Origin: Okeania sp. KiyG1
GTDB taxonomy: Bacteria; Cyanobacteriota; Cyanobacteriia; Cyanobacteriales; Microcoleaceae
Length of the DNA: 64,000 nucleotides
Direction: 5' to 3'
Assembly: GCF_014132355.1 (NCBI RefSeq)
Contig: NZ_BLZO01000058.1
Coordinates: forward strand, 62,001-126,000
Made by a program: the position numbers and the translations under genes. Within the stretch, counting starts at the first letter, position 1; every line of letters starts with the position of its first letter. Positions 1 through 64,000 of this stretch are shown piece by piece. The notes under the pieces were generated by a model, which saw only the letters and a list, made by a program, of their open reading frames with translations, was not told the DNA's origin and made no database searches.

Positions 1-24
1 CTTGATGAATGGTCTCTGAAGCTA

Positions 25-131
25 TATAGCAGAAGGAAGAAGGTTTTAGTTATCTAGGAGAGAAGGAAAAATCTGATTTTGTCTGAGTTTTAAGCTTTTT
101 ATCTGTCCTAACCTTTCCTTCGACTGTTATA
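25..131. repeat. MITE-like element, TATAGCAG family, copy 1
   Basis: A roughly 105-bp element bounded by inverted ends TATAGCAG and CTGTTATA (one mismatch). It has an A/G-rich left half (GAAGGA repeats) and a shared core TTGTCTGAGTTTTAA. The same element occurs at 4989-5087 and 49078-49182, where the ends match perfectly (TATAGCAG/CTGCTATA). No coding capacity is visible. The class (non-autonomous TIR element) is inferred from the terminal inverted repeats and dispersed copies. Confidence 0.6.
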
Positions 132-171
132 ATATACTTTGAGGTTTAAACAAACTACTTAAAACAAAAAT

Positions 172-1290
172 ATGCCATCAAAGTCGAAAGTTACTAACAG
201 TAAACCCAAAATAACTAACGCACAAAAAGAAGCTGCTGAAGCTGAGATTAGGGAAAAGCAAAAGGCTGTTAATTATAGAACAACGGAATATCCAGTAGAA
301 GTTCTGGTTCAAAAGTATATGAAAGGAAGAGAAGACGATACTAATGAGTTATTTATACCTGATTATCAAAGAGAGATGATTTGGGATGAAGAAAGGCAAT
401 CAAAATTTATTGAGTCTGTATTTTTAGGATTACCAATACCTCCAGTATTTGTTGCTGATATTAATGATCAAGAAAATGAAGAAGATGAAGCTCGTTTAGA
501 AATTATTGATGGAACTCAACGTATTCGTACCTTAACTAGATTTATTAAAAATGAGCTAAAACTATGTGAATTAAAAAAGTTAAGTCAGCTTAATGATTTT
601 AAATTTGAAGACTTACCTCTTCCTCGTCAGAGACGCTTTAACAGAGCTACTGTTCGGATAATTGAATTAACAGAAAAAGCAGATGAGGAAACACGACGAG
701 ATATTTTTGAAAGAATTAATACAGGTAGTATTCAGTTAAATGAAATGGAAAAACGCAGAGGTATATACCCAGGAAGAGTTACTAATTTAATTGAAGAATT
801 ATCAAAATTACCAAAATTTAGGAATCTTTGTTCTTTTTCTCAAGCAGCTATTGAGCAACGAGATCCTCAAGAGTTTGTACTACGTTTTTTTGCTTTCTTG
901 AATAAGTATAAAAATTTTAATAGTCAATTGGGAGTAATTAATTTTCTTGATGAGTATTTGAAAAATGCTAATGATGATGAAAATATAAACTTAGAGAAAA
1001 TGCAGCATGAATTTGAAACAATGATAGAATTTGTCGAAAAACATTTTCGCGATGGTTTTCGTTCTGGTAAAAAATTAAATCAAACAACTACTAGGATTAA
1101 ATTTGAATCTCTTTCTGTAGGTGTTGCTCTTGCTTTGAGAGAAAAAAATAATCTTCATTATCAAGGAGATGATTTGCTGAATTCTCCTAAGAGTAATTTT
1201 CAAAATTACACGAAAAGTGATGCAAGCAGTTCTAATAAGAAGGTAGTTCGGCGAATTGAATATGTCAAGGATCAGTTATTAGGTAAATAA
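172..1290 (+). CDS. DUF262 (GmrSD/ParB-like NTPase) family protein
   Basis: Encodes 372 aa. After a basic, Lys/Ala-rich N-terminus of about 40 residues comes a DUF262 core: PDYQREMIWDEERQ near residue 63, the hydrophobic GLPIPPVFVA segment, then IIDGTQRIRTL near residue 113, the family's D-G-x-Q-R motif. DUF262 proteins include the N-terminal half of the GmrSD modification-dependent nuclease and are related to ParB/Srx NTPases. No DUF1524 HNH half is present here, so this is a stand-alone DUF262 protein. Its stop overlaps the next start by one base (TAATG), so the HEPN protein is almost certainly co-translated and is the likely effector. A defence or toxin-like role is inferred from this pairing. 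Confidence 0.85.
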   Translation: MPSKSKVTNSKPKITNAQKEAAEAEIREKQKAVNYRTTEYPVEVLVQKYMKGREDDTNELFIPDYQREMIWDEERQSKFIESVFLGLPIPPVFVADINDQENEEDEARLEIIDGTQRIRTLTRFIKNELKLCELKKLSQLNDFKFEDLPLPRQRRFNRATVRIIELTEKADEETRRDIFERINTGSIQLNEMEKRRGIYPGRVTNLIEELSKLPKFRNLCSFSQAAIEQRDPQEFVLRFFAFLNKYKNFNSQLGVINFLDEYLKNANDDENINLEKMQHEFETMIEFVEKHFRDGFRSGKKLNQTTTRIKFESLSVGVALALREKNNLHYQGDDLLNSPKSNFQNYTKSDASSSNKKVVRRIEYVKDQLLGK

Positions 1291-1970
1291 TGACAAGCAT
1301 ATTATTTCAATATTTTAATGAACGCTCTGAAGAAGTTAGTAAATATTTTATTTTCCTCCAAAGTTTACAGCAAGGAAAAATAAAATTAATCACAGAAAGT
1401 CAAGGAAATAGTAAAGCTAAAAAAATAGACACTGAATTAGAAAATACTCTGAAAGCGAGTGCTTATTTATTACTTTACAATTTAATAGAATCCACAATGA
1501 AGGATGCTATTGAAGCAATATTTGATGAGCTAAAAAATCAAGGAGTTTATTTTGATAATATTAGACCTGAATTACAGAAAATTGTGCTTCGTAATTTGAA
1601 GCAGAAAAATCCAGACAAAGTTCTTCAAAAAATTGGAGATATATCAAGAGATATTATTACTGTTGGATTTGATAAAGAAAAACTATTTTCTGGAAACATT
1701 GATGCTAAAAAAATTAAAGAAACAGCTCAGGAATATGGATTTTCTGCAAAAACAAAAATTGATAGTAGTGATTTATTGACAGTCAAGGATAACAGAAATG
1801 ATTTAGCACATGGCATTAGACCTTTTGCGGAAGTAGGAAAGGAAATAAGTGCTGACGAACTGATGGAAATTAAAAATAAAGTAGTAGAATATTTAAGACA
1901 AATTCTGGAAAATATTGAAACATATTTAGACAATCAAGAATATTTAGACTCATCTACAAATACTCCCTAA
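1290..1970 (+). CDS. HEPN-domain RNase-like protein (MAE_28990/MAE_18760 type)
   Basis: Encodes 226 aa, mostly helical. The C-terminal third has DNRNDLAHG near residue 170, matching the HEPN R-x4-6-H catalytic signature (R-N-D-L-A-H), followed by a long helix to the C-terminus. HEPN proteins of this type are metal-independent RNases common in toxin-antitoxin and abortive-infection systems, and in cyanobacteria they are often annotated beside DUF262 genes. The ATG at 1290 overlaps the upstream TAA, so translational coupling is expected. Family assignment rests on the motif and gene context. Nuclease activity is inferred. Confidence 0.75.
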   Translation: MTSILFQYFNERSEEVSKYFIFLQSLQQGKIKLITESQGNSKAKKIDTELENTLKASAYLLLYNLIESTMKDAIEAIFDELKNQGVYFDNIRPELQKIVLRNLKQKNPDKVLQKIGDISRDIITVGFDKEKLFSGNIDAKKIKETAQEYGFSAKTKIDSSDLLTVKDNRNDLAHGIRPFAEVGKEISADELMEIKNKVVEYLRQILENIETYLDNQEYLDSSTNTP

Positions 1971-2210
1971 TATTATGTTCAGATTATGAAATATAATTCA
2001 ATACGATTCATATAAGACCAAAACTTATAAGGTATCGATCTATAGACTCATGTACTTTCCTTCTCAGTACATCTCAATATTTGCAGAAATACTATTTTCC
2101 TATATATTCCCTGTTGCCTCTTGCCTAAAAGCGATAAATTTTTGGCTTTATTCAAAATTTAGATGCACCCTTCCTTCTTCCTTCTTCCTTCTTCCTTCTT
2201 CTAACTGTAT

Positions 2211-3878
2211 TTACTCTCTCCAACGACCAGAACGAAGAATACTAATAATTAACCACAACCCAAGAAAACTAGCTACTGCAAATAAAGCTTCACTTAACAC
2301 AGATAACTGACTACTTTGAGAACCCGCAGTTACAATAGCAGCACCAATAATTAACGAACCTACCACCACACTAAAAGATAGTCTATTAGCCGACTTATCT
2401 ACACTAATAGCCAAAGGTTCAATATCTTTTAAAGTCAAATTCCACTTCAATGTTTCAGAAGTAACTCTATCTAAAAGTAAGTCTAATTGACGAGGCGACT
2501 CTAAAGACAAATTCTTCACATCAATAGCTGTTCTTAATAATGTCTGAACTGGATCTTCCCCTAATAACTGTCGCCGAAATAGATCCGTCATTAATGGTCT
2601 AATCTCATCCAAAAGATTAAGTTGAGGGTAGAAACTACGAGCGACACCTTCCAAATTTGCTAAAGTTTTGGAATACAAACCCAAATTACTAGGCAATTTA
2701 ATTTTGTTATTACGACACAATTGTAATATGTCATAAAAAACTTCAGAAAAATTGATTTCAGCCAAGCTCAGATTATAATATTTCCGCAGCATTTTGCTAT
2801 ACTCATTTTCCACCTTAACTAAGTTTGGTTGTTGAGCGACTTCTGCCATTTGTAGAGTTAACTGAGTACATCTTTTAGCATCTAGATCGACGATCGCTAA
2901 TAATAATTCCGTTAAATTCTCCTGACTGCGAGGATCGAGACGACCAACCATTCCACAATCTAACAAAGCAATGCGCCCATCTTCCAGATAAAATATGTTA
3001 CCAGGATGAGGATCGGCGTGAAAAAAACCATTGATATAAAACTGTTGAAAGAAAGCACGACATAATAAAGTGGAGAGTGCTTGCTTTTCTGCATCTACAT
3101 CCCCATTATTGTTAATACCTTTGACCTTCGCTGATAAGATAGGTTTACCATTTAGCCATTCAAGAACTAATATTTTCGGAGTTGTTAGTTCCCAATATAC
3201 TTTCGGAAGCATTATTTGCTTGGGGTCAAACCACTTACTGGTAGATAAGTCTCGACGTAGTTCATCGGTATAACCAGCTTCCTTGGTGAAGTCAAGTTCA
3301 GCTTTCAGAGCAACACTAAATTCTTCCGCAACAGAAACTATATCGTAGTCATTGCCAAAATCTGTGAATGAGACTAATTCAGCTAAACTTTTTAGCAGGG
3401 ATGTATCTTTGTCAATTATTCTGTCAATACCTGGACGTTGAACTTTTAGAGCTACTTCCGTACCATCTTTTAAAGTCGCTTTATAAGTTTGAGCGATGGA
3501 ACCCGCTGCTACACATTCAGGGTTAACGTAGCTAAATACCTCTTCTAAAGGTTGAGATAATTGTTGACGAATTAAGACTTCTACTTCTGACCAAGGTACT
3601 GCTGGTACATTGGCCTGCAAACTTGACAAAGTATTTATATAGTCTGCTGGTAATAGGTCTGGACGGGTACTGAGTAGCTGGCCGAGCTTTACATATACTG
3701 GGCCTAAATCTACCAGAATATTGCGTAGAACTTCTGGTGTTGGTATGTCTGGTTCCCCAGCTTTGCCCCCTGTGAGAAGGGTTTTCATATAGCCCCAACC
3801 ATTACGGAACACAATTTCGACTATTTCAGCTCGGCGAGAATTAGTTGCTGTCAGGCTAGATAACACGGGGCCTCCCAA
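2211..3878 (-). CDS. AarF/ABC1/UbiB kinase family protein
   Basis: Encodes 555 aa, the usual length for cyanobacterial ABC1 kinases. It has the family-specific KxGQ motif (VKLGQ, residues 63-67), the Ala-rich loop AAGS (124-127) replacing a normal P-loop, the ALK lysine (145), HADPHPGN as the catalytic/metal loop, and DCGMVG in the DFG position. Two hydrophobic C-terminal segments (roughly residues 500-520 and 528-548) look like the membrane anchor. UbiB-family proteins are atypical ATPases/kinases linked to prenylquinone metabolism or membrane lipid homeostasis; cyanobacteria carry several paralogs and the specific role cannot be read here. The gene is monocistronic and convergent with the HEPN gene. 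Confidence 0.93.
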   Translation of the reverse strand: MGGPVLSSLTATNSRRAEIVEIVFRNGWGYMKTLLTGGKAGEPDIPTPEVLRNILVDLGPVYVKLGQLLSTRPDLLPADYINTLSSLQANVPAVPWSEVEVLIRQQLSQPLEEVFSYVNPECVAAGSIAQTYKATLKDGTEVALKVQRPGIDRIIDKDTSLLKSLAELVSFTDFGNDYDIVSVAEEFSVALKAELDFTKEAGYTDELRRDLSTSKWFDPKQIMLPKVYWELTTPKILVLEWLNGKPILSAKVKGINNNGDVDAEKQALSTLLCRAFFQQFYINGFFHADPHPGNIFYLEDGRIALLDCGMVGRLDPRSQENLTELLLAIVDLDAKRCTQLTLQMAEVAQQPNLVKVENEYSKMLRKYYNLSLAEINFSEVFYDILQLCRNNKIKLPSNLGLYSKTLANLEGVARSFYPQLNLLDEIRPLMTDLFRRQLLGEDPVQTLLRTAIDVKNLSLESPRQLDLLLDRVTSETLKWNLTLKDIEPLAISVDKSANRLSFSVVVGSLIIGAAIVTAGSQSSQLSVLSEALFAVASFLGLWLIISILRSGRWRE

Positions 3879-4503
3879 TGATTGGATTGATGTTTATTTT
3901 ACCTATAGGGACAATTTAATGTATCTAAATATTAGGATAACGTCGATCAGAAGCTGATGCATTGTGAGTAACTTTAATTTCAGCTATAGACTTTTTTTCC
4001 CTTATTTATACTGACTTTTAAGAATTTTATCCGAAATAAAATGTATCAGTTATCAGTAAAACAAAAACTTTTGACTTTTTATTTTTGACTTTTGTTTAAA
4101 TCAATGGTATCTATTTTGACAGCAAGAAAACTATAAATTATACAAATTTCTGCTTTACATTATTCCCAAAGTTCTTTATATTTATTTTATAATCAATAAA
4201 GATATGTAGTCAGGAATCCCAGGACTAAAGTTCAAGGGCCTGGACAGACTGCTCGAAGTCTTTGCCAGCCAACACCTGACTAGCCTTATACCTTTGCAGT
4301 TTAAGTTACAGGTCAGTGTTAAAGTTCCTATCTTGAGATGCTCTGCCAGTCCCATGCTCTAGAACTCAATGGTTAAACAGGCATAGTTGGTTAAGCCAGT
4401 ACCTTTGACATAGTACCGACCTATAGCATTGTCATTTTGGCTGCCGATCTTTATTTATCCCCTAGCTAAGGCTAAGGGTTTCCAAATTACCAAAGTATTT
4501 TAG
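3879..4503. other. Intergenic region with an unexplained, less AT-rich island (about 4205-4500)
   Basis: The first 320 bases are AT-rich and featureless. From about 4205 to 4495 the composition becomes visibly less AT-rich than the flanks. Short stem candidates appear: TAGTC/GACTA near 4208-4228, AGACT/AGTCT near 4248-4264, and a repeated TGGTTAA near 4370-4395. No convincing reading frame or recognised RNA family was found. A structured RNA, a long 5' leader of the 4504 gene or an old insertion remnant all remain possible. Confidence 0.35.
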
Positions 4504-4770
4504 ATGAATAATATAGAATCTATCGCAATTGAACGGTTTCAGACTCAGAGTCCTATAGATTTAGACAGTTGTCAGTTAAACCGCGAGTTAGTTGGGTCTA
4601 GGGTAGTAATGGTGATTGACTGCCCATCTACGGAAAAGTGCCATCAGCTTTGGCGCGATCGCTACCTATTAATGCGTCGGTGTTTAGATTTATGGTTAGC
4701 TCATCAAATCGTAATTAGTTATAAGGGACATCCTTACGGTCGTACTCCAATGCGTCAATCTTTAGCCTGA
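4504..4770 (+). CDS. Small hypothetical protein, probably conserved in cyanobacteria
   Basis: Encodes 88 aa. I recognise no domain. It has balanced, protein-like composition rather than the repeat-like translation of nearby spurious frames, with a basic/aromatic segment (LWRDRYLLMRRCLDLWL, residues 49-65) that could form an amphipathic helix. A HIP1 site (GCGATCGC) lies inside the gene. Start: ATG at 4504, preceded by TTTTAG with no clear Shine-Dalgarno sequence. It stands alone, followed by a hairpin at 4945-4964. Function unknown. Confidence 0.6.
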   Translation: MNNIESIAIERFQTQSPIDLDSCQLNRELVGSRVVMVIDCPSTEKCHQLWRDRYLLMRRCLDLWLAHQIVISYKGHPYGRTPMRQSLA

Positions 4771-4944
4771 TTATTTTTTGAGTTAAATTATACATATAGC
4801 AATTTTCATACTGGTGAGATATAGAACTTGAATACAAGTGTGAATGGTATAGCTATGAATTAATATTCTTAATAGATTCTACCCTTCTACTAAGACTTGT
4901 TCGAGTTGCAGTAGGGCGCTATATAATATATAGATTACAGCTAG

Positions 4945-4976
4945 CGGTGTGCAATGGCGCACCGTTAATATTTTTT
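4945..4976 (+). terminator. Candidate intrinsic terminator or small hairpin
   Basis: CGGTGTGC and GCGCACCG pair with one G-U around an AATG loop (4945-4964). After TTAATA follow six T residues (4971-4976). It lies about 175 bp past the 88-aa gene. The gap between stem and T-run is longer than ideal, so it may instead belong to a repeat. Confidence 0.4.
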
Positions 4977-4988
4977 GTCAATTTTAGT

Positions 4989-5087
4989 TATAGCAGAAGA
5001 AAGAAGAAAGAAGGAAAAAGGAAAAGTATTACGTTGTCTGAGTTTTAAACTTTTGAACTATCAAACACCTTTCGTTCGACTGCTATA
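4989..5087. repeat. MITE-like element, TATAGCAG family, copy 2
   Basis: Perfect 8-bp inverted ends TATAGCAG/CTGCTATA, with the same A/G-rich left half and TTGTCTGAGTTTTAA core as copies 25-131 and 49078-49182. Confidence 0.65.
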
Positions 5088-5310
5088 GAAATAATTTTGT
5101 TAAAAATTAGACATCTCCAATAATAAAAATCAAATTAATTCTCGTACATAAATCATTAATTATTTCCCACTAATTCCTCTTTTATGGAGATTTCTATTAC
5201 TGCTATTGTCTGTTGTCTTAATATTTTCTATACAACCACGTTAAAAACTACTATAGACATTAAAAATAAGTACCTATGCAAAATTAATTTAACATTTTTA
5301 GTAGGTAACA

Positions 5311-5373
5311 GGGAATAGGGAATAGGGAATAGGGAATAGGGAATAGGGAATAGGGAATAGGGAATAGAGAATA
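5311..5373. repeat. Heptamer tandem repeat (GGGAATA)n
   Basis: Eight consecutive GGGAATA units followed by a GAGAATA variant. The same heptamer, or its complement TTCCCTG, recurs at about 32336-32396, 35467-35513, 60026-60063 and 61803-61834. This is the short tandemly repeated repetitive (STRR) type known from filamentous cyanobacteria. Confidence 0.85.
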
Positions 5374-5470
5374 AAATATATATATTTTTGTGCTAGAGAT
5401 GCCAATCTAAAAATAATTTTTCCTACCTATTTAAGCTGACCACCAAATATAAAATTAATTTTGCTTGACT

Positions 5471-5592
5471 ACTAATACCATTTTTATGTGAAGCTGTGCA
5501 GAATTATGAATTCATTAATTTCCCTGTCTTTATCTACTATCAATTCTGATTAAAATTTTATTCTATGCAACTTCTATTAATTTGGTATTAGT
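5471..5592. repeat. MITE-like element with ATACCA termini
   Basis: Perfect 10-bp inverted ends ACTAATACCA and TGGTATTAGT enclose about 100 bp of AT-rich non-coding DNA. Related ends (ATACCAATTT...AAATTGGTAT) bound elements at 7423-7615, 23497-23695, 23803-24015, 26578-26752, 26778-27000, 32174-32280 and 35312-35418. The rest of 5593-5983 holds one more looser pair of such ends (near 5790 and 5870) and nothing else recognisable. Confidence 0.6.
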
Positions 5593-5983
5593 AAAAGTAT
5601 ATAAAGGAAAGTTGAACGAATTAAGTTTTATATCTACTTGATCAGACTGACGTTTGTTTATTTATTTATGGTTGCTCCTGTGGGTCGTTTCGGACAAAAA
5701 TACGTTGTACTGTGTAAGTCCTATATATAATAAATAATCAAGAAGATAGCAGTGCTAAATGATTTGTAAAAAATTCACGCAATAAATAATACCAAATTCA
5801 AAAAAGGTCGTTACAGTATTAATCTCTAAATTCCGACCTGCAGAGAAAACCACTGTAGCAATATTTTATGAAATTGGTATAAAAAATCTGAAATTATTAC
5901 CCCTTTTTCCTAATTTAAATAAATTTTATACACAACAAAAATATAACTACTATATATTTTCAGTCAATATTGAAAATGAACTG

Positions 5984-7069
5984 ATGTTAGATATTTCTCA
6001 AACAACTAAACCTATTCAGAAAATTCTATTTGGCAGTCCAGGTACAGGCAAAAGTTATAAAGTGCGAGAGATAGCAACTAATTCCTTGGGAATTAAATGG
6101 CATGAACAAACAAAATCATTAGAAAACACAATTAAAACAGTATTTCATCCTGAATATACTTATGCTGATTTTGTCGGAAAATTATTGCCACAGACTATCG
6201 GCAGTTCGGTTATATATAAATTTTATCAAGGTCATTTTTTACGAGCATTAGGATTAGCTTACAAAAATTTAATTAATAATAATAATGAGAATGTGCTGTT
6301 AGTAATTGACGAATTAAACCGAGGTAATGCTGCTGCTATATTCGGTCCGATTTTTCAATTGTTAGATAGAGAAACAGATAATTGGTCAACTTATGATGTT
6401 AATTTATCAGAGTTAGAAATAGTGGCTTTGTTAGGGTCGATGGGGTATGATGCTCAAACAACTGATAAAAATATACAAGTGGATGGAAGTAATTTTGATG
6501 TTTTTTGTAAGATGACAAAGATGAATTTAGAAATGAGTAATAATCAGGATGGTTTAAGAGTATTAGAAAATTTGACAAGTCAGAGAATTTCTATTCCTAG
6601 AAATTTATCGATTATTGCGACGATTAATACTTCGGATGAGTCTATTTATTATCTGGATAGTGCATTCAAACGGAGATGGGATTGGGAATATGTGGATGTG
6701 CCTGGTTATGGAATAGAAAAAATTAAAGATATAGCGATTGAGGGTAGGGATGAGAAATGGGTTTCTTTTGTGAATAAGTTGAATGATTTTATTAAGGTCA
6801 ACCATCATCTAATTCGCCGCATTGAAGATAAACAAATTGGGGTTTGGTTTTTGAAGTCTGAAGATAATCAAGTTACTAAAGAATCTATAGAGAATAAGTT
6901 AATGTTTTATCTGTGGGATAGTGTATTTCCTAGAGATAGAAGACCTTTGGAAGATTTATTATCAAAAGGGGATAAACAAAGTATTAAATTAATTACATAT
7001 TCTGATTTTATTGCTTTATCTGATGATTTTATTGATGGGATTATTTCTTGTGAATGGTTGACTTTTTAA
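5984..7069 (+). CDS. McrB-like AAA+ GTPase (LlaJI/McrBC-type restriction subunit)
   Basis: Encodes 361 aa. Walker A GSPGTGKS is at residues 17-24 and Walker B VLLVIDE at 104-110, followed by LNRGNAAAIFG. INTSDESI (214-221) sits where McrB carries its GTP-selective NTxD motif, followed by FKRRW (arginine finger region). McrB proteins hydrolyse GTP and drive DNA translocation for a nuclease partner. The domain begins almost at the N-terminus, so the DNA-recognition domain normally ahead of it in McrB or LlaJI.R1 is absent. The likely partner is the LlaJI-like nuclease at 9073-10917 on the same strand, but 2 kb of repeat-filled DNA separates them. The ATG at 5984 has only a weak ribosome site. 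Confidence 0.88.
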   Translation: MLDISQTTKPIQKILFGSPGTGKSYKVREIATNSLGIKWHEQTKSLENTIKTVFHPEYTYADFVGKLLPQTIGSSVIYKFYQGHFLRALGLAYKNLINNNNENVLLVIDELNRGNAAAIFGPIFQLLDRETDNWSTYDVNLSELEIVALLGSMGYDAQTTDKNIQVDGSNFDVFCKMTKMNLEMSNNQDGLRVLENLTSQRISIPRNLSIIATINTSDESIYYLDSAFKRRWDWEYVDVPGYGIEKIKDIAIEGRDEKWVSFVNKLNDFIKVNHHLIRRIEDKQIGVWFLKSEDNQVTKESIENKLMFYLWDSVFPRDRRPLEDLLSKGDKQSIKLITYSDFIALSDDFIDGIISCEWLTF

Positions 7070-7957
7070 GTGATTTTATTTTTTGCTGTTTATAGAGGAT
7101 ATTTAATACAGGAAAAGGCAGAGGGTAGAAGGAAAGAGTTCAAGAATTTAGAATTTAGAATTTAGAATTTAGAATTACTTCTCCTTGAAAAGAAGAGGAT
7201 TGGGTTAAAAGGAATTTTTTTCTTCTCTTGGTCGATTGGATATGCTGAGGAGACCTAGCCATCCCACCCTTCGGGAAGCTCCACTAACAGAGGCTTTATA
7301 CTTTAATTTTTCGGTAAGATTTTCAACCAGATTTAGTATTATAAAAATTGTTACTTAATTTGCTCGTAATTTCTTTAACAATTTCTCGAACGCTTGAGTT
7401 TTTTTACCGAAAAACTATGGTCTAATACCAAATTGATAAATATTTGCTACAAATAGCTAGGATATTTATTAGGAATCAGGAGTCATGAGTCGTATGGGAA
7501 TAGCTTTAATACCATTTTTTATGGCGTAAATCATCTTTTTTTTTAAATGACATTTCCTGTAAAGTATTTTTATTGCTCTTACTATTCGTAACATTCTTTT
7601 TTAAAATTGGTATAAAGCCTCCCCCTTTTAAGAGGATAAAAAAAGAGAATATTCGTGATCTAAAGCCTCCTTATTGTAGAGGTACTGATAACTGATAACT
7701 GATAACTGATAACTGAAATGACTACTGCCAGGTGCAATAATTATTGTATTTTTTGTTGATACTAACTCTTGCCGTTGTTCGTGTAATTTTATTGCTTGTA
7801 TCTAATAATTTTTCTCTTTATTCATACTTAATTCTCAGTAAACGTTGCGATCGAATTGAGGATGACTGTAGATATGTTCTAATATACTGCTGATAATTTC
7901 TAGAGCAAAATAAGATTGTTGATTATTAGACCGCGATTTATTTTTAGGAGACATCTA
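7070..7957. other. Repeat-filled spacer inside the restriction locus, part 1
   Basis: No credible gene. It contains an AATTTAG heptamer run (about 7143-7175), a fragment shared with other spacers (CTTCTCTTGGTCGAT near 7222, recurring at 13983 and 57980), a TIR element at 7423-7615, and four to five ACTGATA units at about 7686-7716. Confidence 0.7.
7423..7615. repeat. MITE-like element, ATACCA family
   Basis: Left end TAATACCAAATTGATAAATA followed by TTTGCTACAAAT; right end GTAACATTC...AAAATTGGTATAA. The same two end types occur together at 23497-23695, 26578-26752 and 26778-27000, so the boundaries are supported by copies. Confidence 0.6.
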
Positions 7958-8456
7958 GTGGTTTTGTTGCGTATGTCGCAATAGGAGTTTTTACTCAGTC
8001 TGATATTTTTTTTGGCAGTCGGTGGTTTTGTTGCGTATGTCGCAATAGGAGTTTTTACTCAGTCTGATATTTTTTGGCAGTCGGTGGTTTTGTTGCGTAT
8101 GTCGCAATAGGAGTTTTTACTCAGTCTGATATTTTTTTTGGCAGTCGGTGGTTTTGTTGCGTATGTCGCAATAGGAGTTTTTACTCAGTCTGATATTTTT
8201 TGGCAGTCGGTGGTTTTGTTGCGTATGTCGCAATAGGAGTTTTTACTCAGTCTGATATTTTTTTTGGCAGTCGGTGGTTTTGTTGCGTATGTCGCAATAG
8301 GAGTTTTTACTCAGTCTGATATTTTTTTTGGCAGTCGGTGGTTTTGTTGCGTATGTCGCAATAGGAGTTTTTGCTTAGTCTGATATTTTTTTTGGCAGTC
8401 GGTGGTTTTGTTGCGTATGTCGCAATAGGAGTTTTTGCTTAGTCTGATATTTTTGT
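7958..8456. repeat. Eight-copy 62/64-bp tandem array with internal hairpins
   Basis: Eight units whose GTTTTGTTGCG motif starts at 7961, 8025, 8087, 8151, 8213, 8277, 8341 and 8405. Spacing is 64 or 62 bp, set by 8 or 6 T residues after TCTGATA. Each unit carries TTGCG-tatgt-CGCAA and, in the first six, GAGT-tttt-ACTC hairpins; the last two units change ACTCAG to GCTTAG, losing the second hairpin. The period is not a multiple of three and stops occur in the frames, so it is non-coding. Confidence 0.95.
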
Positions 8457-9072
8457 GACAGTTAATAGAGTTGTTGCGGATAAGAAGCGAAGAAGAAATT
8501 AATGTTTTGGTTTTATAATCACTAATTAGGGCTTGCTGATTAATCCTAAAAGTATTGAAATATCAAGGTTTCAGCCTTATTAGGTTGAAAAAAAGTGCCA
8601 GCTTTTCGCTCAAGAAAGCTCAAAAAACTAGCATTTTGGGCAAGAGTTGGGCAGAAAAATTAAGGGACAATTCTTTCTACTAAATCCTCTGTAATTCCCA
8701 TTTATCCTGACTCCTGACTCCTGACTCCTACCCTCACCCATAAGACTTTTTCAGCAAACCCTAATTATCTGAGTTTAATATTAGTCCCTAAATTTATTTA
8801 TCTGCTTTACCGAATAATTAATAATTAATAATTAAATAATTCGCGCCTTGAAGCCTCCCCTTTTAAGGGGAAAAAAGCGGTCGAGGGATGGCGAGGTCCC
8901 CTCGCTATATCCAATCTACCAAGAGAAGAAATAATATTTCCTTATATTCAATTCCGTAGCGGTTTTAACCAGAGGTAATTATCAATTATCAATTATCAAT
9001 TATCAATTAATGAATTCTTCCTTGCTTCCCTCTCTCCTAGATAACTAAACACTTTCTTCCTTCCTCATAAAA
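8457..9072. other. Repeat-filled spacer inside the restriction locus, part 2
   Basis: No gene seen. About 8816-8895 holds an AATAATTAATA run plus a CCTTGAAGCCTCCCCTTTTA segment like the units at 48.1-48.8 kb. About 8935-9012 is a dispersed repeat (TTATATTCAATTCCGTAGCGG ending in TATCAATTATCAATTA) also found at 16361-16440 and 38065-38137. Confidence 0.6.
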
Positions 9073-10917
9073 ATGATAAATTTTGCCGAATTAAAGCCTA
9101 GAGTTAACACTAAATATTCTTTTGTCGGCATTGAAAAAAAAGGAGGTAAGTTAATTTTTCATTTACCTAAAGGATTTACTCAGGATGACCCGAATATTAA
9201 TAAATTTGACTTTAAATGTGAATTATTTTTCAAGCTCTATAAAGTTCTGAAAATTGTGCAAAATATTTATCAAGAAAAAGGATATTTGCAGAAAAATATT
9301 AAAATTAATGACCGTGACGGTGTATTAAAACAGGAAGCAGGAAAAGAAACGATCGTCAACGATAATCAAGAAAGCATTTTTTATAGCAAACTTGATGCCT
9401 TAGATAATATTTTAGATGTCTACGATGAGTTGAAAATATTAGCACTTGTCTCTCGTCTTAGTAAATCTGAAACTATAGACTATAGTAAAATTCATCGTTA
9501 TCTTCACAAATCTACTTTCCTGAATAATGGTGCTATTTTTATTGATTCTATTGATATACCTCGCCAACAAATATCTTATGAAGCTTCTGATATTGTGGCT
9601 ATGTATTGTTATATATTTACTGAGATTAAACAAAAATTAGGGGAAAATTTTAATCCAGAAATTGCTGCTCTATCTGCTAGGTTTCGGCAAAAGTATATTG
9701 GGTATGAATATAGTCTGTTTAGCGAAGACCATTTTTCCTTAATCATCAATACTTTGAGGGATGCTTTAGAAACAATTGATAACTATACAGCGTTAAAAGA
9801 TATAGATTATTGGGATTTTTATGATGCAGTTGAGAAATTTTTATATGGGGAATTGGATGATGTAGAAGATGGCAAAATATGGGGATTTAATAATTTTCAT
9901 AGTGTTTGGGAGGGAATGTGTTTAACTTATCTGCTCAGATACACAAATCCATGTTTTGTCTGTTATCTGAATAGCCGATATATTGCTTATGAAATAATTG
10001 CTCATTTGAATTACAAAAATAGAATTATTGATTTGAGCAAGATTTTTCATGTCAACAGCAAAGATATTTTTCCCGATGCTGTAATTATTTCATTTAATAC
10101 TAAAAATAATCGCTCAAACTCCACACTCCCAGATTTAATCCCACCTACAACTTCATATAAAATTGAAAAAGTCAAAAATTGGAATGACTTACAGTACTAC
10201 ACCACCTTTAAATGTAATAAATATCAATTAAAAATTGCCCTTCTTAATCAAAATCCAGAACTAGAAAACCATACTTTTAACGAGTTAGCTAAATTCTGCA
10301 AACTTGAGGGAGATACACTGATAGTTAACTCCTTGCCAAATCAGTTTTATTCTTATTGGGAAATTTTGGATGACTTTAGTCTCGAACAACTACAAATGAT
10401 GGAAAATTTGAATCACATATTCTATCTAGCTCTTAAATTTGGCATATTATCTCCCGATAGATTTTTTCAACGGTTTATTGATTATGTTTTGGGGTCTGAA
10501 TATCTCCTTAAAGACAACATATTCTATCTATCTCTCCTTCGGGATAAAGATAGACTCCGCTCTCTCAAAGAAATCAATCAAAGCTTTAGTAATTTCCTGA
10601 ATAAAATTATCAATAAAATCTCTATTCAGGTGATTGATATTAAATATGCCAACTTTGATTATTATCTGAATCCAGGAAACCGAGAAGAAATTAAAAGTAG
10701 AAGTATTAGAAAACAATTTGTCTATGAGTATTTGATTCAAAATTATCTGGAAAATTATCAAAATACTGTTAAAAATTGGAGTATTAACAGTGAATTTTGG
10801 CTGCCTACTTACAGGAAAAATTTACCAGTCCTTACTCCTGGTACTAAATATATGGATAATTATGTGAAATTAACGGGGGTTAATATTATGAAAGTTATTG
10901 ATAGTTATATTGAGTAA
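9073..10917 (+). CDS. LlaJI-family-like restriction endonuclease (PD-(D/E)XK)
   Basis: Encodes 614 aa. FHSVWEGMC (residues 275-283) resembles the conserved F..WE.m segment of LlaJI-type nucleases. FPDAVI with PD at 334-335 and VIDIKYA with D522 and K524 make a plausible PD...DxK catalytic set, widely spaced by an insert of about 185 residues. LlaJI.R2 is the nuclease of a two-subunit restriction enzyme whose partner is an McrB-like GTPase; the McrB-like gene at 5984-7069 fits. No DNA methyltransferase lies in the window, so it may be modification-dependent like McrBC or rely on a distant methylase. The family call is from motifs and context. Confidence 0.7.
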   Translation: MINFAELKPRVNTKYSFVGIEKKGGKLIFHLPKGFTQDDPNINKFDFKCELFFKLYKVLKIVQNIYQEKGYLQKNIKINDRDGVLKQEAGKETIVNDNQESIFYSKLDALDNILDVYDELKILALVSRLSKSETIDYSKIHRYLHKSTFLNNGAIFIDSIDIPRQQISYEASDIVAMYCYIFTEIKQKLGENFNPEIAALSARFRQKYIGYEYSLFSEDHFSLIINTLRDALETIDNYTALKDIDYWDFYDAVEKFLYGELDDVEDGKIWGFNNFHSVWEGMCLTYLLRYTNPCFVCYLNSRYIAYEIIAHLNYKNRIIDLSKIFHVNSKDIFPDAVIISFNTKNNRSNSTLPDLIPPTTSYKIEKVKNWNDLQYYTTFKCNKYQLKIALLNQNPELENHTFNELAKFCKLEGDTLIVNSLPNQFYSYWEILDDFSLEQLQMMENLNHIFYLALKFGILSPDRFFQRFIDYVLGSEYLLKDNIFYLSLLRDKDRLRSLKEINQSFSNFLNKIINKISIQVIDIKYANFDYYLNPGNREEIKSRSIRKQFVYEYLIQNYLENYQNTVKNWSINSEFWLPTYRKNLPVLTPGTKYMDNYVKLTGVNIMKVIDSYIE

Positions 10918-11512
10918 TAATTAAACTGACATTCTGCTCCTTAATTTGTATTATGAAAACTCTACAATAGTCAAAAAAATTCCGGATATTTGCATCAAAG
11001 AGGGAAAAGTGTTAAGGCAGGTTAATTGGGTGCATCTCAGATCCGCGATAAGTAGAAATACTCAACCACAGCCATTAGGCGCAACACCGCAATGGCTACC
11101 AAGTAATACCTCTAATCTTCTCAAACATTGTTTCCTTATATAAATGGGGTTTTTAGTGCTTAATTCCTCTAAATATTTTTACCCATTACCTAATTGAGAT
11201 GCACCCAGTTAATTTAGACTACTGAGGATTAGTGCAGAACGGAGTTCTAGCGGTGTCGTCAGCTAATCAAAACCAGAAATTTTCGGGCAGTGACTCAATT
11301 CCACTGGTGGCTATCAACCACTATTTGCAATTTCTAATTAATCAACCTGATTTGATCTGAATACTGACGAAGAAAGCAATGGGAAGGAAATAGACCAAGT
11401 AAAATTAAGTTTTTGAGCGAGTTTAGGTTTCAGGAAAAACTTGGACTTAAAACTTAGACTAAAAACTTAGACTTAATACAAATATTCAAAAGTCAAGGTT
11501 TCTCAAAGCACT
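10918..11512. other. Intergenic region containing a TIR element
   Basis: Apart from the element at 11022-11213, nothing recognisable. A related triplet-like run (ACTTAGACTTAA/ACTAAAAACTTAGAC) lies at about 11440-11477 just before the 11513 gene. A 65-codon frame starting near 10946 runs across the TIR element and is not credible. Confidence 0.6.
11022..11213. repeat. MITE-like element with GGGTGCATCTC termini
   Basis: The left end TTAATTGGGTGCATCTC (from 11022) and the right end GAGATGCACCCAGTTAA form 17-bp inverted repeats with one mismatch, about 190 bp apart, with no gene inside. Isolated half-ends (AGATGCACC) occur near 2160 and 60097. Confidence 0.65.
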
Positions 11513-13081
11513 ATGAAACTACAGTTTTTGTTTAGTTTGATGCCACTCCTAGTAGCATTAACTGTTAATTTACCTGTGATGTCACAGGAAAATTCATCTC
11601 AAGAGAAAACTAATAGAGAATCTATCTTAGAACAATTTGACAATGGGACTAAGGATACTTTGGTTGTTGGCATTGCACCAGACTCTTATCCTATTAGTTA
11701 TTTTCAAGATGGTAGAGCATACGGTTTCTGCAAAAATTTTGTTGAAAACATTTTAGTAGATAGCTTAAACAAAAAGTACAGGAGAACAGGAATAAAAATA
11801 ACAGCAGAATATAAAGATGTCAGAAAAGAAAAAATAGGAAGATTTGATTTATTGAGAGACCAATCTATTGATATTGAATGTGGCCCAAATACTATACCAA
11901 ATAATACCGACAATAAGAGACACGCGAATATAAGTTTTTCTAAGCCTTTTTTTAAAACAGGTACGAGAATTTTAATCAAAAGAGAGAATCAAAAAACAGT
12001 TGAAGAAAAACCGGATTTTGAGGGCTTAAGTATTGGTTTAATCAAAGATACAACTACAATTTCATTTGTTAAACTGTTATTTCCACTAGCTACTACAATT
12101 CACGATAATCTGGAGACAAGAGCAGGCGGAATAGATCTTTTGAAAAAAGGTAATATTACAGGATTTGCCACTGATAGTGTGCTTTTGGAAGGTGAATTAG
12201 AAAGGAAAACAAGAATAGAAAATCCAAATGATTACTATTTATATCCTAAATATAATTTGTTAAATAGTGAACCCTATGGACTCGCATTTCATGACACTCA
12301 GACAGAATGGCATGATTATGTTAACGACTTAATTGATGGAGATAAAGCACAGGATGAGATTCAAAAACAACTAGGGAAGTATCAGATAGGGAAGTATCAG
12401 AGCTTATCCTTCTCAGATAATGCCAAAAAAATAGAAGAACTGTCCTTAGATCGTGAACGAAAAATAGCTCAACTATCCTTAGATTTAGATCATGAAAAAA
12501 AAAGAGCTCAACTATTCTTTATATCTTGTATTGTAATTGTTATTATTGTCATTTCTATATTGGGTTGTTATGCATATTCACGAGCTAAAATAGTAAAGAT
12601 AAGTTTTGATCAAAGTGAGGACTTTAATTGGCAAGCTTTTATCTATTGCTTTAAAAAAGTAGAAGAAAATTATCAGAAGAAAGTTGTGCTTCTTGGTATG
12701 AATCAATTAAGTATCGAAAAAAATAGCAACGTTTATTTTCAAATTAATTCCAAAGGTGACTTGACAAAAAAAGACTTTGAACAAAATTTCCGTAGCAATT
12801 ATCAAGAAGCATTGAAGGAACTGAAAAATCAGAATATACCAGGTCTAATTAATGTAGACCTGGAGCATATACCACAAAACAAACTCACTCAATTTATATA
12901 TCAACTAAGCGTTCATTTTGAGAATCTATTCAAAAGCAGTCAGGAGGGACAAATGAAAACAACTTCACTAAATGTCAAAAGTAATGGTGACAAAAATACA
13001 ATTACACCTATCATCGGTAAAGACAATACTAACAACATTGAACAAAACAGTGAATTCAATGAAAGTGAACAAAAACCATAA
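11513..13081 (+). CDS. Membrane sensor-like protein: signal peptide, solute-binding domain, TM, cytoplasmic domain
   Basis: Encodes 522 aa. Signal peptide residues 1-24 (MKLQFLFSLM...MSQ), a type-3 periplasmic solute-binding-like domain about 46-295 (VVGIAPDSYPISYFQDGRAYGF, then SKPFFKTGTRILI), a charged coiled segment 300-333, a TM helix 335-354, and an unrecognised cytoplasmic domain about 360-475. The last 68 codons duplicate the start of the following gene. Internal Met481 is preceded by a strong AGGAGG, so a 42-aa product could also be made. Topology suggests an extracytoplasmic ligand sensor signalling inward. The stop at 13079 aligns with CAA (Gln455) in the duplicate copy, so the protein may once have continued to 13525. 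Confidence 0.8.
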   Translation: MKLQFLFSLMPLLVALTVNLPVMSQENSSQEKTNRESILEQFDNGTKDTLVVGIAPDSYPISYFQDGRAYGFCKNFVENILVDSLNKKYRRTGIKITAEYKDVRKEKIGRFDLLRDQSIDIECGPNTIPNNTDNKRHANISFSKPFFKTGTRILIKRENQKTVEEKPDFEGLSIGLIKDTTTISFVKLLFPLATTIHDNLETRAGGIDLLKKGNITGFATDSVLLEGELERKTRIENPNDYYLYPKYNLLNSEPYGLAFHDTQTEWHDYVNDLIDGDKAQDEIQKQLGKYQIGKYQSLSFSDNAKKIEELSLDRERKIAQLSLDLDHEKKRAQLFFISCIVIVIIVISILGCYAYSRAKIVKISFDQSEDFNWQAFIYCFKKVEENYQKKVVLLGMNQLSIEKNSNVYFQINSKGDLTKKDFEQNFRSNYQEALKELKNQNIPGLINVDLEHIPQNKLTQFIYQLSVHFENLFKSSQEGQMKTTSLNVKSNGDKNTITPIIGKDNTNNIEQNSEFNESEQKP

Positions 13082-13282
13082 AACAAACTCACTCAATTTA
13101 TATATCAACTAAGCGTTAATTTGCATATTCAATTAAAAAACAATCAGGAGGGACAAATGGAAACAAATCCACAGAATGTAACAAGTAATGGTAACGGAAA
13201 TATAATTGCGCCTATCGCCGGTGACCACAATACTAACAACATTACACAAAACAATGAATTCAATGAAAGTAAAGAAAAATCA
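12875..13282. repeat. In-frame 204-bp tandem duplication joining two genes
   Basis: Copy A 12875-13078 and copy B 13079-13282 share AACAAACTCACTCAATTTATA, TATCAACTAAGCGTT, the AGGAGGGACAAATG start region, and the coding segment ending in SNG-NTNNI-QN-EFNES. The period is exactly 68 codons and both copies are in the same frame. The first codon is CAA in copy A and TAA in copy B. Confidence 0.95.
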
Positions 13283-13525
13283 TTAAAAGAAGCAGCACAA
13301 GAAATCCAAGAATTACTCGAACAACTAGGGAAAGATTATCCAACTGAAACATTAACTCAGAAAAGAAAGGTGGCAGACGAAATTATTAAAAAAATCGACG
13401 ATAACCCAACTTTGAAAGACAAAATTATCAGTGTAATTCAAGCAATGGGAATTGAGGCATTGATGCAATTAGTAGAGCACCCAGTTGTCAATGTATTAAA
13501 GGTGGGAATAGAAGAATTGCTATAA
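13157..13525 (+). CDS. Small helical protein; effector-associated-type C-terminal domain
   Basis: Encodes 122 aa from ATG 13157, preferred over TTG 13121 because AGGAGG lies 5 nt upstream. The N-terminus is Asn/Thr/Gly-rich (SNGNGNIIAPIAGDHNTNNI), followed by a helical region (LKEAAQEIQELLEQLGKDYP) ending in IEALMQLVEHPVVNVLKVGIE. I recall this Gly-Asn strand plus EIQ.LL..L...YPT / HP.VN pattern from cyanobacterial pentapeptide-repeat and conflict-system effector proteins; that is memory of a pattern, not a search. The gene is in frame with the upstream sensor and shares its 204-bp duplicated segment, so the two probably function together or derive from one gene. Confidence 0.75.
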   Translation: METNPQNVTSNGNGNIIAPIAGDHNTNNITQNNEFNESKEKSLKEAAQEIQELLEQLGKDYPTETLTQKRKVADEIIKKIDDNPTLKDKIISVIQAMGIEALMQLVEHPVVNVLKVGIEELL

Positions 13526-13585
13526 AAAAGTAAATAACTGAAGTTTATACTTAAAAGTGATTATCCAATCAATTAATTTCAGACT

Positions 13586-13888
13586 TTGATTAGAACAAGT
13601 GTAATAGTTGCTGGTTTGGATGGGATTAATCGTGGTCTTGATGTTAGGGAACCTGTGGCAGTTGACCCAGGAAATCTACCTTCTACAGAAAGGGAGGCGC
13701 GGGGGATAGATGCTTTGCCTGGTTCTTTGGGAGAGGCGATCGCTCATCTAAATAATAATGATGTTTTGAAAAATGCTTTGGGGTCTGAGTTGGCTCAAGC
13801 GTTTATTGCTGTGCGTCAAGCTGAGTGGGAGGCGATGAAGGATATGGATATAGAGGAGGAGGTTAAGATTCTGTTGTCGCGATATTAG
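13586..13888 (+). pseudogene. Glutamine synthetase 3' remnant (GlnT/GS type I-like C-terminus)
   Basis: About 100 codons read as the C-terminal end of a glutamine synthetase: AGLDGINRGLD, EPV near residue 22, ARGIDALPGSLGEAI, LGSELAQAFIAVRQAEWEA. These are typical of the GlnT/PuuA-like C-terminus. The catalytic barrel (over 300 residues) is missing and the only start is a TTG with no ribosome site. Codon choice is less AT-rich than neighbouring genes. This is a truncated relic of a gene lost or moved by rearrangement. Confidence 0.8.
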
Positions 13889-14000
13889 TTTTTGGGGTAT
13901 TTCAGTTATCAGTTATCAGTTCCTCTGCCTGTTTGCGTAGCATTCCGTAGGAAAGCATTGAGATTGAAATATTAAACTTGATTTTCTCTTGGTCGATGAC

Positions 14001-14104
14001 TATAGCAATGTGCGCTGGCATATTTACACATTATTTTTTGTACACCTTTTCGCTTACTGCACTTTGAGCTGGACATTGTAAATACCTGAGCGCTCATTGC
14101 TATA
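14001..14104. repeat. MITE-like element with TATAGCAATG termini
   Basis: 104 bp bounded by TATAGCAATGTGCGCT and AGCGCTCATTGCTATA: 16-bp inverted ends with one mismatch, no coding capacity. Upstream (13930-13953) is a copy of the small GCGTAGCATTCCGTAGGAAA repeat that also occurs inside the tnpB relic at 45.1-45.3 kb. Confidence 0.75.
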
Positions 14105-14402
14105 CCGGATTTGATATTACTTTCCGATCGCTTTGATTGATTTTACTGCCGAAATTGTGGCTACATAAATAATTATAGATAAACCAACAGCACTAGAAAT
14201 TAACAAACCAGCTTCTCAATGCACAATGATAAAGTTTATAGTTCGGTCAGCTACGCAAGGCCATGTAGAACAAATTTCAGTATTTGATTGTTCTTGCTCT
14301 TTGATTTTTTGGTTGGATAAGATTTGATTATTCATGGAAATAATTTTTAACTCTACTATTAACAGCATGAACCAGAATTTAAGGTACTTAGTGTGACATA
14401 CT

Positions 14403-14431
14403 CCCACACTAACCTGACGGTATAGTGTGGG
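14403..14431 (-). other. 3' hairpin of tnpB element (right-end/omega-RNA region)
   Basis: On the minus strand CCCACACTA, an 11-nt loop and TAGTGTGGG form a perfect 9-bp stem. The tnpB stop codon TAG is the first triplet of the 3' arm. The other intact tnpB (38531-39778) ends in the same arrangement (39754-39784). In IS200/IS605 elements this region is the right end and the source of the omega guide RNA; that role is inferred. Confidence 0.65.
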
Positions 14432-15638
14432 CTTCTCGTTTCGTAGCCCCGGTATCCCGTCGGGCTCCACAAGCTTTAAAGACGGAATGCCCTACCGCCC
14501 TATTTTTGATATTTATCGCTGCATTCAAGTCGCGGTCTATTGCTATGCCGCAGTGCGGACAATAATGGGTTCGTATGTTTAATTCTTTGGGGACTTTTTC
14601 ACCACAATTTGAGCAATCTTGGCTTGTATTTTTGGGGTTTACTGCTATGGTTTTCTGTCCAGCATTCTCGGCTTTGACAGTCAAAATAGACAGGAATTTT
14701 CCCCATCCAGCATCGTTAATTGATTTACTCAAATGAGTCTTTGCTAGCCCTTTGATATTTAAGTTTTCATGGGCAATAATATCCGCTTTTGATAATAATT
14801 CATTGGCTGTTTTGAAGTGAAAGTCTTTACGTTTATCACCGACCTTTTTATGTTGTTTGGCTACAGCTTTAACAGCCTTGAGCCACCTTTTACTTCCTTT
14901 TTTCTTTCGAGATAAACGTTTTTGTAGAGTCTTTAATCGTTTCTGATATGAGCGATAGTATTGAGGGATGGGGATAGACTCTCCTTCACTTGTTACTAAG
15001 AATTCTTTCAATCCCATATCAATTCCCAGAGTGTTTTTTAATGTAGGTTCAACTTTATTTGTGAAGGCTGGAACTGATTTGTCTTCTAGGGATAAAGTTA
15101 TATAATAACCATCTGCTTTACGACTAATTGTTACTGTTTTAATTTGAAAACCATCAGGTAACGGTCGATGTTGAATCAACTTTATATTGCCTATTTTTGG
15201 CAAGTTTATCTTGTTTCCTTCTATGCAGTTTTGCTTGATTTGAGGATAAGTAAAACTGCGATAACGTCCAATTCCTTTAAATCTTGGTTTCCCTAATCTA
15301 GTTCCTTTTTTGTCTGTTTTCAACCATCTATCAAAGGCAAGTTTTACCCGTTTTATGCAATCCTGCAGGACCTGAGAATGAATTAGCTTATATTCTGGAA
15401 ATTTGTCTTTGGTATTGACTAAATCTTTTTTTTGAGAGTAATAATCTGGGTGGTCTCTTAGTTGAGGAATGGGCATCACCAAGGGGCAGGCGTTAACTGG
15501 ACAACGGTTTTCTGACCACCACGAAAACCGCTCGCCTAATCTATAGTTGTACTGCCGACGCAACAATGCTAACCACATTTCTATTGTGGCTAACTGTTCT
15601 TTGTTTGGCCTTAATTTATATTGGTAGGCAGTGCGCAT
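14409..15638 (-). CDS. tnpB: TnpB RNA-guided nuclease, IS200/IS605 family
   Basis: Encodes 409 aa, full length. RuvC-like catalytic residues are present: D207 ([10 protein letters not shown]), E291 ([11 protein letters not shown]) and D370 ([11 protein letters not shown]). The zinc ribbon has C342, C345, C360 and C363. The basic bridge [12 protein letters not shown] (241-252) is typical. TnpB is the omega-RNA-guided DNA endonuclease that promotes retention of IS200/IS605 elements. No TnpA transposase is nearby, so this is a tnpB-only (IS1341-like) insertion mobilised in trans or now static. The ORF ends inside the conserved hairpin at 14403-14431. Confidence 0.95.
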
Positions 15639-16444
15639 GGTGGAAAATTTCCGGGGTTATTGCAATATCATAATACAAGTTTTTCAACTAGGGCAAAAGC
15701 TTCTGCTTGAGATAGCATACAAATTGAATGGGCATCGAACCTATTCAATTTGCAGCCGATTCATCCACCAAATCTGCTTATGATGGTGTGAGGCTTCTCG
15801 GCGATTCAGCTAAATCTTTCTCCATAGACTTTTCTCAACTTACTCAAAACGAAAAAATCCAGAAATAGAGCGATCGCTCCAAGGAATTAATAGTATGACA
15901 AAGCAATTAAAAAATTATTACTACTTCTCGTTCTACTTTTTCCGAGTATTGCAAAGTAACTTTCAAAAACAAAACTAAATCGTGATCGCTCGATATAGCT
16001 TTGACTAATCAAATCAGCTTTTAATATTATTTATCTAAATCAAAGTAGTCTAATTTTCCCCAAATTATTACAAAATATTTCACGAGCTTGCGTTGTTTCA
16101 GCGATTTAGTACATAGTTTGTACATAAGGTATTGTGCCAATGTTGTGCCTAAACCTAAGAAGAGACTCTTCTAAACAAGGCTACAACCTAGTATTTTCGT
16201 TAATACCACCTCAAATATGCCAATTTTCAGCCGAGAGATATAACCTCAAAAAAAACAAATTTTGAACAAGTCAAACACTCAAGTAATTCTAGCCAGTTAA
16301 AATATTGTAGTGCGGGCATCTTGCCCGCGATGGGCACACCTCATAACAGCGGAAAGTGCTGTATTTCCTTATATTCAATTCCGTAACGGTTTTAACCAGA
16401 GGTAATTATCAATTATCAATTATCCATTATCCATTAATGAACTT
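15639..16444. other. Intergenic region, 800 bp
   Basis: The first 100 bp probably hold the left end of the tnpB element, but I cannot place the boundary. A GCGGGC/GCCCGC hairpin lies at about 16313-16330. At 16361-16440 is a dispersed repeat shared with 8935-9012 and 38065-38137. No gene is supported. Confidence 0.5.
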
Positions 16445-18484
16445 CTACCAATTAAATTTCATCCCCAAAAATGTTTCTAAACGCTGATTATGAGGTTGAA
16501 AATAATCATTTAATTTTTGTCGAAGTGACTCACTAATAGAAGAATAAGAACCAGCATTTAATTTTGGATAATCTGATATTTGATAATCTGGCAAACCTAG
16601 AAAGTCGAAAACTTGCTTCATGGTAGTTGCCGAGTCACGATAAAAGTCTTCACTTTTCAAAATTAGTAATTGTTCTCTAGGAAAAATAGCTAACCATTTC
16701 TTGAGGAATTCTACATATACGCCAGAAGCAATATAATCTCCTGCAAAATTCCAATAATTAGGATGAGAAATTTTGCTGAGTTTTTCAAGTTGAGAGTTAA
16801 TAGCTACTTCACAAGAACGAAATTCTTTATTTAAACGTACTTGATGATAGTAATGAGAAATTGCTCGATCGACAGGATTTCTCATAATGAGAATTAGTTT
16901 GGTTTTGGGAAAAAAATGAAAGATTCTACAGGGAGCATATTGAGCATCAAAATAGGTAGTGCTTGCTTCTCCGGTTAGAAATTTTTTTGACTCTGAAATG
17001 GGAGGGAAATGTGCCCGATACCAATCTATACCTCTATGGAAATTGAAAGACCAAAAATGTATTTCTTTTTTGATGGCTGGTAAGACTTGGGGATGTTTAG
17101 TTATATAGCTATAAAGAGAGGTGGTTCCTCCTTTGCCTACTCCAATAATTAGAAAGTTGGCTTCAGATAATTTTTCTGAATTCCAGTGTTGGTTAACAAA
17201 GGTGGGATGGGTTTTATCAATATAATGTTTAGAGGCTATTTGATAATATTTTATTGCCTGATTAATTCTGTCTACTTGAGTTAAAGCTTCTGCTAAATTT
17301 AGGTAAGTGGAAACTGAATTATTTTGATTTTCAATCAGTTTATGAAATAAATTTACTGTCTCCTCAAGTTTGCCTAATTTTTCAAAAGTTTCCCAGAGAC
17401 GAGTATCAGACCACCAAGCAAAATCAGGATTAATTTCTATGGCACGATGATAGGCAATAGAAGCTTCTAACCATTTTTGTTGTTGGGTTAAAACTAATCC
17501 TAGATAATAGTAAGATTGACTATCTTGATTAGTTTCCACAGCAGCATAATATGAGTTTAAATCTTGTTCTAGTTTAATTTTTTGCCGTAATATTTTCTCT
17601 AATTCCTGAAGGATATCTATTTGATATTTACTAGGGAATATTTCTCGCAACATATAATAGATAATGATAGCTCCAGAAATCTGATTTGCTTGTGCTAAAG
17701 CTGTTCCTAATTTTAAGTATAGTTCTGGATTTTCTCTGATGAGACATAGTGCTTTTTGATAAATAGGATATTGGTCTGGATTTTTAATAGCTTGACAATA
17801 ATAATTGATAGTTTCATCTAAATTTGATTGAGAAAATTGGGCAAAAGCATCTCCTAACTGTAGGTGCATCCAAGGTAAATCCGGTCTAACTTGAGCAACC
17901 TCCAAATAAGTAGCGATCGCTTCATCTAATTTTTTTTGTTTAAGTAAAACATCTCCCAGACATTGACGATACCAAACTACTTCTGGATTTAGTTTTATTG
18001 CTTGACGATATGCTATTTCTGCTGCTTCTAGTTTGCCAATTTGAAAGAGAATATCTGCTAATTTTTGATGAGTACCTTTAAGTTCTGGTTTGAGTTGAAT
18101 TGCTGTTTGATAAGAAAGAATGGCTTGCTCAAATTCTCCAACATTAACCAGTGCTTCTCCTAATTTATTGTAATCCCAATAACTATCAGGATTAATTTTA
18201 AGAATTTGACGGTAAGCAAGGACAGCTTCTGAATATTTTTCTAGTTTAATTAGGGCATTTCCTAAGTTATGGTAAGACCATGGAAAGTCAGGGTTTAGTT
18301 TGATAGTTTGACGGTAAGCTGTAATAGCTTCATCCCATTTTTGTAGTTTAGTCAAAGCTTGCCCTAATTTATAGTAAGACCAAGAAAAATTTGGGTTGAG
18401 CTTTATTGCTTTATGGTAGGCATTAACGGCTTTATCCCACTGTTGTTGTTCGAGAAATTTTTCTCCTAATTCGTAGTCATCCAT
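16445..18484 (-). CDS. TPR-sulfotransferase fusion protein 1
   Basis: Encodes 679 aa with no signal peptide. Roughly residues 1-430 are 34-residue TPR units (e.g. WDEAITAYRQTIKLNPDF), followed by a sulfotransferase domain. KGGTTSL near 453 is the 5'-phosphosulfate loop for PAPS and RNPVDRAISHY near 533 is the 3'-phosphate-binding motif with its serine. FPREQLLILKSEDF near 605 and the FDFLGLP tail are typical of Sulfotransfer_1 proteins. Predicted to transfer sulfate from PAPS to a glycan or protein, with the TPR part binding the substrate or a partner. First of three paralogs. Substrate unknown. Confidence 0.9.
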   Translation of the reverse strand: MDDYELGEKFLEQQQWDKAVNAYHKAIKLNPNFSWSYYKLGQALTKLQKWDEAITAYRQTIKLNPDFPWSYHNLGNALIKLEKYSEAVLAYRQILKINPDSYWDYNKLGEALVNVGEFEQAILSYQTAIQLKPELKGTHQKLADILFQIGKLEAAEIAYRQAIKLNPEVVWYRQCLGDVLLKQKKLDEAIATYLEVAQVRPDLPWMHLQLGDAFAQFSQSNLDETINYYCQAIKNPDQYPIYQKALCLIRENPELYLKLGTALAQANQISGAIIIYYMLREIFPSKYQIDILQELEKILRQKIKLEQDLNSYYAAVETNQDSQSYYYLGLVLTQQQKWLEASIAYHRAIEINPDFAWWSDTRLWETFEKLGKLEETVNLFHKLIENQNNSVSTYLNLAEALTQVDRINQAIKYYQIASKHYIDKTHPTFVNQHWNSEKLSEANFLIIGVGKGGTTSLYSYITKHPQVLPAIKKEIHFWSFNFHRGIDWYRAHFPPISESKKFLTGEASTTYFDAQYAPCRIFHFFPKTKLILIMRNPVDRAISHYYHQVRLNKEFRSCEVAINSQLEKLSKISHPNYWNFAGDYIASGVYVEFLKKWLAIFPREQLLILKSEDFYRDSATTMKQVFDFLGLPDYQISDYPKLNAGSYSSISESLRQKLNDYFQPHNQRLETFLGMKFNW

Positions 18485-18640
18485 CTCAAATTTTCCAATT
18501 AAATGTCATATATAAGTCTGATTCTAGTTTGTGATTAAGCACCTAAGCAAAATTATTGACTTACTATGATTCTATATAATGTTTACAATCTAAGGAACTT
18601 AGTCTTAAAAAATGTGTAATTAATTTGTGTACCTGCTTAT

Positions 18641-20120
18641 GAGGTGGAAAGAAATCTCTCAATTTTTGCTGAAGTAATTTCTTGATAGATGGATAAAACC
18701 TTCAGTTAAATTTCTGGTAGTCGGGAATTCGATAGTTGAGCAAATTGAGAAAATCAAATAATCATTTCATCTTCCGTTTTCCCGGTTAAATGTAATCTGT
18801 AAGTCTGATTCTAATTTTTGATGATGAGGTGGAAAGAAATCTCTCAATTTTTGCTGAAGTAATTTCTTGATAGATGGATAAAACCTTCAGTTAAATTTCT
18901 GGTAGTCGGGAATTCGATAGTTGAGCAAATTGAGAAAATCAAATAATCATTTCATCTTCCGTTTTCCCGGTTAAATGTAATCTGTAAGTCTGATTCTAAT
19001 TTTTGATGATGAGGTGGAAAGAAATCTCTCAATTTTTGCTGAAGTAATTTCTTGATAGATGGATAAAACCTTCAGTTAAATTTCTGGTAGTCGGGAATTC
19101 GATAGTTGAGCAAATTGAGAAAATCAAATAATCATTTCATCTTCCGTTTTCCCAGTTAAATGTAATCTGTAAGTCTGATTCTAATTTTTGATGATGAGGT
19201 GGAAAGAAATCTCTCAATTTTTGCTGAAGTAATTTCTTGATAGATGGATAAAACCTTCAGTTAAATTTCTGGTAGTCGGGAATTCGATAGTTGAGCAAAT
19301 TGAGAAAATCAAATAATCATTTCATCTTCCGTTTTCCCGGTTAAATGTAATCTGTAAGTCTGATTCTAATTTTTGATGATGAGGTGGAAAGAAATCTCTC
19401 AATTTTTGCTGAAGTAATTTCTTGATAGGTGGATAAGACTCTACGTTGAATTTTTGGTGGTGGGGAATTTGATAGTTGAGCAAATTGAGAAAATCAAATA
19501 ATCATTTCATCTTCCGTTTTCCCGGTTAAATGTAATCTGTAAGTCTGATTCTAATTTTTGATGATGAGGTGGAAAGAAATCTCTCAATTTTTGCTGAAGT
19601 AATTTCTTGATAGGTGGATAAGACTCTACGTTGAATTTTTGGTGGTGGGGAATTTGATAGTTGAGCAAATTGAGAAAATCAAATAATCATTTCATCTTCC
19701 GTTTTCCCGGTTAAATGTAATCTGTAAGTCTGATTCTAATTTTTGATGATGAGGTGGAAAGAAATCTCTCAATTTTTGCTGAAGTAATTTCTTGATAGGT
19801 GGATAAGACTCTACGTTGAATTTTTGGTGGTGGGGAATTTGATAGTTGAGCAAATTGAGAAAATCAAATAATCATTTCATCTTCCGTTTTCCCGGTTAAA
19901 TGTAATCTGTAAGTCTGATTCTAATTTTTGATGATGAGGTGGAAAGAAATCTCTCAATTTTTGCTGAAGTAATTTCTTGATAGGTGGATAAGACTCTACG
20001 TTGAATTTTTGGTGGTGGGGAATTTGATAGTTGGGGAAATTGAGAAAATAAAAGACTCCTTTCACTATAGTTGTGGAAGAAATTAAGAGCTTTATGGCAC
20101 TGCTTTTCTCGAAATTTTTC
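18641..20120 (-). repeat. 185-bp tandem array of decayed sulfotransferase 3' ends
   Basis: Eight units start (at GAGGTGG) at 18641, 18826, 19011, 19196, 19381, 19566, 19751 and 19936, exactly 185 bp apart. On the minus strand each encodes a relic of the sulfotransferase C-terminus (e.g. MKGVFYFLNFPNYQIP...QKLESDLQI). Since 185 is not a multiple of 3, units do not read through each other. Units 1-4 share one variant (GATAGATGGATAAAACCTTC) and units 5-8 another (GATAGGTGGATAAGACTCTA), so they spread by two rounds of local amplification or conversion. Most units lack an open frame. Confidence 0.95.
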
Positions 20121-21000
20121 TCCTAACTTTTAGTCATCCATCTCCAGTTTCCCAGTTAAATCTCATCTCTAAGTCTGATTCTAATTTAGGAATTTCAGCT
20201 TGATAGAAATCTCTAAATTTTTGAGGCAATAATTTCCTAATAAGTGGATAGGAGCATAAGTTAAATTTTTGGTAGTGGGGAATTTGATGGTTGGGGAAAT
20301 TTAAAAAATCAAAGACTCCTTTCATCTTCCAGTTTCTCAGTTAAATTTCATATCTAAGTCTGATTCTAACTGAGGAATTTCAGCTTGAAAGAAATCTCTA
20401 AATTTTTGAGGTAGTAATTTCTTGATAGATGAATAAAAGTTTCAGTTAAATTTCTGGTAGTTGGAAATTTGATAGTTTGCCAAATTGAGAAAATCAAAGA
20501 CTCCTTTCATCTGGTGTTGTAGGAAAAATTAAGACCTTCAGTTAAATTTCTATAGTTGTGGGAGAAATTAAGAGTTTCAATTTTTGAGGCAGTAATTTCC
20601 TGATAGATGAATAAAAGCTTCAGTTAAATTTCTGATAGTCGGAAATTTGATGGTTTAGCAAATTGAAAAAATCAAATACTCGTTTCATTATAGTTGTGGG
20701 ATCAATCAAGAACTTTACCCCAATATCTTTATCGAAATTTTTCTCCTAACTTTTAGTTATCCATCTCTAAATATGATTCTAATTGAGTAATTTCAGCTAG
20801 AAAAAAATCTCTCAGTTTTTGAGGCAGTAATTTCTTGATAGATGAATAAAAGTTTCAGTTAAATTTCTGGTAGTTGGAAATTTGATAGTTGGGCAAATTG
20901 AGAAAATAAAAGACTCCTTTCACCATAGTTGTGGGAGAAATTAATAACTTCAACCCACTGTTTTTCTCAAAATCTTTCTCCTAACTTTTAATCGTCCACC
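20121..21000 (-). pseudogene. More diverged sulfotransferase C-terminal relics (3-4 units)
   Basis: 20134-20325 still reads as 63 codons of the sulfotransferase tail (VFDFLNFPNHQIPHYQKF). About 20326-20520, 20521-20700 (partial) and 20700-20940 are more degenerate copies, recognisable by the repeated block GTTAAATTTCTGGTAGTTGG and by CAAAGACTCCTTTCAT. Spacing is irregular here, in contrast to the exact 185-bp array beside it. They continue directly into the intact gene at 21001, so the array grew from a sulfotransferase 3' end. Confidence 0.85.
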
Positions 21001-23247
21001 TCAAATTTCCCAATTAAATTTCCTACCTAAATACTCCTCTAATTTTTGATTATGAGGTCGAAAAAAATTAGTCAATTTTTGATGCAGCGATTTACTGATA
21101 GGGGGATAGGAACCTAAATTTAATTTCTGGTAGTCGGGAACTTTATAATTTGGCAGACCGAGAAAATCAAATACTCGTTTCATCATGGTTTTTGGAGTTC
21201 GATAAAGTTCTTCTGTCGGCAAAATTAGAAATTGTTCTTGAGGAAATATTCTCATCCAATTGTGGATAAAATTTATGTATATGCTAGTGCCTAAATAATA
21301 TAATCCATGATGCCAATAATTGGTATCTAAGGGAGAATTTTTATAAATCATTTGCCATTTTTCTAATTCTTGATTTAATGCTGTTTCTAAAGGGCGATTT
21401 TCTGTATTTATCCTTCGCCAATAATAGTAGTGAGAAATAGCTCTATCTACAGGGTTTCTCAACATAATGATTAATTTGATTTTGGGAAAATAATTAAATA
21501 TTCTGTCTGGCGCTTCCGAATTTCTTAAATAACTAGGACTTGCTTCTCCAGTGATTAAATTTTCATGGTTTGGAATAGCAGGAAAATGAGAGAGATACCA
21601 ATTTATTCCTTTATCAAAGTTCATGGACCAAAAATTTATTTCTTTCACAACAGAAGGTAAAACTTGAGGATGTTGGATGAGATAACTAAATAAAGAGGTA
21701 GTTCCTCCTTTTCCCACTCCAATAATTAGAAAGTTAGGACTTTGAATGTCTGTCAAATTCCACTGTTTTTGGCAAAGGGAGGGGTAAGATTTTAAAGTTT
21801 GTTGGTAACAAGCAGTTTGGTAACAAATAATTGCTTCATCTATTTGATTCTGTTTTGTCAGAATTTCTCCGAGATTTATATAGGACAAAAATGAATCTGG
21901 ATTTTGTTGAATAAACTGTCGGTATAAATTGACTACTTCATCTAATTTTCCGCAACGCTCTAAAGTGCGCCATAAATTATAATTTGACCAGGATAATTCA
22001 GGGTTAAGTTCTACAGCGCGCAGATAAACTATAGCAGCTTCATCCCACTTTTGTTGTTGAATAAAAGCATCTCCTAAAAATTGATAAATTTCAGAAATAT
22101 TAGGTTGAATTGAAATAGCTTTTTGATAAGAGGTGATGGCTTCATCTAATCTTTGTTGTTTTACTAGGGTATTTCCTAGGTAATTCCATAGCCAATAGTT
22201 ATGAGGATTTTTTTCAATTTCTTGGCGGTAGATTTTTTCTGCTTTTTCCCATTTATCTTGTTTGAGAAATAATTTCCATAAACATAAATGAGGTCTATCT
22301 ATTTCTGGATTAAGTTCTATTGCTTTTAAGTAACTGATAATTGCTTGGTCTGATTTTCCTGTGGTTTCTAGAACGTCTCCTAATGAATTATAAGACCAAT
22401 AATATTTAGAATTAATTTCTATGGCACGACGGTATGCTGTTATTGCTTCTTCCCAATTTTCTAATTTTAGTAAAGCATCTCCTAATGAGTTATGAGACCA
22501 ATAAGAATTTGGATTAATTTTGATGGCTTGATGATATTTGGTAATGGCTTCTGTTTCTTTTTGTTGTCTGAATAAAACTTCTCCTAAATTATGGTGAGCA
22601 GAGTAAATATTGGGATTGATTTCTATGGCTTTTTGCAAAGTTGTCTCAGCTTGGTCTAATTTACCTAATTTAATTAAGGTTTCTCCTAATTTATTGTGAG
22701 ACCAGTAGGAATTAGGATTAATTTTGATGGCTTTTTGGTAGGCAGTTACTGCTTCATGTAAATTATCTTGTTGAGTCAGTGCTTCTCCTAATTTTTCATA
22801 AGACAAATAAAATTCAGGATTCAATTTAATTGCCTGTCTAAATGCTGTGGCAGCTAAATCCCATTTTGATAGTTGAATAAAGCTCTCTCCCAGTTTCTGA
22901 TATGACCAAGAAAAATCAGGGTTAAGTTCTATAGCACGTTGATATGCTGTGATAGCTTTTTCCCACTGTTGAAGTTGCATTAAAGCTTCTCCTAATTTGT
23001 GATGAAACCAGGGGAAATTAGGATTAAGTTGAATGGCATTTTGGTAAATAGTAATAGCTTGTGAAAAATTTCCTTGTTGCAGGTAAATATCTCCCAATTT
23101 TTTGTGAATTCCCCACTGTTCCGGTTGAAGTTCTAGAATTTTTTCATAACAGGTGATCGCTGATTCTATTTTGCCTTGGGATAAATAAGTTTCTGCCTGT
23201 TTTTGGTTTTGTAATACTATTGTTTGTAAGTCTGTATTTGAAGACAT
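21001..23247 (-). CDS. TPR-sulfotransferase fusion protein 2
   Basis: Encodes 748 aa. About 13-14 TPR units span residues 1-480 (PNSYWSHNKLGETLIKLGKL and similar), followed by a sulfotransferase domain with KGGTTSL near 510, RNPVDRAISHYYY near 597, FPQEQFLILPTEEL and a FDFLGLPNYKVP tail. PAPS-dependent transfer to an unknown acceptor is predicted. The ATG at 23247 gives MSSNTDLQTIVLQNQKQAETYLSQGK, whose TPR-capping start matches the paralogs. Located between the decayed 3'-end array and a repeat-rich spacer. Same strand as all other TPR enzymes in the locus. Confidence 0.92.
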   Translation of the reverse strand: MSSNTDLQTIVLQNQKQAETYLSQGKIESAITCYEKILELQPEQWGIHKKLGDIYLQQGNFSQAITIYQNAIQLNPNFPWFHHKLGEALMQLQQWEKAITAYQRAIELNPDFSWSYQKLGESFIQLSKWDLAATAFRQAIKLNPEFYLSYEKLGEALTQQDNLHEAVTAYQKAIKINPNSYWSHNKLGETLIKLGKLDQAETTLQKAIEINPNIYSAHHNLGEVLFRQQKETEAITKYHQAIKINPNSYWSHNSLGDALLKLENWEEAITAYRRAIEINSKYYWSYNSLGDVLETTGKSDQAIISYLKAIELNPEIDRPHLCLWKLFLKQDKWEKAEKIYRQEIEKNPHNYWLWNYLGNTLVKQQRLDEAITSYQKAISIQPNISEIYQFLGDAFIQQQKWDEAAIVYLRAVELNPELSWSNYNLWRTLERCGKLDEVVNLYRQFIQQNPDSFLSYINLGEILTKQNQIDEAIICYQTACYQQTLKSYPSLCQKQWNLTDIQSPNFLIIGVGKGGTTSLFSYLIQHPQVLPSVVKEINFWSMNFDKGINWYLSHFPAIPNHENLITGEASPSYLRNSEAPDRIFNYFPKIKLIIMLRNPVDRAISHYYYWRRINTENRPLETALNQELEKWQMIYKNSPLDTNYWHHGLYYLGTSIYINFIHNWMRIFPQEQFLILPTEELYRTPKTMMKRVFDFLGLPNYKVPDYQKLNLGSYPPISKSLHQKLTNFFRPHNQKLEEYLGRKFNWEI

Positions 23248-24218
23248 ATTTGATTTATAGATTAGTCAGAAGTTAAAAGTAAAAAGTATTGATTTGTAAT
23301 TGTTTTAGGATTTTGTAACTGGTCATTTCAGTTATCAGTTAGCCTCCTCCGGAGGAACTGCGCCCTTCAGTTATCAGTACCTCTGCAATAAGGAGGCTTG
23401 AAATATAGAATATCCTCTTTTTTTATCTCTTTAAAAGGGGAGGCTTTAGAGCAAATTTTTTCAGTAATAATTAATTAGGATTTGCTGAATAAAGTATGAT
23501 ACCAAGCGTGAAAAAAGAATACTACAAAAAGGTAGACCTTGCTCGAAGATGCTTAAAAATAGCTATTCCAGTTAATTTTAGATAGTTTTTATATTGTTTT
23601 TCCCTTTTTTTCAAGATTTATCCCTTTTTCCTTTTTTTCTCTTCCTTCTTTCTTTCTTCTACCATTTGTAACAAACATTTATCAAATTGGTATGAGTGCT
23701 AGGGGTAGGAGTCAACCCACCCCTAACCCCTCCCAACCCACCCCTAGCCCCGACCGTGGAGGGGAGGGGAAGTCAGGAGAAATGGGGAATTTAGAGGAGG
23801 TATAATACCATTTCTCAAAAACTTTTCTACATTTTGTTGAGTAGGGGAGTGGGTAGGGACGCCCTTATGCAACGTCCGTACAGGGAGAAGTAAAAAGTAA
23901 GGATAATTAACATTAACTGAGCTATTTTTAGCATGCAAAGTGATTCTAACTGTTTTGATTAATTAATCACTGAAGTCTTACCCAAGTATAGCGTTACTTT
24001 TAGGAATTGGTATAAGTAAGAATTATCCCTCAATTTTTCTGTTCTTGATTTGCCCAAAAAGCTAACTTTTTGAACGTTTTAGACCAAAACAAGCGCACTT
24101 TTTTGGAATCTCAGAAGGCTAAAGCATTTATCTGTCAATGCTTTGATAATTAATCAGTAAACCCTAATTATTAATTACTAATTATTAATTATTAATTGTT
24201 GAAAACCTACTAATTTAT
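23248..24218. other. Repeat-rich spacer with two TIR elements
   Basis: Contains TTATCAG repeats (about 23330-23375), an ATACCA-type element at 23497-23695, a G/C-rich interspersed stretch (CCACCCCTAACCCCTCCC) at about 23718-23765, a second ATACCA-type element at about 23803-24015, and ATTAATT runs at about 24172-24200. No gene supported. Confidence 0.65.
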
Positions 24219-26369
24219 TCAATTCCAGTTAAATTTTATGCCAAGATACTCTTCTAATTTTTGGTTATGAGGTTGAAAGAATTCAGAAAGTTGATGACGT
24301 AGACTAGCATTGATTGGAGGATAAGAACCAGGGTAATAATTTTTATATTCTAAGAGTTGATAATTTGGTAAACCTAGAAAATCAAAAACTTGTTTGGTTG
24401 TTGCTTCAGGATTTTCATACATATCCCCACTTTTCAAGATTAAAAGTTGTTCTCTAGGAAATATATTCACCCATTCTTGAATAAAAGATAGATATAAACC
24501 TAAACCTAAATACCTGGTTTTTTTTCCTTGCAAAAAATTAGCATTGCCTTGAGATTGATTAATTATTTTTTGTAATATTTTTGTTTCGACAGCAACTACT
24601 TCTGCAAAACTTCTTTGTTCTTGTCCGAGTCGTTTATCCATATAGTAGTGAGAGACAGCTCGCTCTATAGGATTTCTTAATATAGCGATTAATTTTATTT
24701 TGGGAAAATAACTAAATAGTTTATTTGCTGCTTCTACAGAATACATATAGTTAGGAGTTGCTTCTCCTGTGGCAAAATTTTGTTGTTCTGGAATTGCCGG
24801 AAACTGAGATAAATACCAATCAATTCCCTTATGAAAGTTAGCATCAAAAAAGTGCATCTCTTTTTCGACGGCGGGTAAAATTGAGGGATGTTTAGTCAGA
24901 TAGAAGTAAAGAGATGAAGTACCCCCTTTAATTGTGCCAATAATGATAAAGTTTGGTTTTCCTAATTTAGTAAATTCACCATATTTACTGATAAATGCTG
25001 GATGAGTTTTGGAGATTTTTATAGATAAAACTTTTTGATAATAACTGCTAGCTTCTTTAGCTTTACCTTGTTTGGTCAGAATATTAGCTAAATTCAAATA
25101 ATGCCCATCAAATTCTGGCTTAATCTTCATAGCTTCTTGGTAACAGTTAATCAACTTATCTAATTGCTTTTGGTTTAATTTAACTAGCTGATAACTGTGA
25201 ATAGATCTGAGCTGATTATAAGCAAGGAAAAAATCAGGTTGCAATTCAATAGCTTTAATAAAATAAGCGATCGCTTCCTCTGAATTCCCTTTTTCTAAAA
25301 GAGCGTCTCCTAAATCTTTATTAACCCAAGGTAAATCTGATCTTAAATCTCTAGCTTTTTGATAATAAGTAATGGCTTCATCTATGAATCCTTGTTTGTG
25401 CATTACATAACCTAACTGATAATAATACCAGTAAGCATTGGCATTTATTTCCAGGGCGCTTTTATAAGCGATCGCCACTTCATCCCATTTTTTGATTTTG
25501 AGTAATACTTCCCATAAATTATGATAGTACCAATAATTTTCAGGGTTAATATCTATAGATTTTTGATAGGCAATAATAGCCTCATCCCATCTTTTTAATT
25601 GAGTTAAAGATTTCCCTAAATTTTGATGATAATTTGATACTTGGTGGTTGAGTTTAATCGCATTTTCGTAAGCAATTACAGCTTTCTCCCATTGTTTTAG
25701 TTCTAGTAAAGCATTACCTAAGTTGTTATATAAATCGCTAGAGTTAGGATTATTTTCAATGGCACGTTGATAAAATTTTACAGCTTCATTCCACTGTTTT
25801 AGTTGCATCAAAGCTTCTGCAAGCTTGCGGTCGGACCAGGTAAAATCTGGTTTTAATTCTATGAATTTATAATAAGTATTTACAGCTTCATTCCACTGTT
25901 TTAGTTGCATCAAAACTTCTGCAAGTTTGTGATAAGACCAAGGGAAATCTGGTTTTAACTCTATAACTTTACGGAAAGCATTAGTAGCTTCATCCCACTG
26001 TTTTAACTCCATCAATGCCGTGCCTAATTTTTGGTAAGGCCAGGGAAATTTTGGATTAATTTTTATAGCGTTGCGGTAACTGACTATTGCTAAATTCCAC
26101 TGTTTTTTTTGAGAATATAGATTGGCTAAATTTAAATGAGCTTGACCAAAATTGGGATTAATTACGATGGCTTTTTGATAATATTCTTGAGCTAACTCTT
26201 GGTTGCCCATTGCTTCGACTATTTTGCCTTTTGTATTACAAACTAAGGCTAAATATTCTAGTTTTTTGAGGGCTTCATTACAGATTTTATCGGCCTGATT
26301 TAATTTTCCTTGAGCTAAGTAGGATTCTGCTTTTTGGTTTAAATCTACTACTGATGTTTTTTGATTCAC
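24219..26369 (-). CDS. TPR-sulfotransferase fusion protein 3
   Basis: Encodes about 716 aa from GTG 26369. The frame stays open to 26543, but those 58 extra codons are translated dispersed-repeat DNA (the GAGCGAGGAGGTAGGAG and CTGCCCAACTATG segments recur near 51200 and 51430), so the shorter start, giving NQKTSVVDLNQKAESYLAQG, is preferred. TPR units occupy about residues 1-440. The sulfotransferase domain has KGGTSSL near 481, RNPIERAVSHYY near 568, FPREQLLILKSGDM and FDFLGLPNYQL. PAPS-dependent transferase; acceptor unknown. It differs from the other two in carrying TSS instead of TTS in the PAPS loop. Confidence 0.88.
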   Translation of the reverse strand: MNQKTSVVDLNQKAESYLAQGKLNQADKICNEALKKLEYLALVCNTKGKIVEAMGNQELAQEYYQKAIVINPNFGQAHLNLANLYSQKKQWNLAIVSYRNAIKINPKFPWPYQKLGTALMELKQWDEATNAFRKVIELKPDFPWSYHKLAEVLMQLKQWNEAVNTYYKFIELKPDFTWSDRKLAEALMQLKQWNEAVKFYQRAIENNPNSSDLYNNLGNALLELKQWEKAVIAYENAIKLNHQVSNYHQNLGKSLTQLKRWDEAIIAYQKSIDINPENYWYYHNLWEVLLKIKKWDEVAIAYKSALEINANAYWYYYQLGYVMHKQGFIDEAITYYQKARDLRSDLPWVNKDLGDALLEKGNSEEAIAYFIKAIELQPDFFLAYNQLRSIHSYQLVKLNQKQLDKLINCYQEAMKIKPEFDGHYLNLANILTKQGKAKEASSYYQKVLSIKISKTHPAFISKYGEFTKLGKPNFIIIGTIKGGTSSLYFYLTKHPSILPAVEKEMHFFDANFHKGIDWYLSQFPAIPEQQNFATGEATPNYMYSVEAANKLFSYFPKIKLIAILRNPIERAVSHYYMDKRLGQEQRSFAEVVAVETKILQKIINQSQGNANFLQGKKTRYLGLGLYLSFIQEWVNIFPREQLLILKSGDMYENPEATTKQVFDFLGLPNYQLLEYKNYYPGSYPPINASLRHQLSEFFQPHNQKLEEYLGIKFNWN

Positions 26370-26577
26370 TGTTTTTTGATTGTAATAGCAGTTTGATAAA
26401 TGTTTGCTACGAATCTCTTTTACCGAATAATTAATAATTAGAGTTTGCGTATGGAAAGTCTTTTTACTGGGGTAGGAGACAGGAGAAAAGGCTCGGGAGC
26501 GAGGAGGTAGGAGCAAGAATTTTCCCAAGATTGTTCTGCCCAACTATGCGCCTAAAATATTAACTTTTTGAGGGTTT

Positions 26578-27000
26578 TATACCAATTGGATAAATGTTTG
26601 CTACAAATAATTTTCTAGGTGTTAGGTGTTAGGTGGTAGGTGGTAGATGTTAGGTACTAGGTACTAGGTTTTAGTACTAGGTTTTAGGTTTTAGGTGGAT
26701 TATTAGTTATTTACTAGCCAGTTTATTTGTAACATTCTTTTTTCAATTGGGTCAATCCTCTTATTTTAAAGGAGAGGTAATACCAATTTGATAAGTGTTT
26801 GTTACAAATAGTAGGGACGTTGCATAAGGGCGTCCGTACGAAAGAAGGAAGAAGGAAGAAGGAAGAAGGAAGAAGAAGGAAATATTTTAAAAAGGCAAAA
26901 ACGATATAAATAACTATCTAAAATCCACGATAGTCACTATTTTTAAAAATATCTGATAGAGTGGCACTTTTCATAGCATTCTTTTTCAAATTGGTATAAT
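26578..27000. repeat. Two adjacent ATACCA-type TIR elements
   Basis: Element 26578-26752 runs from TATACCAATTGGATAAATG to TAACATTC...CAATTGG. Element 26778-27000 runs from TAATACCAATTTGATAAGTG to CATTC...CAAATTGGTATAAT. They contain different inner sequence: GGTGTTAGGT repeats in the first, and a TAGGGACGTTGCATAAGGGC segment plus GAAGAAG repeats in the second. So only the ends are conserved. Confidence 0.6.
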
Positions 27001-27037
27001 TCTAAATTCTAAATTCTAAATTCTAAATTCTTGAATT

Positions 27038-28974
27038 CTAATCGATCATTTCTGAAATAGTTTTAAAAGTATAACCCTGAAGGGTCAATTTTTGCAGAAT
27101 AATTTCTGTCGCTTTTACTGTTTTTATACTTTTATCATGCATCAATACAATGGAACCTGGTTTGATATTTTCTATGACATGATTAGCAATTGTTTCTGAA
27201 TCTTTTTCTGCCACATAATCCTCTGGGTTAATATTCCACAAAAACCATTGCTTTTGCATCTCTAATAGCAAATCCATTAGATAGAAATTACTCATACCAA
27301 AAGGGGGTCTAAATTTGATTTTTCCAGTTATACCTAACTGATATAAAAGCTCATCAGTCTTACTAATTTCTATTCTGATTAACTCTGGATATTCCTGAGA
27401 TAAATCTGGATGAGAAAATGAATGATTACCTAATTCATTTCCTTTAGCTAGTATTAACTTTGCTAATTTTTGATGCTTTTGAATCTTGTTGCCAAGAGTA
27501 AAAAATGTAGCCCGAGCTTGGTAAAAATCTAATATATTGAGAATTTGATTAGTATAAGGAGGATTCGGTCCATCATCATAAGTTAAAGCGATCGCTTTTT
27601 CTTTTATATTTATCTGTTTTATCCCGAAATAGTTACATTGTGGTTTGATTTCTAAGGCTTTTTGCAGATATTTTCTTGCTTCAGACCACTTCTTTTGTTG
27701 TAAGCAAATATTTAGTAATTTTTCGTAATCCCAAAAAGATCCTGAAGTAATGTCTAAAGCTTTTTGATAATTGGATATTGCCTCTTCTTGCTGACCTAAT
27801 TGTTGTAAAGCATCTCCTAATTTTTTGTAAAGTTCGGGTGTAGGTTTATGAGTAATAGCTTGCTTATATATTGATACTGCGTCAGACCATTTTTCTAATT
27901 TCGTTAAAGCTTCTCCTAATTTAGGATAAGACCAATTAGATTCAGGGTTAATTTCAATAGCACGATAGTAGTTAACTATGGCTTCATTCCACATTTTTAA
28001 CTCAAAAAAAGTATTTCCTAAATTATGATAAGCAAAATATAAGTCTGGTTCTATTTTAATTGCACGTTCATAAGCTACTATGGCTTCTTCATACCTAGAA
28101 ATTTTCAAGAGGCAGCATCCTAGAGAATATTGATTCCAGTAAAAATTGGGTCGTATTTCTATCGAAATTTGGTAAATTTCTACTGCTGACGACCACTTTT
28201 CGAGCTGCATTAAAGCATTACCTAAATTTTTGTAAGCTAAATAAAAATCTGGTTTAAGTGTGATGAAGTGGCGGTAAGTAACAACTACTTTTTCCCACTG
28301 TTTTAGTTGTATTAAAGCTTCCCCTAATTTATGGTAAGACCAGGGAAATTTTGGATTTAGTTCTATAGCTTTTTGATATGCAATGACAGCTTTATCCCAT
28401 TTTTCTAATTGCAGGAATGCTTCTCCTAATTTATGGTAAGACCAGGTAAATTTTGGATTTAGTTCTATAGCTTTTTGATATGCAATGACAGCTTCATCCC
28501 ATTTTTCTAATTGCAGGAATGCTTCTCCTAATTTATGGTAAGACCAGAGAAATTTTGGATTTAGTTCTGTAGCTTTTTGATATGCAATGACAGCTTCATT
28601 CCATTTTTTTAATTGCAGGAATGCTTCTCCTAATTTATGGTAAATTTCTGACTGATTTTGGTTTAACTGAATTGCTCGCTCGTAACTCTCAATTGCAGCT
28701 TGCCATTGTTGTTGTTGGGTAAATAAATTACCTAAATTAATATGAGCTTCTAGTAAGTTAGAATTTATGGCGATCGCTTGTTGATATTTTTCTTTTGCTA
28801 AGTCTAATTTTTCCATTGTTTCTAGCACTTTTCCCAAGGTATTGTAGGCGGGGGCAAAATATGATTGTATCTCTATTACTTGGTTACATAACTTGTGTGA
28901 TGTTTCTAATTTTCCTCGTTCTAGATATAATTCTGCCTGTTGATATAAATCTAGTGCAATTTTTTTTTATTCAT
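27038..28974 (-). CDS. TPR-polysaccharide deacetylase (NodB) fusion, frameshifted near its start
   Basis: The main frame (27038-28837, 599 aa from a TTG) has about 10 TPRs then a NodB domain: ALTYDDGPNPPYT (catalytic and metal Asp pair) near residue 420, NHSFSHPDL (metal His pair), FRPPFG and VLMHDKS. NodB enzymes remove N- or O-acetyl groups from glycans. The TPR homology extends upstream to about 28958 (ALDLYQQAELYLERGKL), and ATG 28974 starts MNKKK like the paralogs, but A9 (28960-28968) puts it one base out of frame; A10 would restore one continuous protein. Possible explanations: a sequencing error, real damage, or slippage at the A-run. Confidence 0.85.
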
Positions 28975-29043
28975 TTTATTTAATCTTTTAAAGTCGCTAA
29001 TTTTCATTAATATCGGCTTATTCAACTAAATTCCTGGAAATGC

Positions 29044-32007
29044 TTACATTCCTGCTAACTCTAGAATTTTTAATAGCTGTTTAATATTAACAATAATATC
29101 TGGTCCCCACTGACTTTTATCTGAATTGTCACTTTCAAAATCTTGACCAATTAAGTGGTAGTGTAACAAACCACATATATTACTCATTTGCCAGTATATA
29201 GAATTAATAAATTTTGGAGAAAAAATTTCAATCACTTTAGTTCCTGGACTGCAAAATACTAGGTTTGTAAGTCCTGCACCATGAGGAGAAATTACTACTT
29301 TAGCGCCAGCCATAAGTGATGCTTGTTCCGCTACTGAAATTGATTCTAGAGTAACAGTAACAAAACCAAATTTTTCCAGTAGACTAACTACCTCTTCTTC
29401 ATTAACTATTCTCCGGTATGGTGTCAGTTTCCGACTAATATATATACGTTCTTTTTGGCTAGGGAATTTACCAATATTTTCGGCGTTTAAAAATAAACTT
29501 CTTAAAAAATCACAACCCCATTTTTTTATCTTAATAGTACCTTGTTTACTCATTAGCGAAGGAACCACTAATTTGCGAGCTTTTATATTGGGAAATAATC
29601 GAGCTTCTATTAATTTTTCCGGAGGTATTTTCAAAGCTTGTATGCTCTCTTTTTGAAACTTGTTACTACAGTTAGTAAAAACAAACTTATCTATGATAGG
29701 CATGAAATTACTTCTGCGTAACAAGTCTAACCTGACAAATATATCAAACATCCAGTGGAAGTAATTATTTACCCCCAGATTTACTGGTAAAAAAGCTACG
29801 GTTCCATTGATGTTGTAAACTGGCGGTAATGTGGAAGAAGATATCATTATTTCAGCACAACCTGTGGAAATATCTCTTACTAATTTATTGTCTGAAGTAA
29901 TAACTGCTGTTGTTCCTAAATCAACACATCCTCTTCCGTCTGCGACTATTGCTACAAAAGTTGCTGCTAACTTTGCTTTTTTGCTTTGAAAACTTGGATA
30001 AATTTGTGATTCAATTGTTTGAGATGCTGATAGATTTACATGACTGGACTCTGAGACTTTTATCTTAGTAATATTATTTTGTGGAGAATCTGAAGTTATT
30101 TCCCAATCTTCTGTTAAATTGAAAAATTTCTCTAGCCATTCTCTGGGTAATTTTTGTTGAGAATTCCAGAGGCGAGCTTGATTTTTACGACCTTGTTTTT
30201 TCAAGATATATGCTATATTTTGGTGAACATTCTCAATATCTGGCTTCATTCTCAATGCTTGAATTAAACAGGGTATTGCTTCATAAAAATTCTGTTGTTG
30301 GATATAAGCATTGCCTAACTTTGCATAATCCAAACAAGATTTTGGATGAATTTTTATGGCTGTTTGATAATTATAAATTGCTTCATCGAGTAAACCTTTT
30401 TTTTGTAAAGCGTCTGCTAATGTTCTGTGAAATAAATGGTTATTTGCTTCTAAGTCTATAGCATGACGGTAAGCAATTATTGCTTCATCCCACTTGGTTA
30501 ATTTCCTCAGTGTTTCTCCTAAGTTGTAATATGACCAAGAAAATTTTGGATTGATTTCTATGGCTTTTTGATAACTAGCAACTGCTTCATCTAATAATCC
30601 TTTTTGTTGTAAAGTGTCTGCTAATTTTCTGTGAAATAAATGGTTATTTGCTTCTAAGTCTATAGCATGACGGTAAGCAATTATTGCTTCATCCCACTTG
30701 GTTAATTTCCTCAGTACTTCTCCTAAATTGTAATATGACCAAGAAAATTTTGGATTGATTTCTATGGCTTTTTGATAACTAGCAACTGCTTCATCTAATA
30801 ATCCTTTTTGTTGTAAAGCGTCTGCTAATTTGCTGTGAAATAAATGGTTATTTGCTTCTAAGTCTATAGCACGACGATAAATAATAATTACTTCATCCCA
30901 TTCTTGAATCTTTACTAACCTTTGTCCCAGAGCGTGGAGCCATTTTATATTATTTGGTTCAGCTTCTAGTAAACTTCGGTAATAATTTATAGCTAGATCG
31001 TGCTGTTCTAGTTTTGATAAATTCTCTTCTAATCTCCGATAAAACCAAGTTAAGGTGGGATTAATTTCTATTACTCGTTTACAACTAGAAATAGCTCTGT
31101 CTAAGTTTCCTGTTTGTTGCTGAATTTTTACTAATTTACGGTGAACTCCCCAAACATCACATTTGATGTCTATTACTTTCTGATAATATTTTTCTGCTGA
31201 TTCTAATTCTCCTTTTTCTTGGAGAATATCTGCCAATTTTGTGTAAGACCAAGGAAAACTTGGATTAATTTCTATAGAGAGCTGGAAACTACTAATAGCT
31301 GCATCTATATCTCCTATTTCTTGAAATATTTTTCCTAGTTTATGGTGAGCTAACCACAAGTCAGGTTTGATTTGAATTGCTCTTTGATAATAATTTACTG
31401 CTTCAGTTAACTCTCCTTGTTTAGCAACAGCATCCCCTAAATTTTGATAAGCACTTACCAAATATGGATTTAATTTTATAGCTTTCTGGAAATGAGCGAT
31501 CGCCTCTTCTCTTTCCCCATTTTCTAACAAATTTTTTCCCGATTTTAAATATTCTGATGCTTGAGGATATTGAGCTTCTAATTTTAATGCTTGTTCCTGA
31601 CATTCTCTAGCTAATTCTATTTTTCCTATCTGTTGCCAGATTTTTCCTAAGTTCCGATAAAAACCTGGTACATTTGGTTTGATTCCGATGGCTTCTTGGT
31701 AAGATTTTATTGCTAATGGCCATTGTTTTTCTTGGGCATATAAACTCCCTAAGTTAGCATGAACTTCCGCCCATTCTGACTGTCGATTTATTGCTTTGAG
31801 ATACGATTCTTTTGCTTTGTCTATTTCTCCCATTTTGTGGAAAATATTTCCCAATGTTTTATAGATAGGTAGAAAATCTGGCACTATTTCTAATGCTTGA
31901 TTACCAGCTAATATTGCCTCTTCTAATTTTCCTTGAGTTAAATATAATTCTGCTTTTTGAGATAAATTTGTGAGATTTATTTGTTTGTTCATCTTGAGCT
32001 GAGTCAT
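29044..32007 (-). CDS. TPR-glycosyltransferase family 61 (DUF563) fusion protein 1
   Basis: Encodes 987 aa. TPR units run from the start to about residue 600, including two near-identical units (LLDEAVASYQKAIEINPKFSW). The C-terminal GT61/DUF563 domain (about 665-987) has NYFHWMFD, ISRKLTPYRRIVNEEEVV and the HGAGLTNLVF motif near 907, followed by GTKVIEIF. GT61 enzymes are inverting pentosyl/GlcNAc-type transferases. A TPR array joined to a glycosyltransferase recalls O-GlcNAc transferase, although that enzyme is GT41. No signal peptide, so it is probably cytoplasmic. Acceptor unknown. Confidence 0.92.
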   Translation of the reverse strand: MTQLKMNKQINLTNLSQKAELYLTQGKLEEAILAGNQALEIVPDFLPIYKTLGNIFHKMGEIDKAKESYLKAINRQSEWAEVHANLGSLYAQEKQWPLAIKSYQEAIGIKPNVPGFYRNLGKIWQQIGKIELARECQEQALKLEAQYPQASEYLKSGKNLLENGEREEAIAHFQKAIKLNPYLVSAYQNLGDAVAKQGELTEAVNYYQRAIQIKPDLWLAHHKLGKIFQEIGDIDAAISSFQLSIEINPSFPWSYTKLADILQEKGELESAEKYYQKVIDIKCDVWGVHRKLVKIQQQTGNLDRAISSCKRVIEINPTLTWFYRRLEENLSKLEQHDLAINYYRSLLEAEPNNIKWLHALGQRLVKIQEWDEVIIIYRRAIDLEANNHLFHSKLADALQQKGLLDEAVASYQKAIEINPKFSWSYYNLGEVLRKLTKWDEAIIAYRHAIDLEANNHLFHRKLADTLQQKGLLDEAVASYQKAIEINPKFSWSYYNLGETLRKLTKWDEAIIAYRHAIDLEANNHLFHRTLADALQKKGLLDEAIYNYQTAIKIHPKSCLDYAKLGNAYIQQQNFYEAIPCLIQALRMKPDIENVHQNIAYILKKQGRKNQARLWNSQQKLPREWLEKFFNLTEDWEITSDSPQNNITKIKVSESSHVNLSASQTIESQIYPSFQSKKAKLAATFVAIVADGRGCVDLGTTAVITSDNKLVRDISTGCAEIMISSSTLPPVYNINGTVAFLPVNLGVNNYFHWMFDIFVRLDLLRRSNFMPIIDKFVFTNCSNKFQKESIQALKIPPEKLIEARLFPNIKARKLVVPSLMSKQGTIKIKKWGCDFLRSLFLNAENIGKFPSQKERIYISRKLTPYRRIVNEEEVVSLLEKFGFVTVTLESISVAEQASLMAGAKVVISPHGAGLTNLVFCSPGTKVIEIFSPKFINSIYWQMSNICGLLHYHLIGQDFESDNSDKSQWGPDIIVNIKQLLKILELAGM

Positions 32008-32173
32008 TTCAGTTATCAGTTAGCCTCCTATGGTCGTAACTGCGTTAACAGTTATCAGTTAACAGTACCTCATCTAATAGGGAAGCAAAAAAATACTGAA
32101 TTTTATTTTTGTTTATCCCCTTTAAAGGAGAGGATTGAAACTTAATTTTCTGGTCATATAGCAAAAAACAAGT

Positions 32174-32280
32174 TATACCATTTTTCCATGAAGTTGCACT
32201 TAATATAAAGATGAGAATAGTCAGTGTAATAAGGTCTGAGCAACAATTATTAAGCGCATTGTTAAAAATAAATGGTATTA
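32174..32280. repeat. ATACCA-type TIR element between GT61 genes, copy 1
   Basis: Ends TATACCATTTTT and AAATGGTATTA enclose about 85 bp. An almost identical element sits at 35312-35418 in the same position relative to the next paralog, followed in both cases by the same flank (AGTTAGAACTTATGCTGATG) and a TTCCCTG heptamer run (about 32336-32396). Confidence 0.8.
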
Positions 32281-32401
32281 GTTAGAACTTATGCTGATGA
32301 TGAACTTGAGACAGAGAAATGCTTTTTCTACTGTTCCCTGTTCCCTGTTCCCTGTTCCTTGTTCCCTGTTCCCTGTTCCCTGTTCCCTGTTCCCTGCTAT
32401 A

Positions 32402-35164
32402 CTAAATTACTTTTGCTAATTTCAGAATTTTTCGTAGCTTCTTTATATCCACAAGAATATCTGGTTTCCATGATTGTTTATCTGAGTTGTCATCCTCAAA
32501 ATTTTCACCTATTAAATAGTAATGTGAAAGATGATATAAACTACTAATTTTCCAATATATAGGATTAATATATTTAGGAGAAAAAATTTCAATTATTTTA
32601 GTTCCTAAACTACAAAACACTAAGTTTGTTAGCCCAGCACCATGAGGCGCTACAATGACTTTAACTTTTGCCATCAATGCAGCTTGCTCTGCTATAGAAA
32701 ATGATTCTAGAGTCAAGCTAATAAAACCAAAGTTTTCCAATAAACTGACTACTTCATCCTCATTCAAAATTCTCCGCCATGAGGCTAATTTTCTACTAAT
32801 AAATATTCGTTCTGGCGACTCTGATAATTTCCCGATATTCTCTGAGTTTAAAAATAGATTCCTGATAAATCCACAACCCCATTTAGAAACTCTGATGCCA
32901 CTTTGTTTAATTGTGAATGATGGTACTATTAATTTATTCGCTTTTATATGAGGAATAAATCTACTTTCAATAATTTTTTCTTGAGGAATTTCTAGTGCTT
33001 CTAGTGTTTCTTGATGAAATTTTTTATCGCACTTGCTGAATACAAATTTATCTATCTTTGATATCCAGCCACTTCGACGTAACAAATCCATTCTGACCAC
33101 TACATCAAACATCCAATGATAATATACATTTCCTCCCCATTTTGCAGATAAAAATGCTACGGTACCATCTATATAGTGAATGGGTGGTAATTTGGCAGAA
33201 GATATAATCACCTCTGCACAACCTGTAGAAATATCTCTTACTAACTTATTGTCTGAAGTAATAACTGCAGTTGTGCCTAAATCAACACAACCTCTTCCTT
33301 CTGGAACCATAGTAACAAATGCTGTACCTGAGTTCACTTTTGTAACTCGGAAACAATGATGTACATTTTCATCTATTGTTTGAGTTGGTGAGAGATTTAT
33401 TGAAGTATTTGAATAGATATTTACCAGAGTAGTATTTGAGCTTGGAGAGTCTGAAGTAATTTGCCAATTTCCTGTTAAATTGAAAAACTTTTCTAGCCAG
33501 TCTTCTGGTAATTTTTCTTGAGTTCTCCACAATTTACCTGCTGCTTGGCGACCTTGTTTTTTGAGGATATATCCTATTTTTTTATGAACATCATGATAAT
33601 CTGGTCTTATTTTCAAAGCTTCAATTAAACATGGTATGGCTTCAGACCAATTCTGCTTTTGAATATAGGCATTTCCTAATTCTCCATAATACCAACAAGA
33701 TTTGGGATTAATTTCGATTGCTTTTTGGTAGGAAGCGATGGCTTCATCTAATAATCCTTTTTGTTGTAAAGCGTCTCCCAATTTTCTGTGAAATAAATGA
33801 TTATTTGCTTTTAACTCTATAGCACGACGGTAAGCAATTATTGCTTCATCCCATCGTTTAGTTTTTTCTAGTACTGTACCGCAGCTATAGTTTAACCAAG
33901 AAAAGTTTGGATTAATTTCGATTGCTTTTTGGTAAGAAGTGATGGCTTCATCTAATAATCCTTTTTGTTGTAAAATATCTCCTAATTTTCTGTGAAATAA
34001 ATTATTATCTGGCTCTAACTCTATGGCACTACGGTAAGTAGTAATTGCTTCATCCCACTCTTGAATTTTTGCTAATATTTCTCCTAATTTGCTGTACCAT
34101 TTTATCTCCTTTGGTTCTATTTCTATTAACTTTCGATAACAACTGATAGCTTGAGTATCCTGACTTAATTTTTGTAGATTATATCCTAATTTAGAATAAG
34201 GCCAAGTTAAATTTGGATTTATTTTTACTACCTGCTGACATAAGTTGATGGCGGTTTTTAATTTTCCTTGTTGTTCTAGAATATTGGTTAATTTGTAGTA
34301 GATGTTCCAGGCATCATATTTAACTTCTATAGCCTTTTGATAATATTTTTCGGCTACATTTAATTCTCCTTTTTTTTGTAGAATATCCCCCAAGTTATTA
34401 TAAGACCAAGGAAAATTTGGATTAATTTCTGTAGTTAGATGAAAGCTATTAATTGCTGCATCTATATCTCCTATTTCTTGAAATATTTTTCCTAGTTTAT
34501 GGTGAGCTACCCACAAATTAGGTTGAATTTGAATTGCTGTTTGATAATAATTTATTGCTGTAGTTAACTTTCCTTGTTTAGCAACAGCGTCGCCTAAATT
34601 TTGATAAGCACTTACCAAATATGGATTTAATTTTATAGCTTTCTGGAAATGAGCGATCGCTGATTCTATTTCCTCATTTTCTAGCAAATTTTTTCCCTGT
34701 TTTAAATATTCTGAGGCTTGAGGATATTGAGCTTCTAAACTTAATGCTTGTTCCTGACAATCTCTAGCTAATTCTATTTTTCCTATCTGTTGCCAGATTT
34801 TTCCTAAGTTCCGATAAAAACCTGGTACATTTGGTTTGATTCCGATGGCTTCTTGGTAAGATTTTATTGCTAATGGCCATTGTTTTTCTTGGGCATATAA
34901 ACTCCCTAAGTTAGCATGAACTTCCGCCCATTCTGACTGTCGATTTATTGCTTTGAGATACCATTCTTTTGCTTTGTCTATTTCTCCCATTTTGTGGAAA
35001 ATATTTCCCAATGTTTTATAGATAGGTAGAAAATCTGGCACTATTTCTAATGCTTGATTCCCAGCTAATATTGCCTCTTCTAATTTTCCTTGGGCTAAAT
35101 ATATTTCTGCTTTTTGAGATAAATTTGTTAGATTTATTTGTTTGTTCATCTTGAACTTAGTCAT
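32402..35164 (-). CDS. TPR-glycosyltransferase family 61 (DUF563) fusion protein 2
   Basis: Encodes 920 aa, starting MTKFKMNKQINLTNLSQKAE, nearly identical over its first 160 residues to fusion 1. The TPR region is two units shorter. The GT61 domain has YYHWMFD, FISRKLASWRRILNEDEV and APHGAGLTNLVF near 841. Expected to transfer a sugar to a TPR-recruited acceptor, as for its paralog. The downstream (3') flank duplicates that of the third copy, showing the gene-plus-spacer unit was copied as a block. Confidence 0.92.
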   Translation of the reverse strand: MTKFKMNKQINLTNLSQKAEIYLAQGKLEEAILAGNQALEIVPDFLPIYKTLGNIFHKMGEIDKAKEWYLKAINRQSEWAEVHANLGSLYAQEKQWPLAIKSYQEAIGIKPNVPGFYRNLGKIWQQIGKIELARDCQEQALSLEAQYPQASEYLKQGKNLLENEEIESAIAHFQKAIKLNPYLVSAYQNLGDAVAKQGKLTTAINYYQTAIQIQPNLWVAHHKLGKIFQEIGDIDAAINSFHLTTEINPNFPWSYNNLGDILQKKGELNVAEKYYQKAIEVKYDAWNIYYKLTNILEQQGKLKTAINLCQQVVKINPNLTWPYSKLGYNLQKLSQDTQAISCYRKLIEIEPKEIKWYSKLGEILAKIQEWDEAITTYRSAIELEPDNNLFHRKLGDILQQKGLLDEAITSYQKAIEINPNFSWLNYSCGTVLEKTKRWDEAIIAYRRAIELKANNHLFHRKLGDALQQKGLLDEAIASYQKAIEINPKSCWYYGELGNAYIQKQNWSEAIPCLIEALKIRPDYHDVHKKIGYILKKQGRQAAGKLWRTQEKLPEDWLEKFFNLTGNWQITSDSPSSNTTLVNIYSNTSINLSPTQTIDENVHHCFRVTKVNSGTAFVTMVPEGRGCVDLGTTAVITSDNKLVRDISTGCAEVIISSAKLPPIHYIDGTVAFLSAKWGGNVYYHWMFDVVVRMDLLRRSGWISKIDKFVFSKCDKKFHQETLEALEIPQEKIIESRFIPHIKANKLIVPSFTIKQSGIRVSKWGCGFIRNLFLNSENIGKLSESPERIFISRKLASWRRILNEDEVVSLLENFGFISLTLESFSIAEQAALMAKVKVIVAPHGAGLTNLVFCSLGTKIIEIFSPKYINPIYWKISSLYHLSHYYLIGENFEDDNSDKQSWKPDILVDIKKLRKILKLAKVI

Positions 35165-35311
35165 TTCAGTTATCAGTTATCAGTTATCAGTTATCAGTTA
35201 ACAGTACTTTTTCCAATAGGGAAGCAAGAAAATACTGAATTTTATTTTTGTTTATCCTCTTTAAAGGGGAGGATTGAAACTTAATTTTCTGGTCATATAG
35301 CAAAAACAAGT

Positions 35312-35418
35312 TATACCATTTTTCCATGAAGTTGTACTTAATATAAAGATGAGAATAGTCAGTTTAATAAGGTCTGAGCAACAATTATTAAGCGCATTGT
35401 TAAAAATAAATGGTATTA
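35312..35418. repeat. ATACCA-type TIR element between GT61 genes, copy 2
   Basis: Near-identical to 32174-32280, including outer flanks and a following TTCCCTG run (35467-35513). This marks the spacer as part of a duplicated segment of about 3 kb. Confidence 0.8.
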
Positions 35419-35513
35419 GTTAGAACTTATGCTGATGATGAACTTGAGACAGAGAAATGCTTTTTCTACTGTTCCCTATTCCCTGTTCCCTGTTCCCTGT
35501 TCCCTGTTCCCTG

Positions 35514-37962
35514 CTATATTACTTTTGCTAATTCCATAATTTTTAATAGCTGTTTTAAATTGACAATTATATCTGGCATCCATAACTGTTTTCCTAAATT
35601 ATCATTATCAAAAGAATCCCCTAATAGATAATAATATGAAAGACTACAAAAATTACTAATCCGCCAATATAAAGAATTAACATACTTAGGAGAAAAAAAT
35701 TCAATTACTTTAGTTCCTGGACTACAAAATACGAGGTTTGTTAATCCAGCTCCATGAGGTGCAATAACAACTTTAGCAGCCGCCATATATGATACTTGTT
35801 CTGCTATTGACATTGATTCTAAGGTCAGACTAACAAAGCCAAATTTCTCTAACAAATTCATAACTTCCTCTTCATTAACAACTCTACGCCATGATGCTAG
35901 CTTTCTACTAAGATATATACGTTTTGGTTGATGAGATACTTCGTGAATATTTTGAGGTTTCAAAAATAAACTTCTGAGAAATTCACAACTCCATTTATTC
36001 ACCCATATTCCTCCTTGCTTCGCTGCAAGTGAAGGCACTATTAATTGCTTTGCTTTTATGTGAGGATACAATCTACTTTCGATTATTTTATCTTGGGAAA
36101 TTCCTAATGCTTCTAAACTTTCTTTCTGAAATTTTTTTTCGCAACTACTAAAAATAAACTTATCTATCTTAATATCTGTTCGGCGTAATAAATCTATCCG
36201 TGCCACTACATCAAACATCCAGTGAAAATAATTTTTTTCTCCCCACTTTGCTGACAAAAAAGCTACATTTTCATTTATGTAGTAAATAGGAGGTAATTGG
36301 GAAGAGGACATAATTACTGTGGCAAAACCTGTAGAAACGTCTGAGACTAATTTATTATCTGAACTAATAACTGCTGTTGCTCCGAATTTTACACAACCTC
36401 TTCCTGCTGGTACTATTGCGACAAATGCTTCTGCTAATTTAATTTTTTTTTCTTTAAAACTGGGATGAAGTTTGCCAGTAATTGTTTGAGATGCTAAGAA
36501 ATTTACTGGCATTTCTGGATAGATTTTTATGTGAATAATATTACTTTCTAATGAACTAGATATAATTTCCCAGTCTCTTGTTAATTTAAAAATTTTTCGA
36601 GCCAATCTAGGGGTAATTTTTCTTCAAGAGACCAAATCCTAGCTGCATCTTGACGACCTTGTTTTCTGAGGATATATTTTATATTTTTATGCACTTCATC
36701 ATAACCTGGTCTCAATTTTAGAGCTTGGATTAAATAAGGTATTGCTTCAGAAAACTTTTGCTGTTGAACATAAGCATCTCCTAATGCTCCATAATGCCAA
36801 CAAGAATTTGGGCTAATTTCTATAGCTTTTTTATAACTAGCGATCGCTTCTTCTATCAAACCTTTTTTCTGTAAAACATCTCCTAATTTTTTGTGGAATA
36901 TATCTTTATTTGTGGCAAGTTTTAAGGCACTAGAATAAGCTAAAATTGCTTCGTCCCATTCTTGATTTTGTTGATAAATGTCTCCCATTAATTTATAAGG
37001 CCAAAATAACTTTTGATTTAGTTTTATAGCAACCTTACAAGCTGTAATTGCTTCTTTTAATTTTCCTTGCTTCAGCAGAATCTGATTTAATTTGTAGTGA
37101 ATATTCCAAGCATCTGGCTGAATTTCTATCGCTTTTTGATAATAGTGTCTTGCAGGGTCTAATTTTTTTGGTTTTCTAGAATTTCACCTAATTTTTTGTA
37201 AGGCAAAGGAGAATTTGGGTTGATTTTTATAGCAAGTTTAAATTCTATAATAGCTGTATCTAGCTCTCCTATTTCTTGAAATACTCTCCCTAGTTTATGA
37301 TGAGCTATAAATAAGTCTGGTTTCTGTTCTATTGCTTGTTTATAATATTTAATTGCTGGATGTAAGTCTTTTTTTTCAACTAAAGCATCCCCTAATTTTT
37401 GATAGGCATTTGCCAAAAATGGGTTGAATTTTATGGCTTGCTGGAAATGAGCGATCGCCTCTTCTATTTCCCCATTTTCTAGAAATTTTTTTCCCCGTTT
37501 TAAGTATTCTAAAGCTTGAGGATATTCAGCTTCTAAATTTAATGCTTGTTCCTGACAATCTTTGGCTAATTCTATTTTTCCTATTTGTTGCCAGATTTTT
37601 CCTAAATTACGATAAAAACCTGGTAAATTTGCTTTGATGCTGATGGCTTCTTGGTAAGATTTTATTGCTAATTGCCATTGTTTTTCTTGAGCATATAAAC
37701 TCCCTAAATTAGCATAAACTTCCGCCCATTCTGGCTGTTGATTTATTGCTTTGAGATACCATTCTTTTGCTTTGTCTATTTCTCCCATTTTGTGGAAAAT
37801 ATTTCCCAATATTTTATAGATAGGTGGAAAATTTTGCTCTATTTCTAATGCTTGGCTACAAGTTAATATTGCTTCTTCTAATTTTCCTTGAGTTAAATAT
37901 AATTCTGCTTTTTGATATAAATTTGTTAGATTTATTTGTTTGTTCATTTTGAGCTTAGTCAT
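35514..37962 (-). pseudogene. TPR-GT61 fusion protein 3, broken by two 1-nt frameshifts
   Basis: Three open pieces align end to end with the intact paralogs: 37159-37962 (N-terminal TPRs, MTKLKMNKQINLTNL), a middle TPR part ending at 36581 (open from 36988, with homology extending back to about 37170), and 35514-36605 (GT61 domain with NYFHWMFD, YLSRKLASWRRVVNEEEV, APHGAGLTNLVF). The first break is in an A7 run at about 37163-37169 (A8 would restore frame); the second is in GAAAAATTTTTAAATTAA near 36580-36597 (one extra T restores WLEKFFKLT). Both are one-base losses. The GT61 piece alone retains all recognisable motifs. Either a pseudogene or a sequence needing slippage. Confidence 0.85.
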
Positions 37963-38530
37963 ACTAAATTACTTTGTAAGCATTTCCTTGCCGAATAATT
38001 AATAATTAATAATTAAATAATTATGGTTTAAATCCTCCCCTTTTAAGGAGGGAAAAAAAGACAATATTCCTTATGTTCAATTCCGTAACGGTTTTAAGCA
38101 GAGGTAATTATCAATTATCCATTATCCATTAATGAAGATGTTTATTAATCCAACTCCATTTTGTGAAAAATATTTCCTAATGTTTTATAGATGGGTGGAA
38201 AATCTGGCACTATTATTAGAGGGAATAGGGAATAGAAGATAAATAAGTATAGGTCTACCTCATTAGGTTGAGAAACGTTATATTATTGGAAATGTCTAAT
38301 AACATCGGCTATTTCCAAATTAATTTTCATTGTTTCCCAACATGATTTTAACCTGTTGGGGAGTTTGAGGGGCTATAAGTCCCACGCCATAATTTTTAAT
38401 TTGGCTTTTAATTTGGCGTGAGATACATAGACCCCTCAAGTAAATTTTGGTCAGTCAACCCCGACAAAATTTATAATTTTATGTGATAATTTTATGTGAT
38501 AATTTTATCAGAGTAGTTTAAAAACGATAA
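37963..38530. other. Spacer with repeats and a TPR-gene fragment
   Basis: Contains an AATTAATAATTAAT run with a CCTCCCCTTTTAAGGAGG segment (about 37990-38055), the dispersed repeat shared with 8935 and 16361 (about 38065-38137), a TPR relic at 38151-38218, and a TTAACCTGTTGGGGAGTTT region that may be the left end of the following tnpB element. Confidence 0.5.
38151..38218 (-). pseudogene. Short relic of a TPR-GT61 gene
   Basis: About 68 bp matching the N-terminal TPR coding region of the GT61 fusions (compare 31830-31900): the block TATTTCC-AATGTTTTATAGAT followed by GGAAAATCTGGCACTAT. No flanking homology. It shows that further TPR genes once extended past the present cluster edge. Confidence 0.75.
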
Positions 38531-39778
38531 ATGTTTAGAGCATACAAATATCGAATATATCCAAATACCGAACAGCTAAAAGCTTTAGCTAAAAGCTTTG
38601 GCTGTTGTAGATGGTTTTGGAATTATTCTCTAAATTTGTGTCAAGAAACATATCAAAAGACTGGGAAAGGTTTATCGAGAAGCAAAATTCAAGGGCTATT
38701 GCCAAATCTTAAAAAACAAAACCATTGGCTCAAAGAAGATGTCTATTCCCAATGCTTGCAAGTTGTCGCGCTAAACTTATCAACTGCTTATAAAAACTTC
38801 TTTGAAAAAAAGGCTAGGTATCCTCGTTTCAAGTCAAAGCATGGTAAACAATCTATTAGTTATCCTCAAAACGTAAAATTTGAAGGTGATTATCTCAAAC
38901 TGCCTAAAATTGGATTAATTTATTGCGTTCGCCATAGAGAATTTGATGGGAAGATTAAAACTGTTAGTATTTCTAAAAATTCAGATGGTAAATACTACGC
39001 TTCTATTTTAGTTGATGATGGTGAGGAAAATCCCAAGCTATCATCAGAAGGTAAAGCTATTGGCATTGATTTAGGATTAACTCATTTTGCTATAACCAGT
39101 GACGGTTCTAAATACGACAATCCTCGCCATATTAGGAAACACGAACGCAACTTAAAACGAAAGCAGAAAAACCTATCTCGTAAGCAAAAGGGAAGTAAAA
39201 ACAGAAACAAAGCCAGGAAAAAAGTAGCCAAAATTCATAGCAAAATATCTCGAAGTCGCGAAGATTTTCTGCACAAGTTATCCCGCGCGGCAGTCGCTAC
39301 AACGGGGGGAACCCCCGCAACGCGCTGCCTTAAGATAGTCAACGAAAACCAAGTTATTGTGTTAGAAAATCTAGCAGTAAAAAACATGATCAAAAACCAC
39401 AATCTAGCTAAGGCAATTAGTGATTGTGGATGGGGAATGTTTGGAACAATGCTAAATTACAAAGCAGAACGAGAAGGAAAAATTTACTTAGAAATAGATA
39501 GATTTTTCCCTTCATCAAAAACTTGTCATATTTGTCTGAATCAAGTAGGTAGTTTGCCTTTGAATGTTAGGACTTGGACTTGCAAACATTGCCAGACAAC
39601 TCACGACCGGGACACCAATGCTGCAATCAATATTCTCAAAGAAGGCTTGCGGAAACTGTCGTTGGGAACCAGCGATACTGCCCTTAGAGGGAATGTGAGT
39701 CGGGTTGGCAAAACCTCGGTTTTGTCAAACGCTATTCCCAATGAAGAGGGAAGCCTACACTATATCCCTTGCGATTAG
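38531..39778 (+). CDS. tnpB: TnpB RNA-guided nuclease with in-frame repeat insertion
   Basis: Encodes 415 aa. RuvC residues D180 (AIGIDLGLTHF), E279 (VIVLENLAVKNM) and D361 (DRDTNAAINIL) and the zinc ribbon CxxC...CxxC (C332-C354) are all present. Residues about 253-267 (AAVATTGGTPATRCL) interrupt the usual helix before the glutamate strand and are encoded by a GC-rich palindromic repeat (39287-39331). The insertion keeps frame, so the protein may still be active. The stop TAG is the first triplet of the 3' hairpin arm. No tnpA nearby. Weakly related to the 14409 tnpB and in opposite orientation. Confidence 0.93.
   Translation: MFRAYKYRIYPNTEQLKALAKSFGCCRWFWNYSLNLCQETYQKTGKGLSRSKIQGLLPNLKKQNHWLKEDVYSQCLQVVALNLSTAYKNFFEKKARYPRFKSKHGKQSISYPQNVKFEGDYLKLPKIGLIYCVRHREFDGKIKTVSISKNSDGKYYASILVDDGEENPKLSSEGKAIGIDLGLTHFAITSDGSKYDNPRHIRKHERNLKRKQKNLSRKQKGSKNRNKARKKVAKIHSKISRSREDFLHKLSRAAVATTGGTPATRCLKIVNENQVIVLENLAVKNMIKNHNLAKAISDCGWGMFGTMLNYKAEREGKIYLEIDRFFPSSKTCHICLNQVGSLPLNVRTWTCKHCQTTHDRDTNAAINILKEGLRKLSLGTSDTALRGNVSRVGKTSVLSNAIPNEEGSLHYIPCD
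39287..39331. repeat. GC-rich palindromic repeat inserted in a tnpB frame
   Basis: About 45 bp containing CGGGGG-gaa-CCCCCG and outer GGCAG/CTGCC arms, strikingly GC-rich against its host gene. I recall closely similar hyperpalindromes as dispersed repeats in other cyanobacteria. It adds 15 codons without a stop. Confidence 0.75.
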
Positions 39779-39784
39779 TGTAGG
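39754..39784 (+). other. 3' hairpin of tnpB element (right-end/omega-RNA region)
   Basis: CCTACACTA, a 13-nt loop, then TAGTGTAGG: a perfect 9-bp stem containing the tnpB stop codon as the first triplet of its 3' arm. Both tnpB elements continue with a similar AGT...TCACA motif just outside. Confidence 0.65.
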
Positions 39785-40296
39785 TAGTTCACATAGTCTG
39801 GTATTTCTTGAAAATAGATATTTTGAAGGATTCAGGTGATAGCGATATAGCTGTCGCTAGGCTCCGCTAACGCTTGACTGGTAAAGGTCTTTAACTTATT
39901 GAAATCTGCGACAGTTGTAAGAATTTAGGTATCACAGAAGTATAACTGAAGTATAGCATTACTTTTGGGAATTGGTATTAGCTGATAGCTGATGGCTGAC
40001 GGCTGTTTGCGCAGCAGTCCGCAGGAAATGCTTACGATAATTTTGGGAATATAAGATACATCTACTTGTTTCAGCGCATAACCTAATTTTTCGTGGAATA
40101 AATAGTTATTCGACTTTCTTTTTAGAGCTTTTTATAGACTTTTCTCAAAATAATTGGGTCTAAAACCCCGCCTTTTAAGGCCAAATATTTTTGGATAGTT
40201 GCTAAAATCACCGTTACAAAAATAACTTCTGACTTCTGACTTTTTACTTCTGACTTCGTTAAAATTATCCCACGAACTTCAAAATAAATAACTATA
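39785..40296. other. Spacer with repeats before the GT2 genes
   Basis: Includes a variant GTTTGCGCAGCAGTCCGCAG small repeat near 40003-40030, a decayed TPR-gene fragment at about 40060-40140 (compare 30590-30660), and one copy of the GGGTC...AACCCC repeat family at 40147-40260. No gene. Confidence 0.6.
40147..40260. repeat. Dispersed GGGTCGCGCAACCCC-type repeat, copy 1
   Basis: Begins AAATAATTGGGTC, has an ACCCCGCCTTTTAAGGC palindrome, ATATTTTTGGA, CACCGTTACAAAAATAACTT, and ends in CTGACTTC heptamers plus CTTCGTTAA. Other copies are at 56531-56678, 56761-56998, 60151-60280 and 60279-60420. Confidence 0.8.
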
Positions 40297-41028
40297 ATGT
40301 CCCAAGCTTTTCTAACTCCAAAAGTAAGTGTAATTATCCCAGTATATAACTGCGAACTCTACATCGCCCAAGCAATAGAAAGTGTATTTAAGCAAACCTA
40401 TACTAACTATGAAATTATTGTTATAGACGACGGTTCCACAGATAATACCCATCAAGTATTACAACCATACATGACAAAAATTCGCTATTTTCATCAAGAG
40501 AATAAAGGATTATCTGCAACTCGTAACCGTGGCATTAAATTGGCAAAAGGAGAATTAATTGCTCTCCTTGATGCTGATGATTTATTTCTACCCTATAAAC
40601 TGACAGAACAAGTTGCTATTTTTGATGCTCAATCAAATATTGGTTTAGTACAAAGTGGGTGGCGAGTTGTGAATGAAAAAGGAGAAAGAATTCAAGATAT
40701 TGAACCTTGGCATAAATCTCCAGAGTTAGATTTAGTAAGTTGGTTAAAATGGAAAACTACTAATCCTAGCGGGATGATTTTTCGTAAAGAATGGTTAGAA
40801 AAAGTAGGTGGGTTTAATGAAAAATTACGCAGATTAGAAGATTTTGATATTGTCATTCGGTTAGCTTTAGCAGGTTGTCAATCCACTTGGTTTCCTAAAG
40901 TAGCTGTATGTTATCGTCAACATAGCAGTAATATGACACGAAATTTACTTGCTCAAACAGCAGTAGAAGAAAAAATTTTAGATGAATTTTTTCTAACACC
41001 AATCTTCCTCCAAAAATTCAACAATTAG
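40297..41028 (+). CDS. Family 2 glycosyltransferase, domain 1 of a probable three-domain protein
   Basis: Encodes 243 aa with a GT-A fold GT2 domain: VSVIIPVYNCELYI, IVIDDGSTDNT and ALLDADDLFL (DxD-like metal site), followed by the acceptor region (GGFNEKLRRLEDFDIVIRLAL). The frame stops just after LDEFF, at a T6 run near 40987-40992. One extra T lets it continue as SNTNLPPKIQQLEKELRYGS straight into the next GT2 domain, matching the linker of domain 3. So this is probably the first third of a split gene. GT2 enzymes transfer sugars from nucleotide donors; donor unknown. Confidence 0.88.
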   Translation: MSQAFLTPKVSVIIPVYNCELYIAQAIESVFKQTYTNYEIIVIDDGSTDNTHQVLQPYMTKIRYFHQENKGLSATRNRGIKLAKGELIALLDADDLFLPYKLTEQVAIFDAQSNIGLVQSGWRVVNEKGERIQDIEPWHKSPELDLVSWLKWKTTNPSGMIFRKEWLEKVGGFNEKLRRLEDFDIVIRLALAGCQSTWFPKVAVCYRQHSSNMTRNLLAQTAVEEKILDEFFLTPIFLQKFNN

Positions 41029-41099
41029 AAAAGGAATTACGCTACGGTTCCCTAATTTGGAATTGTTGGTGTTTATATAAGTCTAGCTACTTCGCTGAA

Positions 41100-41996
41100 A
41101 TGGCTGATTATTTATATAAGTCTTTAAAATTTTCCTCTTTTTCTGTTCTTAAAACTATCTGTAATTGGCTCTATTATTTTCAATATTATGCTGCTCTAGA
41201 AAACTATGATTTTAATTCTGTATTTTTGCATCAATTACCAGAATGGCAAAAATTAATCGCTAAAGTCATCCCTAATGGTTTACCACTGGTTAGTGTTATT
41301 ATTCCTACCTATAATAATGCCGATTATATTCTTACAGCTATTAAAAGTATCCTGACTCAAACTTATACCATTTATAAAATTATTGTTGTTGATGATGGTT
41401 CTACCGATAATACTAATCAAGTTTTAGAACCCTACCTAAATCAAATTAAATATGTATATCAAGAAAATCAAGGACCATCAAAAGCGCGGAATCATGGCAT
41501 AGAAATAGCTCAGGGAGAATATATTGCCTTTCTAGATGCCGATGACTTTTTTCTACCCGAAAAATTAGCCGAACAAGTAGGATGTTTTGCAGAAGATTCT
41601 ACTTTAACTATGGTGCAAAGTGGTTGGAGATTTGTTGATGAGGAAGGTAGTACTATTAAAGATGTAAAACCTTGGGAAAATGGTGCAGAATTAGACTTAG
41701 AAAATTGGTTAATCTGGCAAGCAACTTTGCCTAGTGCAATGATGTTTAGAAGTGAGTGGTTAAAGCTGAATGGAGGATTCGACCCGCGATATATTCCAGA
41801 GGATTTAGAAATAGTTTTGCGCTTGGCTTTAACTGGGGGAAAAGCTACTTGGTTACAGAGAGTTTGTGTTTGTTATCGACAGCATAATAGTAGTGTTTCT
41901 GGATTAGAAAACCGACAAAAAATTACTCAAGAATTAGAAAAATTATTAGATGATTTTTTAGGAAACCTAATTTACCAGCCTCAATACGTCAAATAG
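41100..41996 (+). CDS. Family 2 glycosyltransferase, domain 2 of a probable three-domain protein
   Basis: Encodes 298 aa: a helical linker of about 65 residues (MADYLYKSLKFSSFS...LPEWQKLI), then a GT2 domain with VSVIIPTYNNADYI, IVVDDGSTDNT and AFLDADDFFL. The linker is homologous to the C-terminal part of domain 3, showing that GT2-linker units were tandemly duplicated. The frame again fails in the LDDFF codons at a T6 run near 41954-41959; one extra T gives RKPNLPASIRQIENQVKYRS and runs into domain 3. The ATG at 41100 is internal to the inferred composite gene and lacks a good ribosome site. Confidence 0.85.
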   Translation: MADYLYKSLKFSSFSVLKTICNWLYYFQYYAALENYDFNSVFLHQLPEWQKLIAKVIPNGLPLVSVIIPTYNNADYILTAIKSILTQTYTIYKIIVVDDGSTDNTNQVLEPYLNQIKYVYQENQGPSKARNHGIEIAQGEYIAFLDADDFFLPEKLAEQVGCFAEDSTLTMVQSGWRFVDEEGSTIKDVKPWENGAELDLENWLIWQATLPSAMMFRSEWLKLNGGFDPRYIPEDLEIVLRLALTGGKATWLQRVCVCYRQHNSSVSGLENRQKITQELEKLLDDFLGNLIYQPQYVK

Positions 41997-42067
41997 AAAA
42001 TCAAGTAAAATATCGCTCCCTACTTTGGAATTCTTGGCGCTTATATCAGGCAGGTAACTTTTCCGAA

Positions 42068-43210
42068 ATGACTGGTTATTTGCAAAAATCTTTAACTTAT
42101 ACTTCCGCCTCTACTACAGAAGCAATTTATACTTGGATAGAATTATTTAGCAAACTTGCTCGTCAAGAAGGAAATAAATTTAATGCCTATAATTTTAGTC
42201 AATTACCAGAGTGGAAAAAATTAATTAGTAATATTTTTAATCCAGTAACACCAAGAGTCAGCGTAATTATTGCCACCTATAATAATGCCCACTATATATT
42301 AGAAGCGATCGCCAGCGTTTTTAATCAGACTTATACCTCTTATGAAATAATCGTAATTGATGATGGTTCTACGGATAATACTCGCGAAGTTTTAGAACCT
42401 TATTTAGATAAAATTCGCTATGTTTATCAAGAAAATAAAGGAGTATCCCACGCCCGAAATTTAGGTTTAGAAATGGCGGGGGGAGAATTTATTGCTTTTC
42501 TGGATGCTGATGACTTTTTTCTACCAGATAAATTGGCAAAACAGGTAGCTATTTTTGATACTCGCCCTTCTCTTGGTATTGTGCATAGTGGGTGGCGTTT
42601 AATTAATGAAAAAGGGGAGAAAATTTCCGATATAGAATTATGGCATGGCTCCCTAGAATTAGACTTAGAAACTTGGGTAGTTTGGAAACCTGTAACTATC
42701 TCTATGATGTTTCGTCGGAGTTGGATAAAAAGTGCAGGAGGTTTTGATACTCGTTGGCATCATGGAGAAGATATCGATTTAGTATTGCGTTTATCTGTAA
42801 ATGGTTGTGAGGCAGTTTGGTTGCCAAAAGTTACTTATTGTTATCGTCAACATCATCGGAATGCTACTAGAAAATCTACCCATCAAGCTGTTAGTATGAT
42901 GGCTGTTTTAGATAACTTTTTTAGCAGACCAAATTTATCAACATCTATTCGTAAATTAGAGGGAAAATCTCGTTATTATACTTTGAGTTGGTTAGCATGG
43001 CAGGCGCATCGAAATGAGAATTTAGTTGAGATGAGTAAATATCTACGACAAGCTGTAAAATATACTCCTTTATCGATGACAGAAACTATTTATCATTGGA
43101 TTGATAGTTTTAATAGTCTTTATCAACAATATGGTTATGAATTTGATGCTTATGATTTAACAAATTCAGATATTTGGCAACAGTTAATGTCAGATATTTT
43201 TGTGAAATAA
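42068..43210 (+). CDS. Family 2 glycosyltransferase, domain 3 of a probable three-domain protein
   Basis: Encodes 380 aa: linker (MTGYLQKSLTYTSAS), GT2 domain with VSVIIATYNNAHYI, IVIDDGSTDNT, AFLDADDFFL and GGFDTRWHHGEDIDLVLRLS, then a complete C-terminal helical linker (LDNFFSRPNLSTSIRKLEGK...DIWQQLMSDIF). Here the equivalent TTTTTT stays in frame because of the preceding C. This unbroken linker is the template for recognising the two frameshifts upstream. It probably acts with the neighbouring TPR-GT61 and sulfotransferases on a common glycan; that is inference from clustering. Confidence 0.88.
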   Translation: MTGYLQKSLTYTSASTTEAIYTWIELFSKLARQEGNKFNAYNFSQLPEWKKLISNIFNPVTPRVSVIIATYNNAHYILEAIASVFNQTYTSYEIIVIDDGSTDNTREVLEPYLDKIRYVYQENKGVSHARNLGLEMAGGEFIAFLDADDFFLPDKLAKQVAIFDTRPSLGIVHSGWRLINEKGEKISDIELWHGSLELDLETWVVWKPVTISMMFRRSWIKSAGGFDTRWHHGEDIDLVLRLSVNGCEAVWLPKVTYCYRQHHRNATRKSTHQAVSMMAVLDNFFSRPNLSTSIRKLEGKSRYYTLSWLAWQAHRNENLVEMSKYLRQAVKYTPLSMTETIYHWIDSFNSLYQQYGYEFDAYDLTNSDIWQQLMSDIFVK

Positions 43211-43527
43211 GAAGGAAGAAGGCTACTTATTAATCCACATTATGCACCAAAAAATAAAGTAGCGATCGCCTGTTTTATCTATGTCAATATTGACTGTATT
43301 TTTGGTGTCGGAATTTATCGTCCTAATTCTTGAGCAGTTTAATACCATTCTTGTATAATTATTTCTACCTGATCAGACTTTCTAAAGCTTTATTTACTTC
43401 AATCATTAAAGGTTTCAACGTTGCCATATGTTACATTTGCTACACATTTTCGCACATTGGATGACTATACTTGAGAAGTATAAAATTATAATTAGTATTA
43501 TATAAAAACTATAGTGCTATAGTACAA
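43211..43527. other. Intergenic region, 317 bp
   Basis: Contains a HIP1 site (GCGATCGC, about 43262) and an isolated AATACCATTC half-end. I see nothing else. Confidence 0.5.
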
Positions 43528-44028
43528 ATGACTACTATTACAACTAGAGAAGCTGCTTTTTTATTAGGTATTTGTTGTCAACGAGTAAGAGTTCTACTTT
43601 CTCAAGGTAGAATTAGAGGTGCTTATAAGCATAAAGGATTTTGGAAAATTCCTGTTTATGGTCAGCGGAAAATGCCTGTGGTGGTACCAGGTACAAGAGG
43701 TCCCAAAGGTATTTGGTGTCATCAGGAACGAAAGAAACCGACGATAATTCATGTCAATCAACAGAAAATTAAAAAAAATGGCAAGAGAATTAAGCACGAT
43801 CCTCTAATGACTCCCGATCAATTGAAACCAGTAGTATCTGTAAAGCAGAGAAACCGTAATGATTTGGGGTATCAGATAGTTCTTAAGGGTGATTGTCGTA
43901 TAGTTTACAAACCCTATCAACCTTTAGATTGTGGGGCGCATTTGTGGATTGAGACTTACAATCCAGTGGAATTTGTGGATACTCAGTTTAACCCAGTGAC
44001 GGCGAGGCGAGCTTATAAATATGTCTAA
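43528..44028 (+). CDS. Helix-turn-helix protein, excisionase-like N-terminus
   Basis: Encodes 166 aa. Residues 3-45 (TTREAAFLLGICCQRVRVLL...GFWKIPVYG) match a winged helix/excisionase-like HTH_17 pattern: EAA..LG, R-V..L.S.GRI.GA....WKIP. The rest is Lys/Arg-rich up to about 110, then a small aromatic C-terminal region (GYQIVLKGDCRIVYKP...LWIETYNPVEFV). Possible roles are a DNA-binding regulator or a remnant of a mobile element. No partner gene lies next to it. Function not determined. Confidence 0.7.
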   Translation: MTTITTREAAFLLGICCQRVRVLLSQGRIRGAYKHKGFWKIPVYGQRKMPVVVPGTRGPKGIWCHQERKKPTIIHVNQQKIKKNGKRIKHDPLMTPDQLKPVVSVKQRNRNDLGYQIVLKGDCRIVYKPYQPLDCGAHLWIETYNPVEFVDTQFNPVTARRAYKYV

Positions 44029-44363
44029 GATTAATAGGATGAAACGTTTCTAATCTACCGCAAAAAGTAATATAGAATTCAGAAGGCGTTGTTGCATCTG
44101 CTCATCGTTTAATTTTTTAGTTTAATTGTTTTTTGACTAGGTGATTTTTACAGTATCAGGAGGTTTTGTTGCACAAAGAGAGTGCGTGGCACAACAAACC
44201 TAGACCAACATAGAATAGTGTCTTTGCGTAAGTCCTGTAAATGATAATTTTTACTTTACTATCAACTAATTATCGTTCTGCTCTATAAAACTGATACAAA
44301 GCGTTACATAAAGTAACAACCCGATGTTTACTTCCTGCTTCTATTGAGGCCGTTGGCGGTTAC
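44029..44363. other. Spacer with an inverted repeat
   Basis: AGGTTTTGTTGCAC (44161-44174) and GCACAACAAACCT (44189-44201) form an imperfect hairpin. TTTGCGTAAGTCCTG (about 44223) is a half-end of the CAGGACTTAC element family at 53.7 and 54.9 kb. Confidence 0.5.
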
Positions 44364-45505
44364 TCATCCACAGGCATTCATGCACAGGCATTCACGGTCG
44401 AGCCGACCGCATTTCTTAAATTTATACTGGCGTTTAAATCTCAATAAGATTGACAACCCACAATCAGAGCAATTATAAGTCCTTAGATTTAAGGGCATAT
44501 CTTGGACGTGACCACAGTTTGAGCAAGTTTTTGATGATGGAAAAAACCTGTCAACTACTACTAACTCAGAACCGTACCACTGGCATTTATATTCAAGCTG
44601 TCGCCTGAATTCATAAAAAGCTTGGTCGGCTATAGATTTAGCTAGCTTATGGTTGGCTAGCATTCCGCTGACGTTCAAATCTTCAATTGAGACCGTGCCG
44701 TGGTTCAAGGCTTGCGTATGTTGTCAATTTATGAAGTGCGTCATGACGGATATTAGCTATCCTTCCATGCAACTTGGCTATCTTCAGTTGTGCCTTCTTC
44801 CAGTTAGCAGAACCCACCTCTTTATGACGATTTAGGTATTGCAACCGAGATAACTTAGCTTCAAATTTATGATAGGATTTCACACCTTCAAACACTTTTC
44901 CATCACTTAAAGTAGCTAAGGTTTTTACACCTAAATCTACACCAATTACATCAGTTGTTTTGGGTGTGGTGATGGCATGAAATTCATAGCTACAGCTAAG
45001 ATACCAATCACCAGCTTGTCTACTAATAGTTATTTTTTTAGTTGTTGCTTCAATCGGTTCATAAGTTCTGACAATACCAATAAAAGGTAATTTGTGACTC
45101 CATCCGTTTAATTCTATTGGTTTTCCACAACTATCAATTGTGTTTGCGTAGCATTCCGAAGGAAAGGAATCAGACCTACCTTTCTTCTTAAACTTTGGGT
45201 GTTTACCTAACCCTTGAAAGAATCTTTTAAATGCTTCACCTAAGTTAATGTTTGCGCAGCATTCCGTAGGAAAAGCGTATTGATAAACCCTAGAGGACAA
45301 GTTTTTCATCCAAGGATAAAGAGGTTTTGTGTGATTAGTAAAAACTTCCCTGAGCTTACGAGCATTAGGCTTATAACCATTCTTATATGCTGCGTTCCAC
45401 AAACCTTTTACCCCAATTATAACACCATCTGCTATAGCCTGCGTGTTGAGCCATCAGAGTTTTCTGCTTATTATTTAATTTGAGTTTGGTTCTAATGGAT
45501 TTCAT
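44364..45505 (-). pseudogene. tnpB: Degraded tnpB with small-repeat insertions
   Basis: Starts at ATG 45505 (MKSIRTKLKLNNKQKTLMAQ) and continues in another frame after GGGG near 45440 (LWNAAYKNGYKPNARKLREV). A second shift lies near 44700 (YAS/NHGTVSIEDLNVSG). A third near 44435-44450 replaces the final catalytic D-R-D region by a nonsense frame (LSILLRF). RuvC Asp (VIGVDLGVKTL), Glu (VSIEDLNVSG) and the zinc ribbon CSNCG/CSDCG are recognisable. Two in-frame insertions (FPTECCAN and FPSECYAN, near 45250-45275 and 45140-45165) come from the same dispersed repeat. Non-functional as an intact protein. Confidence 0.9.
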
Positions 45506-45600
45506 GTACGGGTGAGCGCTGCCTGTATAAAAGTATGCTTAAATACGTATTATATCGTTATTCTTTGATTAAGTCAATGCTCTATTCTATCTAATTTCTT

Positions 45601-48018
45601 TCAATTAGGTAATATACAATTATTAATATGAGCATCACTAAAATTAGTACCACTTAAATTCGCGTCACTGAAATTAACACCATTGAGATTTGCACAACTA
45701 AGATTCGCGCGACTAAGATTAGCTCCAATCAGGTTAGCATTTTTGAGATTAGCATAACTGAGGTTGGCATAACTCAAGTTAACCCCACTAAGATCGATAC
45801 CATCCAAGTCAACACTCCACAAGTCAGCTCCCATCAAGTTAGCACCACTAAGATTGACATCACTTAGATAAGTATGCCAAAGGTGGGCACGATTAAGATC
45901 ACTTCCACTGAGGTTAGCACCCTTGAGGTTAGCACCACTAAGATTCACACCACCCAAGTTAGCATTGCTAATATTGGCATTTTCTAGGTTTGCATCCCAC
46001 AGAGCTGCTACTCGTAGACTAGCACCACAGAGATTAGCATTGCTGAGGTTGGCACGATTGAGATCGACACGATTTAGTTGAGCATTACTGAGGTCATTAC
46101 CTTGTAAGTTTCTTCCTTGTATTTTGTGATTAACAATGTCCCAAACAATATACCATTTTTGGTCAAGTCTAGTTGTTTCACTGAGTCTTACACCCTTAAG
46201 TTGAGCATGACTAAGATCGACATTTTCTAGGCGAGCATGACTAAGGTCAGCATTGGTCAAATCTACTCCCTTCAGAATAGCACCTGTTAAATCGGCATTA
46301 CGAAGATTGGCATGATGGAGTTTAGCATTAGTGAGATTAACATTGGTGAGATTAGCTGTACTCAAATCGACTTGGTTCATTTTAGCGCTATTAAGTTGAG
46401 CATTGCAAAATTTAGCTGCACTCAGATGAGCATTTGTCAGGTCAGCAGCAGTCAGGTTAGCAGCACTGAGGTCAGCAGCACTGAGGTCAGCAGCAGTCAG
46501 GTTGGCACCGCTCATTTCAGCATCCTTAAGGTCAGCAGCAGTCAGGTTGGCACCGCTCATTTCAGCACAGTTGAGTTGAGCTGACATTAAATTAGCCACA
46601 CTCAAGTTGGCCTCCTCTAAATAAGCTCCAATTAGGTTAGCTCCTTTCAAGTTAGCGTTACAAAGGTTGACTCTTCTGAGATTTGAGTGACTGTAGTAGC
46701 TGCTATCAATATTTTGGATTTGGCAATAGAGAACATTGCGATCGCACATCCCAAAATTCGCTCCTTCTAGGTTAGCACTCCGGAGGTTAATATTGCTTAG
46801 GTCAACACCTCGAAGGTCGGAGCGACTGAGGTTGATTCCTTTGAGATTATTATTTATGGGTTGCTGGTTAACAATTTTCCAGACCAAATGCCATTTCTGG
46901 TCTATTTTTGTCAAATAATTTATTTTTGTTTCTCGGAGGTTAACGTAGTCAAGGTTAGCGTCACTAATATTTGCATGACTGAGGTCAGCATTGAAGAGAT
47001 TTGCATAACTGAGGTCAGCATCACTCAAATTTACACCAGTTAAATTAGTATTACTAAAGTCAGTATTTTTGAGATTAATACTTATAAGTTTGGCAGCACT
47101 AAAGTTACTGCCACTGAGGTTAGAATTACTCAAATTCACTTTTCTAAGTTGAGCGCCACTGAAGTTAGAATTACTCAGATTTACACCTTCAATGTCGATG
47201 CTAGTTAGACGAATATTTCTCAGGTCTTTATTAATAGCTTGCTGATTAACAATTTCCCAGATTAATAACCATTTACGATCGAATTTTGTTTCCTTATTTA
47301 GTTTAGTACCCTTGAGATTTGTACCTCTAAATTTACTACCTCTTAAGTCTGCACCATGAAGATTTGCATTAGTTAAGTTAGCATTATTTAGGTTAGCAAG
47401 ACTTAGATCTGCACCACTAAGGTTTGCATTAGTTAAATTAGCATTAGTTAGGTTAACACCCCTGAGTTTGGCAAGGCTAAGATTAGCATTTTCAAGATTA
47501 GTATTTTTGAGGTTAGCATCCTTCAGATTAACACTTCTTAAATTAGCTTCTGTGAGGTCAGCATCTCTAAGATGAATACTACTTAGATCGGCATTTTTTA
47601 AATAGGCAAAACTGAAATTTATACCTTGTAGGTCTAACCCATTAAGGGTTGCTCCCCTCATGTTAGCTCGGATAAAATTCCGTTTTCCTGTAGCGTATAG
47701 CTCTTGTAGTTTAGATATATCCCAAGTATATTGGGACAATGCCAATTTAGCTTTAGGTTGTTGTTGTTCTAAGAGTATTGAATATGCAGCCCATTGCACT
47801 TCTATTGACTGGTCTTGCAAGGCCATGAGTAACAAATCTAGTCCTAAATCTCCGTATTTGAGGGTTTCATAAACTGCTGCTATTCTCAATTGTACTTCAC
47901 CATATAGTAAGTATTCTTTGACCCCTTCAAGGCTATTGAGAACAGGGGTAGTAGATAGAGAAGATGATTTCGCAAAGGTAGTATCCAGCGGACGGATTTG
48001 ATTCAAGTTATTACTCAT
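45601..48018 (-). CDS. Large pentapeptide-repeat protein
   Basis: Encodes 805 aa. The N-terminal ~110 residues are helical (VQLRIAAVYETLKYGDLGLDLLLMAL, HEAT-like). Then come four blocks of A(D/N)LxX pentapeptides forming right-handed beta-helices. Blocks are separated by three copies of a Trp-containing spacer: KFDRKWLLIWEIVNQQ near residue 249, KIDQKWHLVWKIVNQQ near 374 and RLDQKWYIVWDIVNHK near 618, each followed by a short NLxxIxLS restart. Cyanobacteria encode many such proteins and most roles are unknown. Gene length and frame are intact despite strong internal repetition. No signal peptide. Confidence 0.93.
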   Translation of the reverse strand: MSNNLNQIRPLDTTFAKSSSLSTTPVLNSLEGVKEYLLYGEVQLRIAAVYETLKYGDLGLDLLLMALQDQSIEVQWAAYSILLEQQQPKAKLALSQYTWDISKLQELYATGKRNFIRANMRGATLNGLDLQGINFSFAYLKNADLSSIHLRDADLTEANLRSVNLKDANLKNTNLENANLSLAKLRGVNLTNANLTNANLSGADLSLANLNNANLTNANLHGADLRGSKFRGTNLKGTKLNKETKFDRKWLLIWEIVNQQAINKDLRNIRLTSIDIEGVNLSNSNFSGAQLRKVNLSNSNLSGSNFSAAKLISINLKNTDFSNTNLTGVNLSDADLSYANLFNADLSHANISDANLDYVNLRETKINYLTKIDQKWHLVWKIVNQQPINNNLKGINLSRSDLRGVDLSNINLRSANLEGANFGMCDRNVLYCQIQNIDSSYYSHSNLRRVNLCNANLKGANLIGAYLEEANLSVANLMSAQLNCAEMSGANLTAADLKDAEMSGANLTAADLSAADLSAANLTAADLTNAHLSAAKFCNAQLNSAKMNQVDLSTANLTNVNLTNAKLHHANLRNADLTGAILKGVDLTNADLSHARLENVDLSHAQLKGVRLSETTRLDQKWYIVWDIVNHKIQGRNLQGNDLSNAQLNRVDLNRANLSNANLCGASLRVAALWDANLENANISNANLGGVNLSGANLKGANLSGSDLNRAHLWHTYLSDVNLSGANLMGADLWSVDLDGIDLSGVNLSYANLSYANLKNANLIGANLSRANLSCANLNGVNFSDANLSGTNFSDAHINNCILPN

Positions 48019-48097
48019 TTTCCTGAGCCTGATATATATATGAAATAACTTTAACTGAAAATCAAATTTTTTACATATTCGACGAGTAGTTTTTTAG

Positions 48098-48795
48098 GTT
48101 TACCGAATAATTAATAATTAATAATGAATAATGAATAATTAAGAGTTGATAGTTAATAATTATTCATTCAACAATTCACCCCTTGAAGCCGACCCTTTTA
48201 TCATGAATAATTAATAATGAATAATGAATAATTAAGAGTTGATAGTTAATAATTATTCATTCAACAATTCACCCCTTGAAGCCGACCCTTTTATCAGGAA
48301 TAATTAATAATTAATAATTAAGAGTTGATAGTTAATAATTATTCATTCAACAATTCACCCCTTGAAGCCGACCCTTTTATCAGGAATAATTAATAATTAA
48401 TAATTAAGAGTTGATAGTTAATAATTATTTATTCAACAATTCACCCCTTGAAGCCGACCCTTTTATCAGGAATGATTAATAATTAATAATTAAGAGTTGA
48501 TAATTATTCATTCAACAATTCACCCCTTGAAGCCGACCCTTTTATCATGAATAATTTATCATGAATAATAAATAATTAAGAGTTGATAGTTAATAATTAT
48601 TTATTCAACAATTCACCCCTTGAAGCCGACCCTTTTATCATGAATAATTATTCATTCAACAATTCACCCCTTGAAGCCGACCCTTTTATAATTAATAATT
48701 AATAATTAATAATGAATAATGAATAATTAAGAGTTGATAGTTAATAATTATTTATTCAACAATTCACCCCTTGAAGCCGACCCTTTTAAGGGGAT
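48098..48795. repeat. Eight-copy AT-rich tandem array
   Basis: Units of about 45-110 bp each end in CAACAATTCACCCCTTGAAG followed by CCGACCCTTTTA. Eight such ends lie between about 48170 and 48790. Between them are variable AATAATTAATA runs and AGAGTTGATAGTTAATAATT. Unit length varies through loss of the middle part, shortest near 48642-48690. Related single copies lie at about 8816-8880 and 37990-38055. Non-coding. Confidence 0.9.
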
Positions 48796-49077
48796 AAAGC
48801 GGTCGTAGCGGAGCTTCCCGTAGGGTGGGATGGCGCAATTCGGAGCGGCTCTGATAAGAGCGGGTTTCCGTTCCCTCCGGGACGCTTTCCTTACGGAAAG
48901 GTAGCAAACGCCATATCCAATAGACTAAGAGAATCAAAAAAAATCCTTTTAGTCAATCCTATCCGTTTTAAGAAGAGGTAATTATTAATTTTTAATTGCT
49001 GAAAGAGTATTTATCTTTGAAAAATTGGAGAAAATTAATTATTTTTTTATCAACTATTTGAATGTTTAATAAAGTTA
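48796..49077. other. Interspersed-repeat mosaic
   Basis: Contains segments such as GCGGAGCTTCCCGTAGGGTG and GGATGGCGCAATTCGGAGCG that recur in other spacers (7260, 54930, 58020). They look like nested palindromic repeats. No gene. Confidence 0.5.
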
Positions 49078-49182
49078 TATAGCAGAAGAAAGAAGGAAGA
49101 AGGAAGAAGGAAGAAGGAAAAGTATTACGTTGTCTGAGTTTTAAGCTTTTGACCTGTCCTAACCTTTACTTCGACTGCTATA
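49078..49182. repeat. MITE-like element, TATAGCAG family, copy 3
   Basis: Perfect inverted ends TATAGCAG/CTGCTATA. GAAGAAGG repeats, then the TTGTCTGAGTTTTAAGCTTT core shared with 25-131 and 4989-5087. Confidence 0.7.
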
Positions 49183-49287
49183 AATAATTGATGCTAAACA
49201 AAATTATTAGATAGAGTATAATGTAAATTACGGAATAGAATCAATAGCTAATTAATTATTAATTGTTTAACAGTTAGGATAATAAAT

Positions 49288-51162
49288 ATGAAAACTAAAA
49301 CTTTACCCCTAGTAAAAGACTCAGAAAGTTTAGAAAATCGCCTCAAAGAAATCCCCCAAACTCCAGGAGTCTATTTAATGCGCGATGGTAGCGATCGCCT
49401 GCTTTATATTGGTAAATCAAAAAAGCTAAGAAACCGAGTTCGCTCCTATTTTCGAGAAAGCAAAAACCACAGTCATCGTATCATATTAATGGTACAACAA
49501 GTAGTAGAAATTGAATTTATTGTCACAGATACAGAAGCAGAAGCTTTAGCTCTAGAAGCTAATCTTGTTAAACAGCATCAACCATATTTTAATGTCTTAC
49601 TCAAAGATGATAAAAAATATCCATATTTATGTATAACTTGGTCAGAAGATTACCCCAGAGTTTTTATTACTAGAAAACGACGATTAGGTAAAGCTCAAGA
49701 CCGTTATTACGGTCCTTATGTAGATACGAGACTTTTAAGAAATACCTTACATTTAGTCAAACAAATTTTTCCTCTACGCCAACGACCAAAACCTTTATTT
49801 AAAGACCGCCCTTGCCTAAACTATGATATTGGTCGCTGTCCGGGAGTTTGTCAGACATTAATTACACCAGATAAATATCATAAAATTGTGCAAAAAGTCG
49901 CAATGATTTTTCAAGGTCGAACAGGAGAATTAATTGATATATTGAATACTCAAATGGCAAAAGAAGCAGAAGCTTTAAATTTTGAAAAAGCAGCAGCTAT
50001 TCGCGACCAAATTAAAGGTTTAGATTCTCTAAATGCCGACCAAAAAGTTTCCTTGCCAGACGATAGAGTTTCCAGAGATGCAATTGCCTTAGCTGGCAAT
50101 GATAAATTTGCTTGCGTTCAATTATTCCAAATTCGAGCAGGTAAATTAGTTGGTAGATTAGGATTTATTGCTGAAACACCCAATTTAGTAACTGGAGAAA
50201 GTAGAGAATTAGGAACAATTTTACAACGGGTTTTAGAATCACATTATCAAACAGTAGAATCTGTAGAAATTCCCGTAGAAATTGTTGTACAACATGAATT
50301 ACTAGAAAGTGAATTTTTGACAAATTGGTTAACAGAAAAGAAAGGTAAAAAAGTAGAAATTTTCGTACCTCAACGTCAGGGAAAAGCAGAATTAATAGAA
50401 ATGGTAAAAAAGAACGCTGAATATGAGTTAGCACGGTTGAATAAAATGAACGATCGCAACACTGCAGCAATGACAGACCTGGCAGAAATATTAGATATGG
50501 CAGAATTACCCCACCGTATTGAAGGCTATGATATTTCCCACATTCAAGGTTCAGATGCAGTAGCATCGCGAGTCGTTTTTATTGATGGTTTGCCAGCAAA
50601 ACAACATTATCGACATTACAAAATTCAAAACCCAGAAGTGCAGTCTGGTCATTCTGATGATTTTGCTAGTATGGCAGAAGTTATTCAAAGACGGTTTCGC
50701 GACTATGAAAAACAACCAACTACAGAAAAACCAGACTTAATAATGATAGACGGTGGAAAAGGGCAACTTTCAGCAGTGATGACAGTGATGCAAGAAATGG
50801 AATTATTAGAAGAAGTGCGGGTGGTGAGTTTAGCAAAGCAACGAGAGGAAATTTTTCTACCTGGGGAGTCCCTACCATTAACAACTAATGCGGAACAACC
50901 AGGAGTACAGTTATTGCGGAGATTGAGAGATGAAGCACATCGGTTTGCCGTAAGTTTCCATAGAGATAAAAGAAGTCAAAGAATGAAGCGATCGCGCCTA
51001 GATGAGATTCCTGGTTTGGGACATCATCGACAAAAATTGTTATTGGGACATTTTCATTCTGTTGATTATATTCGGATGGCAACGGTGCAGCAGTTGGCAG
51101 AAGTATCAGGAGTCGGACCGAAATTGGCGCAGCAAATTTATGATTATTTTCATCCTTCTTAG
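49288..51162 (+). CDS. uvrC: UvrABC excinuclease subunit C
   Basis: Encodes 624 aa, full length. GIY-YIG nuclease domain (TPGVYLMRD...[14 protein letters not shown], residues 25-48), the Cys cluster [17 protein letters not shown] (near 172), UVR motif ([20 protein letters not shown], near 225), the RNase H-like C-terminal nuclease ([26 protein letters not shown]) and tandem HhH ([32 protein letters not shown]). Makes both incisions in nucleotide excision repair with UvrA/UvrB. The ATG at 49288 is preceded by an AGGATAAT site. No frameshifts, in contrast to the glycan locus. Confidence 0.98.
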
Positions 51163-51228
51163 AAGAAGGAGTCAGGAGTCAGTCCTCAGGAGTCAGGAGA
51201 AATTGGAATGAGCGAGGAGGTAGGAGTA

Positions 51229-51402
51229 ATATCATGTCCGGTTGAATACTTATAATTAAGATAGTAGGGGAGCGGGTAGGGACGTTGCATGCAACGTCCG
51301 TACGGGGAGTAGGGGAGCGGGGGAGTAGGAAAAATAGAAAGATTTACTGTTGAAGCACTCATGATAAGTTTTTTCATCACGTTCTTATCCGGACATGATA
51401 TA
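51229..51402. repeat. MITE-like element with ATATCATGTCCGG termini, copy 1
   Basis: ATATCATGTCCGGTTGAATA at the left and CTTATCCGGACATGATAT at the right. The interior is interspersed repeat (TAGGGACGTTGCATGCAACG). Sister elements at 51549-51736 and 52503-52679 surround the same gene. Confidence 0.75.
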
Positions 51403-51548
51403 AGAATTGTCAATTTGGGATTTTTCTGCCCAACTATGAGCCTAAAATACTAATATGCATAAGCATGAAGAGCTGAAAACCAGGTACTTTTTTGGACCCC
51501 AAAAAGGCACTTGTCTTTATATGTCAATGCTTTTAGATTAGATCAGTA

Positions 51549-51736
51549 ATATCATGTTTCCCCGGAGGGGGAGCTACGCTAACGGATAATCAGTTATAAA
51601 TAAAATTTCAGAACTGACAATACCGAATAAATACTGAAATTATCTTGATTTTTCTCCTTTCTTCCCTCCTGACTCCTGAGGACTGACTCCTGACTCCTCG
51701 CTCAGTTATTTATAAGTATTCAACCGAACATGATAT
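51549..51736. repeat. MITE-like element with ATATCATG termini, copy 2
   Basis: Left end ATATCATGTTTCCCCGGAGG (disturbed by another repeat), right end TATTCAACCGAACATGATATA. It ends six bases before the stop-side boundary of the MBL gene, so it supplies that gene's 3' flank. Confidence 0.65.
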
Positions 51737-51741
51737 AAGAG

Positions 51742-52434
51742 CTAATTCTTAAGCTGTCCACAATTTTGATTTGCTGGAACAGCTTCTGCTATTTTTTTCG
51801 GGTTCGATAAATTTAGACTGGCCATAAGTTGAATAAAATCAAGGCGATCGCGACTTACAAAACGCTGGTTAAACCGTTTTTCTTCCCCAATGCTAGAAAC
51901 AGTCTGACCTTTGTAGTCGTGACCTGGATAAACCAAAGTATCATCAGGAAGAGTAAATAACTTTTGAGTAACCACATCATATAACACCCCTGCATCCCCA
52001 CCTTGAAAGTCTGTACGACCGCACCCTCTAATCAACAGAGAGTCTCCTGTTAATAGGTATTTGTTGTTTACTAAATAAGCAAGATGACTATCAGTATGAC
52101 CAGGAGTCGCGATCGCCTGAATCTGAATTTCTCCCACTGCCAATATTTCTTTATCTTCGAGAAAGCGATCGGCACAAGTCACCTGAGCATTTTTCGGTAC
52201 AACACCTAAGCATCCTGTTGCAGTCTTTAGTTTACCAGTTCCTGTAATATGGTCAGCATGAATATGGGTTTCCAGACAATAGCGTAGTTGCAATTCTAAC
52301 TCTGTTAATAATTTCAAGTCTCGTTCCACCTGTTCGAGAACTGGATCGACTAAAACTGCTACCTTAGTTGCTTGGTCAGCAAGGAGATAAGTATAAGTGC
52401 TTGTTGTTAGGTCAAATAGTTGTCTAAATAGCAT
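51742..52434 (-). CDS. MBL-fold hydrolase, persulfide dioxygenase (ETHE1)-like
   Basis: Encodes 230 aa from ATG 52434 (MLFRQLFDLTTSTYTYLLAD); an upstream ATG at 52476 would add 14 residues not typical of the family. Metal motifs: THIHADH, PGHTDSH, TGDSLLIRGCGRTDFQGG and YPGHDYKG. The GCGRTDFQ segment is characteristic of ETHE1-type persulfide dioxygenases, which oxidise glutathione persulfide to sulfite; glyoxalase II lacks it. Mononuclear iron is expected. The gene stands alone between three copies of one TIR element family. No partner sulfurtransferase is adjacent. Confidence 0.88.
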   Translation of the reverse strand: MLFRQLFDLTTSTYTYLLADQATKVAVLVDPVLEQVERDLKLLTELELQLRYCLETHIHADHITGTGKLKTATGCLGVVPKNAQVTCADRFLEDKEILAVGEIQIQAIATPGHTDSHLAYLVNNKYLLTGDSLLIRGCGRTDFQGGDAGVLYDVVTQKLFTLPDDTLVYPGHDYKGQTVSSIGEEKRFNQRFVSRDRLDFIQLMASLNLSNPKKIAEAVPANQNCGQLKN

Positions 52435-52502
52435 TGTTTTATCTTTTAGATATTTTTGAGTAGTACATATAGCCATCCTAAATGATTCTTAGCTTACTTC
52501 TA

Positions 52503-52679
52503 ATATCATGTCTGGTTGAATACTTATAAATAAATGACGGAGGAGTCAGGAGTCAACCCACCCCTAACCCCTCTCAGGAGGGGAAGGACCGAGTCAGGAG
52601 GGAAGAAAGAAGAAGTAAAGAATAAAGAGGAGGAAAAGGAGAAAGTTTTTTGATCACGCTCTTATCCGGACATGATATA
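52503..52679. repeat. MITE-like element with ATATCATGTCCGG termini, copy 3
   Basis: ATATCATGTCTGGTTGAATA and CTTATCCGGACATGATATA form long inverted ends. The interior holds GGAGTCAGGAG and ACCCACCCCTAACCCCTCTC, segments common to other spacers. Confidence 0.75.
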
Positions 52680-52881
52680 ACTCTAATATTTTGGTGAACA
52701 CTTTCTCAGGTTAAAAATTGTGCATATTCAAACATAAATTACTTTACAATAGTATAGCCAAGTTGGTTGGGACATAGATTGATGGTGAACCTTAGACAGA
52801 GAAATACTTTTCCCACTGTTGCCTGTTCCCTGTTGCCTGTTTCCTGCTATATATGCTAAAAATGATATTTGAGAGAACATA

Positions 52882-53709
52882 ATGAAAATAGCAATTATCG
52901 GTTGTGGTTATGTAGGCACTAAAGTTGCCAAACTGTGGAGTCAAAACGGTCATCAAGTAACAGTGACTACTACTACTCCAGAAAAAGTTTCAGAACTAAA
53001 AAATATAACCTCACAAGTAGTAGTAATGAAAGGCCATGACCATAACGCGATCGAGAATGTACTGCAAAATCAAGAAATAGTATTATTGAGTGTAGGAAAT
53101 CGCGATCGCACTGGCATTGGGTACAGAAAAACCTATCTAGAAACTGCCCAAACCCTAGTTACTGCTCTTAAAAAAGCTCCCAATATTCAACAAGTAATTT
53201 ACACAGGTAGTTACTCAGTTTATGGCGACACAAATGGTGAGTGGGTAGATGAAAATACCCCTGCTAACCCCTCCACTGACAACGGAAAAATTCTCCATGA
53301 AACTGAACAGGTGTTATTATCTGCATCCACTCCCCAACAACGAGTTTGTATTCTCCGTTTAGGGGGAATTTACGGTCCCGGTAGAGAGCTAATAAAAATT
53401 TTTAGTAGGTGGGGAGGCAAAACTCGCCCTGGTACTGGTGATGATGTCACTAATTGGATTCACTTAGATGATATCGTCGGTGCTGTAGAATTTGCCAGAG
53501 ACAGACAGTTGCAGGGTATTTACAACTTAGTTAATGATGTACCAATGAAAGGTAAAGAATTACTGGATGGTTTACATAAATATCAAGGTTTAGAAAAAGT
53601 TTCTTGGGATGGTTCCCCCTCATCAATGCGACCTTTTAATGCCAGAGTATCAAATAAAAAATTGAGGGATGAAGGTTTTGAGTTAGTTCATCCCACAATT
53701 GTGTTTTAA
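52882..53709 (+). CDS. NAD(P)-dependent epimerase/dehydratase (SDR-like)
   Basis: Encodes 275 aa. An N-terminal Rossmann fold with GCGYVG (residues 7-12), then TTTTPEKVSEL, VLLSVG and YTGSYSVYGD (near 110). GGIYGPGRELI and INLVND-like FNLVND-type elements (IYNLVNDVPMKG) follow in the substrate half. It resembles the YeeZ-type atypical SDRs, whose substrate is not established. RBS AGAGAACATAATG is weak. Independent gene downstream of a TTGCCTGTTTCC repeat. Confidence 0.85.
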   Translation: MKIAIIGCGYVGTKVAKLWSQNGHQVTVTTTTPEKVSELKNITSQVVVMKGHDHNAIENVLQNQEIVLLSVGNRDRTGIGYRKTYLETAQTLVTALKKAPNIQQVIYTGSYSVYGDTNGEWVDENTPANPSTDNGKILHETEQVLLSASTPQQRVCILRLGGIYGPGRELIKIFSRWGGKTRPGTGDDVTNWIHLDDIVGAVEFARDRQLQGIYNLVNDVPMKGKELLDGLHKYQGLEKVSWDGSPSSMRPFNARVSNKKLRDEGFELVHPTIVF

Positions 53710-53710
53710 T

Positions 53711-53799
53711 CAGGACTTACACAAATTCACCTTGAAAACGCCATATGTAGGGGCGAATGGCATTCGCCCTCTTGATTTAGTGTCCGTGCGTAAGTCCTG
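53711..53799. repeat. MITE-like element with CAGGACTTAC termini, copy 1
   Basis: 89 bp from CAGGACTTACACAAATT to GTGCGTAAGTCCTG. Inner GGGGCGAATGGCATTCGCCC palindrome. Same family at 54871-54984, with half copies near 44223, 5713 and 55230. Confidence 0.85.
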
Positions 53800-53950
53800 T
53801 TAATAAGGGAGGAGTCAGGAGCCAGAAGTCAGGAGGAAATAAAGTCCACTACTGCGGTGAAAATATCAGGAACGGGAACGGGCAAGATGCCCATTCCACA
53901 AGAAAGACTATTCAAATCACCCCGCATTTATGCAACACCCCTACCCCTAT

Positions 53951-54769
53951 TTAACTATTCCCTAACTCTTGAGACCTTTCTTTTGACGCCATGACTGCTT
54001 CAATTAAAGCAGAACGAAAACCCAAACTTTCTAATTCCGCAACTGCGGCAATAGTTGTTCCTCCAGGACTTGTTACCCGGTCTTTCAACTGTGCGGGATG
54101 CATTCCCGACTCCTGTAACATAACTGCCGTACCCAAAACTGTTTGCAATGCTAACTGATAAGCGATCGCTCTAGGTAAACCAGCATGAACTCCCCCATCT
54201 GTCAAGGACTCAATTAAAATTGCCACATAAGCAGGTCCGGAACCAGATAAACCTGTAACTGCATCCATTAAAGTTTCTGGAACTTCCACTACCTTTCCTA
54301 CCGACTCTAAAATGCGAGTAGCTAACTCTTGATGTTCCGGTTTAATATGCTTACCAGGAGCGATCGCGCTCATTCCTGCACCTACTGTTGCTGGAATATT
54401 AGGCATAACTCTTACCATAGGTCTCGATGGGAAAGCTGCCTCCAAACTTTGCAGAGGTACACCTGCCATAATTGAAATTACCAATATAGTCTCGCCACCA
54501 ACTTGCCAGTCTGCCAATTCCGATGCTATGGTATCAAATATTTGAGGTTTAATCGCCAGTAACAAAGCTTCAGTTGTAGAAGTAACAACCAAACGATTAT
54601 CAGTAGTTACCTCTACACCATATTCCCGTGCTAAAAAATCCCGCCTTTGTTGCTGCGGGTCACTAACTAAAATTTCTGAGGGTTGATAAATTTTCTGTTC
54701 GAGCAGTCGGGATAATAAAGCTTCACCCATTACCCCACCACCAATTAAACCAAATTTTGCAGTTGCCAT
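53951..54769 (-). CDS. proC: Pyrroline-5-carboxylate reductase
   Basis: Encodes 272 aa. NAD(P)-binding GLIGGGVMGEALL at the N-terminus; LAIKPQ near 90; the ProC signature VTGLSGSGPAYVAILIESLTDGG near 165; VTSPGGTTIAAV near 225. Catalyses the final step of proline synthesis (P5C to proline). Downstream of sepF on the same strand, the order often seen in cyanobacteria and Gram-positives (yggS-sepF-proC), although 557 bp of repeats now separate them. Confidence 0.97.
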   Translation of the reverse strand: MATAKFGLIGGGVMGEALLSRLLEQKIYQPSEILVSDPQQQRRDFLAREYGVEVTTDNRLVVTSTTEALLLAIKPQIFDTIASELADWQVGGETILVISIMAGVPLQSLEAAFPSRPMVRVMPNIPATVGAGMSAIAPGKHIKPEHQELATRILESVGKVVEVPETLMDAVTGLSGSGPAYVAILIESLTDGGVHAGLPRAIAYQLALQTVLGTAVMLQESGMHPAQLKDRVTSPGGTTIAAVAELESLGFRSALIEAVMASKERSQELGNS

Positions 54770-55326
54770 TTCAGTTATCAGTTATCAGTTATCAGTTAGC
54801 CTCCTAGCGGAGGAGCTACGCTATCAGTACCTCCTGTAATAAGGAGACTTGACATCAAGAATATCTTCGGCAGGACTTACGCAAATTAACCTTGAAAACC
54901 CTAGATGTAGGGGCGAATGGCATTGGCTAGCGCCAAGCTCCGAATTGCGCCCTCACTTGATTTAGTGTCCGTGCGTAAGTCCTGTTCGGGTTAAAACCAG
55001 TCGGGTCATTTCCATCCACTGCTTAAAAGACAGTGGTTTCCCACTTACCAAATTTTCAAGATGAATAGGGAATTAGGGATGGGTTCCTATACCGTTTCAC
55101 GGACGTCAGAAGTCAAAAGTCAGAAGTAAAAGTTGATAGACTTAAAGTTTTAACTAAACAATAATTTCAGCCTATTATTCCACATCATCAGTTGCAGACT
55201 ATTTGTGACATCCTTAGAGTGAATTGATTAGGACTTACCCAAATTGACCTTTAAACCACCATTTGCTTCGCATAACTATCGTTAACGCCCCTACGACTTT
55301 TGACTTCCGCGTAGCAGCACTAGCTA
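54770..55326. other. Repeat-filled gap between proC and sepF
   Basis: TTATCAG heptamers (54772-54800), a CAGGACTTAC element (54871-54984), then isolated segments (AAGTCAGAAGTAAAAG, GCATAACTATCGTTAACGCC) found in other spacers. No gene. Confidence 0.65.
54871..54984. repeat. MITE-like element with CAGGACTTAC termini, copy 2, carrying a nested insertion
   Basis: Same ends and body as 53711-53799, but the central palindrome is split by about 25 bp (GGCTAGCGCCAAGCTCCGAA region), which itself resembles pieces at 39863 and 48830. One small repeat has inserted into another. Confidence 0.8.
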
Positions 55327-55965
55327 TTATTGCATCATCTGAACTTGCTCCGGTTGCCAAACTTGAGACCCAGAAGTTCCCACACGAGGGCGTGGTTGAG
55401 CCTGAGGCGTCTCGTTGACTACACCTGCTTGAGTTCTGACTTGTACGCAGCTTGGTGTAAACAGAAAAATACTTTCTCCGATGCGTTCTTGATGACCATC
55501 CAGAGCATAAGTACCACCTGCTACAAAGTCCACTGCCCTTTGAGCTTGGTCTGGGTCCATAATGGTCAAATTTAAAACCACGGACTTGCGCTCCCGTAGA
55601 GCACGAATTGCTTGAGGCATTTCTTCAAAAGTTCGTGGTTCCATAACCACAACTTCAGACATTCCATTTAAAGCGCCAGGCATTCCAATTACATTATTCA
55701 TAACCGATCCCATTCCAGATTCTGATTTTACAGCTCCAGTAACACCTGTGCTGCTTGTTGTTGTTGTCGCAGCAGTGGCCCTATTTCTTAATCGGCGACT
55801 ATTGCGACTTTCCTCTTCTACTACTGGTACAGCAGCAGGAGCTTCTTGTTGTGGAGGATAAACACTTTGATATTCTTCTCCTTCCACTTCATCGTAATCA
55901 TATTCGTACTCAACTTGTTCGTTGAGTCCCACAAAATGTTTTAGTTTGGAAAAAAGACTATTCAC
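55327..55965 (-). CDS. sepF: Cell division protein SepF
   Basis: Encodes 212 aa. The N-terminus [14 protein letters not shown] is an amphipathic, membrane-targeting helix; an acidic/Ala-Ser-Thr-rich linker follows (about 20-95). The SepF globular domain covers about 105-195 ([58 protein letters not shown]). SepF (Ftn/Cdv2 in cyanobacteria) binds FtsZ and tethers the Z-ring to the membrane. It lies between proC and pipY, a conserved neighbourhood. Confidence 0.97.
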
Positions 55966-56045
55966 AATTAAATTACTCCTTCGCTACTGTCTAATTCGGA
56001 CTATTGTCCCAAGGTAGCTTAATCGCTGGTAGTTTACTACTATTT

Positions 56046-56460
56046 TTACTCTTTAAGTTGTATTTGATAGCATATCAGTCCTTTTGACTTCTGCTTCATA
56101 AAACTGACACAACACGTCACAAACAGTGACGAATTGATTGCGTAGCTCCGACCTAGGAGGCTGTTTACTTCCTGCTTCTTGTGAGACCGTCGGCAGTTAC
56201 TCATCCACAGGCATTTTCTATGTCGGCGACAGCCAAAACGGTCAAGCCGACCGCACCTCTTGAGTGTGTCTGATATTCTGGAGGGGCTGTGTACGGAATT
56301 ACTTCCGCACAGTAGACGCCCCGTAGGAAACTTCGCCAAGACCGCACTCGCTTTTTTAAATTAATTGACCCATTCAAGTCGCGGTCTATTGACAAGCTAG
56401 ATGGTGGACAATCATAAGTCTTCAGATTTAATGACTTCTCCCGATAATTAAAGATACAAG
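56046..56460 (-). pseudogene. tnpB 3'-end relic
   Basis: Minus-strand TYDCPPSSLSIDRDLNGSINLKKR (near 56370-56440; quoted piece IDRDLNGSINLKKR) is the final RuvC Asp region of a TnpB. The following CATCCACAGGCATT...GTCAAGCCGACCGCA also ends the relic at 44364-45505, so both come from the same element type. The zinc ribbon and everything upstream are lost, and the tail is interrupted by TCCGCACAGTAGACGCC-type repeat DNA. Confidence 0.8.
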
Positions 56461-56530
56461 CATTTTAAGCAGATGCTACACAATGGAATAAATATACATT
56501 GCTTCTTATTCTTAACTATCACCTAGAGAT

Positions 56531-56998
56531 TTATCAAAATAATTGGGTCGCGCAACCCCCCTGGGAAATGCCGAAATGTTTTTGGAGGCTTGCTCAAATC
56601 TCCGTTACAAAAACAACTTCTCTACATAGCCCTACCAACGGCTCCCCTATCTGACTTCTAACTTCTGACTTCGTTAATTGCCGGAATTTCTCTGTACTAG
56701 GATAGTTCCAGGTGCAAATGAACCCCTTATTCAAACTTTAATTCTATCACTTGGCCGGATTTATCATAATATGGGTCGCGCAACCCCGCCTTTTAAGGCG
56801 CAATATTTTTGGAGCGGGGATCAAATCCCCTACTTCCCCTCCACGGTCGGGGTTAGGGGTGGATTGGGAGGGTTAGGGGTGGGTTAACTTCTGTACGGGC
56901 GTTAGCGTCAGCTATGCGCCAGCAAACGGCCGTTTGCTTCGCATAACTATCGTTAACGCCCCTACTGACTTCTGACTTCTGACTTCTGACTTCGTTAA
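56531..56998. repeat. Dispersed GGGTCGCGCAACCCC-type repeats, copies 2 and 3
   Basis: Copy 2 (56531-56678) has GGGTCGCGCAACCC, ATGTTTTTGGAGGCTTGCTC, TCTCCGTTACAAAAACAACT and a CTGACTTCTAA run ending CTTCGTTAA. Copy 3 (56761-56998) has the hairpin CGCCTTTTAAGGCG and ends in three CTTCTGA units plus CTTCGTTAACCC. Confidence 0.8.
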
Positions 56999-57031
56999 CC
57001 CGCACCGTCATTTTCATCCTTTGCCTAAAGG

Positions 57032-57727
57032 CTAGGAACTTTCAATCTTCTTGTGTGTTATCCTCCTCTCTCCAAATAGAATTCTACCTAGTCTAACCAT
57101 AGTCGTACCAGCAGTTATGGCTAGATTATAATCTTCTGACATTCCCATTGAAAGTTCTTGGATATTTAGACTAGACAAATTTTTTTTGCTAATTTCCTGG
57201 GCTAATTCCTGAGTCTTCTCAAATACTGATAAGGTTTGCCCATGGTCTAATCCTTGGGGTGGGATAGTCATTAGACCCTTAATTTTCAGATTTTGACATT
57301 GATTTAACTGTGGTAAGTCACTAATTAATTCTGGTATGCTCCACCCATACTTATTAGGGTCGGGTAAAATTTTGACTTGCAGGCAAATATTAGGACTACA
57401 AGATAACTCTTCTGCTAAACGGTCCAGGCGCTGGGCCAATTTTAAACTATCTACAGAATGAATCCATTGAAACTGCTGTAAGGCTTTTGCTGCTTTATTA
57501 GATTGCAAGTGGCCAATCAGATGCCAGGTAATCTCTGGTAAATCTTGTAGTTGGGCTTGCTTTTCTTCTGCTTCTTGAACTTTATTTTCTCCAAAATCTC
57601 TTATTCCTGCTGCATAAGCAGTACGAATAGCATCAACTGATACCTGTTTAGTTACAGCAATTAAGCGTATTGATGCAGGTAAGTTGGAGCGGATTTTAGT
57701 AATACGTTCAGTAATGGACTCAACCAT
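57032..57727 (-). CDS. pipY: PLP-binding homeostasis protein PipY (YggS family)
   Basis: Encodes 231 aa. The PLP lysine lies in IAVTKQVS (near residue 27); ADFGENKVQE-like GIRDFGENKVQEAEEKQ near 45; WHLIGHLQSNKAAK near 70; WIHSVDS; and the C-terminal ELSMGMSEDYNLAI plus GTTMVRLGRILFG. A fold-type III PLP protein without catalytic activity that maintains PLP and amino acid balance. In cyanobacteria it is encoded beside pipX; here pipX lies upstream on the same strand, 637 bp away across repeats, so co-transcription may be weakened. Confidence 0.96.
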   Translation of the reverse strand: MVESITERITKIRSNLPASIRLIAVTKQVSVDAIRTAYAAGIRDFGENKVQEAEEKQAQLQDLPEITWHLIGHLQSNKAAKALQQFQWIHSVDSLKLAQRLDRLAEELSCSPNICLQVKILPDPNKYGWSIPELISDLPQLNQCQNLKIKGLMTIPPQGLDHGQTLSVFEKTQELAQEISKKNLSSLNIQELSMGMSEDYNLAITAGTTMVRLGRILFGERRITHKKIESS

Positions 57728-58364
57728 TTTATCTTGAGATTTGAGAATTTTTTATTATCTTTATCTGTGGCGGGCTTAATACCCCACCGTCATTTCAGTT
57801 ATCAGTTATCAGTTATCAGTGCCTCTAACTGGACCATTGGGATTGAAATACAGAATCTTCTTTTTTTTATCCTCTTAGAAGAGGAGGCTTCATTAATTGA
57901 TAATGGATAATGAATAATGGATAATTACCTCGGGTGTTAACTGTTAACAGAAATGGAATTGAATATCAGGAAATCTGATTTCTTCTCTTGGTCGATGGTC
58001 GGCCAGCTCCGAGACCTCGCCATCCCACCCAACGGGTGCGCTGCGAAGATAGAACTCCGTTCCGCTGTCGCGTTTCGCGTCAGCGTTGCGAAGCAAACGA
58101 CCGCTTTTTTCTCCTTAAAAGGAGAGGCTTTAAACCAAATGGGGATTAATTATTAATTATCAATTATCAATTATCAATTATCCATTGGTAACTACCCAAA
58201 ATTTTCGGTCAAGGAGGGTGCTTAAAATTGTTTGGGGCGATCAGACACACGCGTGGGCGGTCGTTGACTATACCCATGCAATTTTCCCTTCTGCCTTCTT
58301 CAAGATTAGGCCGGACAATATAGTTAACTTTACTTTACTTGAGTAGAAACAGAGAACAGCTTAA
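57728..58364. other. Repeat-filled gap between pipY and pipX
   Basis: TTATCAG heptamers (57795-57820), CCTCTTAGAAGAGGAGGC near 57870, a mosaic of palindromic repeats (GGTCGGCCAGCTCC, CGCGTTTCGCGTCAGCG) at about 57990-58110, and TATCAATTATCAATTA (58150-58185). No gene; the frame at 57953-58156 is translated repeat. Confidence 0.65.
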
Positions 58365-58634
58365 TTATTGAAAAGTATTTTTGTGAACTGTCTGAAGTTT
58401 TTGGTATTCAACTGCTGGACCATTTCGACGCAGTTGGCGGAGGCGTATTTCCACCATTAAACGTGCATCTGAGCGGCCTAAAGGTTCAAATTTAATACCT
58501 CCTATTCCATTTGTCACTAAAAAAAATAAGCGTTGAGCATAGAGAGTCGTAAACAATTCTTTGTTATCCTCAACTAAGCACACCCTGTATAAAAGGCCAA
58601 AGTTAGGATGGTTCATGTAAGTTTCGTTAGTCAT
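58365..58634 (-). CDS. pipX: PII-interacting NtcA coactivator PipX
   Basis: Encodes 89 aa, exactly PipX size. MTNETYMNHPNFGLLYRVCL, VEDNKELFTTLYAQRLFFLV and EPLGRSDARLMVEIRLRQLR match the PipX Tudor-like domain and C-terminal helices; the ending YQKLQTVHKNTF is also typical. PipX swaps between PII (GlnB) and the nitrogen regulator NtcA according to 2-oxoglutarate and energy state. Placed ahead of pipY, as in other cyanobacteria. I see no clear NtcA box upstream. Confidence 0.96.
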   Translation of the reverse strand: MTNETYMNHPNFGLLYRVCLVEDNKELFTTLYAQRLFFLVTNGIGGIKFEPLGRSDARLMVEIRLRQLRRNGPAVEYQKLQTVHKNTFQ

Positions 58635-58995
58635 TTAGGCTTAAAAATCAGCAGATAATGACAGGATTTTTAAATAACTTAGTGGCCTTTGTCAATTGAA
58701 AGCCCCTAATTGCTTTAGATTTTAGATTTTACAGCTTAACAGATAAATAATGATTTTTGTTTTTTCTGTAAATTATTAAATTCTCTTAGAATTAAATAGA
58801 CCCAGAAAATATATTTTCTGAAATTATAATTATGTAATATTCAACTCGAATATCAACCTATAATTTTTGCTTCAAATTATCAACAATATAAATCAGTGAT
58901 TAAGTATCGCATAGTACTTTATTGAAAGTTTTGCACTTTACTTAAGATAACGATACCAGATAAATAATTATCTATAAAGAATATATAATTTTGTT
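58635..58995. other. Upstream region of pipX, 361 bp
   Basis: AT-rich, without recognisable repeats, in contrast to the other gaps here. It probably holds the pipX promoter, but no specific site can be supported. Confidence 0.4.
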
Positions 58996-60003
58996 TTAAC
59001 TTTGTCCTCCCCAAACTAATCTAACCCACCAGAATAACACTAAGCAAACCAATATTAACCAGTCCCATACCTTTAGCTTTAGATCGTGCCATTCTACTTT
59101 ATGTTGATCGGGAGTTGTAAAACCTCGCACTTTCATTGCACTGGCAATTTGATCTGCTCGTAATAGCAAATTTTCTAATAGTCTTTCTGCTACTATTAAC
59201 CACACCTGAGAAGCTTGTCGCAGTCCTAGTTTTTTCCAGTTAATTGCCCTAGTTCTAACTGAACGAACTAAATTTTGTATCTCCTCTAAAACTAGGGGAA
59301 TAAATCTTAAAGATAAGGTTAAAGTTAAACTTATTTCTGTTACAGGTAAATTTAATTTATTCAGAGGTTGCATTAGGTCTTCTATACCTGCTGTAATTTC
59401 TTCTGCTCCTGTGGTTAAAAGATATAAGTTTGTGCTATAAATCACGGTAAATAATAAGGTGGCAATCCTAATACCTAAATCTACTGAACGACGAGTTATA
59501 GTCAGTGGTCTTTGTTGAAAAAGAACGTACCTATAAGAGGTAGGTTGAGGTAATTCAGTTGGTTTTTGCTGTTGTGTTTCAGAATTTGATTCAGTTGAAG
59601 TTTCTGTTTTTACCAATCCAAAAAAATTGGAAAAATTTTTCGCTTCTGGTTCTGGTGGTAAATTAGTTTGTTCAGCAAAGGTTAGTTCATCTTTTGGTAA
59701 ACGGGGTTGATAGTTAATTGAAAGTCCATCAGGGGCAATAGCTGCACTCATGACAAAAACTAAACAACAAAATGTGAGCAACCAACCCATTTGTTGTTTC
59801 CAAACTCGTAAAGGAATTGAGGCACTAAATGTTAATACAATTAACATAGCTACTAATATTAAACGCCAGATGGAACTACTCAAAACTGGGCTAATTAGAA
59901 AGCTCATTAGCCAGATTAATTTAACTCTAGGGTCGAGTTTATGTAGCCATGTTATGGGTTTTTCTAAGTATAGTCCTAGAGGAAGCGATCGTAGTAAATC
60001 CAT
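58996..60003 (-). CDS. EcfT/CbiQ-family transporter transmembrane protein
   Basis: Encodes 335 aa. Several TM segments (IWLMSFLISPVLSSSIW, LILVAMLIVLTFSASI, LLTFCCLVFVMSAAIA, VWDWLILVCLVLFWW). The EcfT coupling signature ADQIASAMKVRGF lies near residue 290. A hydrophilic, Gln/Thr-rich insert of about 60 residues (near 100-165) separates TM pairs. EcfT/CbiQ proteins link a vitamin- or metal-binding S component to ATPases; none is adjacent, and cyanobacterial orthologs of this stand-alone form have no assigned substrate. Between der and pipX on the same strand. Confidence 0.88.
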   Translation of the reverse strand: MDLLRSLPLGLYLEKPITWLHKLDPRVKLIWLMSFLISPVLSSSIWRLILVAMLIVLTFSASIPLRVWKQQMGWLLTFCCLVFVMSAAIAPDGLSINYQPRLPKDELTFAEQTNLPPEPEAKNFSNFFGLVKTETSTESNSETQQQKPTELPQPTSYRYVLFQQRPLTITRRSVDLGIRIATLLFTVIYSTNLYLLTTGAEEITAGIEDLMQPLNKLNLPVTEISLTLTLSLRFIPLVLEEIQNLVRSVRTRAINWKKLGLRQASQVWLIVAERLLENLLLRADQIASAMKVRGFTTPDQHKVEWHDLKLKVWDWLILVCLVLFWWVRLVWGGQS

Positions 60004-60421
60004 TTTTATTTAGGTTTTATAGCAGGGAATAGGGAATAGGGAATAGGGAATAGGGAACAGGGAATATATAGGAAAAAAGTATTTTTGCAAATATGAGATG
60101 CACCTAAAAAAACTGGCAAATATATTAATCGTTAACTTTAACAATTACCTGTTAATTATCAAAATAATTGGGTCGCGCAACCCCAGGCGAAATGTTTTTG
60201 GAGACTTGCTCAAATCCCCGTTACAAAAACAACTTTTGACTTTTGACTTTTGACTTTTGAATTCTGACTTCGTTTACCTGTTAATTATCAAAATAATTGT
60301 GTCGCGCCACCCTGTCTCTTAAGGCGAGATGTTTTTGGAGGGTTGCTCAAATCCCCGTTACAAAAAAACTTCTAACTTCTAACTTTTGACTTTTGACTTT
60401 TGACTTTTGACTTCGTTAACC
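60004..60421. repeat. Heptamer run and GGGTCGCGCAACCCC-type repeats, copies 4 and 5
   Basis: GGGAATA heptamers (60026-60063). Then two head-to-tail copies of the same repeat, 60151-60280 and 60279-60420, each starting TGTTAATTATCAAAATAATT and ending in TTTTGACTTTTGA runs plus CTTCGTT. The last copy ends directly at the der stop codon. Confidence 0.85.
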
Positions 60422-61783
60422 CTAAACACGAGTTGCTCTATTCACAGTATTATGCTCTACTTCCCTAGCTTTTTTGCCACGCCAAAGTAATCTTATAGGT
60501 GTTCCTGTAAATCCTAAATGTTGACGAAACTGACTTTGTATATAACGACGATAATTATCAGGAAAACGCTTGGGATCGTTCACAAATAAAGCAATTGTTG
60601 GTGGTTTACTTGTCACTTGAGTTCCATAATAAATTTTTCCTTGACGACCCTGACGATTTGTTGGAGGAGAATTCCAACTAACAGCTTCCTCTAAAACTTC
60701 ATTAATCACTGAAGTTGTTACTCGACGCTGATATTCATTGGCAGCATTATCTATTAAATCTAGAATTTTCTCTACTCGTTTTCCTGTAGATGCACTAATA
60801 AAAATCATCTCTGCCCATTCCATAAAATATAGTCGCGACCTTACTTCTTGTTCATAAGTATAAATAGTATAGGCATCCTTTTCCACAGCATCCCATTTAT
60901 TCACCACAATAACGCAAGCTCTACCCTCCTCAATAATTCGATCTGCCAATTTTTGGTCTTGCTCCGTTACCCCATCTAAAGCATCAATTACAAACAGAAC
61001 AACTTCAGTACGACGAATAGCTTTGAAAGCTCTATTAATACCAAAAAATTCTGCACCATATTCCACATTTTTCTTCTTTCTAATACCAGCAGTATCAATC
61101 AAACGGTAAGTTTTTCCATTACGTTCTACCACAGTATCAATAGCATCTCTTGTCGTACCAGAAATAGGACTAACAATTGCACGATTTTCTCCAAGAAATG
61201 CATTTAATAAACTAGATTTACCCACATTAGGACGACCAACAATTGCTACTCTAATCTCATTTGTTTCTGGAATTTCTGCAATAGGTGGTAAATGGGTAAC
61301 TAACTCATCCAATAATTCTCCAGTGCCATTGCCATGAATACCAGAAATGGGATAAGGTTCTCCTAAACCCAATTCCCAAAACATCGCAGCTTGGGTTAGT
61401 CCTTCTGTCAGAGATTCGCACTTATTAACCGCTAGGAGGGTAGGGACAGGTTGTTGACGGAGCCAACTAGCTATTTCTTCATCTCCTCCAGTCATTCCTA
61501 CTTGTCCATCTACTACAAAAATAGCAACACTTGCTTCTGTGAGAGCTGCCATAGCTTGTTCGCGAATTAACGGTAAAAATTCTGTATTATCATCAAATAT
61601 CAAACCTCCTGTATCTACAACTTGAAATTCTCGGTCCCGCCAATATGCATTACGGTAAGTACGATCGCGAGTTATTCCTGGTTCGTCATGGACAATTGCA
61701 TCTTGATTTCCGGCCAAGCGATTCACAATTGTGGACTTTCCCACATTTGGTCTGCCAATAATAGCTACTATAGGTAAGGACAT
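60422..61783 (-). CDS. der: Ribosome-assembly GTPase Der (EngA)
   Basis: Encodes 453 aa. Two tandem G domains: GRPNVGKST (8-16), DTGGL and NKCE; then [10 protein letters not shown] (near 183), [17 protein letters not shown] and NKWD. A C-terminal KH-like domain ends with the basic tail KKAREVEH. Essential for 50S maturation. First G domain starts at residue 5, so the ATG at 61783 is certain. Divergent from the membrane protein at 62175. Confidence 0.98.
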
Positions 61784-62174
61784 AGTTAATTTTAATTAAT
61801 TTAGGGAATAGGGAATAGGGAATAGGGAATAGGTAGGGACGTTGCATGAAACGTCCCTAAAGGTCTTGATTACGGTTCGCCCAAATATCTTAATTCTTAT
61901 GTTGATTCACTAATGCCAATTATTCAAACTTTTATTATAGCAAGAATTTTGTTGAAGCAGGTTTTATATCATGTCTGTTTAATTAGACATCTCCAGAAAA
62001 TAGGGAATCGGAAATAGAGAATAGGGGGAAATAACTGATAATTTCTGTACGATAATTGATTTTATTTTTGATTTTTGGAGATGTCTATTAGTGGTGAAAA
62101 AAATCATCTTCTCACTTCAACGGCAAATCTCTTTTCCTTCTTCTTTCTTCCTTCTTCCTTCTTACTTCTTCCTA
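61784..62174. other. Intergenic region between der and the membrane protein gene
   Basis: GGGAATA heptamers (61803-61834), TAGGGACGTTGCATGAAACG, a half-end ATATCATGTCTG (61966) and TTCCTTCTT repeats just before 62175. The frame upstream of ATG 62175 is translated repeat. Confidence 0.6.
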
Positions 62175-62810
62175 ATGAATACACCAAGTCATGCCATTAT
62201 TAATCTAGCTCTTCTTGCTAAACCACAATTACCGCAAGCTAATCTTGCTATTGTCATAGGTGGAGTTTTACCAGATATTCCAATCTTTATTTTCTACTTT
62301 TGGGCAAAATTTATTGTCCGGTTACCAGAAGCAAAAATTTGGTCAGAAGCCTATTATCAACCATTAATACAAAATTTTGTTGCTACTTTTCATTCTATCC
62401 CTTTAGCGATAATTTTATTACTAATTTCTTACTATTTTGGCTGGGAAATTATGCAAGTTATTTGTATTAGTTTAGTGCTTCATTCTCTGGGTGATTTACC
62501 AGTACATAATAATGATGCTCATAGACATTTTTTCCCTTTAAGTAACTATCGATTTATTAGCCCTATTTCTTATTGGGACCCAAAACATTATGGAACAATT
62601 GTTGCCTTGATAGAAATTTTACTGGTGTTCTTAGCAACTTTGTGGATATTTCCTAGTATTAATTCTGGAATAGGAAAAGTATTGATAGTTCTAGTTAATA
62701 TTTTTATGGTAGTAGTTATATTTATTTTTATCTTCGTTCTTAAACTTTCACCTAAAAATTTTAGTCTGAAGCCTCCTTTTTTAACCCACATTCGGCAGCA
62801 CAAAATATAG
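62175..62810 (+). CDS. Integral membrane protein, YdjM/DUF457-like metal-dependent hydrolase family
   Basis: Encodes 211 aa from ATG 62175 (MNTPSHAIINLALLAKP). The frame is open from 62091, but those 28 codons are the TTCCTTCTT repeat. About four TM segments (IVIGGVLPDIPIFIFYFW; IPLAIILLLISYYFGW; IVALIEILLVFLATLWIF; VLIVLVNIFMVVVIFIFI). Conserved polar residues H6, D37 (GVLPDIP), H (SLVLHSLGDLP), D and H (NNDAHRHFFPLS) resemble the putative metal ligands of YdjM-like membrane hydrolases. Substrate unknown. Confidence 0.75.
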   Translation: MNTPSHAIINLALLAKPQLPQANLAIVIGGVLPDIPIFIFYFWAKFIVRLPEAKIWSEAYYQPLIQNFVATFHSIPLAIILLLISYYFGWEIMQVICISLVLHSLGDLPVHNNDAHRHFFPLSNYRFISPISYWDPKHYGTIVALIEILLVFLATLWIFPSINSGIGKVLIVLVNIFMVVVIFIFIFVLKLSPKNFSLKPPFLTHIRQHKI

Positions 62811-63142
62811 CATAAAAATATTAAGTCAAAAGTTAAAAGTTAAAAGTTAAAAGTTAAAAGTTAAAAGTTAAAAGTTAAAAGTCAAAAGTCAAAAGTCAGA
62901 AAAAAATTATAGTGGTTAATCGGAGTCAACCATTCAGTCATTTCAGTTAACTGATAACTGATAACTAAATATAATTCAAAAGTAAAAAGTAAAAAGTAAA
63001 AAGTAAAAAGTAAAAAAAATTTATAGTGGTTAACCGAAGTCAACCATTCAGTCATTTCAGTTAACTGATAACTGAATTTTCTTGCCTCCTGATTGCAGAA
63101 ATACTGATAACTGATAACTGATAACTGATAACTGATAACTGA
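62811..63142. repeat. Three heptamer families in tandem
   Basis: AAGTTAA/AAAGTCA runs (62822-62900), AAAAGTA runs (62980-63016) and ACTGATA runs (62946-62965, 63063-63145), arranged as two copies of a larger unit sharing TTATAGTGGTTAA.CG and AGTCAACCATTCAGTCATTT. No gene. Confidence 0.9.
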
Positions 63143-64000
63143 TTAAGAACGTCGAATATTAAAACAACACCACTCTCCTCGTTTCCAAAGAGTGGCCACA
63201 ACCCAACCATTTTCTTCCAAAGTATCAGCAATTGATTTAGATTGTTCTAATAAAATCCCACTCAAAACACCCCAAGTTTTAGGTTTAGCGATCGCTTCCA
63301 TACGCGGAATTATATCAATAATTACTTCAGCTAAAATATTACAAACTATACCATCTACCGGACCAGAAGCTAACTTAATTAAATGCTCAATATCCCCATG
63401 TTCAACAATTAATTTTTCAGCCGTTATATCATTTAATTTCCGATTACCAATAGTGGATCTAATTGCTAGTGGGTCAATATCAACTGCATATATCTGACGT
63501 ACTCCTAATAATGCTGCACCAATGGACAAAATACCACTACCACAACCAATATCAGCAATAATAGCTTCTGGGTTAGGTTCCAACCCCAAACGCATTTCCA
63601 ATGACTCCAAACATAACTCTGTAGTAGGATGAGTTCCTGTACCAAAAGCCGCTCCTGGGTCTAAACGAAGAATAATTCTATCTATATTTTCTGGTATATC
63701 TAGCCAAGCAGGATGAATCAGAAAGCGATCGCCAATTTCTTGAGGTTGCCAATATTGTTTCCAACTACTTGCCCAGTCTTCTTCCTCAATTAAATCCCAA
63801 TCTACTGCTGGAATTTGTAAATTCATACATAGGGCATCCTGACGTAAATTTATAGCCAAAGCTGACAAGTCCAACATTTGAGCCTGTTCTTCTGGTATAT
63901 AGGCCAATATCAAACACTGATTATCTTTGACCTGACTTGCAGTACCCCGGCAACCAAAAGTATCTAGACGCCAAGAAATGACTTCCTCCAGATTTGGGTG
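63143..64000 (-). CDS. prmA: Ribosomal protein L11 methyltransferase, 5' end beyond the window
   Basis: 285 codons in the window; the frame stays open to base 64000 ([20 protein letters not shown]), so the true start lies outside. N-terminal recognition region, then [17 protein letters not shown], the SAM motif [26 protein letters not shown] and CNILAEVI. PrmA trimethylates L11. About 15 residues are missing compared with a typical 300-residue PrmA. ACTGATA repeats abut its 3' end. Confidence 0.96.

What the first reader, a model, noticed from the sequence alone, without database searches (positions are those of the whole stretch)
16445..43210. A locus of TPR-armed modifying enzymes with exchangeable catalytic ends
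Three TPR-sulfotransferases, one TPR-NodB deacetylase and three TPR-GT61 glycosyltransferases lie on one strand in a row, followed by three tandem GT2 domains. The same kind of N-terminal TPR module is joined to four chemically different ends if GT2 helical linkers are counted as analogous. The N-termini of the GT61 and deacetylase proteins are recognisably homologous (MNK..I.L.N/D.YQ.AELYL..GKLE). This suggests shuffling of catalytic domains onto a shared docking module, giving a cytoplasmic set of enzymes that act on one recruited acceptor. TPR + glycosyltransferase recalls O-GlcNAc transferase, but in GT61 instead of GT41. A sulfated, deacetylated surface glycan or glycoprotein is my inference.
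Basis: partly seen in the sequence, partly recalled or inferred. Interest (0 to 1): 0.75.

Follow-up and report, generated by a model that had tools for sequence, protein, structure and literature searches.

The report
Enzymes with swappable heads and tails
In a marine filamentous cyanobacterium, a row of sugar-modifying enzymes shares related repeat-built front ends, and comparison with close relatives shows that these front ends have been recombined with, and copied between, different catalytic ends, including one gene whose sulfotransferase end appears to have been replaced by a deacetylase end.

Summary
The row of TPR-fused enzymes is real: three sulfotransferases (ST), one NodB/CE4 deacetylase, two intact GT61 glycosyltransferases and a third with a broken frame, all on the minus strand. 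The GT2s differ: plus strand, behind a TnpB gene, no TPR, one gene in relatives and frame-broken here. The genome groups with Okeania; the locus recurs in all five same-genus genomes held and in Trichodesmium-group genomes.

The shuffling idea holds in a narrower form. The TPR-NodB gene is a mosaic: its first ~600 nt match a TPR-sulfotransferase gene that sits here in relatives (91-95%), the rest matches one relative's TPR-NodB; the crossover lies among near-identical TPR units. That sulfotransferase end was not found in this assembly. In another genome an ST carries a GT61-type head. Two GT61 paralogs here share heads (93% identical at four-fold sites) but not tails (50%). Otherwise heads and tails mostly descend together (66 of 70 genes unflagged).

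Catalytic ends resemble heparan-sulfate sulfotransferases, chitin/peptidoglycan deacetylases and GT61. A sister class of TPR-GT61 genes follows RTX surface-protein genes in 13 of 45 GT61-bearing stretches, suggesting such proteins as acceptors; the window has none. Function is inferred. The crossover needs long-read confirmation.

The parts
16445..18484 (-). TPR-sulfotransferase 'ST1' (679 aa; lacks the shared N-terminal head module)
   Evidence: head score 13 bits; clade ST1
18593..20933 (-). array of twelve 185-bp-type units resembling the 3' end of ST2, several with in-frame stops; not a gene
   Evidence: kindred arrays in G002, G003, G004, remnants in G001, G005, G017
21001..23247 (-). TPR-sulfotransferase 'ST2' (748 aa)
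24219..26543 (-). TPR-sulfotransferase 'ST3'; the true start is probably near 26354 (inference), head module 26049-26354
   Evidence: nearest solved structures heparan sulfate 3-OST and NDST
27038..28966 (-). mosaic TPR-NodB/CE4 deacetylase
28376..28990 (-). 5' head of the TPR-NodB gene, matching the 'STa' sulfotransferase gene of relatives (94.6% to G005 over 591 sites of 28400-28990; 92.2% G002, 91.2% G003)
   Evidence: best crossover 28385/28376, uncertain within about 28690-28376
27038..28376 (-). TPR body and NodB end, matching the TPR-NodB gene of G001 (96.3% over 27750-28350, 92.5% over 27041-27640)
29044..32007 (-). TPR-GT61 'a' (987 aa); head module 31669-31980
32402..35164 (-). TPR-GT61 'b' (920 aa); head module 34826-35137, 97% identical to that of GT61a
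35514..37962 (-). TPR-GT61 'c', reading frame broken at about 37.17 kb and 36.59 kb
40297..43210 (+). three-GT2-domain gene, divergent conserved neighbour, frame broken at two places; no TPR

Best explanation
This is a conserved glycan-modification locus of Okeania and Trichodesmium-group cyanobacteria made of soluble, probably cytoplasmic proteins, each a TPR arm carrying one catalytic end. Shown by sequence: the N-terminal ~100-200 residues are one homologous head module, found on GT61, many sulfotransferase, NodB and GT41 proteins and on TPR-only proteins; this head and the 102-nt TPR units recombine and convert, so that heads have come to sit on other tails (sulfotransferase head on NodB here, GT61-type head on a sulfotransferase in G022) and are kept alike among paralogs whose tails have diverged. 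Inferred: the head recruits a common partner or acceptor, the tails add, deacetylate and sulfate sugars on it before export, and swapping tails changes the chemistry while keeping the address. The best candidate acceptors, by conserved gene order of the sister GT61 class, are RTX calcium-binding surface proteins of the oscillin type.
For: Head homology: (14 places in the own genome score 107-167 bits, the next 87; 8 of the 14 are the seeds themselves). Mosaic NodB: max chi-square 303 at 400 informative sites inside the TPR region against at most 23 in 2000 shuffles; the own NodB head sits with three STa heads (100/98). STa end not found in G000 and G001 (best matches 60 and 61%). NodB subfamily: of 389 genomes searched only G000 and G001 show it in a TPR-sized frame (642, 624 aa); the 28 next best places (43-51% identity) have frames of 213-316 aa and no other listed match exceeds 454 aa (listing capped); in the 12 neighbourhoods read its frame holds no TPR. 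GT61-type head on an ST in G022: 79% of 43 four-fold sites to the neighbouring GT61 head, 34% of 32 to a head of its own ST clade (two ordinary heads of that clade: 62% of 47), tail 81% of 67 to its own clade. GT61a/b here: 93% of 57 four-fold sites in heads, 50% of 72 in tails, so copying and not protein constraint. No 19-residue Kyte-Doolittle mean over 1.6 in ten window proteins (maximum 1.56). RTX gene upstream on the same strand in 13 of 45 stretches with GT61, against an RTX gene in 1 of 45 without; order RTX-GT61-GT61-ST in five of them.
Against: 66 of 70 genes show no foreign head (which pooled all window-type GT61s, so it could not see exchange among them), and enzyme labels are strongly clustered on the head tree (11 changes against 28.8 shuffled): exchange is occasional. 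One of four AU tests did not reject a clade (GT61 B heads, p 0.087). The crossover in the window lies among near-identical TPR units (28317-28643), where an assembly can join wrong pieces; I could not see reads, and the assembly is rated 92% complete, so a missing STa could be unassembled. Frames of the TPR-NodB start, GT61c and GT2 are broken here, so some may be dead. Not every arm has the head (14 of 45 ST rows score 13-46, ST1 among them). No RTX gene lies in the window, and 13 of the 26 GT61s on the RTX side of the tree lack an RTX gene in the stretch read. The second GT61s of the RTX loci fall on the window's side of the tree, but a common clade with window-type GT61s is only 'not rejected' (AU p 0.24). 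No acceptor, activity or location was tested. NodB and ST3 co-occur in the same two of six Okeania, which may be one event.
Confidence: 0.6

Rival explanations
1. Ordinary tandem duplication and gene conversion among repetitive genes, without functional meaning: TPR units recombine because they are alike, and the head is no docking module.
For: The crossover lies among tandem 102-nt TPR units; the neighbourhood shows other repeat expansion and conversion, including the 3'-end array and an ST3-like 3' end on the G001 785-aa ST; most heads descend with their tails.
Against: The same head module occurs on unrelated ends outside the locus (GT41 in C104 and C28), and a NodB type that is free-standing in the other places read was joined to a TPR arm.
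Confidence: 0.3
2. The mosaic TPR-NodB gene is an assembly error at TPR repeats; the living cell has both an STa and a TPR-NodB gene.
For: Crossover among 96%-identical repeats; frame breaks nearby at T/A runs hint at imperfect sequence; completeness 92%.
Against: The STa catalytic end was found nowhere in the 11 Mb assembly, nor in G001, which also has TPR-NodB. The G022 head and the GT61a/b heads are not plain copies of the other genes seen, since they differ at 21% and 7% of four-fold sites, so exchange does not rest on this gene alone.
Confidence: 0.15
3. A bacterial counterpart of the N-deacetylase/N-sulfotransferase step: NodB frees the amine of N-acetylhexosamine and the adjacent ST3 sulfates it (works like NDST or NodB/NodH).
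For: ST3 is nearest to heparan sulfate 3-OST (2.5e-24) and NDST (2.1e-22) among solved structures; NodB to chitin-deacetylase-like and peptidoglycan deacetylases; the two genes are neighbours in both genomes that have TPR-NodB, and ST3 was not seen in the locus stretches read of the other four Okeania, which lack TPR-NodB.
Against: The other ST clades were not compared with solved structures, so the similarity to NDST is not shown to be specific; an ST3-type gene also stands at C11 without NodB in the stretch read; one lineage only; the G005 locus is cut by its contig end.
Confidence: 0.2

Closest known systems
TPR-sulfotransferases and TPR-GT61 (DUF563) proteins of cyanobacteria (recalled as common architectures; the GT61 family is in 52 and the sulfotransferase family in 58 of 60 genomes searched, own included, with or without TPR)
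   Same: same two-part architecture, often in neighbouring genes
   Different: here a lineage-specific TPR-NodB member and head/tail exchanges are documented
O-GlcNAc transferase and bacterial GT41 proteins
   Same: TPR arm plus glycosyltransferase end; two GT41 proteins of this genome carry the same head module
   Different: catalytic ends here are GT61, sulfotransferase and CE4, not GT41
Heparan sulfate sulfotransferases (3-OST, NDST)
   Same: the ST3 end aligns through the PAPS-binding loop and the Glu before HFFD (roles recalled)
   Different: TPR head, bacterial, deacetylase on a separate protein, substrate unknown
synechan (xss) cluster of Synechocystis (PMC8205485, passages seen)
   Same: cyanobacterial glycan genes with two sulfotransferases among glycosyltransferases
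   Different: Wzx/Wzy cluster; the word TPR does not occur in that main text
oscillin and other RTX surface proteins (PMC3034196, passages seen)
   Same: RTX genes precede the sister TPR-GT61 class; oscillin is described as highly glycosylated
   Different: no enzyme for that glycan is named in the passages seen; no RTX gene in the window

Membership tests
Sulfotransfer_1 (PF00685), PAPS-dependent | profile match over the curated cut-off | tested here: met
   three proteins, 76.3, 62.4 and 62.7 bits against 22
Sulfotransfer_1 (PF00685), PAPS-dependent | PAPS loop and catalytic Glu aligned with heparan sulfate sulfotransferases | tested here: met
   alignment of ST3 with 3-OST-3A1 (ST3 only); role of these residues is recalled
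CE4 / NodB deacetylase | profile match and the motifs TYDDGP, HSxSHP, RPPFG, LMHD | tested here: met
   95.6 bits against 23.1; motifs visible; motif meaning recalled
GT61 | Glyco_transf_61 profile match | tested here: met
   106.1, 96.1, 111.5 bits against 27; nearest solved chains POMGNT2, E 1e-4, for GT61b
O-GlcNAc transferase (GT41) | GT41 catalytic domain | tested here: not met
   catalytic matches of the window proteins are PF00685, PF01522 and PF04577; no GT41 match among the families shown (best 25 per protein)
NDST | deacetylase and sulfotransferase in one polypeptide acting on heparosan | tested here: not met
   separate genes; substrate not testable
Shared acceptor-docking head | heads of different enzymes bind one partner | not testable with these tools
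   only homology and conversion of heads shown

The most novel reading that the evidence does not exclude
A cytoplasmic glycan-writing kit with an exchangeable tool: homologous TPR heads act as one address tag for surface (RTX, oscillin-like) proteins, are kept uniform by gene conversion, and recombination at TPR repeats swaps the catalytic tool, so that a lineage changes the decoration of its filament surface (sulfated to deacetylated sugars) in one crossover.
Probability: 0.2. Interest if true: 0.85.

Novelty: new variant of a known kind. Interest (0 to 1): 0.6.

Why it matters
It gives a concrete example in bacteria of a repeat-built targeting half kept in place while the enzyme half is exchanged between chemically unrelated classes, and it offers a testable link between TPR-glycosyltransferases, sulfotransferases and the poorly understood glycoproteins of gliding filamentous cyanobacteria.

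Tried and rejected
GT2 frames as TPR-like arms: rejected. TPR-X at C11 (589-aa frame with an N-terminal head and a non-TPR end): no Pfam family at E 0.001, no credible solved chain, no relative among the loci fetched by then; its end remains unknown; a NodZ-like fucosyltransferase was a thought from recall only. 185-bp array as a cassette store: not pursued; several units hold stops and successive units shift frame, so I treat it as tandem duplication of a gene end. Structure prediction of TPR-NodB and TPR-GT61: both jobs failed, the tool was then off. Literature: searches in the held open-access library listed no paper that I recognised, from titles, starts of abstracts and word counts, as describing tail exchange on TPR-sulfotransferase, TPR-NodB or TPR-GT61 proteins; only the listed part of each result was seen. 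A term search of PMC10864358 found neither CE4 nor NodB, so the thought that the NDST deacetylase domain is CE4-like is recalled and unsupported here.

Limits of the counts: AU tests used groups named after seeing the tree; four were run, three reject, one (GT61 B heads) does not. In one search the G001 785-aa ST formed a group of one, so its STa-like head had no same-group comparator, and all window-type GT61s were pooled. Loci were picked by their GT61, ST, NodB or TPR hits, and RTX genes by a repeat pattern of mine, so the RTX count is over related, non-independent stretches (about seven settings), some cut by contig or stretch ends. The G003 GT61 (body like GT61a, end in the GT61b clade) was not tested formally. 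Two notebook figures are superseded: 66 genes (70) and about 11 array units (12).
Full report
What is there. The window is part of an 11 Mb genome in 198 contigs. Six unbroken TPR-fused enzyme genes lie on the minus strand between 16.4 and 35.2 kb: three sulfotransferases (ST1, ST2, ST3 from low to high coordinate), one NodB/CE4 deacetylase (with an uncertain start) and two GT61 enzymes; a third GT61 (35.5-38.0 kb) is broken into three frames. The three GT2 frames at 40.3-43.2 kb are on the other strand behind a TnpB gene, have no TPR, and align with one multi-domain gene in G001, G002 and G003, with two frame breaks here. TPR arms with glycan enzymes are a habit of this genome: GT41 (C28, C104), GT2, GT92, TOD1/MUCI70, weak GT9 and a PNP_UDP_1 domain also accompany TPR arrays.

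Whose genome. A search of named genomes with the ST1 end found 95-97% identical loci in five Okeania records and then Trichodesmium at 80% and below. Contig lengths tie G001 to Okeania sp. SIO3B5, G002 to SIO2B3, G003 to O. hirsuta PAB10Feb10-1, G004 to SIO2C9 and G005 to SIO1I7; G009 and G011 to Trichodesmium records. This is an inference from equal lengths. G017, G022, G029 and G032 share G011's genus code, hence 'Trichodesmium-group'.

The locus is conserved. In the stretches read, G001-G005 and G017 show GT61 genes followed on the same strand by ST genes, and a divergent gene with the same GT2-type N-terminal sequence lies beside the locus in G001, G002, G003, G004 and G017 (the G005 contig ends there). 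In G002-G005 and G017 the gene after the GT61s is a long ST that I call STa (frames of 864-913 aa), then ST2 and ST1. In G000 and G001 TPR-NodB and ST3 are present and STa is not; in G001 an ST of 785 aa stands before NodB. A second, paralogous locus (own C11; G001, G003, G009, G011, G012, G022) has further ST, GT61 and TPR-only genes.

One head on many tails. A profile built from nine GT61 heads (104 residues) scores 97 and 85 bits on the two NodB heads, 57-118 bits on 31 of 45 ST rows (one a truncated head), 92 and 86 on the two GT41 proteins and 113-124 on five TPR-only proteins and TPR-X of the second locus; the other 14 ST rows, ST1 among them, score 13-46, so not every arm has it. Best internal TPR windows of the 31 score 24-54. 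In the own genome 14 places score 107-167 bits with a profile of eight heads and the next 87; eight of the 14 are the seeds.

Direct evidence of exchange. (a) The window's TPR-NodB gene: in 90-nt windows from about 28953 to 28413 it is 87-99% identical to STa of G005, and from about 28368 to its end 87-99% identical to TPR-NodB of G001, while STa falls to 49-72% from 28323 on within the TPR part. Within the TPR region 400 sites distinguish the two parents: 95 STa-like and 10 NodB-like to the left of 28385/28376, 10 and 285 to the right; max chi-square 303 against at most 23 in 2000 shuffles; G002 and G003 as STa parent give the same point. G001 NodB itself is 88-94% like the window gene over about 28818-28413, where STa of G005 is 87-98% like it, so the middle TPR units had been shared before; the exact crossover is uncertain between about 28690 and 28376. 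The STa end was not found in G000 or G001: best matches 60 and 61%, which are ST1. (b) In G022 an ST whose end belongs to the clade I call B682 has a head that pairs with the neighbouring GT61 head (99/93) inside the GT61 B heads (99/95): 79% of 43 four-fold sites to the neighbouring GT61 head, 34% of 32 to a B682 head (two ordinary B682 heads: 62% of 47), while its tail is 81% of 67 to B682. (c) The G001 785-aa ST has an STa-like head (84-93% in 150-nt windows over its first 450 nt, one of them nearest to NodB of G001) on an end that groups with ST3 (99/98, long branch). (d) GT61a and GT61b of the window have ends of two different orthologous lineages but heads 94% identical in protein and 93% at 57 four-fold sites, against 61% and 50% (72 sites) in the ends; GT61a against its ortholog in G002 is the reverse, 78% of 45 sites in the head and 95% of 121 in the end. 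By 150-nt windows the two paralogs agree 89-99% at offsets 150-750 and 64-80% from 900 on. Copying, not protein constraint, explains this.

How general. A scan of 70 genes in 150-nt windows flagged four: the three of (a-c) and one short stretch in a G009 ST; it pooled window-type GT61s, so (d) was outside its reach, and the G001 ST was a group of one. On the head tree enzyme type needs 11 changes against 28.8 in shuffles: exchange is real but occasional. AU tests reject single clades for GT61 A+B heads, STa heads and B682 heads (p 0.0009, 0.002, 0.004) but not for GT61 B heads alone (p 0.087), with groups named after the tree was seen.

What the tails may do. ST3 aligns best with heparan sulfate 3-O-sulfotransferases and with NDST, NodB with chitin-deacetylase-like and peptidoglycan deacetylases with its motifs in place, GT61b weakly with POMGNT2. 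The highest 19-residue hydropathy mean in ten window proteins is 1.56, consistent with soluble proteins; no signal-peptide or membrane program was run.

A candidate acceptor. Of 90 stretches examined, 45 hold a GT61 match; in 13 of these an RTX-type calcium-binding protein frame lies upstream on the same strand, including two places of the own genome (L048:2788-3690, L049:105-1247); of the 45 without GT61, one has an RTX frame. All 13 GT61s are on one side of the GT61 tree (26 rows, 13 of them without RTX in the stretch read), the window's on the other (split 98/84). In five loci of two genera the order is RTX-GT61-GT61-ST, and the second GT61 lies on the window's side of the tree; a common clade of these with the window-type GT61s is not found but not rejected (p 0.24). 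RTX proteins of filamentous cyanobacteria include oscillin, described as highly glycosylated (passages of PMC3034196). The acceptor of the window's enzymes is therefore a guess by kinship: no RTX frame was found in the window.

Verdict. A real, conserved locus of known enzyme families, in which head and tail exchange is demonstrated; the docking idea and the chemistry remain inference. The main weak points are the possibility of a local assembly error at the window's crossover and the frame breaks in this genome.

Noticed in passing
window 18593-20933: Twelve 185-bp-type units resembling the 3' end of ST2, some 99% alike, with similar arrays in G002-G004 and remnants in G001, G005 and G017.
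   Followed up: partly
G000:C11:109086-110852 (L009/L010): TPR head like that of TPR-only genes of relatives, joined to an end with no family match; a further frame lies just downstream.
   Followed up: partly
L011:11510-14426 (G000:C88): Whole and 5'-shortened sulfotransferase frames in a row, with an RTX gene some kilobases away.
   Followed up: no
L048, L049, L107, L109, L111, L117, L193, L194, L197, L200-L203: RTX protein gene upstream of a TPR-GT61 gene on the same strand, in five loci followed by a second TPR-GT61 and a TPR-sulfotransferase.
   Followed up: partly
window 4209-4454: HEARO RNA match just over its gathering score (83.2 against 83 bits).
   Followed up: no
window 14409-15638, 38531-39778, 44683-45402: TnpB/IS605 OrfB genes in and around the locus; a gene that looks alike by eye lies between ST1 and ST2 in G005.
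   Followed up: no
window 28.9, 36.6, 37.2, 41.0, 42.0 kb: Several frame breaks relative to relatives, mostly at T/A-rich runs; the one at 37.2 kb seems shared with G004. Sequence error or real decay cannot be told apart.
   Followed up: partly
window 7958-8462; 48120-48788; many 7-bp arrays: Longer tandem repeats (about 64 and 86 bp) and very many heptanucleotide arrays.
   Followed up: no
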